A DNA stretch of 64,000 nucleotides from Sphingomonadales bacterium (lineage in GTDB: Bacteria > Pseudomonadota > Alphaproteobacteria > Sphingomonadales > Sphingomonadaceae): positions 33,030 through 97,029 of the forward strand of contig JAFKLT010000038.1 in NCBI GenBank assembly GCA_017309275.1. The letters run 5' to 3'. Of the stretch, positions 1 to 64,000 are shown one piece after another. A program made the translations under genes and the position numbers. Numbering within the stretch: position 1 is the stretch's first letter; every line of letters starts with the position of its first letter. A model generated the notes under the pieces. That model was given only the letters and a program-made list of their open reading frames with translations. It made no database searches and was not told the origin of the DNA.

Positions 1-944
1 GGGCGAGGGCGCGTCCACAGACCGTCGCGGCTGATCCGCCGCTGCGGCGGGCGGCGAAGCACCGACCAGCCCGCGCGCGCGACCCAGCCGAGCTTTGCGA
101 ACCCGCTCGACGCGGCGCGGTGGTCCCACGCATGATTGCCGCGGGCGCGAACCTCGCGCGCGATGTCGCCATAGATGCCGGCGGCGGCCAGCACGGCCCA
201 GCGGCTGCGCGGCGGCAGCTTGCGTGCCCCCCACCGGGCCGACGCCTCATATTCCTCCGCCATCTCGGCCAGCCACTTCGCCATCACCGCCAGCCGCGCG
301 CGATAGGCGGGGTGCATATGCTGCCCGGGCGGAATGTCGAGTTCGACCATCCACTCGACCGGCAGGTAGCAGCGGTCGGCGGCCGCATCCTCGGCCACGT
401 CGCGCGCGATGTTCGAAAGCTGGAACGCGATGCCCAGATCGGACGCGCGGTCCAGCGTCGTCGTGTCGCGCGGGTCGATCCCCATCACCAGCGCCATCGC
501 GACGCCGACCGCGCCCGCGACATGATAGGAATAGCGCAGCAGGTCGGCCTCGCTGCGCGGCCGCCAGTCCTTCGCGTCCAGCTCGAACCCCGCGACGATA
601 TCGTCGATCACGCCGCGCGGAATGTCGATCTCGGTCAGCAGCAGGCCCAGCGCGTCGAAGGCGGGCTCGCCCGTCGGCTCGCCGGCAAAGGCCCGGTCGG
701 TCTGCGCGCGGATATGCGCGACGGCGGCGGCCGGATCATGGACCTGCTTCATCGCCCCGCCATGATCCTGCCCATCGGTCAGATCGTCGGCGGCGCGGCA
801 CCAGGCATAGAGCAGCCAGACGCGCTCGCGCGTGATCCGGTCGAAGAGCCGGCTGGCGAGCGCAAAGCTTTTCGACCCGCGCGCGATGCTGTCGTGCGCG
901 AAACCGTGGAGGGCATGCGCGTCATAGGCCCCCGCCTCGATCAT
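1..944 (-). CDS. crtB: phytoene synthase, 3' end cut by window edge
   Basis: Condenses two geranylgeranyl diphosphates to phytoene, the first committed step of C40 carotenoid synthesis. Reading the minus strand from an ATG at 944 gives at least 314 residues with no stop before the window edge, close to the usual length (about 300-315). Seen: SIARGSKSF near the start, the first Asp-rich motif in YAWCRAADDLTD, and the second in LSNIARDVAEDAAADR followed by CYLP, the standard trans-isoprenyl-diphosphate synthase signatures. The ATG overlaps the stop codon of the upstream LOG-family gene by one base, so it is the last visible gene of a five-gene carotenoid operon. Identity is secure; only the last few codons are missing. 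Confidence 0.93.
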   Translation of the reverse strand, partial: MIEAGAYDAHALHGFAHDSIARGSKSFALASRLFDRITRERVWLLYAWCRAADDLTDGQDHGGAMKQVHDPAAAVAHIRAQTDRAFAGEPTGEPAFDALGLLLTEIDIPRGVIDDIVAGFELDAKDWRPRSEADLLRYSYHVAGAVGVAMALVMGIDPRDTTTLDRASDLGIAFQLSNIARDVAEDAAADRCYLPVEWMVELDIPPGQHMHPAYRARLAVMAKWLAEMAEEYEASARWGARKLPPRSRWAVLAAAGIYGDIAREVRARGNHAWDHRAASSGFAKLGWVARAGWSVLRRPPQRRISRDGLWTRPR

Positions 945-1525
945 TAAAGATTTTCGGCCTTCATCGCGAAGATCGTCTTGTGCGGTTCATAGGTCGCCAT
1001 CTTGTCGAGCAGATCGTCGAGCCCGGCGTCGACGATCATGATCCCCGCATGCGCCGGGCGGATGAAGCCGACCTCGATCATCCGGCGGTTGAAGGCGATC
1101 AGTTCGTTATAGAAGCCCGCGGCGTTGAGCAGCCCGACCGGCTTGGTGTGATAGCCGAGCTGGGCCCAGCTTATCGCCTCCCACAATTCGTCCATCGTGC
1201 CGACACCGCCCGGAATCGTCAGGAAGCCGTCGGACAGGTCGGTGAACATCTTCTTGCGTTCGTGCATGCCGGAAACGACGTGCAGTTCGGTGCAGCCGCG
1301 ATGCGCCACCTCGGCACCGACGAGCGCCTCCGGAATGATCCCGATCACCTCGCCGCCCGCTTCCAGCGCGGCATCCGCGACGGCGCCCATCAGGCCGAGG
1401 CGGCCACCGCCATAGACGACGCCGATCCCGCGGCCCGCAAGCGTGCGCCCGACATGACGCGCGGTTTCGATATAGATCGGATCTTCGGGGGTCGCGGACC
1501 CGCAATAGACGGCAAGGCGTTTCAT
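944..1525 (-). CDS. LOG-family (TIGR00730) nucleoside 5'-monophosphate phosphoribohydrolase
   Basis: A 193-residue Rossmann-fold protein of the lysine decarboxylase-like / LOG family, which hydrolyses cytokinin ribotides or other nucleoside monophosphates to base and ribose 5-phosphate. Seen: AVYCGSATP at the N-terminus, VYGGGRLGLMG around residues 38-48, and the family signature PGGVGTMDE (about 104-112) preceded by the MHERKKMF segment, all hallmarks of active LOG proteins. Start and stop both overlap neighbours (ATGA with the DUF1851 gene, shared A with crtB). The true substrate in bacteria is unclear, and its position inside a carotenoid operon is unexplained. Confidence 0.88.
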   Translation of the reverse strand: MKRLAVYCGSATPEDPIYIETARHVGRTLAGRGIGVVYGGGRLGLMGAVADAALEAGGEVIGIIPEALVGAEVAHRGCTELHVVSGMHERKKMFTDLSDGFLTIPGGVGTMDELWEAISWAQLGYHTKPVGLLNAAGFYNELIAFNRRMIEVGFIRPAHAGIMIVDAGLDDLLDKMATYEPHKTIFAMKAENL

Positions 1526-1965
1526 TCGATAACTTTCAATTCAAACTTCGTGCCCGGCGGAAGGTCGCGCATCTGCCGTTCGACATCTCCCGTAAAGCGG
1601 ACCAATTCGGCGATCGGCACGATCCAGAGATTTTCCGGGCTGTAGTCGCCCGCCAACAGCGCATGCGGCGTGAGCGAATAACAGGAGCCCGCCGGCGGTG
1701 TTCCTAGTCGATCTTGCGCCTCTGCAACAAGATTTTCTGCGAACCAGACTTCCTTGGCCTCGGCCTGGTTCATATGTGAAAACAGCGCTTCGTCGCTGTC
1801 GGCGATCGCTTCGACCAGCCGCAGTTCGGGATCGAGATACCAGAAGAGCCCGGTCGTATCGCGTATGATCAGATGGCCGAAGGGGCTGACCGCCGTCACT
1901 ACCGCCGCACGCAACCCGGTCCATCCCCACCCGTCCTCGACCGCGGCGAGCAGGTCGTCGGTCAT
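1522..1965 (-). CDS. DUF1851 / Tdi1-like domain protein
   Basis: A 147-residue soluble protein resembling the DUF1851 domain found alone or behind GAD-like domains and in T6SS immunity protein Tdi1. Seen: the C-terminal CYSLTPHALLAGD motif followed by NLWIVPIAE, typical of the family, and no signal peptide or membrane segment. The frame is open further upstream, but the start at 1965 is chosen because ATGA there overlaps the crtI stop and the first residues (MTDDLLAAV) begin the domain. It is translationally coupled to crtI upstream and the LOG gene downstream. No enzymatic function can be assigned, and an immunity role is not implied by this context. Confidence 0.7.
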   Translation of the reverse strand: MTDDLLAAVEDGWGWTGLRAAVVTAVSPFGHLIIRDTTGLFWYLDPELRLVEAIADSDEALFSHMNQAEAKEVWFAENLVAEAQDRLGTPPAGSCYSLTPHALLAGDYSPENLWIVPIAELVRFTGDVERQMRDLPPGTKFELKVIE

Positions 1966-3443
1966 TGCATGTCCGCCAGCATCAGCGCGGCCGTCGCCTT
2001 TGCGCTGCCCACGACGCCCGGAATCCCCGCGCCGGGATGCGTCCCCGCGCCGACGAAATAGAGGTTCGGGATCGCGTCGTCGCGATTGTGCGCCCGGAAC
2101 CATGCACTCTGCCACAGCACGGGCTCCAGGCTGAACGCGCTGCCGAGATGCGCCGACAGGTCGCGCCCGAAATCGGCGGGCGTATAATGAAAGCGCGTGA
2201 CCAGATTGCCGCGCAGGCCGGGCAGGACGCGCCGCTCGACCTCCGCAAGGATCGCGTCGGCAAAGCGCTGCCCGAACTCGCCGTCCCAGTCGGCGCGCGA
2301 CTTGCCCAGATGCGCGACGGGCGCAAGCGCATAGAAAGCCGCATGTCCCGGGGGCGCCATCCCCGGATCGGTCGCGCTGGGGTGGTGCAGATAGAGCGAG
2401 AAATCATCGGGGACGACGCCGCCGTAAATGTCGTCGAGCAGCCCCTTGTAGCGCGGTCCGAACAGGATGCTGTGGTGCGCGATGTCGGGATAATCGCCCT
2501 TCACCCCGAAATGGACGACGAACAGCGATGGCGACCAGCGCTTGCGCGACAGGCTGCGCGCCGCCTTCGGCCCGCGCGGATGCCCGGCGAGCAGATCGCG
2601 ATAGCTGTGCATCAGGTCGCCGTTGCACGCGACCATGTCGGCATCGCCATGCCATCCGCCCGTGGTCGTCACCCCCGTCGCCCGGTCGCCCGCCGTCGCG
2701 ATCGCCGCCACCGGGTCGCCCAGTCGGATCGTACCGCCCAGCCGTTCGAACAGCCGCACCATTCCCGACACCAGCGCATTGGTGCCGCCGCGCGCGAACC
2801 AGACGCCGCCGTCCTTTTCGATCGTATGGATCAGCGCATAGATGGCGCTGGTCGTCATCGGATTCCCTCCGACGAGCAGCGTATGGAACGACAGCGCCTG
2901 GCGCAGCCGTTCGTCGGCGACATAGGTCGACACGACCGAATAGACGCTGCGCCATGCCTGATATTTCATCAGCGCCGGCGCCGCCTTGATCATCGACGCG
3001 AAGTCGAGGAAGGCGACCGACCCGAGCTTGACATAGCCCTGTTCGTACACCCCCTTCGAATAGGTCAGGAACCGGTCGTAACCCTCGACATCGGCGGGAT
3101 TGAGCTTCGCGATTTCGGCCCGCAGCGCGGCCTCGTCGTTCGAATAGTCGAAGCGCGACCCGTCGGGCCAGTCAAGGCGGTAGAAGGGCGCGACGGGAAC
3201 AAGGTCGACGTCGGCGGCCATATCCTGCCCGCTCAGTTCCCATAATTGCTGCAGGCACGGCGGATCGGTGATCACAGTCGGGCCGGCGTCGAAGGTGAAG
3301 CCATCGCGCGTCCAGTGATACGCCCGCCCGCCGGGCTTGTCGCGCGCCTCGACGACCGTCGTGGCAACACCCGCCGACTGCAGCCGGATCGCGAGCGCGA
3401 GGCCGCCGAACCCCGCGCCGATGACGATCGCGCGCCGCGTCAT
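1962..3443 (-). CDS. crtI: phytoene desaturase
   Basis: FAD-dependent membrane-associated desaturase that introduces four double bases-conjugating double bonds into phytoene to give lycopene. The 493-residue reading starts at 3443 (MTRRAIVIGAGFGG), where ATGA overlaps the crtY stop; the open frame continues upstream but lies inside crtY. Seen: N-terminal dinucleotide-binding motif GAGFGGLALAIR, EARDKPGGRAY, FDAGPTVITDP, and the C-terminal bacterial phytoene dehydrogenase signature around VGAGTHPGAGIPGV. Length matches bacterial CrtI (about 490-510). Neighbours crtY and crtB confirm the pathway. Confidence 0.95.
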   Translation of the reverse strand: MTRRAIVIGAGFGGLALAIRLQSAGVATTVVEARDKPGGRAYHWTRDGFTFDAGPTVITDPPCLQQLWELSGQDMAADVDLVPVAPFYRLDWPDGSRFDYSNDEAALRAEIAKLNPADVEGYDRFLTYSKGVYEQGYVKLGSVAFLDFASMIKAAPALMKYQAWRSVYSVVSTYVADERLRQALSFHTLLVGGNPMTTSAIYALIHTIEKDGGVWFARGGTNALVSGMVRLFERLGGTIRLGDPVAAIATAGDRATGVTTTGGWHGDADMVACNGDLMHSYRDLLAGHPRGPKAARSLSRKRWSPSLFVVHFGVKGDYPDIAHHSILFGPRYKGLLDDIYGGVVPDDFSLYLHHPSATDPGMAPPGHAAFYALAPVAHLGKSRADWDGEFGQRFADAILAEVERRVLPGLRGNLVTRFHYTPADFGRDLSAHLGSAFSLEPVLWQSAWFRAHNRDDAIPNLYFVGAGTHPGAGIPGVVGSAKATAALMLADMQ

Positions 3444-4597
3444 CGCCAGTCCAGCCTGGCAAGCGCCGCGACCGCGCGCACGACCGGCACGGGCGGCTTG
3501 CCCGACAGGATGCGCAGCTTGTCCTTCGCGGTCGACGCCCCGGCATAGAAGCGCGCGATGAGCGCAGGCGACAGGCGATAGAAGCGCTGGAATATCCGGT
3601 ATCGCTGCTCGGGATCGGCCGCGCGGAACAGCATCGCGCCGAGCATGCGATAAAAGCGCTGGCGGCGCCATGACGCGGCCGCCCGGTCGCGCAGCACCGC
3701 CGCGAGGTCGGGTCGGTCGACCAGCGCCGGCAGCGCGGTCGCGGCGCGAACCGCGTCGGGCAGCGAATAGCCCGTCGTCGCGTGAAAGCGCCCCGCGCGC
3801 ACGCCGATCCGCGCCACGCCGTCCGAGGCGGCCCACAGATTCTCGAAGTCGCCGGCCATCACGACCGGCAGCCATCCCGTCTCCTCGCGCGCGATGTCAG
3901 CGACCGTCCATCCGCGCGACGCCGCATAGTCCGCGATCCTCTCGCGCACCGCCGCCACGTCGAGCGCCGCATCGTCGCTGTAATATGTATCCTCGACAAA
4001 GACCGTCTCGGCGTCGAACGGCAGGCAATAGACGAAGCGATAGCCGCCGACCTGATCGACGGTCGCATCCATGACGACCGGCCGGTCGAGCCCGTGGCCG
4101 CCGTCGATCCGCAGCGCCTGTCCAACGAATTTCTGCCATCCGCAATCGATACCCGCCAGGTCGCCGACCCCGCGCGCATCGATGACATGCCCCGCCTCGA
4201 TCCGGCTGCCGTCGTCGAAGGCGACCGATCGCGGCGCCAGCAGTATCGCCGATTTTTCGATCCGCCGAGTCGCGGGCAGGACCGCAGCCACCGCCTCCGC
4301 CAGCGCCTCGCCGGTGATGCTGTTGTACGCCATCGGCACCGTGCGGCGATACGCCGGGAACGCCACGTCATAATCGTTCCAGCGATATTGGATCAGCGGA
4401 TCGACCAGCCACCGGTCGCCGGGCGCGACATCCTCGTCAAAGAAAGACCAGATGTGATTGCCGCCGATCGCGCCCGGCTCGATCAGCCGAACGTCGAGGT
4501 CGGGCCGCCGCCGCGCAAGCGCCAGCGCGGCGAGTCCCCCGGCCAGCCCTCCGCCGACGATGGCAATGTCGCAGGAATCGCTGTCAGACGCTGGCAT
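3440..4597 (-). CDS. crtY: lycopene beta-cyclase
   Basis: Cyclises both ends of lycopene to beta-carotene. The 385-residue protein has the N-terminal FAD/NAD motif IAIVGGGLAGGLAA, the family segment NHIWSFF, the mid-protein FVEDTYYSD (the E/D-T-x-Y-S signature of CrtY-type cyclases) and GRFHATTGYSLPDA near residue 265. It is the first gene of the minus-strand carotenoid operon; the next gene crtI overlaps it by four bases. A divergent hydroxylase gene starts 46 bases away, so the shared short spacer must contain promoters for both directions. Confidence 0.94.
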   Translation of the reverse strand: MPASDSDSCDIAIVGGGLAGGLAALALARRRPDLDVRLIEPGAIGGNHIWSFFDEDVAPGDRWLVDPLIQYRWNDYDVAFPAYRRTVPMAYNSITGEALAEAVAAVLPATRRIEKSAILLAPRSVAFDDGSRIEAGHVIDARGVGDLAGIDCGWQKFVGQALRIDGGHGLDRPVVMDATVDQVGGYRFVYCLPFDAETVFVEDTYYSDDAALDVAAVRERIADYAASRGWTVADIAREETGWLPVVMAGDFENLWAASDGVARIGVRAGRFHATTGYSLPDAVRAATALPALVDRPDLAAVLRDRAAASWRRQRFYRMLGAMLFRAADPEQRYRIFQRFYRLSPALIARFYAGASTAKDKLRILSGKPPVPVVRAVAALARLDWR

Positions 4598-4643
4598 ATG
4601 CCAGCCCTAGCGAGCGACGCGCGCTGCCGCTATCGCTTCGTGC

Positions 4644-5396
4644 ATGGCCGCCGTGATTTTCTCCGCCCTCGCGATGACGCTGATCGTCGGCGTCCGCTAT
4701 CTGCTGAGCAGCGGCGGCTTTGCGCTGGCGACGCGGCTGAAGCATCCCGGCCTCTATCGCGGCCTGGAGCCGCAGATGCGGCGCGAGATCGGTTGGAGCC
4801 TGGCGAGCGCCGCCATCTATGGCATTCCCGCCGGCGTCGTCGCCTGGGGATGGCAGGAGCGCGGCTGGACGCGCATCTATACCGACCTGCACGCCTTTCC
4901 GCTGTGGTATCTGCCGGTCAGCCTGCTTGCCTATCTGCTAATCCACGATTGCTGGTTCTATTGGACGCACCGGTGGATGCACCGGCCGCGCTGGTTCCGG
5001 ATCGCGCACGCCGTGCATCACCAGAGCCGCCCGCCGACCGCCTGGGCGGCGATGAGCTTTCATCCGGTCGAGGCCATTACCGGCGCGGTCGTCATTCCGG
5101 CGCTGGTGTTCCTTCTCCCGATCCACGTCGCGGTGCTGGGGCTGGTGCTGACGATCATGACCGTGATGGGCGTCGGCAATCATATGGGGTGGGAGATGTT
5201 CCCGCGCGCGCTGGTGCATGGACCCGCGGGACGATGGCTGATAACCGCAACGCATCACGAGGCGCATCACGCCGCCTATCGGGGGAATTATGGCCTGTAT
5301 TTCCGCTTCTGGGACAAGGCGTGCGGCACGGATATCGGGCTTGGCAGCTTTGGCCGCGCTGCTGACCGGGGCGAGCGCGCCGCCGCCGACGGTTGA
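4644..5396 (+). CDS. sterol desaturase / fatty acid hydroxylase superfamily protein
   Basis: A 250-residue integral membrane di-iron hydroxylase. Seen: several hydrophobic helices and the histidine clusters of the superfamily, HDCWFYWTHRWMH, HAVHHQS and ATHHEAHHAAYRGNYG. Family members hydroxylate or desaturate sterols, fatty acids or carotenoids. Its position divergent from crtY suggests action on carotenoid end groups, but it is longer than classical CrtZ (about 160-175 residues), so carotenoid hydroxylation is an inference from context. The 3' end overlaps the next gene by 107 bases in another frame, so the two are probably co-transcribed. Confidence 0.82.
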   Translation: MAAVIFSALAMTLIVGVRYLLSSGGFALATRLKHPGLYRGLEPQMRREIGWSLASAAIYGIPAGVVAWGWQERGWTRIYTDLHAFPLWYLPVSLLAYLLIHDCWFYWTHRWMHRPRWFRIAHAVHHQSRPPTAWAAMSFHPVEAITGAVVIPALVFLLPIHVAVLGLVLTIMTVMGVGNHMGWEMFPRALVHGPAGRWLITATHHEAHHAAYRGNYGLYFRFWDKACGTDIGLGSFGRAADRGERAAADG

Positions 5397-5751
5397 CGTC
5401 AGCATCACCGGGCTGCGCAACACGAAGGGACAGATACTCGTCTGCCTGACGACGAACCCCAAGGCCTTTCCCGACTGCAGCAAGGACAAGGCGTCGGTTC
5501 GCATGGCGGTGAAGGCCACCGATGCCGCCGATTTCGCCGTCCACGCACCCGGCGTCGGCACCTATGCCATCGCGGTCGTCCATGACGAGAACAACAACAA
5601 CAAGATGGATCTGGCGCTTTTCCTGCCCAAGGAAGGCTTCGGTTTTTCGCGCAACCCGACGATCACCGTCGGCCCGCCGAGCTTCAAATCGGCCAGCTTC
5701 GTCGTCACCGGCGACATGCATCAGACGATCAAGATGAAATATATGCTCTAG
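5290..5751 (+). CDS. DUF2141 domain secreted protein
   Basis: A 153-residue exported protein. Seen: a signal-peptide-like N-terminus (GLAALAALLTGASA) followed by the DUF2141 beta-sandwich pattern: VDVSITGLRNTKGQILVCL, then GTYAIAVVHDENNNNKMD and a PKEGFGFSRNP segment. The DENNNNKMD loop resembles a calcium- or ligand-binding turn. DUF2141 proteins are often found beside carotenoid or fatty acid hydroxylase genes in sphingomonads, but no activity is known to me. The ATG at 5290 lies inside the preceding gene; it is retained because it gives the complete signal peptide. A later start would remove it. Confidence 0.8.
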   Translation: MACISASGTRRAARISGLAALAALLTGASAPPPTVDVSITGLRNTKGQILVCLTTNPKAFPDCSKDKASVRMAVKATDAADFAVHAPGVGTYAIAVVHDENNNNKMDLALFLPKEGFGFSRNPTITVGPPSFKSASFVVTGDMHQTIKMKYML

Positions 5752-5784
5752 TGGGCGCGCGGGTGCGCAGCTAATAGAGCGCCC

Positions 5785-7419
5785 GTGACCGCGACATCTC
5801 ACCGCATCGCCGCTTTCGCCGATCGCTGGCCGAAGCTTCTGGCCCTGTTGCTCGGCGCCGTGTCCGCGACGGGCTTTGCACCGCTGAACCTGTGGCCGCT
5901 GACCCTGCTCGCCTTTGCAGGCTGGATGATGCTGGTCGCGCGCAGTCCGCGCGGGCGGGGATCGTTCGGCGTCGGCTGGGCCTTTGGCGTCGGCCATTTC
6001 ACGATCGGCCTCAATTGGATCGCGACCGCCTTTACCTATCAGGCGGCGATGCCCGCGTGGCTGGGCTGGGTCGCGGTCGTGCTGCTGTCGCTCTATCTGG
6101 CGGTTTATCCCGCGCTGGCGGCCTTGAGCGCTTGGCTGATCCGGCGGTTCGGGCCGCCGCAGGCCGGCCCGACACTCTCTTACGTCCTCGCCTTCGCGGC
6201 GTTCTGGACCCTGACCGAATGGCTGCGCAGCTGGATTTTCACGGGCTTTGCCTGGAATCCGCTGGTCGCCACCATCGGTGATTATTTCGGCATGCTGCGA
6301 CTGGTCGGCACCTATGGTGCGTCGGCAACGGTCATCCTGGCATCCGGCTATGTGCTGTGGCTGCTCCAACCGAAGTCGTATAATCGCGGAAAAGAAGGGC
6401 TTCGGCCCGACCCGAGCCCGCGATCCCAGCTTATGCAGCAATTGGCCGCCGGCGCCGTGATCGCCTGTTTCCTGGGCCTGACATTTCTGCTTCCGAACCG
6501 CACCGGCTCCCAATCGGCGACTGCGAAGCAGGGCGTCCCCATCACCGTCGTCCAGCCCAATGTCGGACAGCAGGACAAGTGGGAGGGCAGCAAGGCCGAC
6601 GCGAATTTTGCCAAGCTGGCACGGCTGACCTTTCCGAAGGACGATACGCCGCGCCTGATCCTGTGGCCCGAGGCGGCGGTGCCCGACTATCTGGAGACCG
6701 GCTATCCCGCCGTCTATTACGACCGTTCGCCCGCCGCGGCGCGCGGCCGGCTGACCGACCTGATGAACCCCGACGACGTCATGCTGCTCGGCGCGCTCAA
6801 GCTGGAACTGGACAAAAGCGGCGAAGCCGTCGGTGCGCGCAACGCGGTGATGACCGTCCATGCCGACGGGTCGCTCGGCCCCCGCTACGACAAGTCGCAC
6901 CTGGTGCCCTATGGCGAATATCTGCCGATGCGGCCCGTCCTGTCGGCGATCGGCCTGTCGCGCCTTGCGCCCGGCGACATCGATTTCTGGCCCGGCCCCG
7001 GCCCGCACACGCTCGACCTCGGCCGTTTCGGCAAGGCGGGGCTGCAGATCTGTTACGAGATCATCTTTTCGGGCCAGGTCGTCGACCGCGCACATCGCCC
7101 GGATTTCATCTTCAACCCGTCGAACGACGCCTGGTTCGGCGGCTGGGGTCCGCCGCAGCATCTGGCGCAGGCGCGGCTTCGCGCGATCGAGGAGGGCCTG
7201 CCCGTCGTTCGCGCGACGCCGACCGGCATCAGCGCGGTGATCGACGCCGACGGCACCATCCTCGAATCGCTGCCGATGCACCAGGCGGGGCGGATCGATA
7301 CCGTCATCCCGCGCGCTCACCGCCCGACGCCGTTCGCGCGGTACGGCAACCTGCTGCCCGTCGCATTCGCGCTGCTTCTGCTCGCGGTCGCCATTGCCTT
7401 TCGGCGGCGCGGGCGTTAA
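5785..7419 (+). CDS. lnt: apolipoprotein N-acyltransferase
   Basis: Inner-membrane enzyme that transfers an acyl chain to the N-terminal cysteine of apolipoproteins, the last step of lipoprotein maturation. The 544-residue protein starts at GTG 5785. Seen: about six to seven hydrophobic segments in the first 210 residues (starting LLALLLGAVSATGF), then a nitrilase-fold periplasmic domain with catalytic Glu in LILWPEAAVPD, Lys in YDKSHLVPYGEY and Cys in GLQICYEIIFSG, and a C-terminal membrane anchor (AFALLLLAVAIAF). The order lnt-metK-trmB supports a core chromosomal location. Confidence 0.95.
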   Translation: MTATSHRIAAFADRWPKLLALLLGAVSATGFAPLNLWPLTLLAFAGWMMLVARSPRGRGSFGVGWAFGVGHFTIGLNWIATAFTYQAAMPAWLGWVAVVLLSLYLAVYPALAALSAWLIRRFGPPQAGPTLSYVLAFAAFWTLTEWLRSWIFTGFAWNPLVATIGDYFGMLRLVGTYGASATVILASGYVLWLLQPKSYNRGKEGLRPDPSPRSQLMQQLAAGAVIACFLGLTFLLPNRTGSQSATAKQGVPITVVQPNVGQQDKWEGSKADANFAKLARLTFPKDDTPRLILWPEAAVPDYLETGYPAVYYDRSPAAARGRLTDLMNPDDVMLLGALKLELDKSGEAVGARNAVMTVHADGSLGPRYDKSHLVPYGEYLPMRPVLSAIGLSRLAPGDIDFWPGPGPHTLDLGRFGKAGLQICYEIIFSGQVVDRAHRPDFIFNPSNDAWFGGWGPPQHLAQARLRAIEEGLPVVRATPTGISAVIDADGTILESLPMHQAGRIDTVIPRAHRPTPFARYGNLLPVAFALLLLAVAIAFRRRGR

Positions 7420-7431
7420 CAGCGGCATCAC

Positions 7432-7447
7432 ATAAAGTTTCCTTTAT
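7432..7447. promoter_or_regulatory. inverted repeat upstream of metK, probable operator
   Basis: A perfect inverted repeat ATAAAG-TTTC-CTTTAT lies 24 bases before the metK start, in the only 52-base spacer between lnt and metK. The spacer is AT-rich in an otherwise GC-rich region. Methionine and S-adenosylmethionine genes in Alphaproteobacteria are commonly controlled by ArsR-type repressors (SahR/SamR) that bind palindromes; assignment to such a factor is an inference from position. Confidence 0.5.
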
Positions 7448-7471
7448 ATTCGATTCCAAAAGAAGGCCCCC

Positions 7472-8698
<1,227 letters not shown>

Positions 8699-8716
8699 CG
8701 GCGCTTGCCATCAGCA

Positions 8717-8751
8717 CCCCGATCTGACAGCTTTCGCGCTGCTGATCGGGG
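8717..8751 (+). other. stem-loop between metK and the next gene
   Basis: CCCCGATC (8717-8724) pairs perfectly with GATCGGGG (8744-8751), and inside it AGC pairs with GCT around a six-base loop. There is no T-run, so it is a weak candidate for an intrinsic terminator. The right arm overlaps the GGGGAGG ribosome binding site of the gene starting at 8759, so folding could also reduce its translation. Confidence 0.45.
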
Positions 8752-8758
8752 AGGATGG

Positions 8759-9835
8759 ATGCCAAGTCATTGGGTAAAAGCCGTTTTGGCGGTCGCCATG
8801 GCAGGTGCGGCCTGCGCCACGCCCGCCGCCGCGCAGCAGGATCTGGCGATCACCGCCGGACAGCCCTGGACCCATCGGCATAGCGGCATTTCGGTTCCCC
8901 CGACGCTCGGCGGCAACGCGCTGACCGTGGCGAAGGCCTATGCCGAGGACGAGCTGGACGTCGGCCTGTCGTTCGAGCCCGAGGGTGCGAAGGATTTCAT
9001 ATCCTTCTATGTCTTTCGCAACACCAATGGCGACGTCCCCGTGTGGACCGCGCAGGCGCAATGGGCGATCGAGAATCGCGCCGCCTTCGGCAAGCCGACG
9101 CTCGCCGGCGCGGTCGAAGCCTTCACCCCGCCCGGGCAGACAACGCTAAGCGGGCTCAAGGCGATCTATTCCGCGGAATCAAGCGGCCCCTACACCAGCA
9201 CCGGGGTCGCGCTGCTGCCCGTCGGCGACTGGTATGTGAAGGTCCGCGCGACGTCGCGGCACCGCTCGCCCGAAGAGCTGTCGCGCCTGATCGACCAGGT
9301 GCTTGCCGAAATCCGCTGGCCGGCCGAAATCGCCGCGGCACCCGCGGCGCAGCCGGTGATCCCCTGCCCCGTCCCGCTGTCCTTTCCCAAAAAGTCGAAG
9401 GATGCCACATCCGGCGGAATGTCCGACATATTGGGCGCGTCGCTGATGTCGGTGGCGGTCAATGATGCGAAAAAGCAGCCGACGCCCGCCGTCCAATGGT
9501 GCCGCGACAAACAGCTTGGCGGCAATATCGCCGCCTATCGCCCCGCGGAATCTCCCGATTCCTATCTTCTGGCCTATGGCGACAACGGCAATGGCATCTG
9601 GGCCGGCCCGTCGCCCATGAACCGCGTGTTTGCGGAGATCGAGAAGACGAAGACGGCGCCGCCCCGCTATGGCGTCACGCTCCACACCGCGGCGCAGGAC
9701 ATCCTCTTTTTCGCGCAGGACCGGTTGCCCTCGCCCGAACGGACGATCGAGATCATCAATGCCGGCCGCCGCGCAAGCACCATCGGCACCTGGGGAACGA
9801 AGCGCGAGGTCCAGATCAACTCCGCGGTGAAATAG
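8759..9835 (+). CDS. secreted protein of unknown function
   Basis: A 358-residue exported protein not recognised beyond that. The start at ATG 8759 is chosen over an upstream in-frame one because it follows GGGGAGG and opens directly into a signal peptide (KAVLAVAMAGAACATPAAAQQ). The mature part is soluble and contains an N-terminal domain ending about residue 190 (SPEELSRLIDQVLAEIRWP), a proline/alanine linker, and a C-terminal domain rich in polar residues with two cysteines (PCPVP and WCRDK). It lies alone between metK and trmB in the core chromosome, which suggests a conserved lineage-specific envelope protein. Confidence 0.72.
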   Translation: MPSHWVKAVLAVAMAGAACATPAAAQQDLAITAGQPWTHRHSGISVPPTLGGNALTVAKAYAEDELDVGLSFEPEGAKDFISFYVFRNTNGDVPVWTAQAQWAIENRAAFGKPTLAGAVEAFTPPGQTTLSGLKAIYSAESSGPYTSTGVALLPVGDWYVKVRATSRHRSPEELSRLIDQVLAEIRWPAEIAAAPAAQPVIPCPVPLSFPKKSKDATSGGMSDILGASLMSVAVNDAKKQPTPAVQWCRDKQLGGNIAAYRPAESPDSYLLAYGDNGNGIWAGPSPMNRVFAEIEKTKTAPPRYGVTLHTAAQDILFFAQDRLPSPERTIEIINAGRRASTIGTWGTKREVQINSAVK

Positions 9836-9878
9836 ATAGGCCTTCCGCCCGCCGCCGCGCCGCGCTAACGGGCGCGGC

Positions 9879-10592
9879 ATGACTGCTTACAAACCCGGCG
9901 ATCCGACGACTCTCAACCGGCTCTATGGCCGCGCGAAGGGCAAGCCCCTGCGTGCGGGTCAACAGGATCTGGTCGACAATTTGCTGCCCCAGATCGCCGT
10001 TCCCGACGAGGGCGAGGTCACGGCCCAGCGCCTGTTCGGCGATGATCGCCCGTTGCATTTCGAGATCGGCTTCGGCGGCGGCGAGCATATGGCGGGCCGC
10101 GCCGACATGCTGCCCGACCACGGCTTCATCGGCGCCGAGCCCTTCGTCAACGGCGTCGCGCAGGCGCTCGTCCATGTCTCCGGCGACCATGGCGCGCACC
10201 CGCCGCTCGGCAATGTGCGCATCCATCACGGCGACGCGCTGGAGGTGCTGCGCCGGATACCCGACGGCGCGCTGAGCTTCGCCTATCTGCTCCACCCCGA
10301 TCCCTGGCCGAAGGCACGCCATGCAAAGCGACGGATGATGAACGACGGCCCCGTCGACCTGATCGCCGCCAAGCTGAAACCGGGCGGCGAGTTTCGCTTC
10401 GGCACCGATCACCCGATCTATCTCGCCCACGCGCTGATGGTGATGCGCCGCCATCGTCACCAGTTCGAATGGCTGGCGAGCGACGCGAAGGATTTCCTGA
10501 CGCGCCCCGGCGGCTGGCCCGAGACCCGCTACGAAGCCAAGGCGCGCGCGCAGGGACATGAGGTCTGGTATTTTCGCTGGAGGCGTATATAG
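9879..10592 (+). CDS. trmB: tRNA (guanine-N7-)-methyltransferase
   Basis: Methylates guanine 46 in the variable loop of tRNA using S-adenosylmethionine. The 237-residue protein has the SAM-binding motif FEIGFGGGEHM (about 55-65), GAEPFVNGVA, and the family-specific LLHPDPWPKARHAKRR (about 139-154), then GTDHPIYLAHALM. Its stop codon marks the apparent left boundary of the catabolic island, as an integrase follows with only a short AT-rich spacer. Confidence 0.95.
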   Translation: MTAYKPGDPTTLNRLYGRAKGKPLRAGQQDLVDNLLPQIAVPDEGEVTAQRLFGDDRPLHFEIGFGGGEHMAGRADMLPDHGFIGAEPFVNGVAQALVHVSGDHGAHPPLGNVRIHHGDALEVLRRIPDGALSFAYLLHPDPWPKARHAKRRMMNDGPVDLIAAKLKPGGEFRFGTDHPIYLAHALMVMRRHRHQFEWLASDAKDFLTRPGGWPETRYEAKARAQGHEVWYFRWRRI

Positions 10593-10635
10593 GAGTGCTA
10601 TAGGGTTGAAAAGGCTAGTTTTTTATAGCCACTCC
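10592..10635. repeat. bulged inverted repeat at island edge, attachment-site candidate
   Basis: GGAGTG (10592-10597) and GGCTA (10613-10617) together pair with TAGCCACTCC (10626-10635), leaving a 15-base bulge and a T-rich loop. It begins at the last base of the trmB stop codon and sits about 90 bases before the integrase start. It could be the trmB terminator, a recombinase arm/core site, or both. The second copy expected for an attachment site would be outside this window. Confidence 0.4.
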
Positions 10636-10724
10636 CTATGCTATCTTTTCCCCAATTACGCGGCAATTTCCGCCACGGTGATTGCCGGGTGATTGCTGGA
10701 AACGCCGTATTGGGAGACCAATTT

Positions 10725-11951
10725 ATGGCAAGCGGAAAGATCACAAAACGGTCGGTCGATGCTCTCATTTCGAGCGGGCAACATGACATTCTTTGGGATG
10801 ATAGCATAAAGGGTTTTGGCGCAAAGCGAACCAAAGCTGGCGCCGTGTCTTACGTGTTGCAATTCCGAATGGGCGGTCGCGAATCTAAGACGCGTCGCTA
10901 CACGATAGGCAGCCATGGCTCGCCATGGACGCCAGCCACCGCCAGAGCCGAAGCGGAGCGACTGGCTATTCTGATCGCCCAGGGAATCGATCCAGGCGAA
11001 GCAGAGCGGCAACGACGGCGAGAGTCGGTCGATCTAGCCTTCGATAATTACTCTGATCGCTTCGCTGAGGCCTGCGTTGGAGAAGGCTGGAGGCGCCTCG
11101 TCAAGCGCAGCCTCGAGCTGCATGTAAAGCCGGTCTTGGGATCAAAGCCCCTTCCCAATCTTACGCGAATCGACATCGTTGCCGTCTTCGACCGCATGCC
11201 GCGCGCGCAGATCGCAAATATCCGTAACGTCTTCGCTGTTTTGCGCCGCCTTTTGCGCTGGGCCGTCAGCCGGGGAGATATCGATCGGAGTCCGATGGAA
11301 GGCATGGAAACCCCGCCCCCGGTCAAACCTCGCGATCGCTGGCTTTCAGACGAGGAGCTTGGCCGCATCTGGATGGCGGCGCCAAACACGCATTCCTGTT
11401 TCGGACCCATCATCCGCCTTCTGATCGTCACCGGTCAGCGACGAGAGGAGGTTTCGTCGCTGCGTTGGGAGGAACTCAACCGTAAAGATCTCCTATGGAC
11501 CCTGCCCGGCGAACGGGCAAAGAATGGCGAGCCCAACCGAATTCCGCTCAACGAACTTGCAGTTGCGATCCTCGACGAGGTTGCCGGGTCGGCTATCTGG
11601 CCGCGTAGCGGCAGGATGTTCACGACCTCCAGGGGCGGAAGGTTCACCGGATATAGCAAAGGCAAGATCAAGCTCGACCTGCTTATGTCGCAAGACGGCC
11701 GCGAACCGTTACCGGACTGGCGACTGCATGACTTGAGACGAACTCTTGCAACCGGGTTTCAACGGCTAGGCGTTCGATTTGAAGTGACCGAAGCTGTGCT
11801 CAATCACGTCGGAGGTTCCCGCGCGGGCGTCGCCGGTATCTACCAGCGCCACGACTGGAAGGACGAGAAGCGCGAAGCAATGAAGAGTTGGAACGATCAT
11901 CTGGCGGCGATCATTCGTTTGGCGAATATGGCGCGTGATCGCGCATGGTAA
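10725..11951 (+). CDS. P4-type tyrosine recombinase / integrase
   Basis: Site-specific recombinase of about 408 residues. Seen: an N-terminal arm-binding domain of the DUF4102 kind (ITKRSVDAL, GFGAKRTKAG, YTIGSHG), a central SAM-like domain, and a C-terminal catalytic domain with Arg in VTGQRREEVSSLRW, HDLRRTLAT (His-x-x-Arg), the second His in VLNHVGG and the nucleophile Tyr in GIYQRHD. All catalytic residues are present, so it is probably functional. The start MASGKITKR (10725) is preferred over the frame's first ATG at 10638, which lies in the AT-rich spacer. This recombinase class usually targets tRNA genes, but no tRNA is adjacent here. Confidence 0.9.
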   Translation: MASGKITKRSVDALISSGQHDILWDDSIKGFGAKRTKAGAVSYVLQFRMGGRESKTRRYTIGSHGSPWTPATARAEAERLAILIAQGIDPGEAERQRRRESVDLAFDNYSDRFAEACVGEGWRRLVKRSLELHVKPVLGSKPLPNLTRIDIVAVFDRMPRAQIANIRNVFAVLRRLLRWAVSRGDIDRSPMEGMETPPPVKPRDRWLSDEELGRIWMAAPNTHSCFGPIIRLLIVTGQRREEVSSLRWEELNRKDLLWTLPGERAKNGEPNRIPLNELAVAILDEVAGSAIWPRSGRMFTTSRGGRFTGYSKGKIKLDLLMSQDGREPLPDWRLHDLRRTLATGFQRLGVRFEVTEAVLNHVGGSRAGVAGIYQRHDWKDEKREAMKSWNDHLAAIIRLANMARDRAW

Positions 11952-12142
11952 GCGCTTATAAAAAGACTTGCTGTCCACGATCGATTGCGCCGAACAAAAT
12001 ATGCAGAGTGAATCTGTCGATTTCCGTTGCGAACAGCTCTTGCAGCCGGATCCGTTCGCCAACGACTGACTCTTGCGTTCTTGCTGAATCAAGGGGGATA
12101 TTCGCGGCGTGCGTAGCAGCGCCAAAGTTGGAGACAATTCGA

Positions 12143-12796
12143 GTGAACAAGAAGGATGAAATTTACGATCTTCTCGTTAGCCGAATGGTTGGCGCGCAAT
12201 ATAATTTTGGCCAGCGGCTGTCGGTCAAGGATCTTGTGAGCGATACCGGAGCGAGCCGCCAGCCGATCATGGCCGCGCTCAACCGTTTGAGTTCGGAAGG
12301 ATTTGTTCGCATAATTCCGCAGGTCGGTTGCGAGGTGATAAATCCAAGCTATGACCAGATCGCAGATTTCTATATCATGTTTGAAAGGCTCGAGGGACTG
12401 CTGACGGAACTGGCGGCAGCGCGTCGGACCGATTCGCAAACGCGCGATTTGCGCGCGCTGCAAGCACGTATTCTCACGATCGACTTTGACGAGCCGCGCA
12501 GCGCGGTAATTTATTGCGAACTCAACCGTGCCTTCCATCAGCTCATCCACGATATGGCTCAGTCGCCCTTTCTCGACGCGCGGCAGAACAGCAATTTTGA
12601 CATGTCTGATTTCTTCATCAACCAAGCCGGTGGTTTCAATCATTTCATGGCCGATACCGCACGTGAACATGATGAAATCATTGAGGCGATCGCTTCCAAA
12701 TCTCCTGCCCGCGCGCGCGGGCTGGCAGAATCACACATCGGCGCGGTCGCCTCGTCGGCGTTGGCGGGCCTGCGAAAACATCGCGCCGCCGCCTAA
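12143..12796 (+). CDS. GntR-family regulator (FadR/FCD subfamily)
   Basis: A 217-residue transcription factor starting at GTG 12143 with GGAGA eight bases upstream; the frame extends further back but without domain content. Seen: winged helix-turn-helix (LVSRMVGAQYNFGQRLSVKDL, SRQPIMAALNRLSSEGFV) in residues 1-75, then an all-helical ligand-binding FCD-type domain with FYIMFERLEGLL and a late His (REHDEIIEAI, ESHIGAV) that in this family binds metal or ligand. FadR-type regulators bind short palindromes, so it is one of two candidates, with the IclR gene at 15440, for recognising the repeated CATTG-NN-CAATG sites. Confidence 0.85.
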   Translation: MNKKDEIYDLLVSRMVGAQYNFGQRLSVKDLVSDTGASRQPIMAALNRLSSEGFVRIIPQVGCEVINPSYDQIADFYIMFERLEGLLTELAAARRTDSQTRDLRALQARILTIDFDEPRSAVIYCELNRAFHQLIHDMAQSPFLDARQNSNFDMSDFFINQAGGFNHFMADTAREHDEIIEAIASKSPARARGLAESHIGAVASSALAGLRKHRAAA

Positions 12797-12870
12797 CTAA
12801 TATTCATGAGAGCATGGTGAGGAAGGGCATGATCGGAGGCTCCATCGTCGCTCGGTGCGGTCGATGAGGA

Positions 12871-14076
12871 TCACCCTATTACTCCTCTTGTCTTTAGCCC
12901 CACTACTTCTAAGTCGCCCAGTCCGAGCTCTCTCCGCAGAACGGAATCAGTATTCTCGCCCAAGAGCGGTGGTGGTGTGGAGGCAACCGCGCGCTCGCCA
13001 TCGACTTTGATGGGGCTGGCTATGCCTGGAAGATCACCCAATTCCTTGTGGTTGAGCGAAATCTTCATTCCACGGTGCAGAACATGAGCGTCCTTAAAGA
13101 CGTCCGAAATTTCATTGATCGGACCAGCCGGGACATCGGCGGCGTCGAGCCGTTCTATCCATGAAGCTGCGCCCGCGCCTACAAAGATCGGCGCCAACTC
13201 ATCTTCCAGCGCCTGTTTGTTTCCGGCCCGCGAACCATTGGTGCCAAAGCGTGGGTCGTCAGCAAGGTCACTCCGCCCAATTGCGTCGCACAGCCGACGA
13301 AACTGAGAGTCGTTCCCGATTGCGAGATTGATCCCGCGGTCGGCTGTCGGGAAAGACTGGTATGGCACGATGTTGGGGTGAGCGTTGCCATAACGGGGCG
13401 GATTCTCCCCCGTGGCGAAAAAGTTAAAGGCTTGATTTGCAAGGGTGGCAACGGTGACATCGAGCAACGACACGTCGAGATGAGCGCCCTCGCCGGTATT
13501 TCCCCGCCGGACAAGAGCTGCCAGGATCGCGATCGCCGAGTAGAGACCCGTCATGATGTCAGACAGGGCAACGCCCGTCTTCATCGGGCCACTTTCCTGC
13601 GAACCCGTGACGCTCATTAATCCGCCCATGCCCTGCGCGATAAAATCATAACCGGGCCGGCCGCTATAGGGGCCGTCTTGGCCAAAGCCCGTCACGGAAC
13701 AATAGACCAGGGCCGGGTTGGCCTCTCGCAGCCTCGCAGCGTCGAGCCCGTAGCGCTTGAGCGTCCCGACTTTGAAATTCTCAACGACAACGTCGCAACC
13801 GGCCGCCAAATCTCGAATAATCTGCTGTCCCTCGGCGTCGGTGAAATCGACGGCAATCGCTTCCTTTCCCCGATTTGCGCACAGATAATAGGCAGACGTT
13901 GCCTCTCCGCCGGCATAAAGCCAAGGCGGCCCCCAACGACGCGTGTCGTCCCCTTCGAGCGGGCGTTCGACCTTGATAACTGTGGCGCCCAAATCGGCCA
14001 TGAGCTGCGTTGCCCAAGGTCCAGCAAGGACCCGACTGAGGTCAAGAATCCGAATTCCTTCTAACATTCGGGTCAT
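12871..14076 (-). CDS. CaiB/BaiF family III CoA-transferase
   Basis: A 401-residue class III CoA-transferase, which moves CoA between carboxylic acids through an aspartyl-CoA thioester. Seen: LEGIRILDLSRVLAGPWATQ at the N-terminus, DLGATVIKVE, and the catalytic aspartate in GVALSDIMTGLYSA (about residue 170). Members act on carnitine, bile acids, benzylsuccinate and other aromatic acids. Here it stands alone on the minus strand opposite the EamA transporter, near two regulators, so an organic acid from the catabolic island is a likely substrate, but which one is not evident. Confidence 0.88.
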   Translation of the reverse strand: MTRMLEGIRILDLSRVLAGPWATQLMADLGATVIKVERPLEGDDTRRWGPPWLYAGGEATSAYYLCANRGKEAIAVDFTDAEGQQIIRDLAAGCDVVVENFKVGTLKRYGLDAARLREANPALVYCSVTGFGQDGPYSGRPGYDFIAQGMGGLMSVTGSQESGPMKTGVALSDIMTGLYSAIAILAALVRRGNTGEGAHLDVSLLDVTVATLANQAFNFFATGENPPRYGNAHPNIVPYQSFPTADRGINLAIGNDSQFRRLCDAIGRSDLADDPRFGTNGSRAGNKQALEDELAPIFVGAGAASWIERLDAADVPAGPINEISDVFKDAHVLHRGMKISLNHKELGDLPGIASPIKVDGERAVASTPPPLLGENTDSVLRRELGLGDLEVVGLKTRGVIG

Positions 14077-14132
14077 GGTGCCCCTCCAGCGAGCGCCACC
14101 TTATGCGCTTCCTTATTGCATTTAGAAAAATG

Positions 14133-14151
14133 TGATGCACTATGTGCAACG
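14133..14151. promoter_or_regulatory. degenerate paired operator sites, CATTG-NN-CAATG class
   Basis: Two overlapping 12-base sites resemble the island-wide palindrome: TGATGCACTATG (14133-14144) and CTATGTGCAACG (14140-14151), matching 8 and 9 of 12 positions. They lie between the divergent CoA-transferase and EamA transporter genes. They are weaker than the sites at 26.4 and 45.6 kb. Confidence 0.4.
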
Positions 14152-14251
14152 CGATGACGCAGATCGGATCATGGTTCAAGCCAAATTTTGCGAGCCAGAA
14201 GAAGCGCAGGGCGGCGCACCAGATCGGCAAACTGACCAAAAGGGGCATCCA

Positions 14252-15220
14252 TTGACGCATCGATTTCCAATATTTCAGCGAGCCTGGGGTTCTGCTGGCT
14301 TATTGCTTTGTGCAGCCTCGCTTTTTTGGGCCCTCAACCCCATTGTTGCGCGCGCAGTTCACCACCTCGTTACCCCCCTCGGCATGGCCTTTTGGCGATG
14401 GGTCGTAGCAATGGGGGTAGGCTTACTTTTCGCTTGGCCGCATCTTGTCGCGGATCGTCGCGCAATTCTGCAGAATTGGAAAATGCTGTCGTTTCTCGGA
14501 ACGCTTGGGATCGGAGCGTTCGCCCTCGTGGTTTATTGGGGCCTTCAATATACAACGGCGACGAATAACCTGATGATGCAGGGCGCCATGCCTTCGATGA
14601 TACTCCTGCTTTCGACAGTGATCTTTCGAGACCGAATTACGATCGGTCAGTTGGCAGGCACGCTCGTATCACTGGCCGGTTTGCTCGTCATCGTCGCGCA
14701 AGGAAGCCTAGCCAATATTCTGGCCATGACGTTCAACCGCGGAGATGCCGCCGCCCTTTTCGGCGTTTTTCTCTACTCGCTCTACTCGACCCTTTTGCGG
14801 AAGAAACCCGCCATACATCAGCTCAGCTTTCTCGTAACGCTGTTCGCGGTCGGGGCCGCAAGCATTGCCATCCCGTATCTTCTGGAGATTGCGCACGGCC
14901 ATTATATGGCGGCGAGGATTGAGGTTCCGCTCGCCATCCTTTATGTCGGAATTTTCCCTTCGCTCCTTGCATATTTCTTTTTCAACCGTTCAGTGGATTT
15001 GATCGGTGTCGCTCGCGCGAGTATCTATATGAATCTGCCCCCAGTCTTTGGGGTTGCGCTTGCAATTCTCCTGCTTGGAGAACATCTCGCTCCCTTTCAC
15101 ATTGCGGGCGCGGCACTTGTCGGTGCAGGGGTGTTCATGGCGACACGCCGCGAGGACGAGCCGCCAGCAGCAGGCCGCGTCGAAACTGTGGCCGTCGAGG
15201 CTGCATCCTCGCCGCGCTAA
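14252..15220 (+). CDS. EamA/DMT-family transporter
   Basis: Inner-membrane drug/metabolite transporter with about ten hydrophobic helices in two repeats (for example LLLCAASLFWALNPIVARAV first, and FNRSVDLIGVARASIYMNLPP opening the last pair). The start at TTG 14252 has AAGGGG six bases upstream and gives 322 residues, normal for the family. An ATG at 14132 would add 40 hydrophilic residues overlapping a probable operator, so I treat that as untranslated leader. Substrate unknown; export or uptake of an aromatic acid or intermediate fits the location. Confidence 0.82.
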   Translation: MTHRFPIFQRAWGSAGLLLCAASLFWALNPIVARAVHHLVTPLGMAFWRWVVAMGVGLLFAWPHLVADRRAILQNWKMLSFLGTLGIGAFALVVYWGLQYTTATNNLMMQGAMPSMILLLSTVIFRDRITIGQLAGTLVSLAGLLVIVAQGSLANILAMTFNRGDAAALFGVFLYSLYSTLLRKKPAIHQLSFLVTLFAVGAASIAIPYLLEIAHGHYMAARIEVPLAILYVGIFPSLLAYFFFNRSVDLIGVARASIYMNLPPVFGVALAILLLGEHLAPFHIAGAALVGAGVFMATRREDEPPAAGRVETVAVEAASSPR

Positions 15221-15304
15221 TTTTCACGTTCGATTTGCCGGCGGACACTGGCACACGGCAGGAGAGCGGATACGCGCGAATGGCTGGCAACAGGGCGCAA
15301 TCTG

Positions 15305-15342
15305 CCATTGCATAGGAATGCCGCGCGGGCAGTTGCACAAGA
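15305..15342. promoter_or_regulatory. operator-like sites upstream of the IclR gene
   Basis: CCATTGCATAGG (15305-15316) and AGTTGCACAAGA (15331-15342, with core TTGCACAA exact) match the island palindrome in part. They sit 100-135 bases before the IclR regulator start, in a 219-base AT-richer spacer that otherwise shows no gene. This would be consistent with autoregulation. Confidence 0.4.
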
Positions 15343-15439
15343 AACGACTTTGCATCTTGAGATATGAATTGTATCTGTTGTTGCTTCCTAGAACCCTCGT
15401 ATCCCTGCAAAAGGGACAAAATAAGAGAATGGAAGAAGT

Positions 15440-16309
15440 TTGGAACGTCAGGCAAAAAGCGTGAGAGTGACAGAGCTTGAAGACGATCACTCCGATATGT
15501 CCGCCTCTTCCAAATCGCCGCGCGATGTTGCGCAAAAGCCTCGCAAGAGTATCCAGTCGGTAGAGACTGGGGTCCGCGTGCTCGAAGCGCTGATATCTTG
15601 TCCCGGCGGCTGCGCACCCCTTCGCGATATCGCCGCGGGAGCCGAGATGTCGCGCAGCCAGGCGCACCGATATCTCCAGGCCTACATTAATACTGGGCTG
15701 GTCCAGCAGGAGCCTGCGGACGGTCGCTATTCTCTCGGTCCAACCGCCCTCAAGATCGGACTCTCGGCCTTGTCGAGGCTCGACGTTATTCGCATCACCA
15801 CCGCCTATCTGCGGCAGCTTGCGGATGATCTCGAGACCACTGGTCTGCTCTCGATATGGGGTGACTATGGGCCGACGATCATCCGTTGGCTCGATGGCGG
15901 CGTTCCAATTGCGACGTCTTTGCACGTCGGATCGGTCCTTCCCATTCAGCATTCGTCTGCAGGGCTAGTTTTCATGGCTTTCCAGCCACTCCCTGCCTAT
16001 AAGCGGCTGCTTGAACGTGAGCGCGCTGCGCGGACGTCCATCGATGAAATCGAGCTGCAAGCTATGCTGACGGAGATCCGGAGGCAAGGCTACGCCAAGG
16101 TGGACGGCCAAGTGGTACCGGGGCTCGCTGCCATTTCAGTCCCGGTATTCGACATGCAGGAAAAGCTGATCGCGGTGATTGGCGTACTTGGCCGGATGAC
16201 CGACGAAAAATTCTTTTGCCAGAGCAATATCGACAAAGTCCAGGCCGCCGCTCTCAAAGCCAGCAACGCAATGGGCTGGCAGCCGGAGGAGATGCGTGGG
16301 GATTCCTGA
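15440..16309 (+). CDS. IclR-family transcriptional regulator
   Basis: A regulator of up to 289 residues. Seen: N-terminal winged helix (IQSVETGVRVLEAL, PLRDIAAGAEMSRSQAHRYL, GLVQQEPADGRYSLGP) at about 37-105 followed by the IclR effector domain (LETTGLLSIWGDYGPT, SVLPIQHSSAGLVFMAF, VPGLAAISVPVFD). The TTG start at 15440 is preceded by GGAAGAAG; GTG 15461 or ATG 15497 are alternatives that leave the domains intact. IclR factors commonly control aromatic catabolic operons, so it is a prime candidate for the regulator of this island. Confidence 0.87.
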   Translation: MERQAKSVRVTELEDDHSDMSASSKSPRDVAQKPRKSIQSVETGVRVLEALISCPGGCAPLRDIAAGAEMSRSQAHRYLQAYINTGLVQQEPADGRYSLGPTALKIGLSALSRLDVIRITTAYLRQLADDLETTGLLSIWGDYGPTIIRWLDGGVPIATSLHVGSVLPIQHSSAGLVFMAFQPLPAYKRLLERERAARTSIDEIELQAMLTEIRRQGYAKVDGQVVPGLAAISVPVFDMQEKLIAVIGVLGRMTDEKFFCQSNIDKVQAAALKASNAMGWQPEEMRGDS

Positions 16310-16381
16310 CCCGCTTGGTGCGATCGCCATAAACGGGAGCCTCCCGGGCGCTGGCATGCGAGGGGATTTCGGGGGCAGGAC

Positions 16382-16915
16382 GTGAAGCCACTCGATCCCG
16401 ACACCTTCTGGCGTTTCTCGGTATCAGCTTATGCGCAGCCCGGTGTAGCGGATATTTGCCTCAGCTTGCAGGACGACCATGGCTTCGATGTCAACCTCCT
16501 GCTTCTGTGCTGCTGGTTAGCGCAGCTGCGGTCGATCGTGCTTAGCGAGACGGAATTGCGTTTTCTCCTCGCAGAAATTGAGGCGACAAATTCAGAAGTC
16601 ATCGGGCCACTGCGTCAGGCCCGCCGGTGGCTGAAAGCTCCCGCCAGTACCAGCGGGGCCTCGGCTGCCAAGGCGCAGCGTGTCCGGCGCCTCGTAAAGA
16701 TGGCCGAACTCGAAGGGGAACGGCTGGCGCAGCACCTGCTAATCAGCGCGGCGAGTGCGCTTGGAGCTGAGAGCTGCGCGGACCGAATGAACGCCGCAAA
16801 CCTCAGTCTGACGGCCTATACGCGGATCGTTAACGAGACTGACGCTGCCGATGCCTTGCAAAGCCTTGCGCGCCTCGTCGTCAAGGAGCGTTCGAAGGAC
16901 CCTTTGCCGTCTTGA
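16382..16915 (+). CDS. TIGR02444 / DUF2390 family protein
   Basis: A 177-residue soluble protein of unknown function starting at GTG 16382. Seen: the family opening FWRFSVSAYAQPGVADICLSLQD followed by GFDVNLLLLCCW, then a helical C-terminus. These proteins are usually core genes of unknown role, often beside GntR or ABC-F genes. It ends convergently with the cytochrome gene; the two coding regions overlap by 35 bases. Its presence between a regulator and the alkylphenol operon may be incidental. Confidence 0.78.
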   Translation: MKPLDPDTFWRFSVSAYAQPGVADICLSLQDDHGFDVNLLLLCCWLAQLRSIVLSETELRFLLAEIEATNSEVIGPLRQARRWLKAPASTSGASAAKAQRVRRLVKMAELEGERLAQHLLISAASALGAESCADRMNAANLSLTAYTRIVNETDAADALQSLARLVVKERSKDPLPS

Positions 16916-17222
16916 TGTAGGTGAATACAAGATCCACATCGGCGTCTGTCAGCTCGGTTGGGCGGAATGGCGGCATTTCGATCAGCCCGTTTCGGACGAC
17001 CGAGTGGACATAGTCCTTGTCGAGGTCCTTGCGGCCAATGAGGGGCGCAACGGGTCGCTCCATCTCTTCAAGCAGCATAGTGGCGGGATGACCCGGGCCC
17101 GGGTCGTGACAACCCGCGCAGTTCAGGGCATATAATTCTGCACCGTCCGGTTTGTCCGCATCTGACGATTTCGAACAAGCGGTTAGCATCAGCAGAGCGA
17201 CCGCCAGCAATCCCATCTTCAT
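16881..17222 (-). CDS. lipoprotein cytochrome c, probable partner of the flavoprotein dehydrogenase
   Basis: A 113-residue class I c-type cytochrome. Seen: a lipoprotein signal (LLMLTAC, Cys16), heme motif CAGCH at residues 35-39, and a likely axial Met83 in IEMPPFRP. It closes the eight-gene operon that starts at 24672. In p-cresol methylhydroxylase a small cytochrome c (PchC) accepts electrons from the covalent-flavin subunit PchF, and the two PchF-like genes in the same operon make this the obvious role. Anchoring as a lipoprotein places the reaction on the periplasmic side. The partner preference between the two flavoproteins cannot be told. Confidence 0.82.
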   Translation of the reverse strand: MKMGLLAVALLMLTACSKSSDADKPDGAELYALNCAGCHDPGPGHPATMLLEEMERPVAPLIGRKDLDKDYVHSVVRNGLIEMPPFRPTELTDADVDLVFTYIKTAKGPSNAP

Positions 17223-17245
17223 GCTTTCGATTCCCTTGTTTGAGG

Positions 17246-18715
17246 TCAGGCCGACAGAAAGAGGTTCGCGGGATCGAGCGCGCGTTTCACGCGCGCGTGC
17301 AGTTGAGTTATCGCGCCGCTTTCATAGGTCGCCCTAGCAGAGGCGGCGAGCGCCGGCTCGACGTGCGTCTGTCCAAATCCGGCACCTGCCTGCGCATCGA
17401 TCAGCTCGATAGCGCAGTCTCTCGCCCGTTTACTGCCCGCGGGACTGCCATCGAAGCACAAATACTGCCGATGCTGGGCAGAGCGCCAGACGGCATTCGT
17501 TTCTCCGACAAAATCGAAACCGTGCCGGCCGGAAATATCGCGCGACAAGTCATAAAGGCGAAGCCCTTCCTTGCCATCAACCGGGCTGATGGGGCCGATG
17601 TCGAGAGAGGATCCTCCGGCCCAGGCCGAAGGGCGGCCAAGTGCATTACCGACCGAACCAAGCATCATGCCTTTTCGCCACGCCCACAGTCCTTCCATCC
17701 CGGCTGCGGGAGCGGCCAGCACCCGCGAGCCTTTGATCGATGCGAACGCGTCCTGGACCATCGACCAAGCGATGCGAACATTGTCGGGGAGCCCGTAAAG
17801 CGAGCCGTAAAGAGTCCAGTAGCCAAGCCCGATCGACTCCCCGGCTTTTCGAACCTCGCCGGCGGACATTGGGCCGGTGCCGCCGAAGTCGCGGCGTACC
17901 TTGCCCGAACGCGCTGCTTCGTGCAGCGCATTTGCCACCGCCACGCCATTGGGGACGACCATATTGGTCTTGAGCGGGCCCAGTACATCGAGAAGTTTGC
18001 CAAGATCGTCTTCGTCCGGCACCGTGACAGCAAAGGATTGCGCTGCCGGGGGCTGGGGCATGAGCCAGAGGCCGAGCTTGGTCACGACGCCAAGATCGGA
18101 TTGTGTGAAGAGCCCGTCGATCCAGGGCCCGTAACCAAATTTGAAGAGCTGCCAGCAGGTACTCTTGGGCATAGCACCCATCCCTGTCCGGACACTGCGG
18201 CCGTCGGCCAGCATCAACTCAAGCCCGCATTGCATAAGATAATGATCGGCATATGGGGTATAGCCCACGCGCCGCTTCAGAAAGGCGCTCGCCACCGATT
18301 CGTCGGGCTCACCCGGGCAATCGACCCAGAGCTTGAGCCCCCGCTCGCCTATCTGTTCGGAGAGTTGCCGAAAGGTGACGCCTGGCTCGACGAGGCAGTA
18401 AGCCAAGTTCTCATTGATCTCGAGAATCTCATTCATGCGGCCAAGATCGAGCAATATGATCTTGTCGCGTGCCGCCACCTCCTGACCTGCGACCGCGCGG
18501 CACACAGGTTGAAGCGCCGCTCCGGCCTCGCTCGCCACCGCGAGGACCTTGGCAAGTTGCTCGGTGTCGCGCGGCGCGATGATACCCAGGGGCAGGGCGA
18601 CTCCGGAATGGAAGGGTGCGAGCGCCGCCGGATCGCGCGTTACCCCATCGGCACCGACCAGTGCTTCTAGCGCGTCGAGCGCGGCGGCTTGGCGATTTGC
18701 GTCCATCTTGATCAC
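17246..18715 (-). CDS. divergent VAO/4-cresol dehydrogenase-like flavoprotein
   Basis: A 489-residue member of the vanillyl-alcohol oxidase / PchF family, clearly homologous to the neighbour at 21927-23480 (shared segments such as NENLAYCLVEPGV, GYTPYADHYLMQCG, LFTQSDLGVVTKLGLWLMPQPP). However, the FAD pyrophosphate loop GTGRNFAYGG of the neighbour is replaced here by PVCRAVAGQEV (about 70-80), and the conserved G-x-MGNALEHG stretch by SVASAFLKRRV (about 141-150). The C-terminal MDQIAGTY-type segment is also changed. It may bind FAD differently or be a structural, non-catalytic partner. Only three bases separate it from the upstream zinc-ribbon gene. Confidence 0.8.
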   Translation of the reverse strand: MIKMDANRQAAALDALEALVGADGVTRDPAALAPFHSGVALPLGIIAPRDTEQLAKVLAVASEAGAALQPVCRAVAGQEVAARDKIILLDLGRMNEILEINENLAYCLVEPGVTFRQLSEQIGERGLKLWVDCPGEPDESVASAFLKRRVGYTPYADHYLMQCGLELMLADGRSVRTGMGAMPKSTCWQLFKFGYGPWIDGLFTQSDLGVVTKLGLWLMPQPPAAQSFAVTVPDEDDLGKLLDVLGPLKTNMVVPNGVAVANALHEAARSGKVRRDFGGTGPMSAGEVRKAGESIGLGYWTLYGSLYGLPDNVRIAWSMVQDAFASIKGSRVLAAPAAGMEGLWAWRKGMMLGSVGNALGRPSAWAGGSSLDIGPISPVDGKEGLRLYDLSRDISGRHGFDFVGETNAVWRSAQHRQYLCFDGSPAGSKRARDCAIELIDAQAGAGFGQTHVEPALAASARATYESGAITQLHARVKRALDPANLFLSA

Positions 18716-18718
18716 CCC

Positions 18719-18958
18719 CTATTTCCGCATGGTCGAAGGTTGCAGGACGATCGGAAAAAGATCCGGCTCCGAAACATCGATCGCGAACTCCTCGGCGCGC
18801 ACACGCGGGTCGATCGCACTCGCCGGCTCGCTGTCGCGCCAAGAGAAACAGCAGGCCGTGCAGCGATGGATTGTCCAAATCGTTTTCTCGCCATCGACGC
18901 CGCGGAAATCAGGGATCGAAGCGTCGGAGCCACATCGCGGGCAATGGGGTGCAGTCAT
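18719..18958 (-). CDS. hydroxyarylic acid decarboxylase subunit D (VdcD/BsdD-like)
   Basis: A 79-residue zinc-ribbon protein with Cys6-x2-Cys9 in HCPRCGSD and Cys33-x2-Cys36 in HRCTACCFSWR, followed by SEPASAIDPRVR. This matches the small D subunit of vanillate, 4-hydroxybenzoate and phenol-forming decarboxylases (VdcBCD, BsdBCD, ShdBCD), whose D protein supports subunit C by an unclear mechanism. It overlaps the UbiD-family C subunit gene by four bases, and the B subunit is encoded at 24049, so all three components are in one operon. The short length is normal for this family. Confidence 0.85.
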   Translation of the reverse strand: MTAPHCPRCGSDASIPDFRGVDGEKTIWTIHRCTACCFSWRDSEPASAIDPRVRAEEFAIDVSEPDLFPIVLQPSTMRK

Positions 18959-20433
18959 AGCGTCTCGCCTCGTTGCATCGCCTGGATCCGTTTGCCGAGG
19001 TCATCGATAGTCTGGCCGGTGGGCGGGGTGACCAGATGTGCCTCGCCCACCGGATCGGGCGGGAGATAGCTTGTTGCGTCGATAATCAGATGGTGCCCCT
19101 TCCCCGGCGTCACGGCAGCGGGGTCGATCGGGACCATCGCCATGTTCGGCAGGACGATGATGTCCTCCGCGCGCGTCCGGGTCGACAGGGCCCACATGAC
19201 CTGGTTGAGATCGAAGGGATCGATATCGCCATCGACCATGATCAGATTTTTCAGATACATGAGGCCATGGGGCGTACCAAGCGCGCGGAGCGCCACGGAT
19301 TTTGCGAAGCCCGCCATCCGGTTCTTGACCGCGATGATCGCTGTCAGTCCGTGCTGGTACAGCGCATTCACCGCGGTGACTTCGGGAAAGGTCTGGCGCA
19401 ACTGTGCATAGATGGGCGCCGACGTATGAAGACCGATCAACGTGTCGTGCTCCGTCCAGCCACGACCGATGTAGATATTCTCGAATATAGGGTTCTTTCG
19501 GTGCGAGACGGCGGTCACCTTGAAGACAGGGGCGCGTCGCACGCCGCTGTAGGATCCTGGGAATTCACCGAACGGCCCTTCGAAGACGCGCTCACCAAGC
19601 TGGAGCTCGGCTTCGATGACGATCTCGCTATCCGCGAGGATGTCGATACCGTTGCCGGAATTCGTCAGCCGGATCGGCGCTCCCATCATCGCCGAGGCAT
19701 AAGCATATTCGGACTCGTCGTAGCCGATTGGTGTTGCTGCGAACAACGCGACGCCGGGATGGTTGCCGAGCATGACGGCGATCTTGAGCGGCAGGCCTTC
19801 GCGTTCCGCTGCGAGGATCTGGCGTCCCATGTCATGCGACGGGATCGTCATCAGGCTGAAGCGATCGGGACCCTGGATCTGAAGCCTGTAGATGCCGACA
19901 TTCTGCTTGCCGAAATTTTCCGGATCCAACGGATCGCGCGAAGCCACCGACGCCTTGGCCAAATAGAAACCCCCGTCAAACTCGTTGATGCGATACACGG
20001 GCAGCAGGTCGTAGAGATTGATATTCTCCTCGTGCCGGCACTCATGGACAGGCGCCTGCCCCTCGGAAACGCGGCTGATCTGGGCAGAGGCATCGCCCCA
20101 GCGCCCGGCTATGTCGAAGAACATATCCCGGATTGTGGTGCCTTTTGGCTGACCCAGGAGCAGCGCGATATTATCCCAAGAGCCGTGCACCCCGACAACC
20201 GTGCGTTTCCCGGGGTAGCCCGCTATATTGTCGAACAGGATCGCAGGAGCATGGTTGACATCGCGCGAGGCGGCCACGGCAATGTTGCGCAGGTCGGGCT
20301 CGGGCATGATCCGGTCCGTCCAGGTAATGGCCTGCCCATATTCTTCGAGGAGCTCCAGAAAATCGCGCAGCGATCCGACGCCTCTTGCGCGATCGGCGAG
20401 GTTGGCGCGAATGGATGACTTTCCTTGAGACAT
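18955..20433 (-). CDS. UbiD-family hydroxyarylic acid decarboxylase, subunit C
   Basis: Prenylated-FMN-dependent non-oxidative decarboxylase of 492 residues, acting on 4-hydroxybenzoate-type acids (vanillate, 4-hydroxybenzoate) to give the phenol. Seen: LRDFLELLEEYGQ at the start, VHECRHEENINLYDLLP, the active-site stretch GPFGEFPGSYSG (about 300-311) and MWALSTRTRAEDI (about 414-426), all typical of UbiD. The start at 20433 is chosen because ATG overlaps the stop of the aldehyde dehydrogenase gene; the longer frame adds no domain. Together with subunits B and D it would remove the carboxyl group made by the dehydrogenases in the same operon. Confidence 0.9.
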   Translation of the reverse strand: MSQGKSSIRANLADRARGVGSLRDFLELLEEYGQAITWTDRIMPEPDLRNIAVAASRDVNHAPAILFDNIAGYPGKRTVVGVHGSWDNIALLLGQPKGTTIRDMFFDIAGRWGDASAQISRVSEGQAPVHECRHEENINLYDLLPVYRINEFDGGFYLAKASVASRDPLDPENFGKQNVGIYRLQIQGPDRFSLMTIPSHDMGRQILAAEREGLPLKIAVMLGNHPGVALFAATPIGYDESEYAYASAMMGAPIRLTNSGNGIDILADSEIVIEAELQLGERVFEGPFGEFPGSYSGVRRAPVFKVTAVSHRKNPIFENIYIGRGWTEHDTLIGLHTSAPIYAQLRQTFPEVTAVNALYQHGLTAIIAVKNRMAGFAKSVALRALGTPHGLMYLKNLIMVDGDIDPFDLNQVMWALSTRTRAEDIIVLPNMAMVPIDPAAVTPGKGHHLIIDATSYLPPDPVGEAHLVTPPTGQTIDDLGKRIQAMQRGETL

Positions 20434-21896
20434 CAGTGTGCTCCCCCAACGGCCGCGTCGGTCTGGATGCTCACCCATTTCCACTCGGTCATGATTTCAA
20501 GATCGGCCTCGGTGCCCTCGCGGCCAAATCCGGAAGCCTTGGAACCGCCGAACGGCACGTGAGGCTCGTCGTGCAACGTGGGCGCGTTGACATGGACCAT
20601 CCCGGACTCGATTTCGCGAGCGAACCGAAGCGCCTTGTCGATGTCGCGCGTGAAGATCGCGGCGCTCAGGCCATATTCGGTGTCGTTGGCAAGCCGGAGG
20701 GCTTCATCGAGGTCATCGAACGGATAGAGCGACGTGACCGGCCCGAAGGTTTCCTGGGCCGCTACCTCCATCCCGGGCTGGACACCGGAGAGGATGGTCG
20801 CATGGCACACATGGCCCGTCCATTCGCCCCCGGCGAGTATTTCGGCTCCCTTGCCGCGGGCGTCATCGATATGCTGCCGCACGCGCGCGCGCTGACGCCC
20901 GGAAATGATAGGACCCAGCATCGTTGCGGGATCGCGCAGATCGCCGGATGAGAGTTTCGCAGCTGCAGCAGCGAAAGCCTTGGAGAACCGGTCGAAGATC
21001 GGACGTTCGACATAGATACGCGACGCCCCCATGCACACCTGGCCCTGATACATGAAGATGCTGAAGATCGCGGCCGCCACGGCCTTTTCGATGTCGGCGT
21101 CGGCGCAGACGACGAGAGGACTCTTCCCGCCGAGTTCGAGGGTATATTTCTTGAAGCCTTCAGCTGCGATGCGCGCGATATGCCGCCCGACCCGGGACGA
21201 GCCCGTGAAGGTGATCGCGCGAACCTTGGGATGGCCAGTAAGCGCATCGCCGATTTTGGCGCCGTCCCCATATACAATGTTGAACAGGCCTTCGGGCACG
21301 CCTGCTTCCTCCCAGAGGCGCGCGAGTTGATCGGCCACGCGCGGTGCCGCTTCCGACGGAAGCAGGACGAAGGCATTGCCCGTCGCGAGCGCCATGGCCG
21401 ACTGCTTGATCCCCTTGATCAGCGGGACGTTGAACGGCGTAATGCCGGCAACGACTCCGACCGGTTCGCGAAAACTCATGCTGACGCGGCCGGGCGCATC
21501 GGATGGAATAGTCTCGCCGCGAATGCGCCGGGGAACGCCTGCGGCCGCGCGCAAGAAGCTCGTGGCGAACCGGGTCTCGAAACCGGCCTTTGCGATCGGC
21601 GAGCCGATTTCATCAACGAGCGTGTCGGCAAATTGCGATGCGTCACGCTCCATGAGAGCCGAAGCCTTTATCATCCATCCCTCGCGCGCGGCTGCGGAAA
21701 GGTCGCGGTTCCGGCGATAGGCCGTGTCGGCCGCCTCAACTGCTCGATCGACGTCGGCCGGAGTCCCGGCAGCCGCCCGGGAATAGAGACTGTCGTCAAT
21801 CGGGTTCAGGCTTTCGAAATAAGCGCCGTCGCCAGGGGCAACCGGTGACCCGCCGATCCAGTGGTCAAGCCCCCTCACTTCGTCCTTACGCATCAT
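20433..21896 (-). CDS. NAD(P)-dependent aromatic aldehyde dehydrogenase
   Basis: A 487-residue aldehyde dehydrogenase close to the vanillin/salicylaldehyde dehydrogenase group. Seen: GVVAGITPFNVPLIKG, catalytic Glu in LELGGKSPLVV and catalytic Cys in YQGQVCMGASR, and EEFGPV-type end motif AQETFGPVTSLYPF. The tandem ATG ATG start follows CAGGAG. Within the operon it would oxidise the aldehyde made by the PchF-like dehydrogenase to the benzoate-type acid for UbiD-type decarboxylation. It could also serve the NahE-like aldolase product (a salicylaldehyde). Confidence 0.9.
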   Translation of the reverse strand: MMRKDEVRGLDHWIGGSPVAPGDGAYFESLNPIDDSLYSRAAAGTPADVDRAVEAADTAYRRNRDLSAAAREGWMIKASALMERDASQFADTLVDEIGSPIAKAGFETRFATSFLRAAAGVPRRIRGETIPSDAPGRVSMSFREPVGVVAGITPFNVPLIKGIKQSAMALATGNAFVLLPSEAAPRVADQLARLWEEAGVPEGLFNIVYGDGAKIGDALTGHPKVRAITFTGSSRVGRHIARIAAEGFKKYTLELGGKSPLVVCADADIEKAVAAAIFSIFMYQGQVCMGASRIYVERPIFDRFSKAFAAAAAKLSSGDLRDPATMLGPIISGRQRARVRQHIDDARGKGAEILAGGEWTGHVCHATILSGVQPGMEVAAQETFGPVTSLYPFDDLDEALRLANDTEYGLSAAIFTRDIDKALRFAREIESGMVHVNAPTLHDEPHVPFGGSKASGFGREGTEADLEIMTEWKWVSIQTDAAVGGAH

Positions 21897-21926
21897 GAAT
21901 CTCCTGGGAGCGTGGGTCGCGTGGCA

Positions 21927-23480
21927 TCAGGGACGCGCCGACTTCGGCCATATGCCCTGCTTTCCGGGCGAAAGAATGCCGTTGGGATCGAGAGCGTCCT
22001 TCAGGCGGTGATGGAGATCCCAAAGCGCCCCGTCGTTGTAACGATAGGTTCCAGCAATCTGGTCCATGAAGGCGAGATGAGTACGATATTCGCCGAACCC
22101 CGCCGCCGCGGCCTCATCCACCAGGAGACTGAAGAGATCGTGGGCGCTCTTGCGCATCGTTTCATCGGCCCGATTGTACATGATCATCAAAATGTGATGC
22201 ATGTCCCGCCAGCCGACCAGAAACTCCCCGATGTAGTCGAAGCCGAATTCGTGGCAGCGTTTCTTGATCAGATTATATTGAGCCAAGGCTTCCGCCCCGT
22301 CGGGCGCGGAAATCGGGGAAAAGTTGACGTGTCCCCCTCCGCCGATCCAGTTCATGATGCTGAACTCGGTCATATTGGGTTCGCCGCGCATGAGCTTAAC
22401 GCGATAATCCCACGCAGGATCATTCTCGCGCGCGAAGTGGAACTTGGCGCCCGGAATGTTGCTGAATGCCTCCTCGATCAATTTCCAATTATTCTCGATC
22501 ATGGGCGGTGGTCCGTAGAGGGCGCCGTAATAATTCCACATCCCGAGATTGAGGTCCGCGGCGATCTTCGTCCGGATCGACGGCGGGAGCGGCCCCTTGC
22601 CGTCATAATAATGTCGCCGCGTGGTCTTCGCCGAGGCCTCCCACAATAGGTCGACCGCGACCGCTGCGTTAGGGATCACCTGATTCACCTTGAGCGGGCG
22701 CGTGATCTCGAAAATCTGCTCGAGATCCTCTTCGCGTGGAAAGGTGATCATGAACGGCTTGTAACCGGGCGGCTCCGGCATCAGCCAGATGCCGAGTTTG
22801 GTGACGACGCCGAAATTCGACTGGGTGAACATGCCATCGAACTGCGGTCCGAGCCCATGTTTGCTGATCTGCCAATGCTTGCTGTTAGAGATGCCTCCCT
22901 GGCCCGTGCGAACGACCTGGCCATCGGCAAGCACAACTTCCATCCCGCATTGCATAATGAAGTGATCGCCATAGGGCGTGTAGCCGGCGCCATGCTCGAG
23001 CGCGTTCCCCATGACGCCGCCCCAGGCGGGCGCTGCCGGATCGATCCACAATTTGCTGCCGATCCGCTGCAGGTGGCGATAAAGCTGCATGTAGGAAACG
23101 CCCGGCTCGACCAGCGCATATCCATATTTTTCGTTGACTTCGATGATCCGGTTCATCCGTTTCAGATCGAGGACAAGATATCCGGATTTGCGGGGTGCCG
23201 GCCCGCCATATGCGAAGTTCCGTCCAGTCCCGATGGTCCAGATCGGCAATCGGAAGCTGTTGGCGATGGCAAGGATCCGCTGCACCTGTTCGACGCTTTC
23301 CGGAGCGACGGCGGCAGAAGGAAGCAGAGTGCCATCGGCAAGCGGCGAATACGCGTCGCGGTAAGTCGACAGCGGAAGCTCGTCGACGAAAACCCAGGTT
23401 TTGCCGACGACGCCTGCGAGTTCATCGAGGGCCCGTGAAAAGTCGGCCGCCGCAATTCCCTCGGGCAGCGGCGGCCTCAC
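21927..23480 (-). CDS. pchF: 4-cresol dehydrogenase-like flavoprotein (PchF family)
   Basis: FAD-dependent dehydrogenase of 517 residues, the family's usual length (about 520), that oxidises para-alkylphenols via a quinone methide to the benzyl alcohol and aldehyde. Seen: intact FAD loop GTGRNFAYGGPAPRKSG (84-100), GVMGNALEHGAGYTPYGDH (about 150-168), SNFGVVTKLGIWLMPEPPG, and the C-terminal YRTHLAFMDQIAGTY ... KDALDPNGILSPGKQG characteristic of PchF. The cytochrome c at 16881 is the likely electron acceptor. Cytoplasmic synthesis without a visible signal peptide is common for PchF, which is thought to be assembled with its cytochrome partner. Confidence 0.9.
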   Translation of the reverse strand: MRPPLPEGIAAADFSRALDELAGVVGKTWVFVDELPLSTYRDAYSPLADGTLLPSAAVAPESVEQVQRILAIANSFRLPIWTIGTGRNFAYGGPAPRKSGYLVLDLKRMNRIIEVNEKYGYALVEPGVSYMQLYRHLQRIGSKLWIDPAAPAWGGVMGNALEHGAGYTPYGDHFIMQCGMEVVLADGQVVRTGQGGISNSKHWQISKHGLGPQFDGMFTQSNFGVVTKLGIWLMPEPPGYKPFMITFPREEDLEQIFEITRPLKVNQVIPNAAVAVDLLWEASAKTTRRHYYDGKGPLPPSIRTKIAADLNLGMWNYYGALYGPPPMIENNWKLIEEAFSNIPGAKFHFARENDPAWDYRVKLMRGEPNMTEFSIMNWIGGGGHVNFSPISAPDGAEALAQYNLIKKRCHEFGFDYIGEFLVGWRDMHHILMIMYNRADETMRKSAHDLFSLLVDEAAAAGFGEYRTHLAFMDQIAGTYRYNDGALWDLHHRLKDALDPNGILSPGKQGIWPKSARP

Positions 23481-24052
23481 CGCGTTTCTCCGGCAAGCCG
23501 AAAGGCCCAGGTCACAAGTAGGCCGGGGCTATTCGAGGCGAGTGCACATTCCCCCGAAATGCACGCGGCCCGGCGCGGTGATGATTTGTGGCCGTCCAGC
23601 TCATCGCGAACTTTCTGCGCAACGACGGCGGGCCAAGTATATTGCGGGAGCGCGCCCAAGCCGGGGGCGGCGCCGATGCGGTGTGTCCAGCGGCCCGCCT
23701 CATAGGAATGTTCCCATCGAAGCAAAGGCTCCGCTCCACTCTCGATGAGCAACTGGGCCGCAATCATTGCAGCGGGGTCGGAGGTCAGGCCTGCAATCAC
23801 CTGCGCGCCGCGGGGCCAGTCGCCAAGCAACTCATCCAGCCCGCTTCCGACATCCAGCGCGAGAGACTTTTTCGAAGACGATATGAGGGACGCGGCAAAA
23901 CGCTCGCTTTCCTCAACCCTTGGCTGGCTGACGACGAGAACGGCCTCTTCGTCCGCCGCACTTCCTGACCGGAAGCGGGAGGCTCCAACCAGACCCGCGC
24001 AAAAAACCCCGGCGCCCAATAGCTCCCGGCGCATCAGCACTGCCGCCATCAA
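23477..24052 (-). CDS. hypothetical exported protein in alkylphenol operon
   Basis: A 191-residue protein I do not recognise. It begins MMAAVLMRRELLGAGVFCAGLVGASR, an Arg-Arg pair followed by a hydrophobic core, so a Tat or Sec signal peptide is likely. The rest is soluble with no cysteine pairs or repeats that suggest a cofactor. It overlaps pchF downstream (ATGA) and ubiX upstream (ATGA), so it is translated with them. Periplasmic location would match that of the cytochrome c, and a role in assembling or delivering the flavoprotein-cytochrome complex is possible but is a guess. Confidence 0.65.
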   Translation of the reverse strand: MMAAVLMRRELLGAGVFCAGLVGASRFRSGSAADEEAVLVVSQPRVEESERFAASLISSSKKSLALDVGSGLDELLGDWPRGAQVIAGLTSDPAAMIAAQLLIESGAEPLLRWEHSYEAGRWTHRIGAAPGLGALPQYTWPAVVAQKVRDELDGHKSSPRRAACISGECALASNSPGLLVTWAFRLAGETR

Positions 24053-24672
24053 ATTGTCCTTTCCGATTTATCCGCCTGCGCCAGAGGCATCACTTCTGCG
24101 CCCTTCAGTCCGGTCCATCGGCGATCGGCGGCCCGATGGATGCCGAACTGGTCGAGGACCCGGATGCAGCTATGGTCGACGATTTCGTCGATCGACGATG
24201 GCCGAGCGTAGAACGCCGGGACGGGTGGGAAAATTATCGCCCCCATTTCGGTACAGGCTGCCATGTTTCGAAGATGGGCAAGGTTCAGGGGCGTCTCTCG
24301 CACCATGAGCGTTAATGGACGACGCTCCTTGAGCATGACGTCGGCAGCTCGGGTGATCAGATTGTCGGAGAGCCCATTGGCGATCGCCGCAAGGGTGCGC
24401 ATGGAGCAGGGCGCGACAATCATGCCGTCACAGAGAAACGATCCGCTCGCGATACTGGCGCCGACATTCCGTATGTTATGAACCACGTCAGCCGACGCTT
24501 CAAATTTTTTCAGCGTTAGCGGCAGTTCCTCGCGGATGTTGAGCACGGCTGCCTGGGAGACCACGAGGTGCGTTTCGCAGCTCGGATCTTCACGCAGCAT
24601 TTCCAGCAGACGCAGACCGTAGATTGATCCTGTCGCGCCGGTGATCGCGATCACGATCTTTTGCAACGTCAT
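24049..24672 (-). CDS. UbiX-family flavin prenyltransferase, decarboxylase subunit B
   Basis: Makes prenylated FMN for the UbiD-type subunit. The 207-residue protein starts at 24672 (MTLQKIVIAITGATGS); the frame is open upstream but those codons precede the FMN-binding strand. Seen: ITGATGSIYGLRLLEML, SGSFLCDGMIVAPCSMRTLAAIA, LITRAADVMLKERRPL and VRETPLNLAHLRNM, the complete UbiX pattern. It is the first gene of the eight-gene operon; a CATTG-NN-CAATG-type operator lies about 100 bases upstream of the start. Pairing with subunits C and D in one operon identifies the VdcBCD/BsdBCD type rather than the ubiquinone pathway enzyme. Confidence 0.9.
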   Translation of the reverse strand: MTLQKIVIAITGATGSIYGLRLLEMLREDPSCETHLVVSQAAVLNIREELPLTLKKFEASADVVHNIRNVGASIASGSFLCDGMIVAPCSMRTLAAIANGLSDNLITRAADVMLKERRPLTLMVRETPLNLAHLRNMAACTEMGAIIFPPVPAFYARPSSIDEIVDHSCIRVLDQFGIHRAADRRWTGLKGAEVMPLAQADKSERTI

Positions 24673-24769
24673 CGCCCCCGCCGGCGGAGGCCGCCTGTAT
24701 CCGGTCGATTCGGCACTAGCATAGCCCGCTCCCGATTTCCTATTTGGACACAGCATACAATCCGTTGCT

Positions 24770-24781
24770 TATTGTGCAAGG
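24770..24781. promoter_or_regulatory. operator-like site upstream of ubiX operon
   Basis: TATTGTGCAAGG matches the island palindrome CATTGTGCAATG at 10 of 12 positions, with the core ATTGTGCAA exact. It lies 98 bases before the subunit B start and just downstream of the HpaI gene's stop, so it is positioned to control the eight-gene alkylphenol/decarboxylase operon. Confidence 0.5.
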
Positions 24782-24805
24782 CCAAAACCGGCGCGCGGAT
24801 CGCGG

Positions 24806-25576
24806 TCACTGGCGGAATCGATCGAGCAGCCCGCGTGCCGCATCGGCGAGGGCGAACGCATCTATTCCGACAGCGACGAAGCTTGCGCCGCCGGCGAGAT
24901 GTGCATCGAGAAGCGCGAGATCGCGCGACAGAATTCCCGCTGGCTTTCCCGCGGCAAGGATGCGGGACAACGCGCCCATCGTGAGCTCGCGCACCCGCTC
25001 CCGGTTGGCGCTTCCCAAGAGCCCGGCCGACGCTGCCAGATCGGCTGGACCGATGAACAGCGCGTCGATCCCGTCGACGCCGGCGATTGCTTCGATATTC
25101 TCGACACCCTGAATCGTCTCGATTTGCGCAATCAGACAAAGCCGCTCGTTGGCATCGGCAACATGGGTCGCAATGCCGCCCCAGCGCGATGCCCTTGCAC
25201 CGCCGATGCCTCGGCTGCCCGATGGGGGGTAGCGGCATGCTTCGACCAACCGGAAGGCCTGCTCAGCCGTTTCGACCATCGGAACCATGAGGGTCGTCGC
25301 TCCCAAGTCGAGGATTTGACGGATCGCGACGGGGTCTGATGAAGGCACGCGCACGACGGCAGCGCAGGGCGGGCAGGACGCTATTGCCCGCAATTGCTCG
25401 ATTATCCCGGGCAGAGTTTGCGGTCCGTGCTCGGCATCGACAAGGAGCCAGTCGAACCCCAGTCCGGCGCAGATTTCGGCGATGTCGGCGTTCGCCAGCG
25501 CCAGCCAGAATCCCATCTGCGTCCGCCCTTCGGCGAGCGCGACTTTGAAATGGTTGGGAGGATTTGCTGACGACAT
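24806..25576 (-). CDS. hpaI: HpcH/HpaI-family aldolase
   Basis: Class II metal-dependent aldolase of 256 residues that cleaves 4-hydroxy-2-oxo acids to pyruvate and an aldehyde; the type enzyme splits 4-hydroxy-2-oxoheptanedioate to pyruvate and succinic semialdehyde. Seen: GFDWLLVDAEHGPQTL, VVRVPSSDPVAIRQILDLG, MVPMVETAEQAFRLV, YPPSGSRGIGG, and metal ligands in IAQIETIQGV and LFIGPADLAAS. Start at 25576 follows the stop of the HpaH gene by one base. It forms a two-gene operon with hpaH, opposite a C-C hydrolase, all under the same operator class. Confidence 0.88.
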   Translation of the reverse strand: MSSANPPNHFKVALAEGRTQMGFWLALANADIAEICAGLGFDWLLVDAEHGPQTLPGIIEQLRAIASCPPCAAVVRVPSSDPVAIRQILDLGATTLMVPMVETAEQAFRLVEACRYPPSGSRGIGGARASRWGGIATHVADANERLCLIAQIETIQGVENIEAIAGVDGIDALFIGPADLAASAGLLGSANRERVRELTMGALSRILAAGKPAGILSRDLALLDAHLAGGASFVAVGIDAFALADAARGLLDRFRQ

Positions 25577-25577
25577 G

Positions 25578-26378
25578 TCAGACAAACCGCATCGCGATCG
25601 AGCCGAGCCTGCCATAATCCGCAGATATCACGTCGCCGCGCGACACAGGGACCGGGCGGGTAAAAGAACCGCCCAGCAGGATTTCGCCCGCCTGCAACTC
25701 TTCTCCCCACTGCGACAAGCGATTTGCCAACCACGCGACCCCTCGCGCTGGATGGTTTAGCACGCCAGCCGCAATTCCTGTTTCCTCGATGACGGCATTG
25801 CGAGATAATATGGCGCCGGCCCATCGCAGGTCGATGGCGTCCGGCCGGATGGGCCGGCCGCCGAGGACGATCCCGGCATTCGCCGCGTTGTCGGCAATCG
25901 TATCCTGGATTTTCCGGGCGCTGCCGGTCTCCGCGTCGATCGGCTGAACGCGGCTGTCGATGATCTCCACGGCGGGCACTACATATTCAGTGGCAGCGAG
26001 AACAGCCCGTGTCGTCACATCGGGACCACCCAGCGGCCGGGAGAGAATGAAGGCCAATTCGACTTCGACCTTCGGATTGATGAAGCGATCGATGGGAATT
26101 TCGCTCCCCTCCTCGAACGCCATGTCATCGAGCAACGTGCCATAGTCGGGCTCGGTGATACCAGCAGACGCCTGCATCGCACGCGATGTCAGACCAATCT
26201 TGCGGCCAATGGACCGACGTCCCGCCGCCTTCTTGAGCTCAACCCACGCGCGGGCGATGCGATATCCATCTTCTATCGTCATCTGAGGGAAGCGAAGCGA
26301 CAGCTGCCGGACGGGTGTTTGGCTCGCCTCGGCGACATCCAGTTCACGCGCGAGCGATGCAACAGTCTCGTCGTCCAT
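25578..26378 (-). CDS. hpaH: HpaH-like 2-oxohept-3-enedioate hydratase
   Basis: Fumarylacetoacetase-fold, metal-dependent hydratase of 266 residues. From family knowledge it resembles E. coli HpaH more than the MhpD/DmpE hydratases: seen [47 protein letters not shown]-type motif [36 protein letters not shown] and [10 protein letters not shown]. The start at ATG 26378 has GGGGAG nine bases upstream; a GTG at 26399 is an alternative. HpaH hydrates the dienoate formed after ring fission and passes it to HpaI. Substrate in this island is probably a dicarboxylated chain. Confidence 0.9.
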
Positions 26379-26419
26379 CTCGGCTACTCCCCGTCCCACA
26401 ATTGCTTATCTGGCAAATG

Positions 26420-26499
26420 CATTGCACAATGAGATATGAGAGTCCAGTCGGCAGGTCGCTAGAGTTTACAATGGACAACACGATAGCCATTGTGCAATG
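26420..26499. promoter_or_regulatory. two perfect CATTG-NN-CAATG operators in a divergent promoter region
   Basis: CATTGCACAATG (26420-26431) and CATTGTGCAATG (26488-26499) are each a perfect five-base inverted repeat with a two-base centre. One lies 42 bases before the hpaH start, the other 48 bases before the hydrolase start, almost symmetric in the divergent spacer. These are the strongest members of the recurrent operator family. Confidence 0.75.
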
Positions 26500-26546
26500 T
26501 CCAGGTCGGATGGAATGCCATCGATAAGACGGAAGGGAGAGATTTC

Positions 26547-27413
26547 ATGGGTTCGGATGTCATCCGGGAAGAGAAAATCGAAGGACGCGGGCTTACGTCG
26601 CACACGATGATCGCCGGCGATCCCAAGAAGCCTGCCATATTACTTCTGCATGGCGCCGGGCCGGGTGCGCACGCCGCATCAAACTGGCGCCACCTAATGC
26701 CCGATCTCGCCGAAAATTTCTTCGTGATCGCACCCGATCTGATCGGATTTGGCCAGTCCACCATACCGGATCCGTTCCCGGACAATGTCATGGCGTGGAT
26801 CGGTGTCCGCGTCGAACAATGCCTCGGACTGATGGACGCGCTTGAGATCGACAGCGCCCATATCGTCGGAAATTCGATGGGCGGCGCGCTGACACTGCAG
26901 CTTCTGAGCGAAACGCCCGAACGATTCGATAAGGTCATTCTCATGGGGTCGATAGGTGCCCCGGCGCCGCGGACGCCGGAGTTGGTTCGGCTGCTCTCCT
27001 TTTATTCCGATCCGCGCCCAGCGCGATATCGCCAGCTGATGCACAGCTTCGCCTATGACGCTGACAAGTTCGAAGGAATGGAAGAGATCGTATCGTCGCG
27101 CTATCAAATTGCGACCGATCCCGCTGTCATGTCCATCGCGTCGAAGATGATCGATTCGATGAAGGTCGGGATCGAAACGCTTGCAATGCCGCCGTCGATC
27201 TTGGGCAAGCTTCCGCACGACGTGCTGATTTTTCACGGCAGGCAGGACCGGATCGTCCCTCTCGATACGAGCCTCTATCTGCTTGAGCATCTCCAGCATG
27301 CCGAACTCTATGTTCTCGATAGGTCGGGACACTGGAGCCAGCTTGAGCGATGGGACATCATGCGCCCGATGCTCGAACGCCATTTTGGCGCACGCGACTG
27401 GACGACGGCCTGA
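26547..27413 (+). CDS. alpha/beta hydrolase, meta-cleavage product C-C hydrolase
   Basis: A 288-residue serine-dependent C-C hydrolase of the BphD/DmpD/ThnD group that splits ring-fission products to a dienoate and an acid. Seen: LLLHGAGPGAHAASNW oxyanion region, nucleophile Ser110 in GNSMGGAL, acid in FHGRQDRIVP and catalytic His in DRSGHWSQLE. Start at ATG 26547 follows GGAAGGGAGAG. Divergent from hpaH-hpaI, it would release a carboxylated dienoate for HpaH, the same enzyme set used for tetralin (ThnD-ThnE-ThnF) in a sphingomonad. Confidence 0.88.
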   Translation: MGSDVIREEKIEGRGLTSHTMIAGDPKKPAILLLHGAGPGAHAASNWRHLMPDLAENFFVIAPDLIGFGQSTIPDPFPDNVMAWIGVRVEQCLGLMDALEIDSAHIVGNSMGGALTLQLLSETPERFDKVILMGSIGAPAPRTPELVRLLSFYSDPRPARYRQLMHSFAYDADKFEGMEEIVSSRYQIATDPAVMSIASKMIDSMKVGIETLAMPPSILGKLPHDVLIFHGRQDRIVPLDTSLYLLEHLQHAELYVLDRSGHWSQLERWDIMRPMLERHFGARDWTTA

Positions 27414-27424
27414 GGGCCGTTGTC
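27401..27424. terminator. hairpin at end of hydrolase gene
   Basis: GACGACGGCC pairs with GGCCGTTGTC (ten pairs, one G-T) around a TGAG loop that contains the stop codon. There is no T-run. It lies between two convergent genes (hydrolase and Rieske beta subunit), so it may terminate in one or both directions. Confidence 0.5.
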
Positions 27425-27481
27425 ACCCCGATGACGTACATATCCAAGGGCGCTGGCTCTCACCATCGCTCCCAGGTGTGA

Positions 27482-27979
27482 CTAGATCGGATAGACCAGA
27501 TAGCGGGGTAGTACCGTCGTATCGAGGAGGGTGCGACGGGAAAGAAGCTTAAGATCTCCATCCGCGCCTTCTCGAACGAGATCCTCATATTGCCCCGTCG
27601 CGAGGACTTCGGACACGCCGCTGTCTTCGGGCGTCATGAACACGCTGAAGTTGGACCGCGCTTTCCAGGTGTTATCATCAATTCGGTCCGCCGCGACGCG
27701 CTGAACGAAATGCCGAGTTCGATAGTCCTGAAATGTCCCGGCCCATATCTTCGTGATATAGGTCACTCGGTCGAGCAGGCGCGCGTGGCAGTCGTCGTAC
27801 ATGAAGCCCAGCGCGAGCCCCTGTTCCTCATTTTCACGCGACAGACAGATATAGGATGCGTCGTCCTCTTCCACATAGTTGGATAGCCAGCGCTGCATAT
27901 CCTTGCTGTCGAGTGCGTCCGCGTCCGCGACGAGCAAGTCGTCGAGCGCGCGATTAAAGTTTTCGGGCGCCAAGGTCAT
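27482..27979 (-). CDS. Rieske ring-hydroxylating oxygenase, beta subunit (set 1)
   Basis: Small, non-catalytic NTF2/SnoaL-like subunit of an alpha3beta3 terminal oxygenase, 165 residues. Seen: ADALDSKDMQRWLSNYVEEDDASY, a YITKIWAGTFQDYRTRHFV helix-strand region, and the C-terminal LSRRTLLDTTVLPRYLVYPI typical of benzoate/salicylate-type beta subunits. Start at 27979 (MTLAPENFN) gives ATGA overlap with the alpha gene; the longer frame runs into alpha. It is encoded last in the operon nahE-alpha-beta. Confidence 0.85.
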   Translation of the reverse strand: MTLAPENFNRALDDLLVADADALDSKDMQRWLSNYVEEDDASYICLSRENEEQGLALGFMYDDCHARLLDRVTYITKIWAGTFQDYRTRHFVQRVAADRIDDNTWKARSNFSVFMTPEDSGVSEVLATGQYEDLVREGADGDLKLLSRRTLLDTTVLPRYLVYPI

Positions 27980-29151
27980 GCTGCGCGCCTTTCGAAACCC
28001 ATTATTTCCCGATAATATTCCCATCTCGGAAGATTTCCGCTCTCGTCGTTCTGAAGGAACTCGTCCTCGATCTTCTCTTTGTCACGGACACCTTTTTGAA
28101 AGATGGCCGCGCCGGGCGTGTGGTTCCCGATATGAATCCGGTGAAAAATCGACGCGTCTTCCATGCTGATCAGGCCGCTCGGACCCAAGAGGTTCGAACT
28201 TTGGCGCAAGCGGTGCCGCACCATCTCCTCATCGTCATCGGCATGCGCGAAATAAGCGTAATGCACTTCGACCCGCTCATGATCGATGGGCGTCGCGAAC
28301 CGCAGGTTGATAACGTCCAAATGCTTCGTTGCAACGAAGGTCGGAAAGAGGCTGACGATCCGGGATCCGACGGAGGGGTCCTGCCCCTTGAACTCGATGA
28401 TCGACGGATCTTCGAGCATCGTATCGCCACGGGCAACCGACAGCTCGGATTCAAAGCCTATATGGCCCCGTTTCGTGCTGGTGAACTGGCGCCCCTTACC
28501 GCCCTGCCAGTTTAGGAGATTGAAGGCCTGGTGCAGGAGCGGTGCATGATAGCCGTCATTGTCGGTATAGGACTTCCAGTTCGTGTTGTACCGGACCTTC
28601 TGGTAGCCGAGCAGCTTGAGGCGGCCGTCCCCCCCCACGAGCTCGCGGAGCGTTTCCACGATCGATCCGAGGCATTCGAGAAGGGGTTCGGTTCGAGCGG
28701 ACATGGTGACGAACACGACGCCGTAGACGCTCTCCATCCGGGGTTGGGCCAAGGGATAGTCGGAGCGGTTGAAGCCAGGCACGAACTCGCGCTGGTTCGG
28801 ACACCCGACCAGGTCCCCCCGCGTGCTGAACAGCCAGCGATGATATGGGCATTCGAATTCCTGCTTGTTACCCATCGGAGCGGTTTCGAGCTGGTTCCCG
28901 CGGTGCGAGCAGGCGTTGAAGAAGGCGCGAACGATACCATCATCGCCGCGCGCGATCAGCAGGGGAATACCGGCGAGACGAAACGTCTTGAAATCCCCCC
29001 GTTCCGGGATCTCGCTCTCATGGCAAACCGGATGCCACTCCTCGCCATGAAAAATGCGCTGCAGTTCGGTGTCGTAAACGTCCTTGCGTACAAAAACTTC
29101 CTTCGGAATCTCATTGAAATTGTGAGGCCAGTCCAAATCTAGCTTCGTCAT
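27976..29151 (-). CDS. Rieske ring-hydroxylating oxygenase, alpha subunit (set 1)
   Basis: Catalytic subunit of 391 residues. Seen: Rieske cluster ligands C-x-H in CSHRGNQ and C-x2-H in CPYHRWLF, and mononuclear iron site in [11 protein letters not shown]. Start at 29151 ([12 protein letters not shown]) overlaps the nahE stop by four bases; the longer frame lies within nahE. It is shorter than BenA (about 450) and resembles the salicylate/anthranilate-like group, but the substrate cannot be read from sequence. Electron supply probably comes from the ferredoxin at 46631 and reductase at 31135, since no reductase is in the operon. Confidence 0.87.
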
Positions 29152-30167
29152 GGGATTGCCTCCAATGATAATGGCGTGGATTGCTCGCGTTCCAGCTCGC
29201 GTCCCAGATCGGCCCACATCGTGCCGGATTTGCGCGCCCCGGCCAGAAACGGCTCGGGTACGAGATGATAGGGCGGCCGAACTGGTCCCGCTTTCATCCA
29301 CCCTGCAGCGTCCATTCGGGCCTTCTCGAGGCCGATGTTATACGTTGAAAATTCCTTGAAGCTCCCATTCGGGAACAGGGGCGCGGCGGTGGGGCCCAGA
29401 CGCGCCTGCAGCGCCCGCGCGGCCGCCCAGTCGCCGCTTGCCCTCGCCTTCGCGACAATATCGCGCAAACTCGTCGTCACGAGCGGATGGCAAACGGCGC
29501 CACTGGACCAGAAGGCATCGATCTCGTCGACCATCCGCGCCGCCGCATAATAATCGAAATCGATGGGGAGTAGCTTGATATTGCCCTTCACGGCCGCGAG
29601 ATCGGCCAGCAGCGTACCGACCCCGATATATTTCGCGGTCACGACCTGGGGAATTTCCGCGACCTGCGCCCAGAATGCCCGCGGAAAATCGAACTTGAAC
29701 GCTTCGGGGTTGGCGTAAATGGCGATATTCATTTCGGGGACGGCCTCGGCGACGTCGCGATAGAATTGCACGGAAACGTCGAGCGCGGGCGCGCACCACA
29801 TCGGAATGCCAAGCATGGTCCCGTCGGCGCCAAGCGCAAGCGCTTCCCGGGTCAGGGCGATCGTATCGCGCGTGTTAAGGCAGGTCGTGCCCACGAACAC
29901 GGGAACGCGGCCGCCGGCCGCATCGACAATCGCTCGCATATAATCGAGCTTTTCGCCGTGGGTGAGCGTTGCCGCCTCTCCCAAAGTTCCCATGCTGAGA
30001 ATGCCGTCAATTCCAGCGTCGATCAGCCCGTTCACCACCCGCGCGGCTTCATCCAGGTCGACCGTGTTCTCTGAGCGCCAGTCCGAGGCGTTTTCGGTAG
30101 CGGGCGTCGGCACGATGGCCCAGGCGCCTTTGATATCATCGGGTCGGAGCAGCCGGCTGCGCATCAT
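29148..30167 (-). CDS. nahE: NahE-like hydratase-aldolase (trans-o-hydroxybenzylidenepyruvate)
   Basis: DapA-family Schiff-base aldolase of 339 residues that hydrates and cleaves trans-o-hydroxybenzylidenepyruvate-type compounds to an aromatic aldehyde (salicylaldehyde in naphthalene breakdown) and pyruvate. Seen: [44 protein letters not shown] and the Schiff-base Lys179 in VTAKYIGVG, plus the C-terminal [18 protein letters not shown] that distinguishes NahE/PhdJ from dihydrodipicolinate synthase. First gene of a three-gene operon, with an operator-like site 44 bases upstream. Strong evidence that a bicyclic aromatic is opened by this organism. Confidence 0.93.
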
Positions 30168-30210
30168 CCCTCTCCTTTTGGACCTGCAGAATCACGGCCC
30201 TTTCGTTGTT

Positions 30211-30282
30211 CATAGTGTAATGCATTACTCCTTGTGTTTGCAAGCTGCGACATGTAATTCCTGAATCAACCATTGCGTAACA
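30211..30282. promoter_or_regulatory. operator-like sites between nahE and the SDR gene
   Basis: CATAGTGTAATG (30211-30222) matches the island operator at 10 of 12 positions and lies 44 bases upstream of nahE. CATTGCGTAACA (30271-30282) matches 8 of 12 and lies 55 bases before the SDR start. The spacing mirrors that of the hpaH/hydrolase promoter pair. Confidence 0.5.
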
Positions 30283-30337
30283 ATTCTATCCAGTTGATAT
30301 TTATCAATTTTAGTTGCGCAATAATGGAGAGCTCACG

Positions 30338-31123
30338 ATGATTTCCTCCGGGCGATATGCCGATAAAATTGCCGTGGTTACGGGCGGAGCCCAAGGCATC
30401 GGATTGGCGGTTGCGACCCGAATGGCCCGGGAAGGCGCGACAGTGACCATCGCTGACCGCGCCGAGGACGCCACGATGGCGGCCGTTGCGGGCCTTCGTT
30501 CCGACGGGCTCGACGCTTATGGTGAAATTCACGACCTTGAGAAAAGAGACGGCGCCTGTTCGCTTTACGGGAATGTGATCGAGCGGCATGGGCGCGTCGA
30601 TGTCGCGGTCCATAATGTCGGCGGCACGATCTGGGCCAAGCCCTTCTGGGACTATTGCGCGGAGGAGATAGAGGCTGAGATCAACCGTTCGCTCTGGCCT
30701 ACGATCTGGTGCTGTCATGCCGTGCTCCCGCATCTTTTGGCGGCGGGCCAGGGTGCGATCGTCAACGTCGGCTCGGTCGCGACGCGTGGGATCAACCGCT
30801 TGCCCTATGCCGCAGCGAAGGGCGGCGTTGCTGCGCTGACCGTGGCGCTTGCCCAGGATCTCGAAGACAGGCCCATTCGGGTCAATTGCGTGGCGCCAGG
30901 CGGCGTGAACGTCACGAGAGTCACACCCAGAAATCCGGCCGAGCCCACCGAGGCAGACAAGGCAGGGTTCGAGGCTGTCGTAAGGCAGACGCTGCGCGAT
31001 ACCCCGATGGCGCGCTTTGGCGAGGTCGACGAGATAGCTGCCGCCATCTGTTTTCTCGGCGCCCCCGAGGCCTCCTACATCACCGGACAGACGCTCTATG
31101 TTGCCGGAGGCGGGATAGGCTGA
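30338..31123 (+). CDS. benD: BenD/XylL-like dihydrodiol carboxylate dehydrogenase (SDR)
   Basis: Short-chain dehydrogenase of 261 residues that oxidises 1,2-dihydroxycyclohexa-3,5-diene-1-carboxylate to catechol and CO2. Seen: TGGAQGIGLAVA cofactor motif, and the BenD signature HNVGGTIWAKPFWDY followed by AEINRSLWPTIWCCHAVLPH, then NVGSVATRGINRLPYAAAKGG with Tyr-x3-Lys. Start at ATG 30338 with GGAGAG seven bases upstream. It stands alone on the plus strand, separated from the BenA-like genes at 44 kb, but would link a benzoate-type dioxygenase to the catechol meta pathway. Confidence 0.92.
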   Translation: MISSGRYADKIAVVTGGAQGIGLAVATRMAREGATVTIADRAEDATMAAVAGLRSDGLDAYGEIHDLEKRDGACSLYGNVIERHGRVDVAVHNVGGTIWAKPFWDYCAEEIEAEINRSLWPTIWCCHAVLPHLLAAGQGAIVNVGSVATRGINRLPYAAAKGGVAALTVALAQDLEDRPIRVNCVAPGGVNVTRVTPRNPAEPTEADKAGFEAVVRQTLRDTPMARFGEVDEIAAAICFLGAPEASYITGQTLYVAGGGIG

Positions 31124-31134
31124 AGTTCGGGGAC

Positions 31135-32367
31135 CTAGGAAGCAGACTTCTTCAATATTTCGCGCAGCGGGACATCGACATCGGCCAACTCCGCCGGTCC
31201 GACGCGCGCGCGGCGTTCGACAAGGCGCTTGGCGACTCCCATATCTGCCGACCGGTTCGCGGTCAGCGCGCCCATGACGAGATCTCCTGCGAGGAAGAAT
31301 GCGCAAAAGGCATCATCCTCCACCCTCCCGCGCATGATGAGCTGCTGCTGCGCGTCGATGCGCCCGGTCACTTGTATGTTCAGATCATATTGGTCGCTCC
31401 AGAACCAGCACGGGCGGCAATATTCGACGGGTTGACCGAGCATGGCGGCCGCTGCAGCTGCGCCCTGCTCGGCTGCATTCTGATAGGTCTCCATTCGCAC
31501 GCGGCCGCCGAAGAAGTCGGGTTGCTCGGCGACGTCGCCCGCGGCGAAGATGACGGGATTGCTGGTACGGCATTGCGCGTCGACTACGATCCCATTGCCG
31601 ACGATCAGGCCGGCATCCGCTGCCAGTTCGACGGCCGGGACGATCCCGATACCCACAACAACTGCGTCGCAGGCAAGTTCTTCGCCATCATCGAGCTCGA
31701 CGGCGCAGACTTTCGCGCCGCTCAGGCGAAGACCTTTGACCGATCGGCCGTAGAGCGCACGAACGCCCTGCATCCGGTGATGCTCGCCGAGCCAAGCTCC
31801 AAAATGGTCCCCGAGTGCCCGGATCATCGGCGAAGCGAACGGCTCAACAGCGGTAACATTGCAGCCCATTCGCCGCGCGCTGGCAGCAACCTCGGCGCCG
31901 ATGACGCCCATTCCGATGATCACGATCTGCGCGCCGGGCCGCAGATCGGCGGCAAGGCCGGCGGCGTCGCCAAGGGTGCGAAGATGGTGCACATTGGCAG
32001 CCTCGGCCCCTGGCAAAGGCAGGCGGCGAGCGGCGCCGCCCGTTGCCAGGAGAATGCGGTCCGCCTGAACCGCTTCGCCGGACGCGAGCCTCAGCGCGCC
32101 GGCGCGCAGGTCGATCGCCGTTGTTCGCACGCCCAGGCGGAGCTCGACCTTGTTCGAGGCGTACCAATGCTCGTCATGAAGATAGAAGCTTCCAGAAGGC
32201 GTTCCGCCTTCCCACAGAAACTCCTTCGAAAGCGGCGGCCGTTCGTAAGGGCGCCACGGCTCCTCGCCGATGAGATGAATATGGCCGTCATAACCTGCGC
32301 TGCGCAGTGATTCCGCCGCCCTTGCGCCGGCCATGTTTGCGCCGACGACCGCAATGCTATTGATCAC
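31135..32367 (-). CDS. FAD-dependent ferredoxin reductase (BphA4 class)
   Basis: NADH:ferredoxin oxidoreductase of 410 residues feeding electrons to Rieske oxygenases. Seen: N-terminal FAD motif AVVGANMAGARAAESLR, RPPLSKEFLW, NAD-binding IGMGVIGAEVAASARRMG and second FAD motif IFAAGDVAEQPD. It is the last gene of the twelve-gene meta-cleavage operon and the only dedicated oxygenase reductase in the window, so several terminal oxygenases must share it. Convergent with the SDR gene at a 12-base gap. Confidence 0.9.
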   Translation of the reverse strand: MINSIAVVGANMAGARAAESLRSAGYDGHIHLIGEEPWRPYERPPLSKEFLWEGGTPSGSFYLHDEHWYASNKVELRLGVRTTAIDLRAGALRLASGEAVQADRILLATGGAARRLPLPGAEAANVHHLRTLGDAAGLAADLRPGAQIVIIGMGVIGAEVAASARRMGCNVTAVEPFASPMIRALGDHFGAWLGEHHRMQGVRALYGRSVKGLRLSGAKVCAVELDDGEELACDAVVVGIGIVPAVELAADAGLIVGNGIVVDAQCRTSNPVIFAAGDVAEQPDFFGGRVRMETYQNAAEQGAAAAAAMLGQPVEYCRPCWFWSDQYDLNIQVTGRIDAQQQLIMRGRVEDDAFCAFFLAGDLVMGALTANRSADMGVAKRLVERRARVGPAELADVDVPLREILKKSAS

Positions 32368-32378
32368 TATTGGTCACC

Positions 32379-33884
32379 CTATTGATCGAACATTCCAAGC
32401 TTGCCCTCGTCGAGGTTCACGATCACCGACTTCGTCTGGGTATAGTGGTTGAGCACCTCGTGACTAAACTCCCGGCCAAACCCGCTCTGCTTGTATCCGC
32501 CGAGCGGCATGTTTGGTTTGAGGTTATAATATCGGTTGATCCATACCGTCCCGGTTTCAAGCTTCCTTGCAATGCGATGCGCGCGCGCGAGGTCGCGGGT
32601 CCACACGCCGCCGGCGAGGCCGAAGCTCGTGTCATTGGCACGCGCCATCATCTCGTCCTCGTCGCGCCAGCTTTGCACTGTGGTAACAGGACCGAAGATC
32701 TCTTCTTGCGCAATTCGCATGTCGTTTGCGACCTTGGTGAAGATTGTCGGCTGGACGAAATGCCCTTTCGCGAGCCCGGCATCCGCCGAACGCGCGCCGC
32801 CGGCAAAGACCGTCGCCCCTTCCTCGATCGCGAGCGCGAGGTAGGATTCGATCTTCTCCATTTGCATAGTCGAAGCCTGCGCTCCGAGCTGCGTGGCAGG
32901 GTCCAGCGGATCGCCCTGCCTGATGTTGCCGAGCGCATCACGAAATTTCTCGAGAAACTCTTCCTCTATTGCCTCGTGAAGGAAGAGGCGCGACCCGGCG
33001 AGGCACACCTCGCCCTTGTTAAGGACGGTCGACATCGTTGCGCTCTCGACAGCCGCGTCGATATCGGCATCGGCACAAATGATGTGCGCCGATTTTCCGC
33101 CGAGTTCGAGCGTCTGCGGAATGATATTCGCCGAGGCATATTGGATCACGCGGCGCGCGGTCGCGACCGATCCCGTGAAAGCGACTTTGCGCACGTCGGG
33201 ATGGGTTACGAGCGCCTCTCCGACGTCGGCCCCATAACCCGTGACGACATTCACCACACCCGGCGGCAGAATATCGGCCATCTCCACGAAAAATTCGAGC
33301 ACCGAGAGGCATACCGTTTCGGCCGGCTTCAATACCACCGTATTGCCCGCCGCCAGAGCCGGCGCGATTTTGCACGCCATCATGAGCAGGGGAACATTCC
33401 ACGGTATGATCTGGGCGCAGACGCCCAGCGGCTCGCGGTGCACGATGCCGATCGCATCGGGAAAGTCCAGCGTCTGGCCATGCAGGCCGTAGGCGGCACC
33501 CGCGAAGAGTTCGAACTGGCCGATCGCGTTGGGCAGGTCGAAATACAGCGACTCGCGGATGGGCTTACCGTTGTTCAGCGTTTCGAGGACGGCATATTCT
33601 TCAAGGCGCGCCTTGAGGCGGCGCGCAATTTCGTAAAGAAGGTCCTGCCGCTCCGCCGCGCTGCTCTGGGACCATGCGGGAAAGGCCGCTTTTGCCGCCG
33701 CCACGGCCCGACCAACATCGGCGGCGTTCCCAGCTTGAATTCGGGCGAGCGTCTCACCCGTAGCAGGGTTGAGCAGCGCGATTGTCTTGCCGCTGGCGCC
33801 CCCGACCCATTCTCCGCCAATCAGATGGCCATATTCGTCGCGAATGCCATAGTTGCTTTCAATCGCCTTCAGATTTGTCGACAT
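32379..33884 (-). CDS. aldehyde dehydrogenase
   Basis: NAD(P)-dependent aldehyde dehydrogenase of 501 residues. Seen: VCAQIIPWNVPLLMMACK, LELGGKSAHIICAD with the general base Glu, nucleophile in NKGEVCLAGSR, and QEEIFGPVTTVQSW. The start at 33884 (MSTNLKAIE) follows a GGAG and sits 14 bases behind the ferredoxin gene; the upstream open frame is a shadow of other genes. It is co-transcribed with the meta pathway but is distinct from the hydroxymuconic semialdehyde dehydrogenase at 37965. A benzaldehyde or salicylaldehyde substrate is plausible. Confidence 0.87.
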   Translation of the reverse strand: MSTNLKAIESNYGIRDEYGHLIGGEWVGGASGKTIALLNPATGETLARIQAGNAADVGRAVAAAKAAFPAWSQSSAAERQDLLYEIARRLKARLEEYAVLETLNNGKPIRESLYFDLPNAIGQFELFAGAAYGLHGQTLDFPDAIGIVHREPLGVCAQIIPWNVPLLMMACKIAPALAAGNTVVLKPAETVCLSVLEFFVEMADILPPGVVNVVTGYGADVGEALVTHPDVRKVAFTGSVATARRVIQYASANIIPQTLELGGKSAHIICADADIDAAVESATMSTVLNKGEVCLAGSRLFLHEAIEEEFLEKFRDALGNIRQGDPLDPATQLGAQASTMQMEKIESYLALAIEEGATVFAGGARSADAGLAKGHFVQPTIFTKVANDMRIAQEEIFGPVTTVQSWRDEDEMMARANDTSFGLAGGVWTRDLARAHRIARKLETGTVWINRYYNLKPNMPLGGYKQSGFGREFSHEVLNHYTQTKSVIVNLDEGKLGMFDQ

Positions 33885-33898
33885 GTCGCTTCTCCACC

Positions 33899-34177
33899 TT
33901 ATTCCACAACTTCGATCGTCAGACGACCGAGAGGATAGAGCCGGCAAGCAAGGGCATAACCCGCCTGGAGCTCCGCGTCCGATACATGCGCCTTGCTCAT
34001 CTTGCCGAGCCGATGCGCGCCTTCGATAACCCGTACCCGGCAGATTCCGCAGCCGCCGCCCCGGCATCCGACGCCGATGTCGCTCGCTCCGCTGCGCTCC
34101 ATGGCAACGAGCACGCGCTCCCCGTCCGGGCATGGAAAGGCGCTGCCTCCCACGATTTCCACGAGATGCGGGCGCAT
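33899..34177 (-). CDS. plant-type [2Fe-2S] ferredoxin (XylT-like)
   Basis: A 92-residue ferredoxin with the C-x4-C-x2-C pattern in GVGCRGGGCGICRVRV and a fourth Cys in YALACRLYPLG. In the TOL and dmp pathways such a ferredoxin (XylT/DmpQ) re-reduces the active-site iron of catechol 2,3-dioxygenase after oxidative inactivation. Co-location with the catechol 2,3-dioxygenase operon supports this role rather than supply to Rieske oxygenases, which generally use Rieske-type ferredoxins. Gene lies five bases after the ALDH-proximal tautomerase. Confidence 0.86.
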   Translation of the reverse strand: MRPHLVEIVGGSAFPCPDGERVLVAMERSGASDIGVGCRGGGCGICRVRVIEGAHRLGKMSKAHVSDAELQAGYALACRLYPLGRLTIEVVE

Positions 34178-34182
34178 AGCGA

Positions 34183-34389
34183 CTATCCCCCGGACTCGCG
34201 CGCGCGCCGCGCGGCGAACGACTGGCCGCCAACTGCGAAATGTGCTGCGGGAACCTCACGCAGGATGACGCGAACCGACTCGATCGGCGCCCCGACGGCG
34301 GATACGGCGGCGTCGGTCAGCGCCGCGACGAGAGCTTCCTTCGCCTCCGGCGTTCGTCCCTCGAGCAAGGTGACCTCGATAATCGGCAT
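34183..34389 (-). CDS. 4-oxalocrotonate tautomerase
   Basis: Isomerises 2-hydroxymuconate to 2-oxohex-3-enedioate in the oxidative branch of the meta pathway. The 68-residue protein keeps the catalytic residues at family positions: Pro1 after Met removal, Arg11 (LLEGRTP), Arg39 (SVRVILREV) and Phe50. A short hydrophilic tail follows. Its ATG shares one base with the stop of the decarboxylase gene upstream, matching the close pairing of the two activities. Confidence 0.92.
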   Translation of the reverse strand: MPIIEVTLLEGRTPEAKEALVAALTDAAVSAVGAPIESVRVILREVPAAHFAVGGQSFAARRARESGG

Positions 34390-35159
34390 CAGGCATCAAC
34401 CCTGATCGAAACTGATCCGAGATTCTGGACAGTCGTGCGGATCGACTGACCCTTGGCAAGGGTCGGAGCAGCTGTGATCCCGCCCGCCAGGACGATATCC
34501 CCGGCCTCGATGCGCTCGCCGCCCTCCGACACCATGCGCGCGGCCGCAACGAGCGATCGTAGCGGATGCCCCAATATGGCGGCGCTGGACCCCACTTCGA
34601 CGACTTCGCCGTCGATTTCGAGAATGACCCCGAGATTCGAGATATCCTGGTGCGGGTCGTTCCAGCTTCCGACGACAAAGCCCGAGGAAGAACTGTTGTC
34701 AGCGATGACATCGGCGAGCGCGAACTTGAAATTCTCGTATCGGCTGTCGATCACCTCCATCGCAGGCGCCACCGCGGCAACCGCGGCGAGCGCCTGGGCC
34801 ATCGTAACCCTACCGGCGAGGGGAGCCGACATCAGGAAGGCGATTTCCGGCTCGATGCGTGGGTGGACGAAGTTAGCGAGCGCAAGGCTGCCCCCTTCCT
34901 CGATCAGCATCTTGTCGGTGAGTCGGCCCCAAGCCATCTGGTCGACGCCCACTTGTTGCATCTTGGCCCGGCTCGTGAGACCCATTTTGACGCCGACACG
35001 CCGCTCGCCGCGCTGGAGGCGACGATCGATGGACAGTCGCTGGATTTCATAAGCGTCCTCAACCGTCAGCTCGGGTCGGGCATGGGTCAACTGCGGCGTA
35101 GCCACGCGTTCGTGCGCGGCCCGGTCCAGGATTTCGGCCAGACTTGCCAAATCGCTCAT
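34389..35159 (-). CDS. 4-oxalocrotonate decarboxylase
   Basis: Fumarylacetoacetase-fold, magnesium-dependent enzyme of 256 residues converting 2-oxohex-3-enedioate to 2-hydroxypenta-2,4-dienoate. Seen: [38 protein letters not shown] metal-binding region, [13 protein letters not shown] and [14 protein letters not shown], patterns that match DmpH/XylI rather than the hydratase. Start at 35159 gives ATGA overlap with the aldolase. The large upstream extension of the frame is antisense-like noise within the aldolase gene. Confidence 0.92.
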
Positions 35160-36199
35160 TGCGACACCGCCAGTTCCTGGTCCCGAACGAGGTCGAGGGC
35201 GACATCGACGATCATATCTTCCTGGCCGCCGACCATCCGCCGCCTGCCGAGCTCGACCAGGATCTGGCGGGTATCGAGACCATATTGTTCGGCCGCCTTT
35301 TCGGCATGGCGCAGGAAACTGGAATAAACGCCTGCATAGCCCAAGCTGAGAGTCTCGCGATCGACGCGCACCGGGCGGTCCTGCAGTGGCCGCACAATAT
35401 CTTCCGCGGCGTCCATCAAGCCCATCACGTCGCACCCGTGCTTCCAGCCCTTGCGATCGGCGGCGGCGATGAAAACCTCGAGGGGGGCATTGCCCGCCCC
35501 GGCACCCATGCCGGCGAGACTGGCGTCGATGCGCACCGCGCCGGCCTGCGCCGCGACGATCGAGTTTGCGACGCCGAGCGAGAGATTGTGATGCGCATGC
35601 ATCCCGCGCTGCGTTTCGGGCTTGAGGACCCGATCGTAAGCTTCGAAGCGGGTCCGGACGCCGTCCATGTCGAGGGCTCCGCCGCTGTCGGTTACATAGA
35701 TGCAATGGGCGCCATATCCCTCCATGAGCAAGGCTTGCTGCGCGAGCGCTTCGGGATCGATCATATGGCTCATCATCAGGAAGCCAGAGACGTCCATGCC
35801 GAGGTCCCGCGCAATCCCGATATGCTGCTTTGCAACGTCGGCTTCGGTGCAATGGGTAGCGACGCGCACCGAGCGGACGCCGAGACTGTGCGCGCGCCTC
35901 AGTTCCTCGACCGTTCCGATGCCCGGAACCAGAAGCGTCGTCAGCACCGCATGTTCGATGACATCAGCCGCTGCCTCGATCCACTCCCAATCGGTGTGGG
36001 CCCCAAACCCGTAATTAAAGGATGTCCCGTTGAGGCCGTCGCCATGCGAGACTTCGATGGCATCGACCCCGGCTGCGTCGAGCGCCTTTGCAATGGCTCG
36101 CACGCTGTCGGTGCCATACATGTGAAGGATGGCATGCATCCCGTCGCGGAGCGTTACATCCTGGATGTAAAGCGACTGGCTGGATGGATCGAAGGTCAT
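35156..36199 (-). CDS. 4-hydroxy-2-oxovalerate aldolase
   Basis: DmpG-type class II aldolase of 347 residues that cleaves 4-hydroxy-2-oxovalerate to pyruvate and acetaldehyde, channelled to the partner dehydrogenase. Seen: DRE-TIM barrel motif [10 protein letters not shown] (Arg18, Asp19), [17 protein letters not shown]-like [12 protein letters not shown], and metal ligands in [14 protein letters not shown]. Start and stop overlap both neighbours by four bases, as expected for the aldolase-dehydrogenase complex. Confidence 0.95.
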
Positions 36200-37131
36200 G
36201 CTGCGATTCTCCCCGTCTGACGCACGAGGACTTCGGCGGCAGCCTTTGCCGCAGCGGTCATGATATCGAGGTTGCCGGCATATTTTGGCAAATAGTCGCC
36301 GGCGCCTTCGACCTCGAGGAAGACGCTGGTCTTCATTCCTTCGAATTCGCCATAGCCCGGGATCTTTAGCGGCCGGTTCGATCCGAACCGTTCGAACTGA
36401 ATGTCCTGCTTCAATCGATACCCTGGCACATAACGCTGGACCTCGGCGACCATCGCCTTGACGGCATCGCAGACCAAGCTCTCGTCAACCAAGTCGGTCA
36501 GGGTGAAGATCGTGTCGCGCATGATCATCGGCGGGTCGGCCGGATTGAGAATGATGATCGCGCGGCCTTTGGCCGCTCCCCCAACAACCTCGATGCCCTT
36601 GGCCGTGGTGCGCGTGAACTCGTCGATATTGGCCCTTGTACCGGGTCCGGCCGACCGGGACGAAACCGACGCGACGATTTCCGCATAATGGACCGGCGTG
36701 ACGCTCGACACCGCAGCGACAATCGGGATCGTCGCCTGTCCGCCGCACGTGACCATATTGATATTGCGAGCGCCCGAGGAGACCGCTGCGTTGACCGGCG
36801 GTACCACGAAAGGGCCGAGCGCGGCGGGCGTCAGATCGACGACAAGCTTTCCATCCGCTGCGAGGGCCTTGGCATGTTCGACATGCGCATAGGCTGAGGT
36901 CGCGTCGAAAACGAGCTCGATGTCAGGGTAATTCGTAAGCGCGCGCAGTCCATCGATACCTTCGTGGGTCGTGGTTACGCCGCGCGCGCGCGCCATCGCA
37001 AGGCCTTCGGAGGCGGGATCTATTCCTACCACAACGGCAAGTTCGAGTTCGCTCGAGCCCCGCAATATCTTGACCATGAGATCGGTGCCGATGTTGCCCG
37101 ATCCGATGATCGCGCATTTCGTCTTCGCCAT
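36196..37131 (-). CDS. acetaldehyde dehydrogenase (acylating)
   Basis: DmpF-type enzyme of 311 residues converting acetaldehyde, NAD and CoA to acetyl-CoA. Seen: N-terminal Rossmann motif [24 protein letters not shown], the catalytic Cys129 in [13 protein letters not shown], and [17 protein letters not shown]. It forms the bifunctional complex with the aldolase encoded immediately downstream. Length and motifs are complete. Confidence 0.95.
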
Positions 37132-37158
37132 CTCTTTATCCCTTTCCGGTTGATCGCC

Positions 37159-37968
37159 TCAGCTTGCAAACGCCGCTTTGACGGTCCCGACTCCATTGAT
37201 TCTGGCCTCGACGACGTCGCCGGCCGCGACGGTTGCCATGGGTCCGAGAGCGCCCGACAGAAGAACATCTCCGGCAAGAAGCGGACGGCCTTCGCGTGCC
37301 ATGACGCGCGCCAGCCACAAGGAGGCACTGATCGGGCTGCCAAGACAGGCGACGCCCGCGCCGACAGAAACAGGCTCGCCGCGGCATTCCATCACCATCC
37401 CGCACGCGCGTAGGTCGAGCCCGTCGAGCTTGCGCGGAACGGCGCCAAGCACGAACAGACCGCTCGAAGCATTATCGGCGATGGTGTCCAAGATCCGGAT
37501 GTCCCAATTGGCGATGCGGCTGTCCACGACCTCGATCGCGGGCACGACATATTCGACCGCCCGGATCAGTTCGGCGATCGTAAGGTCGGGCTGAAGGAGG
37601 TCGCGCCCGACCACGATCGCGATTTCCGCTTCGACCTTTGGCTGGATGACCCGCCCGAGCCCGATCGGCTCGCCCTCGGGCACATCCATATCAGCGAAGA
37701 GCATGCCATAGTCGGGCTGGTCCACGCCGAGCTGCTTCTGGACCGCCCGCGAGGTAAGCCCGATCTTGCGTCCGACGAGACGGCGCCCCGAGGAGAGTGC
37801 GTGGCGGGTGTTCAATTCCTGCACCGCATAGGCCGCCGCGACGCCACCGCCGCTGAGGCTTTCGCGAAGCGGGGGGATCGGCGAGCGCTTTTCGGCCGCC
37901 GTTCGCAGGGCGATCGCTGCTTCTTCAATGATGTCAGGGTCAAGTGTATTTTGTTCGGACATGATCAT
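37159..37968 (-). CDS. 2-hydroxypenta-2,4-dienoate hydratase
   Basis: FAH-fold hydratase of 269 residues (DmpE/MhpD type) producing 4-hydroxy-2-oxovalerate. Seen: [73 protein letters not shown]. The DNASS segment is the usual hydratase version. Start at 37968 overlaps the dehydrogenase stop (ATGA); a second ATG two codons on is an alternative. It unites hydrolytic and decarboxylating branches of the meta pathway. Confidence 0.93.
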   Translation of the reverse strand: MIMSEQNTLDPDIIEEAAIALRTAAEKRSPIPPLRESLSGGGVAAAYAVQELNTRHALSSGRRLVGRKIGLTSRAVQKQLGVDQPDYGMLFADMDVPEGEPIGLGRVIQPKVEAEIAIVVGRDLLQPDLTIAELIRAVEYVVPAIEVVDSRIANWDIRILDTIADNASSGLFVLGAVPRKLDGLDLRACGMVMECRGEPVSVGAGVACLGSPISASLWLARVMAREGRPLLAGDVLLSGALGPMATVAAGDVVEARINGVGTVKAAFAS

Positions 37969-39476
37969 ATCTTCACGCAGATGTTTTCGAGCTCGGTGTA
38001 GAATTCGAGGCTGTGCGCTCCGCCCTCGCGGCCTATTCCCGATTGCCCCGAACCGCCGAATGCCGTGCGCAGGTCGCGCAGGAACCAGCAGTTCACCCAG
38101 CACACGCCGACGGACATTGCCGCCGCGACGCGATGAGCTCGAGAGAGATTTTCTGTCCAGACGGTAGCGCACAGGCCATAATCCGTGTCGTTCGCCCAAC
38201 TTATCGCGTCGTCTTCGGTGTCGAAGGGAATGATCCCGCAGCAAGGACCGAAAATCTCCTCCCGCATGACGGTCGAATCATGAGCGAGGCCGGTCCAGAT
38301 TGTGGGTTCGACCCAGAACCCGCCCGCCGCCGCGGCATCGACGTTGGGTACCCCGCCGCCCGTAACGGCGATTGCCCCTTCGGCGATCGCCCGCTCATAA
38401 TATCCGAGCACTTTCTGCCGATGTTCTTCGCTGATCATCGGCCCGAGGTAATGCGGATCACCCTTGTTCCCGGGTTTCAGTGCGCGAGCGGCAGCGGCAA
38501 GCTTGGCTACGAAAGGTTCGAAGACGGATTGCTCGACATAGACACGCTCGGTCCCCAGGCACACTTGCCCGCTATTCAGAAAGGCGGCGCGCGAAATGCC
38601 TTCGGCTGCTTTCTCAAGATCGGCATCGGCGAAGACGATCGCTGGATTTTTGCCGCCGAGTTCGAAGCTGATGTCGCGAACGCCGACGGCAGCCTGCTTC
38701 ATTATGGCCTGCCCGGTGCCGGTTTCGCCTGTGAAGGTGATGGCATCGACGTCCGGATGGGCGGTGAGGAACTCGCCTGCTGCGCCGGGGCCGAAGCCGT
38801 GGACGACGTTGTAGACCCCCGTGGGCATTCCGACCGCGTCCATCACTTCGCCGAGAAGGGCTGCCGTCCGCGGCGTCTCTTCGGACGGCTTGACGATCAC
38901 GGTGTTCCCGCAGGCCAGCGCCGGGCCGACTTTCCAGGTCATCAGCAAGAGCGGGAAATTCCACGGGCAGACGACCGCGATGACACCCTTCGGTTTACGC
39001 ACAGCGTAATTGATCGCACCGCTCCCGTCAGGCGTCGGGGTACCGAACGATTCTGTCGGGAGGGTCGTGACGATGTCGGCGAACATCCGGAAGTTCGACG
39101 CGCCGCGCGGAACATCGATGTGCGCCGCGACCGCTCTCGGCTTGCCCGTATCGGCCACTTCTGCATCGAGAAAGTCTTCCGAGCGCCGTTCGATCTCATC
39201 CGCAACAGCAGCGATGAGCCGAATGCGCTCGGCTGTTGTCATTTTGCCCCAAGGTCCTGTGAGCGCACGCTTGGCCGCCGCTACAGCGCGATCCACATCC
39301 TCACGGGTCGCCTCATGAACGCGCCCCGTCTCCCGACCGGTGGCGGGGTCGATGTTGGGGAACGTCGCCCCCGAGCCGCCCTTTACGAACCGTCCGTCGA
39401 TAAAGTTCAAGATATCCGCAGCGACAGGTCGGTTTCTCTCTTCCGGTTCGACCGCAAGCTGTTGAACCTGTACCAT
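37965..39476 (-). CDS. 2-hydroxymuconic semialdehyde dehydrogenase
   Basis: DmpC/XylG-type aldehyde dehydrogenase of 503 residues that oxidises the catechol ring-fission product to 2-hydroxymuconate. Seen: VIAVVCPWNFPLLLMTWK, FELGGKNPAIVFAD, nucleophile in NSGQVCLGTERVY, and the family-specific end CWVNCWFLRDLRTAFGG, with SGIGREGGAHSLEFYTEL. It ends exactly where the hydratase begins and starts directly at the stop of the DUF336 gene, so translation is coupled. Confidence 0.94.
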   Translation of the reverse strand: MVQVQQLAVEPEERNRPVAADILNFIDGRFVKGGSGATFPNIDPATGRETGRVHEATREDVDRAVAAAKRALTGPWGKMTTAERIRLIAAVADEIERRSEDFLDAEVADTGKPRAVAAHIDVPRGASNFRMFADIVTTLPTESFGTPTPDGSGAINYAVRKPKGVIAVVCPWNFPLLLMTWKVGPALACGNTVIVKPSEETPRTAALLGEVMDAVGMPTGVYNVVHGFGPGAAGEFLTAHPDVDAITFTGETGTGQAIMKQAAVGVRDISFELGGKNPAIVFADADLEKAAEGISRAAFLNSGQVCLGTERVYVEQSVFEPFVAKLAAAARALKPGNKGDPHYLGPMISEEHRQKVLGYYERAIAEGAIAVTGGGVPNVDAAAAGGFWVEPTIWTGLAHDSTVMREEIFGPCCGIIPFDTEDDAISWANDTDYGLCATVWTENLSRAHRVAAAMSVGVCWVNCWFLRDLRTAFGGSGQSGIGREGGAHSLEFYTELENICVKI

Positions 39477-39902
39477 TCAGAACTCCTTCGCACCAATCGA
39501 GGCGGCGGCTGCCCGGGCGCAGGCGATGTCGAACTCCTCGGAGCCGCCCGAGACTCCAATTCCCCCGATGCAATTCCCATCGACTATGATCGGGACACCG
39601 CCGCCGAACATCACGACCCGCGGCTGATGCGCGATGCCGTTGCATAAGGCTTCGGAGCCCGAGACCAGTTCGTAGACCGCTGCCGTCGGCACTTTGAAAC
39701 TTGCGGCCGTGAAGGCTTTGTCCTGAGCGATCTTTTCGGAGTGAAAGGGAGCCGCGCCGCCTTTCAGGAACGCGACCAGTTCCCCCGACGCGCCCACGAC
39801 CGCAGCGACCACGGGCGTTCCGCCGGCGGTGCCATGCCCTACGGCAGCGGCGACCGCCTCCAAGGCGGACCCGTGTGCAATCGTGTGGTAGTTTTCGACC
39901 AT
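39477..39902 (-). CDS. GlcG/HbpS (DUF336) family protein, NahX-like
   Basis: A 141-residue protein of the heme-binding GlcG/HbpS family. Seen: VAAAVGHGTAGGTPVVAAVVGASGELVAFL, DKAFTAASFKVPTA, and VMFGGGVPIIVDGNCIGGIGVSGGSEEFD. Homologues such as NahX occur in meta-cleavage operons for naphthalene and phenol, but their task is not settled. The DUF336 fold can bind heme, corrinoid or flavin-like ligands, and protection or maturation of the iron dioxygenase next door is one guess. Confidence 0.85.
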   Translation of the reverse strand: MVENYHTIAHGSALEAVAAAVGHGTAGGTPVVAAVVGASGELVAFLKGGAAPFHSEKIAQDKAFTAASFKVPTAAVYELVSGSEALCNGIAHQPRVVMFGGGVPIIVDGNCIGGIGVSGGSEEFDIACARAAAASIGAKEF

Positions 39903-39911
39903 CGCAGGAAG

Positions 39912-40838
39912 TCAGGTATTGACGGTCATGAAGCGGTCGTTGAGCGCCTTTTCATAATAGAAAATCGCCTTGCCCGCCTGTTCGACGCCCCACGACCGGC
40001 GAGGATTATCGGGGTAATAATCATAACCGCCGGCAAAGGTCTCGTTCCGATTTCCCGAAGGGTCGAAGAAATATATGGTCTGACCACGCGTGATACCGTG
40101 GCGCGTCGGGCCGATATCGAGTGAGATATCATAGCGACTGATGATATCGGCAGCATTTCCGACGTCGTTCCAGGATTCCAGGCGGAACGATGTATGGTGG
40201 ATTTTCGCATCCTCGGGGCCTGCAAGGAACGCGATATCGTGAGCCTTATTGCTACAGCTCAGGAAGATGCCGAGCCGAGTGCCGCTCGCTTCGTCGACGA
40301 GTTCCTCGGTAACGGAAAAATCGAGCGCTTCGACGAAGATTCGCGCCGATCCCGCGACATCGATGCCGTTGAGCGCCGAGTGATCATATCGCATAGCGCG
40401 CATGCCGCGCGGCTCACTGTGCCAGACGTCCGGGTTCTTTGTGGGAGGACCGTCTGCCGATAATTCCATGTCGGCGTAAAGGTCGAAGATATGCCCGGTA
40501 GGAACCGCGAAGCGCAGCTTGCGTCCGACGCCCTCTTCCTCGCCCGCGGTGATCCATTCGACGTCGACGCCGGTGGCTTGCAAACGGTCTGCGAATATTT
40601 CGAGGTCGCTGTCGCGGCAAACCTTGAAGCCGATCCGATCAAGACCGGGCATATCCGCCTCGCGCAGGATGACGCTGTGTCGATCGAATTCGTCGAACCC
40701 GCGGAAAAATGCCCGGTCACCCGAACGACCGACGAGTTCCAGCCCGATCCGGTCGCGATAATGGGGGATGGCCTCCTCGAGATCGAGGACGCGCATCTGG
40801 ACAAAGCCTGGTCGCATCACGCCTGTAATTGCCATCAC
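39912..40838 (-). CDS. catechol 2,3-dioxygenase
   Basis: Extradiol dioxygenase of 308 residues (XylE/DmpB/NahH type, vicinal oxygen chelate fold) that opens catechol to 2-hydroxymuconic semialdehyde. The two-domain protein keeps the iron ligands at family positions: His153 (MRYDHSAL), His214 (AKIHHTSFRLE) and Glu266 (NRNETFAGGY). Length matches XylE (307). It sits beside the hydrolase and semialdehyde dehydrogenase in the operon, so both branches of the meta pathway are available. Confidence 0.94.
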   Translation of the reverse strand: MMAITGVMRPGFVQMRVLDLEEAIPHYRDRIGLELVGRSGDRAFFRGFDEFDRHSVILREADMPGLDRIGFKVCRDSDLEIFADRLQATGVDVEWITAGEEEGVGRKLRFAVPTGHIFDLYADMELSADGPPTKNPDVWHSEPRGMRAMRYDHSALNGIDVAGSARIFVEALDFSVTEELVDEASGTRLGIFLSCSNKAHDIAFLAGPEDAKIHHTSFRLESWNDVGNAADIISRYDISLDIGPTRHGITRGQTIYFFDPSGNRNETFAGGYDYYPDNPRRSWGVEQAGKAIFYYEKALNDRFMTVNT

Positions 40839-40854
40839 CGCTCTCCCGGGAAAT

Positions 40855-41703
40855 TTAAAATTTTAGGCCGTGACTGAAAAATTCGATCACGGCGCGATTG
40901 AAACTGGCCATCCGCTCGATCTGTACCCAATGGCCACACTCTCCAAAGAAGCGGACGTCTGAGTGTGTGATCAGGTTTCCGAGGCGCAGCGACACCTCTT
41001 GCGGAATGACTTGGTCGGCCTTGCCGTGCAGGACGAGCACTTCATGGGGAAGCGCGGCGATATCTTCCTCGCGGCTCGACAGCATAGCAATATTGGCCTG
41101 CCGGTCGGAACCGCCGAACGTCGCATGATAGGGCTCATGCGCTCCTGGGCGGATGCTCGCGTGATAACGGGAGTCGATCAGATCGTCGGTCAGCCGGCTC
41201 TGGTCCCATGCGAGCATCTTCAGCGACTCATGCATCATTTCGCGGGATGGCTCATAACCCCAGACGAAATCGAGCGCCGGCGTGAGCGGGAATTCAAGTC
41301 CAGCCGCTCCCATCAAAACGGCACGATCGACCCTGTCGGGATGGGCGATCATGAAGGCGAGCGTCACGCCGCCGCCGAAGGAATTTCCGACCATCGAGAC
41401 CTGGTCGATTTCCAGGTCGTCGAGAAGACGGACCAGTTGATTGGTCCAGATGGCCTTGTCGGTGATCCGACCCACCGAGTCGCTGTAGCCGAAGCCAATC
41501 ATGTCGGGAGCAATGACCCGGAATTCCTTAGCAATCTCGGGCATATTAAGCCGCCAGTTCGCCCATGCCGTGACCCCGGGGCCCGAACCGTGGACGAGGA
41601 GGACCGGCCTGCCCTCGCCGGTGTCATGATAGTTGGTTTTGATCCCGTCAGCGACGAATGTCTTGCCGATTTCGGGCCGGACCATGTCGGGCGCCGAACT
41701 CAT
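40855..41703 (-). CDS. 2-hydroxymuconic semialdehyde hydrolase
   Basis: DmpD/XylF-type C-C hydrolase of 282 residues that releases formate (or a larger acid) from the ring-fission product. Seen: LLVHGSGPGVTAWANW, nucleophile Ser108 in MVGNSFGGGVTLAF, acid in LHGKADQVIP and His in GECGHWVQIERM. First gene of the twelve-gene meta operon; an operator-like site lies about 110 bases upstream. It is distinct from the hydrolase at 26547, which pairs with HpaH and HpaI. Confidence 0.93.
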   Translation of the reverse strand: MSSAPDMVRPEIGKTFVADGIKTNYHDTGEGRPVLLVHGSGPGVTAWANWRLNMPEIAKEFRVIAPDMIGFGYSDSVGRITDKAIWTNQLVRLLDDLEIDQVSMVGNSFGGGVTLAFMIAHPDRVDRAVLMGAAGLEFPLTPALDFVWGYEPSREMMHESLKMLAWDQSRLTDDLIDSRYHASIRPGAHEPYHATFGGSDRQANIAMLSSREEDIAALPHEVLVLHGKADQVIPQEVSLRLGNLITHSDVRFFGECGHWVQIERMASFNRAVIEFFSHGLKF

Positions 41704-41814
41704 TGGCCAGCAACCATGTAATCATCATGTCGGGCGACCTGCCCCCAAACGGCTTCAAGCATCACTCAATCTCCGTTCCACGGGCCATCATGTCGCAGCC
41801 CTCTTGGGACAATG

Positions 41815-41826
41815 TTTTGCACCATG
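41815..41826. promoter_or_regulatory. operator-like site upstream of meta operon
   Basis: TTTTGCACCATG matches the island palindrome at 9 of 12 positions. It lies 112 bases before the hydrolase start that opens the meta operon, in the 170-base spacer behind the GST gene. This spacer contains no other visible feature. Confidence 0.35.
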
Positions 41827-41873
41827 GGAAACGCGTTTGCAACCGGTAAATGAAACCGGCGCCTCTGATCCGG

Positions 41874-42479
41874 TCACTTCAGGCTCTCGGCTCGCACGGC
41901 TTCGAGGACACCGGGCTCCTCTTCCATCCGGGCGCGGTAGCGCGTCAAAGCGGGGAAGCCCGCGAGACCGATCTCCACTCGAGAGGGCCACCCGAGGATG
42001 CAATAGAGATAGGCGTCGGCCACGGTGAAGGCGTCCCCGAAGCAATAATTCTTGTCGGTCAATTCCAGGTCGAGCGCTTGGAGATGGTGCATGACGTCCC
42101 GCTTTGCCTCAGCGCGGATCTCCGGCCCCGCGGTTTTGGAGAAGAGCGGCACGAAGCTCTTGTGCAGCTCGGAGGCGATGAAGCTCAGGCTGTCCGTCAG
42201 CGTGTAGCGAGCGATTGTTCCGGCCGGCGGGGCGAGCCCCGCGCGCGGTGCCAGGTCGGCAACATAGAGAAGGATCGCTATCGTCTCTGTGAGAAGCTCG
42301 CCCGAATCCAGAAGGAGAGCAGGGATTTTTCCCGAAGGCTTTATCGACCGGAAGTCGGCGCCATGCTCGGTTCTGCGCGTGGGCATGTCGACTTTTTCAA
42401 TATCGAACTCTGCCCCTATCCGGCGCAGCGCGATGTGCGGTGCCAGCGAGCAAAGGCCAGGCGCATAGTAAAGGAGCAT
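41874..42479 (-). CDS. glutathione S-transferase
   Basis: A 201-residue cytosolic GST. Seen: YYAPGLCSLAPHIALRR (N-terminal thioredoxin-like domain with a beta-class-like Cys), SGKIPALLLDSGELLTETIAIL glutathione-binding loop, and the C-terminal helical domain FTVADAYLYCILGW. GSTs of this kind (BphK-like) accompany biphenyl and PAH clusters in sphingomonads and may dehalogenate or detoxify reactive intermediates. It ends the operon alpha-beta-PdxA-GST. Confidence 0.88.
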   Translation of the reverse strand: MLLYYAPGLCSLAPHIALRRIGAEFDIEKVDMPTRRTEHGADFRSIKPSGKIPALLLDSGELLTETIAILLYVADLAPRAGLAPPAGTIARYTLTDSLSFIASELHKSFVPLFSKTAGPEIRAEAKRDVMHHLQALDLELTDKNYCFGDAFTVADAYLYCILGWPSRVEIGLAGFPALTRYRARMEEEPGVLEAVRAESLK

Positions 42480-42551
42480 CTCATATCCTTGTGGACGACT
42501 TGAGCACAGCGCGCGAATGGCCGTGCTTCACGCCGGAGTTGGGCCGGCGCG

Positions 42552-43574
42552 TCAGCGATCCACCTCGGAAAAGCCCTTTCCGGCGGTCAGCACCCCACAA
42601 GTCCGCATGGCACTCAGCATCATCGATGGATCGGCTTTGCCCGTTCCCACAATGTCATATGCCGTGCCGTGTGCGACCGACATATGGAGATAGGGTGGCC
42701 CCATCATGATCACGCAGTTTCCCGAGAATCCCCATGTCTTGACGGCTATGTGGCCTTGGTCGTGAAACATCGCTAGCACGAGATCGTATCGGCCTTCGAT
42801 ACATTGGCGAAAGACGGTATCGGGCGCGGATGGTCCATCGACATTGATGCCGCGCGCGCGCGCGCGCGCGACTCCAGGACCGATGGCACGATCTTCCTCA
42901 TCGCCGATGGCATGAGGATTGAGACCCGCGACCACGATCCTGGGGTTGGCGACGCCCCAGCTTCGAAGCGCCGCGTCGATTTGCTGTAGGGCGGTATCGA
43001 TCAACTCGGGCGTGATGAGGTCGCAGACCGCCCGAATCGACATATGATCGGTGAGGTGGGCGACACGGAGCGGTCCGGTGAGGAGGAGCAGATAACTCTC
43101 GCCCGGCGTCGGGCTGATCACCATATCCAGCTTTCCCGCCAGTTTAAGCGATCCGGTGCTGATCGGACCCATCACTGTGCCGGCGAAGACCCCGTCGCGC
43201 GCGAGCGCATCGAGTTCGGCTAGCCACTTGGCGGTCGCAATGCCCGATTCGAGCGTATCTTTCGCGAAGGGGAGCGCGCGGTCGTCCAGCGCACCTGTAT
43301 CCAGGATATCGATGACTGCCGGGTCGTCGCTGAGCGGCTCGAGCGAACGCATGACACGCAGGCGGGCCGACACTTTAGTCAGGTCAAGCGCTCGTTCGAC
43401 CGAGGCCGCCGACCCCACTAATAGGGGAACCGACACCTCATGCACGCGGCCTGACGCCCAGGCGCGAACGGTAACCTCGGGTCCGATGCCTGCCGGCTCG
43501 CCGACCATGGTACCGATGCAGGGCCGGAATCCGGCCTGCTGCGACGCTACGCCGACCTCAAATGCTGTAGACAT
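42552..43574 (-). CDS. PdxA/TphB-family dihydrodiol dehydrogenase (set 1)
   Basis: A 340-residue homologue of 4-hydroxythreonine-4-phosphate dehydrogenase. In terephthalate breakdown the relative TphB oxidises and decarboxylates the carboxylated cis-dihydrodiol. Seen: CIGTMVGEPAGIGPEVTVR, three metal-ligand histidines in LTDHMSIRAV, AGLNPHAIGDEE and LAMFHDQGHIAVKT. Its start overlaps the Rieske beta stop by 17 bases, so oxygenase and dehydrogenase are co-translated. The presence beside a Rieske oxygenase, rather than other pdx genes, argues for the TphB role. The gene contains a (CG)10 tract. Confidence 0.85.
   Translation of the reverse strand: MSTAFEVGVASQQAGFRPCIGTMVGEPAGIGPEVTVRAWASGRVHEVSVPLLVGSAASVERALDLTKVSARLRVMRSLEPLSDDPAVIDILDTGALDDRALPFAKDTLESGIATAKWLAELDALARDGVFAGTVMGPISTGSLKLAGKLDMVISPTPGESYLLLLTGPLRVAHLTDHMSIRAVCDLITPELIDTALQQIDAALRSWGVANPRIVVAGLNPHAIGDEEDRAIGPGVARARARGINVDGPSAPDTVFRQCIEGRYDLVLAMFHDQGHIAVKTWGFSGNCVIMMGPPYLHMSVAHGTAYDIVGTGKADPSMMLSAMRTCGVLTAGKGFSEVDR
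42851..42870. repeat. (CG)10 dinucleotide tract inside the PdxA-like gene
   Basis: Twenty bases of uninterrupted CG repeat encode alternating Ala-Arg codons at a surface region (GVARARARGIN). Slippage by one unit would shift the reading frame. Such tracts can also adopt left-handed DNA. It is intact and in frame in this sequence. Confidence 0.7.
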
Positions 43575-44052
43575 CGAGCATCGTCTGCGCGAGGTCGTTG
43601 ATGACGACGGTATATTTGCGTTTTATCACAAAGGCGTCGCCCATCGGTTCGAGATCGTAAATGGCCGACCCACTGTAGACCGTCGGCCGATCCTCCAAGA
43701 CCGAGGTCACCGACCAATTCGTCCGCGCCCGAATGACGTCGTCCTCATGGTCGACCGCGAGCAGGCAAAAGATATGGGAAGTGCGCGGGGCCGGCGAACT
43801 GGCCGACGACCGGCCCGTCCGAATGCGATAGACGCGGTCCTCGAGCCCTGCCCGGGTCGGATAATAGATCAGCGAAATCTCGCGCCTTGGGTCCTCGGTC
43901 AATCGGCCGCTGTCATCCCACGCGGGGACCCAATATTCGGCATCGGGATGATATAGATCGATCCAGCTATCCCAATCCTTGGCATCGAGAGCGGCCGCTT
44001 CGCGCCCGAGAAATCGCTGGATCGCGGTCCATTGCGCAACTTCGCTGCTCAT
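43558..44052 (-). CDS. Rieske ring-hydroxylating oxygenase, beta subunit (set 2)
   Basis: Small NTF2-like subunit of 164 residues, BenB/XylY-like. Seen: FLGREAAALDAKDWDSWIDLYHPDAEYWVPAWD near the start, SLIYYPTRAGLEDRVYRI and the terminal RKYTVVINDLAQTMLDVYSI, a pattern shared with benzoate and toluate dioxygenase beta subunits. Start at 44052 (MSSEVAQW) overlaps the alpha stop by four bases; the upstream open frame lies within alpha. Confidence 0.88.
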   Translation of the reverse strand: MSSEVAQWTAIQRFLGREAAALDAKDWDSWIDLYHPDAEYWVPAWDDSGRLTEDPRREISLIYYPTRAGLEDRVYRIRTGRSSASSPAPRTSHIFCLLAVDHEDDVIRARTNWSVTSVLEDRPTVYSGSAIYDLEPMGDAFVIKRKYTVVINDLAQTMLDVYSI

Positions 44053-45461
44053 TTCGCCATCTCCGGCTTCGGGGGTAACGCGCGCTCGGCCTCTTCGCTC
44101 GCAATGGCTCCGCGCATGCGCAATATCCATTCGTCGTGGATCGCGACGTAAAGCCCCTCGTCGGCCACCGCCGTGCCGCTAAGGATGGCGTCGACGCCCA
44201 GGGCTTCGCCGTGGCTGCTGACGCCTTGCACCCACCGTGTCGATCCCCGCGACATGTCGTTCATCCGGCCAGCCCCGCCACCGAAACCGACCTGGCAATT
44301 GTTGAACTCGGTCAGGTCGTCCGGCGTAGCCATGCCGCTTGCATTGAAGAAATCTTCATACTGGCGGATGCGCAAGGCGCGGGCGTCGTCACTCTCACCC
44401 ACCGGAGCTATGCAGTAGGTTGTCACCTCGGTCTCATCCACCGAGATGGGCCGGATGATACGGATCTGGGTGCTCGTCTGGTCCATGAGGAAGACGTTAG
44501 GGAACAGCTCCAGATTGCGTATCCGGCCGTTCATCCAGGTAGCGCGCTCTTCGCCGCGCTCGCGCTTCAACCAGTCCAGGATTTCGTAATTCGGCCGGTC
44601 CTGATAGTTTGCATAGTCATTCCAGAGCACGCAATGGCCGTTGTCGAAGGAGAAAGAGCCGCCCTCGAGCTGAGCCCAGCGACCGAAATCGAACGCCCTG
44701 GTATCGTTCTTCGATGTCCCGTCGACCCGGCGTGCGACCGTCATGAAGTAATTCGCGTGCACCGTGCCGATATGATAGCCGTCGAGGCCATTTTCGACCT
44801 GCAGCTTCCAGTTCCCTCGATAGCGGTAGCGCGTAGCGCCTGGAAGAACTTCGAGCTTCTCTTCGACCGACTGATCAACCATGAGATCGATGAATGTCTT
44901 CGCGCCCGCGAGATAGTCCTCAAGAGGAACGACCTCGGGGTTGAGACTGGCGAAAATGAAGCCCCGGTAAATCTCGATGCGCGCAACATGTTCTAGACCA
45001 TAGTCTTCCCGCTTGAAGCCCGGCGCGTAGCCACCCCCAGCCTCATCTGTCACGTCGAGGAGTTGGCCCGCGGGATTATAGGTCCAACCGTGGAAGGGGC
45101 AGGTGAAGTTGCGGCGGTTTCCGCTCTTCTCGCGGCAAACGCGCGCGCCGCGGTGCGCGCAGGCATTGATCAGACAATGCAATTCCCCGGCCCGGTCGCG
45201 GGTCAGGATGACGGGCTGGCGGCCGATAAAAGTCGTGAGAAAGTCGTTCGGCTTTGCGACCTGGCTCTCGTGCGCAATGAAGACCCAGTTGCGCTCGAAG
45301 ATATATTTCAGCTCGAGAGCGAACACGTCCGCGTCGGTAAAGGCCTCCCGGTCGATCTGAAAGCGGCCGCTTCCCTCGTCTTTTACGAGCCATGCATCGA
45401 TACGCGAACGCAGTGATTCAAGCTCTGCCACGGCTGCGCCGTTTCCGTCAGGTTGCAACAT
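44049..45461 (-). CDS. benzoate-type Rieske oxygenase, alpha subunit (set 2)
   Basis: BenA/XylX-like catalytic subunit of 470 residues. Seen: WVFIAHESQVAKPNDFLTTFIGRQP, Rieske ligands CAHRGAR and CPFHGWTY, mononuclear iron motif VENGLDGYHIGTVH and NLELFPNVFLMDQTSTQIR. The ATG at 45461 is preceded by GGAGGAG and is preferred over a TTG at 45500. No BenC-type reductase accompanies it, unlike standard ben operons, and the next functional gene is PdxA-like instead of BenD. Substrate is probably a benzoate or a carboxylated aromatic. Confidence 0.9.
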   Translation of the reverse strand: MLQPDGNGAAVAELESLRSRIDAWLVKDEGSGRFQIDREAFTDADVFALELKYIFERNWVFIAHESQVAKPNDFLTTFIGRQPVILTRDRAGELHCLINACAHRGARVCREKSGNRRNFTCPFHGWTYNPAGQLLDVTDEAGGGYAPGFKREDYGLEHVARIEIYRGFIFASLNPEVVPLEDYLAGAKTFIDLMVDQSVEEKLEVLPGATRYRYRGNWKLQVENGLDGYHIGTVHANYFMTVARRVDGTSKNDTRAFDFGRWAQLEGGSFSFDNGHCVLWNDYANYQDRPNYEILDWLKRERGEERATWMNGRIRNLELFPNVFLMDQTSTQIRIIRPISVDETEVTTYCIAPVGESDDARALRIRQYEDFFNASGMATPDDLTEFNNCQVGFGGGAGRMNDMSRGSTRWVQGVSSHGEALGVDAILSGTAVADEGLYVAIHDEWILRMRGAIASEEAERALPPKPEMAK

Positions 45462-45577
45462 CCTCTCCTCCATTTCCGGCCACCGAGATTCGTAGGTCAA
45501 CTATTTGGATCAACGATTCTCGGCTCAACTCTTTGGACTCTTCCGATCCCGAATGACCCAACATAGCATGCGTGGCT

Positions 45578-45637
45578 CATTGTGCAATGGGTTGCACAAT
45601 GATCTAAATTGCCCTATTCGAATCGCGTTGCATCATG
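45578..45637. promoter_or_regulatory. triple operator cluster between oxygenase alpha and extradiol genes
   Basis: CATTGTGCAATG (45578-45589, perfect) is followed without spacing by GGTTGCACAATG (45590-45601, 10 of 12) and then CGTTGCATCATG (45626-45637, 9 of 12). The sites lie between divergent operons, about 120 bases from one start and 70-130 from the other. Tandem sites suggest cooperative binding by the island regulator. Confidence 0.7.
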
Positions 45638-45708
45638 TGCGACACGTCAACCAGGCTGGTTCAGGCGTATAAAAGCCAAAAATGGCTTGAGATTTGGGAG
45701 TGCGAAAT

Positions 45709-46608
45709 ATGGTGGGCGTGACCGAGCTGGGTTATCTAGGCTTGTCGGTATCTGATCTGGATGCATGGAAGAGCTTCGCGTGCGGCGTCGGCGGCATGGA
45801 ATATGTCGATGAAGGCGAAGGCGACCGCGCGTATCTGCGAATGGACAAATGGCATCACCGCATCACGCTGCATGCTGATGGCGGTGACGATCTTGCCTAT
45901 CTTGGCTGGCGCGTTGCGGGTCCGGTAGAGTTCGACGAAATTGTCGAGAAGCTGACAGTCCAGAATATCGAAGTCGAAATAGCGAGCGACGAAGCGGCGC
46001 GCGAGCGCCGGGTCCTCGGCTTGGCCAAGCTCAAGGATCCGGGCGGTAATCCCACCGAAATCTTCTTCGGCCCCCAGGTCGACAATTACCGCCCTTTTCA
46101 TCCCGGCCGCCCGATGTTCGGTCGTTTTGTTACCGGCGCCGAAGGGATCGGCCATTGCATCCTGCGTCAAGATGATGTGGCCGCAGCGGTTCGCTTTTAT
46201 CAGCTGCTCGGGCTGCGGGGCTCGGTCGAGTACCACCTCGCTTTGCCGAACGGTGAGGTCGCTGCCCCCTATTTCATGCATTGCAACGACCGGCAACATT
46301 CCGTGGCTTTCGGCCTCGGTCCGATGGACAAGCGGATCAACCATTTGATGCTCGAGTACAGCGAGCTCGACGATCTTGGCCTTGCCCACGACTCGGTGCG
46401 CGAACGAAAGATCGATGTCGCACTCCAGCTCGGAAAGCACGCGAACGACGAAGCGCTGACATTCTACTGCGCAAATCCGTCAGGGTGGCTGTGGGAATTT
46501 GGCTGGGGAGCGAAAAAGGCGGGCCCGCAGCAGGAACATTATCTGCGCGACCTCTTCGGCCATGGAAATGAAGCCGAGGGCTACGGAATGGACATCCCCC
46601 TCGGCTGA
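45709..46608 (+). CDS. extradiol dioxygenase, BphC/NahC type
   Basis: Two-domain iron(II) extradiol dioxygenase of 299 residues acting on bicyclic catechols such as 2,3-dihydroxybiphenyl or 1,2-dihydroxynaphthalene. Seen: ligands His149 (GIGHCILR), His212 (RINHLMLEY) and Glu263 (LWEFGWGA), and active-site His region HCNDRQHSVAFG. Start at ATG 45709 has GGGAG eight bases upstream; an in-frame TTG at 45694 precedes that site. Clearly different from the XylE-type enzyme at 39912, and the NahD- and NahE-like genes nearby favour dihydroxynaphthalene-type substrates. Confidence 0.9.
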   Translation: MVGVTELGYLGLSVSDLDAWKSFACGVGGMEYVDEGEGDRAYLRMDKWHHRITLHADGGDDLAYLGWRVAGPVEFDEIVEKLTVQNIEVEIASDEAARERRVLGLAKLKDPGGNPTEIFFGPQVDNYRPFHPGRPMFGRFVTGAEGIGHCILRQDDVAAAVRFYQLLGLRGSVEYHLALPNGEVAAPYFMHCNDRQHSVAFGLGPMDKRINHLMLEYSELDDLGLAHDSVRERKIDVALQLGKHANDEALTFYCANPSGWLWEFGWGAKKAGPQQEHYLRDLFGHGNEAEGYGMDIPLG

Positions 46609-46630
46609 CCACCTTAGGATATTTCAAGAG

Positions 46631-46972
46631 ATGGATGTGATTGAAATGGAGAGACTTCGCCTGTGCCCAATTGACGCCCCCCAGGACGGCGAGCCGGTTG
46701 CGATACCGGCAGGCGCCTTCCCGGCGCTCGCGGTCTATAACGTCGATGGCCAGATTTATGTCACGGCCAACACATGTACGCACGGCAACGCGCAGCTTAC
46801 CGATGGCTATCAGGACGGTGCGACGATCGAATGCCCCTATCATGGCGGCGCCTTCGACATTCCGAGCGGAGCCGCGACAACTTATCCCTGCCAGATCCCG
46901 CTTAAGACCTATGAAGTGACGATCGAGGACGGCTGGGTGACGATCGACGCTCCCGGTGCGCCGGAGAGCTGA
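46631..46972 (+). CDS. Rieske-type ferredoxin
   Basis: A 113-residue electron carrier with Rieske ligands C-x-H in NTCTHGNAQLTDG and C-x2-H in IECPYHGGAFD, and the usual GGAFDIPSG tail. It passes electrons from the BphA4-like reductase to terminal oxygenases. ATG 46631 chosen; an ATG five codons later is possible. Only Rieske ferredoxin in the window, so it presumably serves more than one oxygenase. It lies directly before the oxygenase genes of set 3. Confidence 0.9.
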   Translation: MDVIEMERLRLCPIDAPQDGEPVAIPAGAFPALAVYNVDGQIYVTANTCTHGNAQLTDGYQDGATIECPYHGGAFDIPSGAATTYPCQIPLKTYEVTIEDGWVTIDAPGAPES

Positions 46973-46976
46973 GGCT

Positions 46977-47465
46977 ATGGACCTTTCCACTCTGCCTCGC
47001 ACCGAGCTCCTCCGGGAAGTGACGGACCTTATTGCCCTGCACGCCGAGCTGATTGACGACGATCAGCTCGAAGCGTGGCCCGATCTGTTCGTCGAGGACT
47101 GCCACTATTCCGTATTGCCGCGAGAGAATGCCGACCGCGGATTGCCGGTTGCGACGATCTTCTGTGACAGCAGGGGCATGCTTGTAGACCGCATCGTCTC
47201 GCTCCGGCGCGCCAACATTTTTCCGGTCCATCACTATCGACACATCATCAGCACCAGCCGCATTCACGAGGTTCGTTCAGATGCGGTTGTGGCACATACA
47301 AACTATCTAGTGCTCCAGACAAGAAACACCGGCCGATCATTTGTGTATAATGCTGGTAAATATGTCGATGAAATAGTGTTTTCGTCCGGGAAATTTCTTT
47401 TTCGGTCAAAGAAGGCGATTTTCGACACGGACCTGATCGACACTTTGATGGTCCGCCCCATTTAG
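46977..47465 (+). CDS. salicylate hydroxylase-type Rieske oxygenase, beta subunit (set 3)
   Basis: Small NTF2-like subunit of 162 residues. Seen: LHAELIDDDQLEAWPDLFVEDCHYSV, VHHYRHIISTSRIHEV and the C-terminal FDTDLIDTLMVRPI. Start at ATG 46977 after GAGG, three bases beyond the ferredoxin gene. Gene order ferredoxin-beta-alpha is as in NagGH/ salicylate hydroxylase sets, with beta first here. Confidence 0.87.
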   Translation: MDLSTLPRTELLREVTDLIALHAELIDDDQLEAWPDLFVEDCHYSVLPRENADRGLPVATIFCDSRGMLVDRIVSLRRANIFPVHHYRHIISTSRIHEVRSDAVVAHTNYLVLQTRNTGRSFVYNAGKYVDEIVFSSGKFLFRSKKAIFDTDLIDTLMVRPI

Positions 47466-47484
47466 CCCATTTCGAGGTTGCGAT

Positions 47485-48756
47485 ATGCTCAATGTTCAAG
47501 ATACGGCCGTAGGTAAAGTGTCGACCGACACCGAGGAGCCCATTGGCTGCCGGATACCATATTCCGTGTTCACGGATGATGCCTTTTACAAGGCCGAACA
47601 GGAGCATCTCTTCCGCGGCCCCACCTGGAACTTCGTTGCGCTCGAGGCCGAAGTCCCGAACCCCGGTGATTTCAAATCGACCTTCATCGGCGACACGCCG
47701 GTCGTTGTGACGCGGGACAAGGACCAGAGCCTCCATGTCGTTGTGAACCGCTGCGCGCATCGCGGCGCGACGGTATGCCGCGCACGCCAAGGCAATGTGC
47801 CGCATCTCGAATGCGTTTATCATCAATGGGCTTATGAATTGAACGGAGACCTCATGGGCGTCCCGTTCCGCCGCGGGATCAAGGGCAAGGGGGGGATGCC
47901 GGCGGATTTCGATCTCAAGCAACATGGCTTGGTCAAGCTGCGCGTCGAAGCGTTGAATGGGCTGGTTTTCGCGACATTCTCGCAAGAAGTGGAGCCGCTG
48001 ACGGACTATCTCGGTCCGCTCATCACCAAGCATGTCGAGCGGATCATGTGCCGCCCGATCAAGATATTGGGCAATCAACGCCAGTTCATCCACGGCAACT
48101 GGAAGCTATACGCCGAAAATACGCGCGACCCCTATCACGCAAGCCTCCTCCATCTGTTTCACAATACTTTCGGCCTCTATCGTTCGACGCAAACCGGCGA
48201 ATGCCTGATGGACGAGAGCAAGCGGCATTCGTTCCTTTATTCGAAGGCGGGCAGCAACGACGCGGCGCGCGACAGCGAAGTCTATCAGGACTCGCGCAGC
48301 TTCGACACGAGCTTCTCGCTCCAGGATCCGTCGCTGCTCGCGGGCCGGAGCGAGTTTCCGGACGGCATCACCCTCGTCATCCTGGCCCTTTATCCCAACC
48401 TGATTTTGCAGCAGATCTCGAACACGCTCGCGGTTCGCCAGATCGTCACCCACGGACCGGATTCGTTCGAGCTCGTGTGGACCCAATTTGGCTATGCGGA
48501 CGATGATGCGGAGATGGACGCGATCCGCCTCAAGCAATCGAACCTCATCGGACCGGCGGGCATGATCTCGATGGAGGATGGCGAGGCGGTCGAGATCGTG
48601 CAGCAGGCGGTCAGCTCGGACAGAAAGGCAAGATCCTATATCGCGATGGGCGGCGGCGGCGCCGATGATGCGGATCATCTTGTCACGGAAGGGGCCATCA
48701 TCGGCTTCTGGCAAAATTACCGCGAGATGGTGGGAATCGAAGAGAGGGTCTCATGA
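47485..48756 (+). CDS. salicylate hydroxylase-type Rieske oxygenase, alpha subunit (set 3)
   Basis: Catalytic subunit of 423 residues closest in pattern to NagG and the sphingomonad salicylate 1-hydroxylases. Seen: VALEAEVPNPGDFKSTFIGD, Rieske ligands CAHRGATVC and CVYHQWAYE, GVPFRRGIKGKGGMP, KLYAENTRDPYHASLLH iron site and a late SFGPAGxIS-like NLIGPAGMISMEDGE. With catechol 2,3-dioxygenase in the same island, hydroxylation to catechol with loss of CO2 is more likely than gentisate formation. The final ATGA overlaps the NahD-like gene. Confidence 0.91.
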   Translation: MLNVQDTAVGKVSTDTEEPIGCRIPYSVFTDDAFYKAEQEHLFRGPTWNFVALEAEVPNPGDFKSTFIGDTPVVVTRDKDQSLHVVVNRCAHRGATVCRARQGNVPHLECVYHQWAYELNGDLMGVPFRRGIKGKGGMPADFDLKQHGLVKLRVEALNGLVFATFSQEVEPLTDYLGPLITKHVERIMCRPIKILGNQRQFIHGNWKLYAENTRDPYHASLLHLFHNTFGLYRSTQTGECLMDESKRHSFLYSKAGSNDAARDSEVYQDSRSFDTSFSLQDPSLLAGRSEFPDGITLVILALYPNLILQQISNTLAVRQIVTHGPDSFELVWTQFGYADDDAEMDAIRLKQSNLIGPAGMISMEDGEAVEIVQQAVSSDRKARSYIAMGGGGADDADHLVTEGAIIGFWQNYREMVGIEERVS

Positions 48757-49343
48757 CCGCCACCATTGATTTCTACTTCGATTTCATCAGCCCGTTCAGC
48801 TATCTCGCACAGTTGCGTCTGCCGGAGATTGCGCGTCGGCACGGCCGGGCGCTCGCCTATCATCCCATCGACATCCCCGAAGCAAAGATTGCGGCGGGCA
48901 ATTACGGCCCGTCCAACCGCGAGGTGCCGGCGAAGATAAAGGTTCTGACCGCGGATCTGCAGCGTTGGGCTCGGCGGTACGACGTGCCGCTTACCTTTCC
49001 ATCGAGCTTCGAGTGCGGAGGCTGGAACACAGCCGCAATCTTCGCGGCCCGTCACGGTGCCGCCGAAGGCTTCGTGCGGGATGCCTATCGGCGCATCTGG
49101 GGCCTCGGAATCGATCCGCGAGACCGGGACGAATTGCGCGCCTCGGCGGCAACGGCGGGTCTCGAAGCCGATGCCGTCATGGCCTTCGTGGATTCGAAAG
49201 AGGGCAAGCGCGCCTATCGCGAAGCGCGGTCGAAAGCTTACGCCCGCGGCGTATTCGGCGCGCCGCTTATGTTTGTCGACGACCAGATATTCTGGGGAAA
49301 CGACCGGCTGGATTTTCTTGAAGAGCATGTGCGGACGAATTGA
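48753..49343 (+). CDS. nahD: 2-hydroxychromene-2-carboxylate isomerase (NahD-like)
   Basis: Kappa-GST/DsbA-fold isomerase of 196 residues that interconverts 2-hydroxychromene-2-carboxylate and trans-o-hydroxybenzylidenepyruvate using glutathione. Seen: DFYFDFISPFSYLAQLRLPE with the catalytic Ser, HPIDIPEAKIAAGN, and GVFGAPLMFVDDQIFWGNDRLDFLEE. This completes the NahC-NahD-NahE trio of bicyclic ring opening, though NahE is 19 kb away. It overlaps the oxygenase alpha gene. Confidence 0.93.
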   Translation: MTATIDFYFDFISPFSYLAQLRLPEIARRHGRALAYHPIDIPEAKIAAGNYGPSNREVPAKIKVLTADLQRWARRYDVPLTFPSSFECGGWNTAAIFAARHGAAEGFVRDAYRRIWGLGIDPRDRDELRASAATAGLEADAVMAFVDSKEGKRAYREARSKAYARGVFGAPLMFVDDQIFWGNDRLDFLEEHVRTN

Positions 49344-49367
49344 AAAAAAGAATCAGGGAGAGGGAGA

Positions 49368-51557
49368 ATGGACATGAGGACCAACAGTTATAATAGCGGG
49401 CGCGCCCTCGCGAGCGGCATCGCACTTTTCGCACTGGCCTGGAGCGCGGCCGGCCAAGCCCAGGATACGGCCCCGGCTGCCGAACCCGAGCCCGAGGCGC
49501 AGTCGAGTTCGGGTATCTCCGACATCATCGTGACGGCCACGCGCCGCGAGGAGCGTCTGCAGGACGTTGCTGTCGCCGTGACCGCGATCACCGGCGATTC
49601 GCTCTCGGCGGCAGATGTTTCGACGGTGCGCTCGTTGACCCAGGTGGTTCCCGGATTCATCGGGAGCCGCAACATGGGTGTCTTCCAGCCCGTCATTCGC
49701 GGCGTCGGGTCGACCGGCATCTCGATCGGCGACGAGCCAAACATCGCCACCTATGTCGATGGTGTCTACCAGCCAGAGTCGGCCGCCAACTGGATCGATC
49801 TCGTCGAAGTCGAGCGCGTGGAAGTGCTGCGCGGACCGCAAGGCACGACATTTGGCCGCAACGCCACCGGCGGCCTGATCAACGTGATTACCCCCGACCC
49901 CAGTTTTGACCTGCGCGGCAAGGCGTCGCTGCGTTACGGCCGCATGCGGAGGGACGCGGGCGATTATGATGCCCGCTTCTATATCACCGGCGGCCTTAGC
50001 GATAAATTGGCTGCCGATTTTGCCGCCCTCTATCGCAAGAACGACGGCTATATCGACGATCTGGTGCGCGGCGGCACGCTCGGCGACCAGCAAGTGATCA
50101 ACTTTCGCAGCAAGCTGCTGTGGCAGCCTTCCGACAATGCCAAGGTCATCCTGACCGGCGAATTCTTCGACCAGAACAGCACGACCAATTCGCCCCAGCC
50201 GGTCAATGGGAATACGGCCGGCCGTCGCTTCCCGGGCGTTATACTTCCGACCGACGCTTGGCAGGCGTCACTGACCAGCATTCCTACGCTGGACTTACGG
50301 CGCTGGAGTGCGGCGCTGCATGTAAAACTCGAGTTCGACGGCTTCAACCTCGAGGCGACGAGCGGCTTCATGAATCTGCGCTGGTACCAGGAAACCGATT
50401 CGGACGCCTCGAACATCTTCCTCGGTAATTTCCCTGCAACATTTGCGACGGAATCGGGGAGCCAGGAAATCAAGTTCACGTCTGCCGACCCCGGCCGATT
50501 CCAGTGGCTCCTGGGCGGCTATTTCTACCAGTTCGGCGGTCATACTGAGTTGGATCTCGTCACGTCGCCGGGGCCTGGAATCCCTCCGACCACCCTCAAC
50601 CTTGATCCCGCACTATCGGGTCGCTCGTTCGCGGGCTTTGCCGAAGGAACCTACGAGATCGTCGACGACCTGTTCATCACTGTCGGCGCGCGGTACACCA
50701 CCGAGCGGCGGACCTTCGAACAGGTCGTTAATGGAAATCTGGTCGTTCCGAAGACCGCCAAGTCGTTCAACAAGTTCAACTATCGCGGCGCAGTCCGGTA
50801 CCAGTTCGCACCCGACGGAAGCATTTATGCAAGCTATGGCACCGCATTCAAAAGCGGCGTCTACAATATGGCGGGCACATCGCCGAATCCGGTCAATCCC
50901 GAGAACATCAAGGCATGGGAGGCCGGCATCAAGGTCGACCCCTTCAATTGGCTCCGCACGAACCTCGCCGTTTATCACTATACGTACGACGATCTGCAAG
51001 TTCAGGCCAAAGACGCGTCGGGTCCGAGCTACGTCCTGCAGAACGCAGCGAGCGCCAAAATCTATGGCGGCGAGTTCGAGGCGATTATCCAACCGATTGA
51101 CGATCTCAACATCCGCGGCTCGGCGGCCTACAGCCACGCGCGCTATCGTGATTTTCCGCTCGCGCAGAGCTTTTTCCCGCGCCCCGACGGAGGCAACACT
51201 GTTGCCCCGGCGGACGCGTCGGGTAACGTGATGACCCGCGCCCCGAAGTGGACGTTCAACCTGGGGGTCGATTGGGGCCATGAGTTCGATGCAGGGCGCC
51301 TTGGGGTCTCGGTCAACACCTTCTACTCGACCCGGCTCTATTATGACTTCCAGAATATTTTCTCCCAGCCGAGCTATACCCTTACCAATGCGTCGATATC
51401 CTTTGCCCCAACCGGTGATCGCTGGAAATTCAGCCTCTGGGCGACCAACCTCACCAACGAAAAGGTCTTCCAGACCATTCGTGTCGGGGCGCAGGCAACT
51501 GACGGCTTTTACGAACAGCCAAGAAAAGTGGGCGTCAGCGCCGAACTCCGGTTCTGA
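49368..51557 (+). CDS. TonB-dependent outer membrane receptor
   Basis: A 729-residue active-transport outer membrane receptor. Seen: signal peptide (ASGIALFALAWSAAGQAQD), DIIVTATRREERLQDVAVAVT plug-domain start, VEVLRGPQGTTFGRNATGGLINV, and a 22-strand-type barrel ending in a terminal Phe (VSAELRF). It is the last gene of a six-gene catabolic operon and resembles the receptor at 61682. In sphingomonads such receptors import bulky or poorly soluble aromatics, so it is the likely entry route for the substrate of this pathway. Confidence 0.92.
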   Translation: MDMRTNSYNSGRALASGIALFALAWSAAGQAQDTAPAAEPEPEAQSSSGISDIIVTATRREERLQDVAVAVTAITGDSLSAADVSTVRSLTQVVPGFIGSRNMGVFQPVIRGVGSTGISIGDEPNIATYVDGVYQPESAANWIDLVEVERVEVLRGPQGTTFGRNATGGLINVITPDPSFDLRGKASLRYGRMRRDAGDYDARFYITGGLSDKLAADFAALYRKNDGYIDDLVRGGTLGDQQVINFRSKLLWQPSDNAKVILTGEFFDQNSTTNSPQPVNGNTAGRRFPGVILPTDAWQASLTSIPTLDLRRWSAALHVKLEFDGFNLEATSGFMNLRWYQETDSDASNIFLGNFPATFATESGSQEIKFTSADPGRFQWLLGGYFYQFGGHTELDLVTSPGPGIPPTTLNLDPALSGRSFAGFAEGTYEIVDDLFITVGARYTTERRTFEQVVNGNLVVPKTAKSFNKFNYRGAVRYQFAPDGSIYASYGTAFKSGVYNMAGTSPNPVNPENIKAWEAGIKVDPFNWLRTNLAVYHYTYDDLQVQAKDASGPSYVLQNAASAKIYGGEFEAIIQPIDDLNIRGSAAYSHARYRDFPLAQSFFPRPDGGNTVAPADASGNVMTRAPKWTFNLGVDWGHEFDAGRLGVSVNTFYSTRLYYDFQNIFSQPSYTLTNASISFAPTGDRWKFSLWATNLTNEKVFQTIRVGAQATDGFYEQPRKVGVSAELRF

Positions 51558-51619
51558 CGCGCCCAAACGCGGTCCAAGGGCTTGATCCCGCGGATCGCGT
51601 GCGGCCGGGCTGCCGCCGT

Positions 51620-51665
51620 GTCCGCCAGCATGAGCCTCGGTGGCTTGTGCTGGCGGACTTTGTTT
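51620..51665 (+). terminator. rho-independent terminator
   Basis: Perfect 11-base arms GTCCGCCAGCA (51620-51630) and TGCTGGCGGAC (51648-51658), with an inner AGCC/GGCT pairing, followed by TTTGTTT. It ends the operon of the BphC-like gene through the TonB receptor and separates it from the acyl-CoA synthetase. The most convincing terminator in the window. Confidence 0.85.
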
Positions 51666-51717
51666 GCTGTCGCGTAAAGACGGTCCGTTCAACTGCTACT
51701 TGTCGAAGGATGCATGC

Positions 51718-53343
51718 ATGACGATCACGGGACAAATGCAGCCTGCGCAACTGGCGATCGGCACGATCCTGACATATGCCGCCGCCGCGCACGCAACCCG
51801 GGAAGTGGTGTCGCGCGAAATCGGCAGCGATCGGTTGTGGCGTTATGATTATGCAGCGCTCGCCCGCCGGGTAGCGCAGGCTGCCAACATGTTCACCCTT
51901 GCCGGGATCGGGAGCGGTGACCGGATATCGTCGCTCGCCTGGAACACGCACCGGCATTTGGAACTCTTCTACGCGGTCCCGGGCCTTGGGGCAGTGCTTC
52001 ACACCGCCAACCCCCGGCTCCCCGACGATCAGCTGATCTTTACCTTGAACCATGCCGAGAGTCGCATATTGGCGTTCGAGCCCAACCTCGCCGCGCTCGT
52101 CGAGCGGCTTGCGCCCAGCCTCCCGCATATCGAAAAATACATCGTACTGTCCGACGAAGGCGTCGGCATCGGCGAGGGGTTCGGGGCGCTGGCCTATGAG
52201 CCCTTGCTCGCGTCGGCACCGGTCTCGATCACCTGGCCCGAAATCGATGAAAATTCCGGGGCGTTTCTTTGTTACACCTCGGGGACCACAGGCGATCCCA
52301 AGGGGGTTCTCTACAGCCACCGGGCAGTCGTTCTGCATGCGATGGGAGCGGGCTTGGCGAGCGCGTTCGGCCTCACGTCGTTCGATTGCGTGATGCCTTG
52401 CTCCTCGCTCTATCACGCCACCGCCTGGGGCCTTCCGTTCGTGGCGCCGCTCTGCGGCGCCAAGCTCGTTCTTCCTGGCGACCGCATGGACGGTCCTAGC
52501 CTCCAGGCCCTAATCCGAGGGGAGGCGGTTTCTTTTACCGGTGGGGTGCCCACGATCTGGACCATGTATCTCGCCCACCTCGAGGCAACCGGCGGCGACA
52601 CGGGAACGCTCAAGCGGATTATGATCGGGGGCTCCGCCGTACCTCGCGCGATGGCAGAAAGCTTCAAGGCCGACCATGATGTCGATGTCCTTCAGCTCTG
52701 GGGAATGACCGAGACCTGCCCGCTCGGTGTGATCGCAACACCGACGCCGGCCGTCGCGGACCTCGGCGAGGCAGCGATGCAGGATATATTGTGGACGCGG
52801 CAGGGACGGCTCCAGTTCGGCGTCGAGATGCGCATCTTGGGCGAAGACGGGCACCCCTGCCCCCACGATGGGGCGACGGCAGGCGCGCTACAGGTGCGGG
52901 GTCCGTGGGTGGTTCAGCGCTATTTTCGTCAGCCGGCGGATTGCACCGATGTCGACGGGTGGTTCGATACCGGCGACGTTGCGACACTCGACGCCCAGGG
53001 GTTCATGCGAATCACAGACCGCACCAAAGATGTCATCAAGTCGGGAGGAGAGTGGATCAGCTCAATCGACCTTGAGAATGTTGCCGCTGGGTGCAGCGGG
53101 GTCAAGATCGCCGCGGTCGTCGGCATTCCGCACCCTAAATGGGAAGAGCGCCCGCTCTTGATCGTCGAGCCTCATGATGGAATCCTTCCCGACGAAAAGG
53201 AAATTCTATCAACCCTATCCGCGGAATTCGCGAAATGGCAGCTGCCCGATCGCATCCTCGTCGGCGCGGTGCCACTTACGGCAACAGGGAAAATCGACAA
53301 GAAGCAACTGCGCGAACGCTATGGTAATGTCTACGCGGCTTGA
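51718..53343 (+). CDS. AMP-dependent acyl/aryl-CoA synthetase
   Basis: ANL-family ligase of 541 residues activating a carboxylic acid via acyl-AMP to the CoA thioester. Seen: P-loop [61 protein letters not shown] hinge and the catalytic Lys in [13 protein letters not shown]. The start at ATG 51718 has GAAGGA upstream. It resembles medium/long-chain fatty acid ligases, and could activate an alkyl or aromatic acid. It stands alone on the plus strand, after the terminator and opposite the TetR-controlled operon. Confidence 0.9.
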
Positions 53344-53386
53344 GGGAACGGGACCCGATGGTTCGGCAGCAATCACTGCGCGGCGA

Positions 53387-53408
53387 GAAGCTTGTCATCG
53401 CAAGCTTC
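53387..53408. terminator. hairpin between convergent genes
   Basis: GAAGCTTG (53387-53394) and CAAGCTTC (53401-53408) form a perfect eight-base stem with a TCATCG loop, just where the ligase and TetR genes converge. There is no clear T-run on either side. Probably a bidirectional terminator. Confidence 0.55.
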
Positions 53409-54108
53409 AACCAATAGCGTCTGGGCCGCCCGTCCCGTCGTTCCGCTCCCGCAGCGACTGCGCATAGCCGGACAGCAAGGCAATTGTCAGCTCGGTGACG
53501 CGCCTTGCCCGCTCGGGGTCCTTTCCGATCTGGGCTCGCACCGCCAATCCGCGGAGCACGCTCCACAGCAGCCACAATATGTCTTCGGCGTCAGACGGAG
53601 ACAGGCCGGTCTTGGCAAAACGGCTGACCCAGACTTGCTCGGCCCCGACGCGTCGTTGCTGCGACATACCGCGAACATCGTCGGCGAGGGCCCGAAGCTT
53701 GTTTCCCGAGATGACGAGGTCGAGCGCGATCAAAAAATCTTCACCGTAGAAGAATGCCTCTGCATCGTCGCATGCAGCCTCGAGGAGGCCGTCATCTTCG
53801 ATAGCCTTACCCGCGGCAACGGTCGCCTTCTCGAGGGCTGCCGAAAAAACCTGCTCCAGGCAGGCGGCGACTAGTTGGTCCTTTGTCGGAAAATGGTGAA
53901 GCTGCGCTCCGCGAGAGACGCCTGCGCTTTCGGCAACGTCTGCGACGCGAAACGCCGAATAACCTTTCTCGCGCAACAGATTGATAGCGGCCGAAAGGAT
54001 TCGAGCCCGCATCTTTCTACTGCGTTCGCCTTGTGGCTTGTGCGAATTGTCGTGAGCTGGGGAAATGTCCGCCACTGCGTCTGCTACACCTCTTGCCGAG
54101 ACCCTCAT
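53407..54108 (-). CDS. TetR/AcrR-family regulator
   Basis: A 233-residue repressor-type regulator. Seen: N-terminal helix-turn-helix ARILSAAINLLREKGYSAFRVADVAESAGVSRGAQLHHFPTK (about 35-76, split by helices) and a variable ligand-binding domain of helices after it. It is the last gene on the minus strand behind the SDR and lies opposite the CoA ligase. It likely controls the operon starting near 63.9 kb or the ligase; it is a separate control from the CATTG-NN-CAATG sites. Confidence 0.88.
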   Translation of the reverse strand: MRVSARGVADAVADISPAHDNSHKPQGERSRKMRARILSAAINLLREKGYSAFRVADVAESAGVSRGAQLHHFPTKDQLVAACLEQVFSAALEKATVAAGKAIEDDGLLEAACDDAEAFFYGEDFLIALDLVISGNKLRALADDVRGMSQQRRVGAEQVWVSRFAKTGLSPSDAEDILWLLWSVLRGLAVRAQIGKDPERARRVTELTIALLSGYAQSLRERNDGTGGPDAIG

Positions 54109-54229
54109 GCGGCCGAACGTACAGATGGCATAGCTTTCCTATCGGGCTTGTCAAAGTCATAGCTGCGAGATGCAACAGGATGCCGTCCGCACCCGGCTGG
54201 CCATTCCGCCCGCCTCGTTGCGGGCCTGT

Positions 54230-55012
54230 TCAGCGAAACGTCGTACCGCCATCGACGGCTATCGACTGGCCCGTCACAAATTCTGCGCCGTCGGACGCGA
54301 GGTAAAGCGCTGCGGCGAGCAAGTCGTCTGCGGTCTCGTGGCGCTTGATGCACTGCATGTTCAATATCTGGGTCTTTTGCGCGGGCGTCACCGTCTCGCG
54401 CTCGATCTCCGTGAAGGTTGCGCCCGGAAGCAGCGCATTCACCGTGATCCCGTCGGCGCCGAGTTCACGCGCCATGGCGCGCGTCATACCGACCACCGCC
54501 GCTTTGGAAGCCACATAATGTAAATAGTGCGGTCGGCCCATAGTCACCACCCCGGACGAGATGTTGATGATGCGCCCATGACGATTACCTCGCATTACCG
54601 GCGCGCACGCCTTGGACACCAGCATTACGCCATCGACGTTCACGCGCATGACCTGTCTCCACTCGTCAAACGGGATTTCCTCGAAGGGCCGCATTTTCAG
54701 CGTCGAGAAGATCGCCGCATTGTTGATGGCGACGTCAATGCGGCCAAAGGCCTCCAATGTCTCCGCTATGGCGGCGTCGACGGCTGCCGGATCGGCCACA
54801 TCGGCCCGAATGGCGATAACGGTGCCGGCGCCACATTCCGCTTCGACCTCGGCCGCTACCGACCGTCCGCTGTCTTCGTTCAGTTCGACGATGGCGATTT
54901 TCGCACCGGCGCGCGCGAAGCCTTTGGCGAAAACCCGCCCGATTCCTTGTCCCGCGCCCGTGATGAGCGCGACGCGCCCCGCGAAGGTGTCTGTCTTGGT
55001 CATGTCGGTCAT
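54230..55012 (-). CDS. short-chain dehydrogenase/reductase
   Basis: NAD(P)-dependent SDR of 260 residues. Seen: LITGAGQGIGRVFAKGF, NNAAIFSTL, INISSGVVTMGR, catalytic Tyr-x3-Lys in HYVASKAAV and a C-terminal GQSIAVDGGTTFR. Substrate unknown; the family includes dihydrodiol and alcohol dehydrogenases. Encoded behind the class II aldolase-like gene on the same strand, so probably part of the carboxylated-aromatic operon. Confidence 0.9.
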   Translation of the reverse strand: MTDMTKTDTFAGRVALITGAGQGIGRVFAKGFARAGAKIAIVELNEDSGRSVAAEVEAECGAGTVIAIRADVADPAAVDAAIAETLEAFGRIDVAINNAAIFSTLKMRPFEEIPFDEWRQVMRVNVDGVMLVSKACAPVMRGNRHGRIINISSGVVTMGRPHYLHYVASKAAVVGMTRAMARELGADGITVNALLPGATFTEIERETVTPAQKTQILNMQCIKRHETADDLLAAALYLASDGAEFVTGQSIAVDGGTTFR

Positions 55013-55079
55013 ATCGTTTCCTCTTTCTTGCAGGTATTCGGGCGAGGCAACGGGGCATATGCGAGCACCGCGCCTGACG

Positions 55080-55781
55080 TCATCCGCCGCTTGCTCCTCG
55101 ACCTTCGGTCACGTCCATCGCCGTCAGCCAACTCCACATCCGCTCAACGACGCCGCCGGCCAGGGTCTGGCGCGCGCGTATCTCGTCTTCATCGAGAAGC
55201 CCGTGTTGAGGGCCGAACCCCATCGAGCGCACGTCGCGCTCTACCCGCGCGGCGTCTTCGAGGAAGAAGGCAAAAGTCGCAGCTTCCTTCAGATCTTGCC
55301 CGACCGTAATCGCTCCGTTTCCTCGCATGACGATCGCACGAGCCTCGCCAAGGGCAATTGCAAGATTTCTCGCTGAAGCGTCGTCGCGCAGGAGCCTGGG
55401 ATCGTCCCAAAGCGGCGGCCGGGGAGCGAAATAGGCGCCTAGGCCGTGCCGCGCCGCCGGTGTGATCCCGAGCGTCGACAACGACATGGTGGCGGCGGGC
55501 ATGATGCGACAAATGCCGCCGACATCGGACCGCGCGGCATAAATCGCCTGGTGCGCGCGCACTTCGCCAAGCACTTTTTGGGGAAGGGCGCCATCGACCG
55601 AGACAATAGTACCGGGTTCGTCCTTGATAAGCCCCATGGGCATTGCGGCACAGACAAGAAAGTGCCGCGCATCGATGCGCGCACTGCAATGGCCGAACGC
55701 GTGCACGAGCCCGGCGTGCGCCAGGCCGCGCGCCGCCATGCGCACCTGCATCTGAAGTCCGGGGTCAATCGTCGCCGGCAT
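55080..55781 (-). CDS. class II aldolase/adducin-fold protein with missing zinc ligands
   Basis: A 233-residue protein with the class II aldolase fold, a family including fuculose-phosphate aldolase and 3,4-dihydroxyphthalate decarboxylase. Seen: LAHAGLVHAFGHCSARID, EVRAHQAIYAARSDVGGI and EAATFAFFLEDAARVE. At the place where HxHP normally supplies two zinc ligands the sequence reads RIMP (92-95), and the RxHG histidine is Asn (RGNG, 153-156). It may use another metal site or have lost aldolase activity. The gene sits between SDR and PdxA-like genes, so a decarboxylase role on a carboxylated catechol is possible. Confidence 0.8.
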   Translation of the reverse strand: MPATIDPGLQMQVRMAARGLAHAGLVHAFGHCSARIDARHFLVCAAMPMGLIKDEPGTIVSVDGALPQKVLGEVRAHQAIYAARSDVGGICRIMPAATMSLSTLGITPAARHGLGAYFAPRPPLWDDPRLLRDDASARNLAIALGEARAIVMRGNGAITVGQDLKEAATFAFFLEDAARVERDVRSMGFGPQHGLLDEDEIRARQTLAGGVVERMWSWLTAMDVTEGRGASGG

Positions 55782-56775
55782 AAAACCCTCTCCCGAAGCA
55801 GAGTGATTCGGCCATCTTCATCGCGGAGGCCATGCTGGCGTGCTGGGCGATGCCCTGTCCCGCAATTTCCATGGCAGATCCGTGCGGTACGGTCAGATGA
55901 ACATAATCGAGGCCGATATAGATGGTGCACGCGCCTTCGAAGGCAGCCGTCTTGAGCGCAATCTGGCCCTGGTCATGATACATTGAGACAACGACGTCGT
56001 ATCGCCCCTCCATGGCAAGACGAAATATCGAATCGGGCGACACCGGCCCCTCGACGCGGCGCCCCGCCGCGCGCTCCCGTTCGACCGCCGGCGCGATCTC
56101 GCGCACTTCTTCAGTTCCCATCGCGTGCGGATTCAGGCCGGCGACGCCGATCCTGGGGGCATTGACGCCCCAACGCCTGAAAGTCTCGTCAACGAGACCG
56201 ATCAGCGACGACACCGCCGCGGCAGAGACAGTGCCCGGGACCTCGGCGATGCTGATATGCTCGGTGATTGGGACGATCCGCAACGAGGGGCTGACTCGCA
56301 ATAGATAGGTTCCAGTCGGCTGAAGATCGTCGATCGACGATATTTCGCCAGACGCCTTGAGTGATTGCGAGTCGACCGGGGCCATGATCCAGCCATCGAT
56401 CTCTCCATTGCGAGCCAATTGCTCGGCCAAGCGGATCCATTCTATCACCGCCCGGCCCGAAGCGGCGCCCGACTGTCCGATATCCCATGCCCCCCTCGCC
56501 AGCGAGCCGTGGTCGAGAACGGCGATTTCGCCAACCGCACCGGACACCTCATCCGGCGTTTCCACCTGGTAGATGGGAGGGCTAATCCCGCTCGCCGCGG
56601 CCGCGAACCGGACAGCGTCGATGCTTCCGATCAATAGGTGCCGCGCCGCGTGGTTGCCGGCGGCGAGTGCCTTGACACAGACCTCTGGACCGATACCCGC
56701 CGGATCGCCAATGACGGTAGCGATGAGTGGCTGCTCACGGCGCGGCTTGCCCGCTCCTTCGCCTGCACCTCTCAT
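55765..56775 (-). CDS. PdxA/TphB-family dihydrodiol dehydrogenase (set 2)
   Basis: A 336-residue paralogue of the gene at 42552. Seen: IATVIGDPAGIGPEVCVKAL, and metal-ligand histidines in ITEHISIAEV, AGLNPHAMGTEEV and VSMYHDQGQIALKT. Starts ATGA-overlapping the Rieske beta stop and overlaps the aldolase-like gene by 17 bases downstream. A dehydrogenase for a carboxylated cis-dihydrodiol is the best reading. Paired with its own oxygenase, this repeats the arrangement of 42-45 kb. Confidence 0.86.
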   Translation of the reverse strand: MRGAGEGAGKPRREQPLIATVIGDPAGIGPEVCVKALAAGNHAARHLLIGSIDAVRFAAAASGISPPIYQVETPDEVSGAVGEIAVLDHGSLARGAWDIGQSGAASGRAVIEWIRLAEQLARNGEIDGWIMAPVDSQSLKASGEISSIDDLQPTGTYLLRVSPSLRIVPITEHISIAEVPGTVSAAAVSSLIGLVDETFRRWGVNAPRIGVAGLNPHAMGTEEVREIAPAVERERAAGRRVEGPVSPDSIFRLAMEGRYDVVVSMYHDQGQIALKTAAFEGACTIYIGLDYVHLTVPHGSAMEIAGQGIAQHASMASAMKMAESLCFGRGFYAGDD

Positions 56776-57320
56776 AGCAGGAAGGTCACATTGCGCATGG
56801 GCGCATCATTGTTGATCAGATAGACCTTCTTGCCCAAGATTTTGAAGCCATCGGCCCCCTGTTTCAGGAGGTGGGTCGCGCGCGCGAACAAGGATTGATG
56901 CTGACCGGAGCGCGCCTCGCCCAGGATGAAGTTTGAACTGACAAGGACATCGGATCCGCCGGATGCGGCGACCGTAATGTTCGAGACGATGCGGATCAGA
57001 CGCGACTTCGGACTTTGCGAATGCATCCGCTTATCCTTCAGGCGGAATATTCGATCCGAGATCTGGTCATAATGCTCGTAGATGATCGAGACGGACCGAT
57101 CGGGGTCGAGGTCGGCCTGATTGGAGGGAACCCAGTAGAGGCCGCCCGGCTCCCAGAGCGCGAGCCAATCGTCATAGGCGTGGCTGTCCATCAATTCGGC
57201 CTCAAAATACAAAAATGCTTCGATTTTGCCGAAAATGTCGCTCCCGGGCAGGATTGCCCGGCTCTCCTTCAATTCCGAGAAGACGGTGAAATCGCAAAGA
57301 TCTGCTGCTACCATGTTCAT
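56772..57320 (-). CDS. Rieske ring-hydroxylating oxygenase, beta subunit (set 4)
   Basis: Small NTF2-like subunit of 182 residues. Seen: KIEAFLYFEAELMDSHAYDDWLALWEPGGLYWVP, SIIYEHYDQISDRIFRLKD and KKVYLINNDAPMRNVTFLL at the end. Start at ATG 57320 has GGGAGG seven bases upstream and leaves one base after the alpha stop; the ATG at 57335 is an alternative. It belongs to the alpha-beta-PdxA module. Confidence 0.86.
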   Translation of the reverse strand: MNMVAADLCDFTVFSELKESRAILPGSDIFGKIEAFLYFEAELMDSHAYDDWLALWEPGGLYWVPSNQADLDPDRSVSIIYEHYDQISDRIFRLKDKRMHSQSPKSRLIRIVSNITVAASGGSDVLVSSNFILGEARSGQHQSLFARATHLLKQGADGFKILGKKVYLINNDAPMRNVTFLL

Positions 57321-57321
57321 C

Positions 57322-58746
57322 CTAACGCCTCCCATCGGGCGATTCTTCGGCCATCATCGCCAGCCATTGCCGGATCTGAGCGCGCTGCGGAACCTCGTCG
57401 GAAACATGGCCGACGATCGTCCCATCTTCATCAACCCACTCGCGCTCCATCCCGCGCGATATATTGATCCACGGATCGAGATTAGCCTCCAGGCCGAGTT
57501 GCACCCGCTCGAAAATCTCGGCGTCGTCTGTCGATCCGGATCCTGCGGGTCCATAAAAGGATTCATGCTGGCGAAGTCGCAGCGCATTGATTTCGGTGCT
57601 GACGTTGGAGAACAGCACAGGGAACATCACGACCTCGGTCTCGTCGACAGACAGGGGATTAACGATCCGGATCTGGTTGTTGATCAGTTGCAGGTTTGGA
57701 AAAACGCCGACGTGAGGATCGCCCGCCATGGCAAGCAGCATGTCCGCCCAGGCAACATCATGCTCTGCATAGAGCGCGTCGATATAGTCTGCCCCTCCCG
57801 GCGTGTTTTCCAGAAGCGCGCGATATTTTCCCGAGTGCTTGAGCCGATGCTTACGGAAATCGAGCATCGTGTGGCCATGACCGAAGTCGCGCGTTTCCGA
57901 GATTCCGTCGAAGTCGAAGGGGTTCGCACTGTGCGTGGCACCGAGGCTGTGACCCGAATCGGTGTGTCGTTCCCATGTCGCCAGCACCGAGGCATGGACG
58001 AACAACGGATGATATCCATCCATCCCGACCTGCTTCCAATTTCCTTTATAGATCGTCCGGTTGGATCCGGCTCGCACGCTCAACTCTCCGCCCGGTGCCG
58101 CGTCGACCAGGATGTCGATCACCTTGGCTGCGTTGCCGAGATAGTCCTCGAGCGGAAGGACCTTTTCGCTCAAAGCCGCGAATATGAAGCCGCGATAATT
58201 TTCGACCCGCGGCACCGGCGTGAGACCGTTTTCGCTCGCGTCGAAACTCGGCCCATAGCCGTCGGGCCCGGAAACGCTGACCAGTTCGCCAGCATTGGAA
58301 TAGGTCCAGCCGTGATACCAGCAGCGGAAAAAGCTGTCCCTGCCTTCGTCCACCTCGCAGACGATTGCGCCCCTGTGTCGGCAGCGGTTCAGGAAAACGC
58401 GGATCTCGCCATCCTGGCCGCGAACAAAAATGACCGGTTGACGGCCCATCTGCCGACGCTTGAACTCGCCCGTTTTTGCAATCTCGCTCTCATGGCCGAT
58501 GAACAGCCAACCGGTGTGGAAAATCCGCTCGAGTTCAAGATCGAAAATCTTCGCGTCGGTATACACCGCCGAATGAATCCAGCCCGGTGCCACAAGCGAT
58601 CGCAGGCCTGCCGCGTCATAGTCGCGGCCGCGTATGTCGAGGCGGTCCGGCATGCGGTGCGGTCCTGACGGCGCGCGATCGCCCTTGCCGGCCGGCAAGG
58701 TGCCGCCGGCGCCCATTGCTAGATGATTTTCCGCTGACAATTTCAT
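57322..58746 (-). CDS. Rieske ring-hydroxylating oxygenase, alpha subunit (set 4)
   Basis: Catalytic subunit of about 474 residues. Seen: GWLFIGHESEIAKTGEF, Rieske ligands CRHRGAIVC and CWYHGWTYS, iron site QVGMDGYHPLFVHAS and PNLQLINNQIRIVNPLSVDE. It resembles the benzoate/toluate group but is distinct from set 2. Several start codons are possible; ATG 58746 is chosen as it keeps a short N-terminal leader. It would introduce oxygen into a carboxylated ring, followed by the PdxA-like dehydrogenase. Confidence 0.86.
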   Translation of the reverse strand: MKLSAENHLAMGAGGTLPAGKGDRAPSGPHRMPDRLDIRGRDYDAAGLRSLVAPGWIHSAVYTDAKIFDLELERIFHTGWLFIGHESEIAKTGEFKRRQMGRQPVIFVRGQDGEIRVFLNRCRHRGAIVCEVDEGRDSFFRCWYHGWTYSNAGELVSVSGPDGYGPSFDASENGLTPVPRVENYRGFIFAALSEKVLPLEDYLGNAAKVIDILVDAAPGGELSVRAGSNRTIYKGNWKQVGMDGYHPLFVHASVLATWERHTDSGHSLGATHSANPFDFDGISETRDFGHGHTMLDFRKHRLKHSGKYRALLENTPGGADYIDALYAEHDVAWADMLLAMAGDPHVGVFPNLQLINNQIRIVNPLSVDETEVVMFPVLFSNVSTEINALRLRQHESFYGPAGSGSTDDAEIFERVQLGLEANLDPWINISRGMEREWVDEDGTIVGHVSDEVPQRAQIRQWLAMMAEESPDGRR

Positions 58747-58776
58747 TCTCCAGACAATGATGATGAACAATTTGTG

Positions 58777-60177
58777 TCACACTGGATTGACGGCCTTCCA
58801 CCTGGTCATGTCGCGCCCGATCGACGACCGCGCGCGCCAGAAAAGAAATGCGGAGAATGGTGCGACCAGGCTTGTAAGGATGAGGGCGGCACGCAAACTC
58901 CTGCCGGAATCTTGATCGAACTGCCACGAGATCGCGTCGCTGGCCGTCCCGACGAACAGCGGTCCCAAACCCACGCCGACCAGGTTCAAGACCAGAAGGA
59001 AGAGGGCGGTCGCGCCGCCACGGATCTCCGGCGGTGAGACGCTTTGCTGGGTACTGTGGACCGGGCCCATCCACATGGCCCCTAGCATGTTGGGAAGCGC
59101 AAGGCCCGCAAGCGCCAGCGCGCCACTGTCGATGCTGAAGATGACGGCATAACAGGGAAGGGCCGCCAGCGACGCAAACGCAGGGATGGTTACATAGGCT
59201 CGGACGTCGCTCCGGCCGAACCGATCGGCCAGCAACCCACCGAGCCACACGCCGGCGGCGCCTGCGAGACCTGTGGAAAGACCGAGCGTCAGGCCCAGGA
59301 ACCCCGAAACCCCCATCCCGGCCTGGGTGGCCATGGCGACGATCTCCGGGCCATGATTGCGGATAAAAAAAGATGCGATGAAAGGTCCGAAGCCATATCC
59401 TACCGCGGCTTGCAGCGCAGTCGCGATCACGATGAGCCGGTAGGTGCGAACCGCCCAAAGCGTCTTTACCGCCGCGAGAGCGCCCGGCGGCGCCGTTCGC
59501 AACAGAGCGGCGTGCGCCTTGCGCGGTTCGCGCAAAACCAGCAGCAAAAAGGGGGCAAGGACGACACCTGGTATGCCGGCCACCAGAAAGGCGGTGCGCC
59601 AGCCATAGGCATCGGCAACCAGCCCTCCCAATGCCATCCCCGCCAACGTTCCCAACGGCACGCCAAGATAGTAGAGCGAAAGCGCCGACGCGCGCCGCTC
59701 GGGTGGGTAATAATCGACGATGAGCGAATTTGCGGCAGGTGTCAGGCCGGCCTCGCCAATCCCCACTCCGACACGCCCCACCAAAAGTTGGGGAAAGCTT
59801 CGCGCGAGGCTGCAGGCGATGGTGAACCCGCTCCAGACGAGAACGGAAAATGCCATGATCTTTGGCCGGTTGCCGCGATCCGCCCAGCGCGCGAGCGGGA
59901 TTCCGGCGACGCTATAAAGCAAGGCAAAGGCAAGGCCCGACATCAGCCCGATTTGCCAGTCCGCCAGCTGCAACTCTTCCCGGATCGGTTCGGCTAGAAT
60001 GTTGACGATCTGCCGGTCAACAAAGTTGAGTGTGAGAGCAAAGGTCAGGAAAAACATGGCGATGCGGCGGCGGAAAGCCGCCCCCGCCACAGCCAGCGCG
60101 GCTTCGCCCTCGCCAGGCGGCGTGCGTGCTGTGCCGAGCGCCGGTTGCAGCACAGGAGGCGCGCCCCCGCCCGTCAC
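58777..60177 (-). CDS. major facilitator superfamily transporter
   Basis: A 466-residue 12-helix transporter of the spinster-like group. Seen: FFLTFALTLNFVDRQIVNILAEPI, GLAFALLYSVAGIPLARWADRGNR signature loop, LVGRVGVGIGEAGLTPAANSLI and repeated hydrophobic segments. The GTG at 60177 overlaps the ALDH stop (GTGA) and is used as start. Uptake or export of an aromatic acid across the inner membrane is likely, working with the TonB receptor in the same operon. Confidence 0.88.
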   Translation of the reverse strand: MTGGGAPPVLQPALGTARTPPGEGEAALAVAGAAFRRRIAMFFLTFALTLNFVDRQIVNILAEPIREELQLADWQIGLMSGLAFALLYSVAGIPLARWADRGNRPKIMAFSVLVWSGFTIACSLARSFPQLLVGRVGVGIGEAGLTPAANSLIVDYYPPERRASALSLYYLGVPLGTLAGMALGGLVADAYGWRTAFLVAGIPGVVLAPFLLLVLREPRKAHAALLRTAPPGALAAVKTLWAVRTYRLIVIATALQAAVGYGFGPFIASFFIRNHGPEIVAMATQAGMGVSGFLGLTLGLSTGLAGAAGVWLGGLLADRFGRSDVRAYVTIPAFASLAALPCYAVIFSIDSGALALAGLALPNMLGAMWMGPVHSTQQSVSPPEIRGGATALFLLVLNLVGVGLGPLFVGTASDAISWQFDQDSGRSLRAALILTSLVAPFSAFLFWRARSSIGRDMTRWKAVNPV

Positions 60178-61631
60178 CGGTTGCCCGATCCCAACGAGAT
60201 GAAGATATTTTTCTCCTGGGTGAACGCCAGCAGTTCGCCGAGGCATTCCTCACGGCCGATGCCCGACTGTTTCATTCCGCCGAAGGGGGCTCCAAGAATG
60301 TGGCGTGAGGTCTCGTTGATCCAGACATAGCCTACGTCGACGGCCATGGCGGTGCGGTGCGCGCGTTCGAGATCTCGTGTCCAGATTGAGCAGGTCAATC
60401 CATACTCCAGTTCGTTGACGACCTCGATCATCGTCGGCTCGTCGGACCATCGCAGGATTCCGAGCACCGGCCCGAAAACCTCTTCGCGGGCCAAGCGCAT
60501 GTCAGGGGTAACGTCGGCAAACACTGTCGGCTCGATGTACAGGCCGCGCGCAAGAGCTTGGTCGGCCGGTGGCCCCCCGCCGCATATCAGTCGAGCGCCT
60601 TCCGCCTGGGCGCTATCGATGAATCCGACTATGCGCTCATGCTGTTTCGCGCTGATGATCGCGCCCATCGAAGTCGCCTCGTTGGACGGATCGCCCGGCT
60701 GAAACCGCTGGGCTTCCTCCTCGATACGAGCCAGAACCGCGTCGTAGATGTCCTCATGTATGAACGCCCGGCTCGTCGACCCGCATGATTGGCCGCACCA
60801 CGCAAAATTCATGCCCTGGATCAAGGCTTTTGCTACTTCGGCGGGATCGGCATCGCCATAGGCTATCAGGGCATTCTTGCCGCCAAGTTCGAGCAAGACT
60901 GGCTTGAGCGTTGGACTGGCCTCGCGCATCAGAGCGCGACCTGCAGCCGCGCTCCCCACCAAGCTGATCATCGCCACCTTGGGGTGGGCCGCTAACGCCG
61001 CCCCCGTTTCGGCTCCTCCCGTAAGGACGCTGAACGTACCCGACGGCAACAAGCCGTCGATCAGCTCGGCGAAGCGGAGTGCTGACAGGGGAGCCTGTTC
61101 GGATGGCTTGACGATTACCGCATTGCCGGCTGCAAGGGGAGCGGCAACCTTGCCGGCGCAGAACAGAAACGGATGATTGAAGGCCAGAATGCGGGCGACG
61201 ACGCCAAATGGCTGCCTGACGGAGAAGTTGACCGCATCTGGTCCGACGGGGACCGAAGCACCTTTCATCTCCGTCACCAGCCCGGAGAAATAGTCGATGA
61301 GCGCGGCTGCCACATGGGAGTCGGCCGCCAGTTCACGGACCGGGTTGCCGCAATCGAGAGCATCGAGTTGCGCCAATTCCTTTGCATTCTGGCGAATGAC
61401 TGCCGCTACTTCGCGCAGCAGCCGGGCACGTTCGAGGGGTGGCACATCGCGCCAGACCCTGGATCCGACGGCGGCAGCGAGGACTGCCCGGTCGACATCC
61501 TCGCTTTCTGCCTGCGCGACATGTGCGATGAGCGAGCCGTTGGCCGGATTGTGCGAGGGACTGTACCCGCCCGCCGTCGGTGCATGCCACCCGCCATCAT
61601 AGTAAAGGTCGTACTGATCTGGAATTGCCAT
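60174..61631 (-). CDS. aldehyde dehydrogenase
   Basis: NAD(P)-dependent aldehyde dehydrogenase of 485 residues. Seen: FGVVARILAFNHPFLFCAGK, LELGGKNALIAYGD with Glu base, nucleophile in AWCGQSCGSTSR and REEVFGPVLGILRW, then the end FGGMKQSGIGREECLGE. A betaine/benzaldehyde-type substrate is possible. It precedes the MFS gene with a GTGA overlap, and follows the TonB receptor by 50 bases. Confidence 0.88.
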   Translation of the reverse strand: MAIPDQYDLYYDGGWHAPTAGGYSPSHNPANGSLIAHVAQAESEDVDRAVLAAAVGSRVWRDVPPLERARLLREVAAVIRQNAKELAQLDALDCGNPVRELAADSHVAAALIDYFSGLVTEMKGASVPVGPDAVNFSVRQPFGVVARILAFNHPFLFCAGKVAAPLAAGNAVIVKPSEQAPLSALRFAELIDGLLPSGTFSVLTGGAETGAALAAHPKVAMISLVGSAAAGRALMREASPTLKPVLLELGGKNALIAYGDADPAEVAKALIQGMNFAWCGQSCGSTSRAFIHEDIYDAVLARIEEEAQRFQPGDPSNEATSMGAIISAKQHERIVGFIDSAQAEGARLICGGGPPADQALARGLYIEPTVFADVTPDMRLAREEVFGPVLGILRWSDEPTMIEVVNELEYGLTCSIWTRDLERAHRTAMAVDVGYVWINETSRHILGAPFGGMKQSGIGREECLGELLAFTQEKNIFISLGSGNR

Positions 61632-61681
61632 CTATGCTCTCAATCCTTGAGGGGCGAGCCAGCCTATGACCGGCGATCGCA

Positions 61682-63886
61682 TCAGAATTTCACTTCGACG
61701 CCGGCGCCGATACGCCGGGGCAGCTCGTACCTGAGATCGGTGCCAAGCGCGCCGGGCCGAACTTCCTGGATGATCTTCTCATTGGTCAAATTCGTCGCCC
61801 AGATCGAGAACCGAAACTTTTCGTCATCCGTTCGCCACGAAATTTCGCTGTTGATCGCCGTATAGGGATCCTGCTTCACGGAATTCAGGAAGTCGAAATA
61901 GACGACCGAACTGCGGAACAGGGTGCCGTTGATGTTCAACATTCCCGATGCGAGCGGTACGTCGAGACTTGGAGCGATGTTAAAGGTCCAGCGAGGTGCC
62001 CGCGGTAGGCGGTTGCCCGACACATCCGCTTGCGACACGATATTGCCTCCCGTTGGCCGGGGAATGAAAACTTGCGCGAGCGGAAAATCGTCATATTCCG
62101 CATGGGCGTAGGCGACCGCCGCGTTGACCCGGAAATGATCGGTTGGCGCCAAAGTGGTTTCGAGTTCGCCGCCGTAAAGAGTGGCGTTCGCGGCGTTCTG
62201 CAGGACATAACCGGGACCCAACGGATCGCGGGCAGTGACCTGCAAATCCTTATAATCATAACGATACAAGGCGAGATTGGCGCGCAGCCAGGGCGTGATG
62301 TCAGACTTGATACCGCCTTCGAGGGCTTTGAGCGTCTCGGGATCGACCGCGAGAGGCGACACGCCAGTCATGTTGAACACACCGCTTTTGAAGCCGGTGC
62401 TGTAGGTCGCGTAGATATTCGTGTCCGGTCCGATTTCGAACCGGACCGTGCCTTTATACGTGACCCTGTTAAAGGATTTTTCCGCTGTCTGCGGAAAAAG
62501 GGCGACGCCGTTTACGATCTGATCGAAACTTCTTTTCTCATGGGTGTAGCGAATGCCGCCCGTCACGAACAGGCGCGGGACGACCTCAAGCGTCGCCTCG
62601 GCGAATCCGGCATAGGAGGTCGTCTTCAGGACGGGGTCGAATGTGCGCACGAGCAGTGGCTGGCTCGGATCAGCGCGACTGCTCAGAATGAAGTTGGCGT
62701 CGCCGGAGAGGTGGAAGGCATATAAACCAGCGATCCATTGAAGCGGCCCGGAGCCGGACGAGAGCAGGCGCACTTCCTGACTATAATATTCCGATGCGAT
62801 TTTGGGGGCCACAAAAGTCGCGAGCAAGATATTCGACGAATCCGAATCCGTCGCCTGAGAGGTTCGGTTGGAGGCATATGCCCCGGTCGTCTCCAGATTG
62901 ACCCCGCCTAGATCGAAGCGTGTCTGCAAGGCGACACTGTATCGCCGGGTGGCGAGCGAGGGGCGCAGATCGGCGGACAGCTGCCAGGGTTTCAACGGGA
63001 GGATCGCGCCGGGAAAGGCTCGACCTGCCGTGTTATTCTCATAGGGCTGGTAGACATTCTCCGAGCCCTTGCGATCGAAATATTCTCCCGTGAGGACGAT
63101 CTTGTTTCCGTTCTCGCCGCGGTACATCAGCTTGCTGCGGACATCGACAACCTGATAGCCGCCAGCTTTCCCACCGCGCACGAGATCGTCGACAAAACTG
63201 TCCGTTTTGCGGTAAATTCCGGCGATATCGGCTGCAATCGTATCGGACAGGCCACCAGTCAGATAGCCGCGCACATTATAGTCTCCGTCGCCCGTCTCGA
63301 GGGCGGCCGCGCGCGCCGAAACCATGCCGCTGAAGTCGAAACTGGGATCAGGCGTAATGACATTGATCAACCCGCCCGTCGCGTTCCGACCGAATATTGT
63401 CCCCTGCGGCCCGCGCAGGACCTCGACGCGGTCGACCTTGACGAGATCGGTCCAGGTGGAAAATGGGTCTCCCTGGTAGATTCCATCGACATAGGTTGCT
63501 ACGTTTGACTCGTCCCCGACCGAAATACTGCTCGACCCCACCCCGCGGATAACGGGCAGGAACACGCCCGCAGCGCGGCCACCGAAGAAGCCGGGCACGA
63601 CCTGAGTGAGATTCCGGATGTCGGCCGCACCCGAACGGCCAAGCGATTCCGAAGTCACGGCGGTCACCGCGACCGGCACATCCTGCAACTTCTGTTCCCG
63701 GCGCGTCGCGGTCACGACGATATCTACGAGGCCGCTCTGCGTCGAGGTTTGATCCTGATCCTCGGCTGGGGCCGACGGGCTGGGCGCGGACAAACCGCCA
63801 ACGGGCGCCGTTTGCGCCATGGATGGCGCGGCGGTCACGGCTGCCGTCATCATCAGCAGCGCTTTGGATGCAAAAAGGCCTTTCAT
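61682..63886 (-). CDS. TonB-dependent outer membrane receptor
   Basis: A 734-residue receptor, paralogous to the one at 49368 (both carry FGRNATGGLINVITPDPSF and a related plug domain). Seen: signal peptide (KALLMMTAAVTAAPSMAQ), DIVVTATRREQKLQDVPVAVTA, plug and a long barrel ending IGAGVEVKF with terminal Phe. It is the likely importer for the set 4 pathway. An AT-rich stretch (63905-63935) just before the start probably contains its promoter, although an upstream Rieske beta gene lies on the same strand. Confidence 0.92.
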   Translation of the reverse strand: MKGLFASKALLMMTAAVTAAPSMAQTAPVGGLSAPSPSAPAEDQDQTSTQSGLVDIVVTATRREQKLQDVPVAVTAVTSESLGRSGAADIRNLTQVVPGFFGGRAAGVFLPVIRGVGSSSISVGDESNVATYVDGIYQGDPFSTWTDLVKVDRVEVLRGPQGTIFGRNATGGLINVITPDPSFDFSGMVSARAAALETGDGDYNVRGYLTGGLSDTIAADIAGIYRKTDSFVDDLVRGGKAGGYQVVDVRSKLMYRGENGNKIVLTGEYFDRKGSENVYQPYENNTAGRAFPGAILPLKPWQLSADLRPSLATRRYSVALQTRFDLGGVNLETTGAYASNRTSQATDSDSSNILLATFVAPKIASEYYSQEVRLLSSGSGPLQWIAGLYAFHLSGDANFILSSRADPSQPLLVRTFDPVLKTTSYAGFAEATLEVVPRLFVTGGIRYTHEKRSFDQIVNGVALFPQTAEKSFNRVTYKGTVRFEIGPDTNIYATYSTGFKSGVFNMTGVSPLAVDPETLKALEGGIKSDITPWLRANLALYRYDYKDLQVTARDPLGPGYVLQNAANATLYGGELETTLAPTDHFRVNAAVAYAHAEYDDFPLAQVFIPRPTGGNIVSQADVSGNRLPRAPRWTFNIAPSLDVPLASGMLNINGTLFRSSVVYFDFLNSVKQDPYTAINSEISWRTDDEKFRFSIWATNLTNEKIIQEVRPGALGTDLRYELPRRIGAGVEVKF

Positions 63887-63943
63887 TTTCGGTCGCCCTC
63901 CCGATTATTTAGTAATTGATTTATAAGGTTATTCTGTCACCGC

Positions 63944-64000
63944 TCACAAAGGAAACACCAGATACCGCGGCACGACCGCGTTGTCGGTCACCGCGTTCCG
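63944..64000 (-). CDS. Rieske oxygenase beta subunit, C-terminal fragment cut by window edge
   Basis: The last 57 bases on the minus strand read RNAVTDNAVVPRYLVFPL then a TGA stop. This closely parallels the end of the beta subunit at 27482 (LLDTTVLPRYLVYPI), so it is very probably the tail of a fifth beta subunit whose body lies beyond 64000. Too short for a length or domain check. Confidence 0.65.
   Translation of the reverse strand, partial: RNAVTDNAVVPRYLVFPL

Follow-up and report, generated by a model that had tools for sequence, protein, structure and literature searches.

How the scattered aromatic-degradation operons of sphingomonads are coordinated has so far been an open question. 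On plasmid pNL1 of Novosphingobium aromaticivorans, the sigma-54 regulator BphR had reportedly been proposed as the controlling factor. According to a 2014 paper (PMC4048848), regulation of sphingomonad aromatic genes is "quite complex", and several degrading strains carry the presumed regulator gene ahdR in a truncated or disrupted form. The closest described systems include PheR from Sphingobium sp. SHPJ-2, an IclR-family repressor for which the accessible text (PMC13273656) reports binding, repression and release by phenanthrene, as well as increased expression of benzoate- and xylene-degradation genes upon pheR deletion. In the same text, one promoter is mapped, GCAACG is given as the core, and R63, R73, R78, Q75, H77 and Q91 are the residues that mattered for binding. 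SARO_RS17250 (Saro_3889), the positional counterpart of pheR on pNL1, has been analysed by DAP-seq, which yielded 10 peaks (PMC12352068; GEO GSE291618). More generally, Suvorova and Gelfand (2021, PMC8222616) describe three-box sites for IclR proteins, with the boxes in alternating direction.

The window analysed here, 64,000 nucleotides in length and from a Sphingopyxis-type bacterium, holds a PAH-degradation island with its own IclR-type gene (Table 1). A sequence-only reading had proposed a one-factor regulon governed by either a FadR-type GntR or the IclR protein. There is good support for a single regulator that acts on many promoters of the island, and the IclR protein is the most likely binder of the sites. 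We put at roughly 80% the probability that these sites are operators of the IclR protein and that it is a PheR-type repressor.

Three perfect copies of CATTGNNCAATG had been noted at 26420, 26488 and 45578, and indeed the window contains three, compared with 0.16 expected, a count reached in 0 of 100 shuffles. In the whole genome (5.1 Mb) there are six perfect 12-mers, three of them inside the window, and none of a reversed control pattern; one of the outside copies is located 5' of a PHB-depolymerase-like gene and two within genes, and the matrix scores of these stretches are 6.1, 3.8 and 9.4 bits. When up to two mismatches are allowed, the earlier claim is not confirmed as it was worded: the window as a whole shows no enrichment of the 12-mer (22 vs. 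26.1 expected; at least 22 in 81 of 100 shuffles). The enrichment is intergenic only (7 of 3,380 intergenic vs. 15 of 50,008 coding positions, first gene map). GTGCAANNNNTTGCAC with at most one mismatch is found at 5 places genome-wide vs. 7 for the reversed control, i.e., there is no genome enrichment by the string alone, and its only perfect match in the genome is at 45582.

Comparison with two diverged Sphingopyxis islands (H050 and HIX), in which the six window regions discussed below are present again, indicates that CATTG-NN-CAATG was mis-framed as the motif unit. In H050, the core GTGCAA-N4-TTGCAC is retained, whereas the CATTG/CAATG arms are altered; the conserved unit consists of alternating GTTGCAC/GTGCAAC boxes. 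In the favoured reading, each operator has two or three such boxes, GTTGCAC-ATN-GTGCAAY-RC-GTTGCAC, and the 12-base palindrome covers just one part of it. The matrix consensus GTT...CATTGTGcAATGCgTT.C shows three alternating boxes by eye, and several single sites have only two clear boxes. In PMC8222616, the TphR site TTGCGC-ATA-GCGCAA resembles TTGCAC-ATA-GTGCAT of island site A. The exact IclR group 1 consensus given there, GKTYCRYW3-4RYGRAMC, is not found in the island boxes; by eye, GTTGCAC-ATA-GTGCA deviates from it by one base per half.

For the matrix scans, the training set comprised plasmids of relatives and excluded the window, relatives were down-weighted, the L028/L029 overlap duplicate was removed, and the threshold was 12 bits. 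A soft EM motif search, in which the site rate was left free, gave low-information motifs; in its place, a search with a fixed number of sites was run from six seeds, which were drawn from the motif of the sequence-only reading and from sites seen beforehand. Four family seeds led to motifs of 17.8 to 20.8 bits, one of them (TGCAAATGCG) in another register, and seeds GGGAGAG and GAGGGCGGC to motifs of 10.9 and 12.1 bits of information. The window was scanned with three matrices, two of which were re-scored on the final gene map, to which small genes had been added. Promoter and coding density were compared on this sequence, which lay outside the training set, with the plasmid-trained first matrix: 10 of 2,557 intergenic positions score at least 12 bits vs. 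0 of 50,840 coding positions. These matches fall in 6 of the 22 intergenic regions (CoA-transferase/EamA, ubiX, hpaH/hydrolase, nahE/SDR, xylF and xylX/bphC), compared with a mean of 0.19 and a maximum of 2 regions in 300 shuffles. With the second matrix, matches fall in 5 of the 22 regions, and a single match lies in coding sequence (13.6 bits at 17917); H050 and HIX also carry a 13.6-bit match within xylX. It should be noted that single best scores reach 22.4 bits in the 300 rounds of shuffled intergenic sequences; thus, one site alone is little proof.

Seven promoter regions had been claimed, and the one that falls away is the iclR promoter (15221-15460), where the best score, 8.4 bits, does not reach the coding maximum (9.1) and TTGCACAAG is without conservation in H050. 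Symmetric placement at two divergent promoters applies to hpaH/hydrolase, where the sites are 41 and 47 bases from the starts (start codons as chosen by the analyst), but not to nahE/SDR, where only the nahE-side site is supported; neither the copy at 30273 nor that at 30314 shows conservation.

Table 1. Predicted operator sites and genes in the window (sites: matrix score in bits; genes: basis of assignment)
Feature	Position	Strand	Score or basis	Remarks
Site A, between divergent CoA-transferase/EamA-transporter genes	14127..14150	-	20.5 first matrix, 10.3 second	GATGCACTATGTGCAA identical in H050
Site C, upstream of ubiX-ubiD operon	24757..24780	-	13.3	conserved in H050
Site D1, hpaH side	26414..26437	-	23.2	holds perfect copy 26420-26431; conserved in H050 and HIX; counterparts in pNL1 and KK22
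Site D2, hydrolase side	26475..26498	-	14.1	holds most of perfect copy 26488-26499; CATTGTGCAA retained in H050 and HIX
Site E, between nahE-like aldolase/SDR (BenD-like) genes	30205..30228	+	27.3 (window top, first matrix)	inside stretch conserved in H050 and HIX
Site F, upstream of xylF-xylE meta-cleavage operon	41809..41832	-	21.3	conserved in H050; similar sequence on four plasmids
Site G1, xylX-like oxygenase/bphC intergenic region	45572..45607	.	24.1 (45572, +), 12.9 (45584, -)	holds CATTGTGCAATGGGTTGCACAATG at 45578-45601; GTGCAA-N4-TTGCAC in 7/7 sequences compared
Site G2	45620..45643	-	16.1	includes GCAACG, core reported for PheR; partial conservation in H050
FadR-type GntR (FCD-type) gene	12131-12796			integrase end, island edge
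CoA-transferase family III gene	12871..14076	-	Pfam	predicted target
EamA transporter gene	14258..15220	+	Pfam	predicted target; start set downstream of site A; alignment to pNL1 DMT transporter starts at 14270
IclR-family regulator	15461..16309	+	Pfam HTH_IclR E 2.9e-11, IclR_C E 6.5e-21	
ubiX-FAD-Aldedh-ubiD operon	17246..24680	-	Pfam	predicted target; order similar in pNL1
hpaI-like aldolase + hpaH-like hydratase	24806..26378	-	Pfam, pNL1 annotation	predicted target
Alpha/beta hydrolase gene	26547..27413	+	Pfam	predicted target
Ring-hydroxylating oxygenase subunits + nahE-like aldolase	27482..30167	-	Pfam, pNL1/pLA1 annotation	predicted target
SDR (BenD-like) gene	30338..31123	+	Pfam	possible target
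Meta-cleavage operon, xylF to ferredoxin reductase	31135..41703	-	Pfam	predicted target; gene order of xyl part same in pNL1
xylX-like oxygenase, PdxA, GST operon	41874..45500	-	Pfam	predicted target
bphC, ferredoxin, oxygenase, isomerase operon	45709..49343	+	Pfam, ferredoxin by tblastn	predicted target
TetR gene	53407-54108			

Promoter-like hexamers, TTGCAC-N16-TATGCT, overlap site C, and a TTGC-N16-TATGNT-like pair is present in 6 of 6 sequences. The motif might be read as a core-promoter element common to the operons, with TTGCAC as the -35 box, rather than as an operator; at ubiX and xylX, a hexamer starting with TA indeed lies 16-17 bases downstream of a TTGCAC-like half-site (xylX by eye). 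This is very unlikely, and the reading was rejected: the conserved stretch is too long for a -35 element alone and includes a further box in inverted orientation, and such a site is protected by PheR (PMC13273656). Moreover, between the genes at 49-64 kb and at 1-10.6 kb the matrix scan finds no site; the earlier observation that sites are absent from 49 kb onward is thus confirmed, the best score there being 7.7.

Among related plasmids, the ubiX, hpaH, nahE, xylF and xylX/bphC promoters carry the same boxes. IclR homologs with at least 46% identity are found on the same 7 plasmid records as the xylX-like oxygenase (60-80%), and the IclR gene is linked to the sphingomonad aromatic cluster in 7 of 7; these records represent approximately five distinct lineages and many of the plasmid sites are near-identical by descent, so that such counts overstate the independent evidence. 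Around PheR-like IclR genes, a site of at least 20 bits is present in 30 of 44 loci (shuffled maximum, 18.1), including Hoeflea, Henriciella and Hyphomonas, and many of these loci have CoA-transferase, hpaH and TIGR02444 genes close by. The remaining 14 loci do not reach 20 bits; in L043, one of these, the IclR protein is identical but the flank is rearranged. A different, unlinked regulator (e.g., of the MarR type) could in principle own the sites and also govern the island, since pNL1 has further regulatory genes, one of them of the MarR type. This is improbable, given that the same sites surround PheR-like IclR genes on conjugative plasmids and on chromosomes of several genera, and that a PheR footprint is located on one such plasmid.

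Two regulators encoded in the window might compete with the IclR protein. The GntR protein is of the FCD type, whose members commonly recognize short palindromes, and its gene is located at the island edge (as to the island ends, no tRNA was found in the window and no direct repeat at 10300-10700). That it binds the sites is nevertheless very doubtful: tblastn (E 1e-3) finds no relative in 14 site-holding plasmid stretches (pNL1 being covered over 182 of its 184 kb), and when the protein is aligned directly to one FCD protein of pNL1, the match spans 45 residues at E 0.001. The best plasmid relatives share 41% identity among the matches listed (20 of 649 records). In H050 and HIX the sites are kept, yet the sole relative found there (33%) is encoded on the other strand; hence, no conserved GntR ortholog was found where sites are conserved (H050, HIX and the 14 plasmid stretches). 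The gntR promoter itself has no site (best score, -0.6), and the flanks of the closest relatives (49-54%) score at most 11.6 bits (first matrix) and 14.5 bits (second matrix, for which the window coding maximum is 13.6). Binding by the TetR protein is more improbable still: it is 75% conserved in H050 and HIX, but its gene lacks a nearby site and no tblastn relative occurs in the 14 plasmid stretches. Both candidates were rejected, and of the two regulators proposed in the sequence-only reading, the IclR protein is the one favoured.

The island IclR protein shares only 45-53% identity with its counterparts on related plasmids, and 46-48% with SARO_RS17250. Among IclR relatives, changes in the recognized motif are possible. 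All six PheR binding residues are invariant in 6 of 6 aligned proteins (island R55, R65, R70, Q67, H69 and Q83 in the order listed above, with numbering carried over via the pNL1 protein). The island protein is taken to be a relative of this recently described phenanthrene-responsive repressor. As in the island, PheR adjoins a sphingomonad aromatic-degradation cluster, and its footprint (PMC13273656) fits matrices built from the present site family. This footprint is identical letter by letter in pNL1, where it lies between the genes for a ring-hydroxylating oxygenase and a DMT transporter, and ranks first in 20 kb, with 17.1 and 14.4 bits (matrices trained without that promoter). The two systems also differ: no phnA1-type promoter was seen in the window, GCAACG occurs in only C and G2 of the eight window sites and at the edge of A, and an autoregulatory site is predicted in the pNL1 iclR promoter (20.5 bits) but was not found in that of the island.

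From these sequence comparisons we infer binding by the island IclR protein, repression, an oligomer on DNA and an effector. Without inducer, IclR dimers or tetramers would occupy boxes over the -35/-10 region at each of the six promoters and keep RNA polymerase out; release of the protein would be brought about by an aromatic substrate or pathway intermediate, and upper-pathway, meta-cleavage, side-chain and transport genes would switch on together. It is conceivable, though with the odds about even at best, that a mobile family of IclR-type repressors governs scattered aromatic clusters in sphingomonads and some other alphaproteobacteria through its own operator class of phased GTTGCAC boxes read by a tetramer, with a regulon of six regions here and eight on pNL1.

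The defined operator and promoter list provide a testable regulon and a direct prediction for the existing DAP-seq data set. With a matrix trained without pNL1, ES2-1 and SJTF8, eight pNL1 promoter regions score at least 16 bits in 182 kb, compared with 0 of 165,298 coding positions; the PheR footprint ranks third among these matches, and fourth with the second seed, which gives seven regions. The eight predicted regions are located at 3823, 6050, 27045, 32530, 42760, 53771, 58854 and 71996.

The island in the window is an aromatic-degradation cluster of the sphingomonad bph/xyl/nah type, as judged from Pfam matches and plasmid comparison, and similar clusters are carried by plasmids pNL1, pLA1, KK22 p1, ES2-1 p4, and SJTF8 pF2. 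At the island edge, a tyrosine integrase gene is followed by the GntR gene and adjoins a TrmB-type methyltransferase gene. Outside the island, one Pfam hit is to the Tdi1 (T6SS immunity protein) C-terminal domain.

The sequence-only reading described three perfect copies of the 12-mer CATTG-NN-CAATG, and all three are present and above chance. The looser family that it proposed shows no excess over chance in the whole window; nonetheless, its intergenic concentration holds (with at most two mismatches, 7 in 3,380 intergenic positions vs. 15 in 50,008 coding positions). The genome itself (5.1 Mb, 121 contigs) contains six perfect copies, three of them inside the window, and zero copies of the reversed control. 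The three outside copies, located on the 5' side of a PHB-depolymerase-like gene, within a T2SSE-type ATPase gene, and within an alkylsulfatase gene, do not look like family members; the stretches containing the three score 6.1, 3.8, and 9.4 bits.

Position matrices were trained on 70 intergenic regions (10,250 bases) taken from 11 plasmid stretches, with the window left out and with seeds taken from the original finding and from sites already seen. A seedless ranking of intergenic vs. coding k-mers, the counts of which are inflated by common descent, placed TTTGCAAAT, GTGCAATA, CGTTGCAC, and AATGCGTT of the family near the top; ribosome-binding-site strings rank there as well, as do a small number of other k-mers, e.g., GAGGGCGGC. 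The ten top window matches of the first matrix and the top nine of the third are all intergenic, and one of the ten top matches of the second is coding. With a corrected gene map, the first matrix yields 10 matches of at least 12 bits in 2,557 intergenic positions vs. none in 50,840 coding positions. Sites occur in 6 of the 22 window intergenic regions (shuffled mean 0.19, maximum 2 in 300 shuffles; individual shuffled sequences score as high as 22.4 bits). The second matrix finds 5/22 regions plus one coding match, and with this matrix the CoA-transferase/EamA region reaches no more than 10.3 bits. Of the seven promoter regions originally linked, six are retained with the first matrix (CoA-transferase/EamA, ubiX, hpaH/hydrolase, nahE/SDR, xylF, and xylX/bphC), whereas the iclR promoter is not (8.4 and 6.9).

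In promoter alignments, the sites form conserved blocks amid weakly conserved sequence. At xylX/bphC, the CATTG and CAATG arms on the outside vary and the block GTGCAATGGGTTGCAC persists; the 12-mer is therefore a portion of a larger predicted operator. Its consensus, GTT...CATTGTGcAATGCgTT.C, can be read by eye as three putative boxes of alternating direction (GTTGCAC, GTGCAAY, and GTTGCAC). Published predictions for 32 orthologous IclR groups show alternating three-box sites, and the TphR site in that list has an inverted pair similar to our consensus (extracts of PMC8222616). In the xylX direction, a TA-starting hexamer lies, by eye, 16-17 bases after the right half TTGCAC. Read towards ubiX, 6/6 sequences have a TTGC-N16-TATGNT-like pair. 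From this spacing, we infer that the boxes would overlap the -35 element and that a repressor bound to them would block polymerase. At phnA1, the footprint of PheR, the IclR repressor of Sphingobium sp. SHPJ-2, spans -21 to +23 (PMC13273656).

The sequence-only reading proposed that a GntR or an IclR protein controls the regulon. The favoured candidate binder, over the GntR and TetR proteins, is the window IclR protein, which is probably of the PheR type. The effector of PheR is phenanthrene, its 44-bp footprint has the core GCAACG, and R63, R73, and R78 are critical (extracts of PMC13273656). The window protein keeps all six residues important for PheR, and H61, unimportant in PheR, is P. Over the aligned part, it shares 48% and 53% identity with its pNL1 and pLA1 counterparts, and it is the sole match in its genome at E 1e-30 or better. 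Homologs of at least 46% identity occur on exactly the seven plasmid records (about five distinct lineages) that carry a xylX-like oxygenase at 60-80%; the next plasmid matches are at 45% and less.

The PheR footprint is found in pNL1 with 100% identity. In pNL1, the genes between the oxygenase gene beside this footprint and SARO_RS17250, the IclR gene, follow an order that matches the 12 genes then pheR of the PheR paper, and the SARO_RS17250 protein fits 7/7 residue numbers named for PheR, a comparison by residue numbers rather than sequence. The footprint is the best match in 20 kb for matrices whose training set lacked the phnA1-type promoter. When pNL1, ES2-1, and SJTF8 were excluded from training, which still included the window as well as the pLA1 counterpart of this promoter, eight regions in 182 kb of pNL1 reached at least 16 bits, none of them coding, with the footprint third; a second seed gave seven regions, with the footprint fourth. 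In the literature searched, experimental data on the PheR-like group were limited to PheR and one DAP-seq table, which, in the part available, assigns SARO_RS17250 10 peaks without positions (PMC12352068). Binding of LigR at the xyl promoter was not detected by DAP-seq (extracts of PMC12710314). No description of this multi-promoter operator family was found in this literature, in which subscription journals are thinly covered.

Coordinates of the features discussed (score in bits)
Feature	Sequence	Position	Score
Tdi1 domain match	window	1525-2115	
Integrase and GntR genes	window	10638-12796	
GntR gene	window	12131-12796	
IclR gene (+)	window	15461-16309	
Coding match, second matrix	window	17917	13.6
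Perfect 12-mers	window	26420, 26488, 45578	
TetR gene	window	53407-54108	
Strong site upstream of ferredoxin reductase gene	pNL1 (NC_009426.1)	6050-6073	23.8
Strong site in or near IclR promoter	pNL1	58854-58877	
PheR footprint	pNL1	71980-72023	
Strong site in or near IclR promoter	several Novosphingobium and Sphingobium loci (among L061-L081)	near 9824-9886	
Site just upstream of IclR gene (42%)	L018, other genome	1349-1372	19.2

The ferredoxin reductase site of pNL1 lies just downstream of a sigma-54 regulator gene; unlike pNL1, the window has no site ahead of its ferredoxin reductase. A strong site lies within or close to the promoter of plasmid-type IclR genes, whereas none was found in the promoters of Sphingopyxis IclR genes, which suggests that autoregulation was lost or gained between the two.

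Two diverged Sphingopyxis islands, H050 and HIX, were compared through fetched loci L044 and L046 plus further stretches. Identity to the window is 69-92% for 22/25 compared proteins, the less conserved being GST (64%), TIGR02444 (52%), and GntR (33%). Their best sites fall in the six promoter regions known from the window; the first matrix also matches within xylX at 13.6 bits in both.

A wider survey took in the flanks, up to 10 kb, of PheR-like IclR genes at 44 genome loci. Sites of at least 20 bits occur in 30 loci, including Hoeflea, Henriciella, and Hyphomonas, and 10 reach 12-19 bits (shuffled maximum 18.1 bits in 220 shuffles); L043, L063, L070, and L079 have no site of at least 12 bits. 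An IclR protein identical to that of the window is encoded in 6/44 loci, all Sphingopyxis. L043 (Sphingopyxis H073), one of these six, lacks the segment that contains GntR together with most of the CoA-transferase and EamA genes. Nine more distant IclR loci (31-42%) score from 3.2 to 19.2 bits, and a few of them may therefore share the motif. Given the site in one of these loci, L018, this kind of operator may not be confined to the PheR group.
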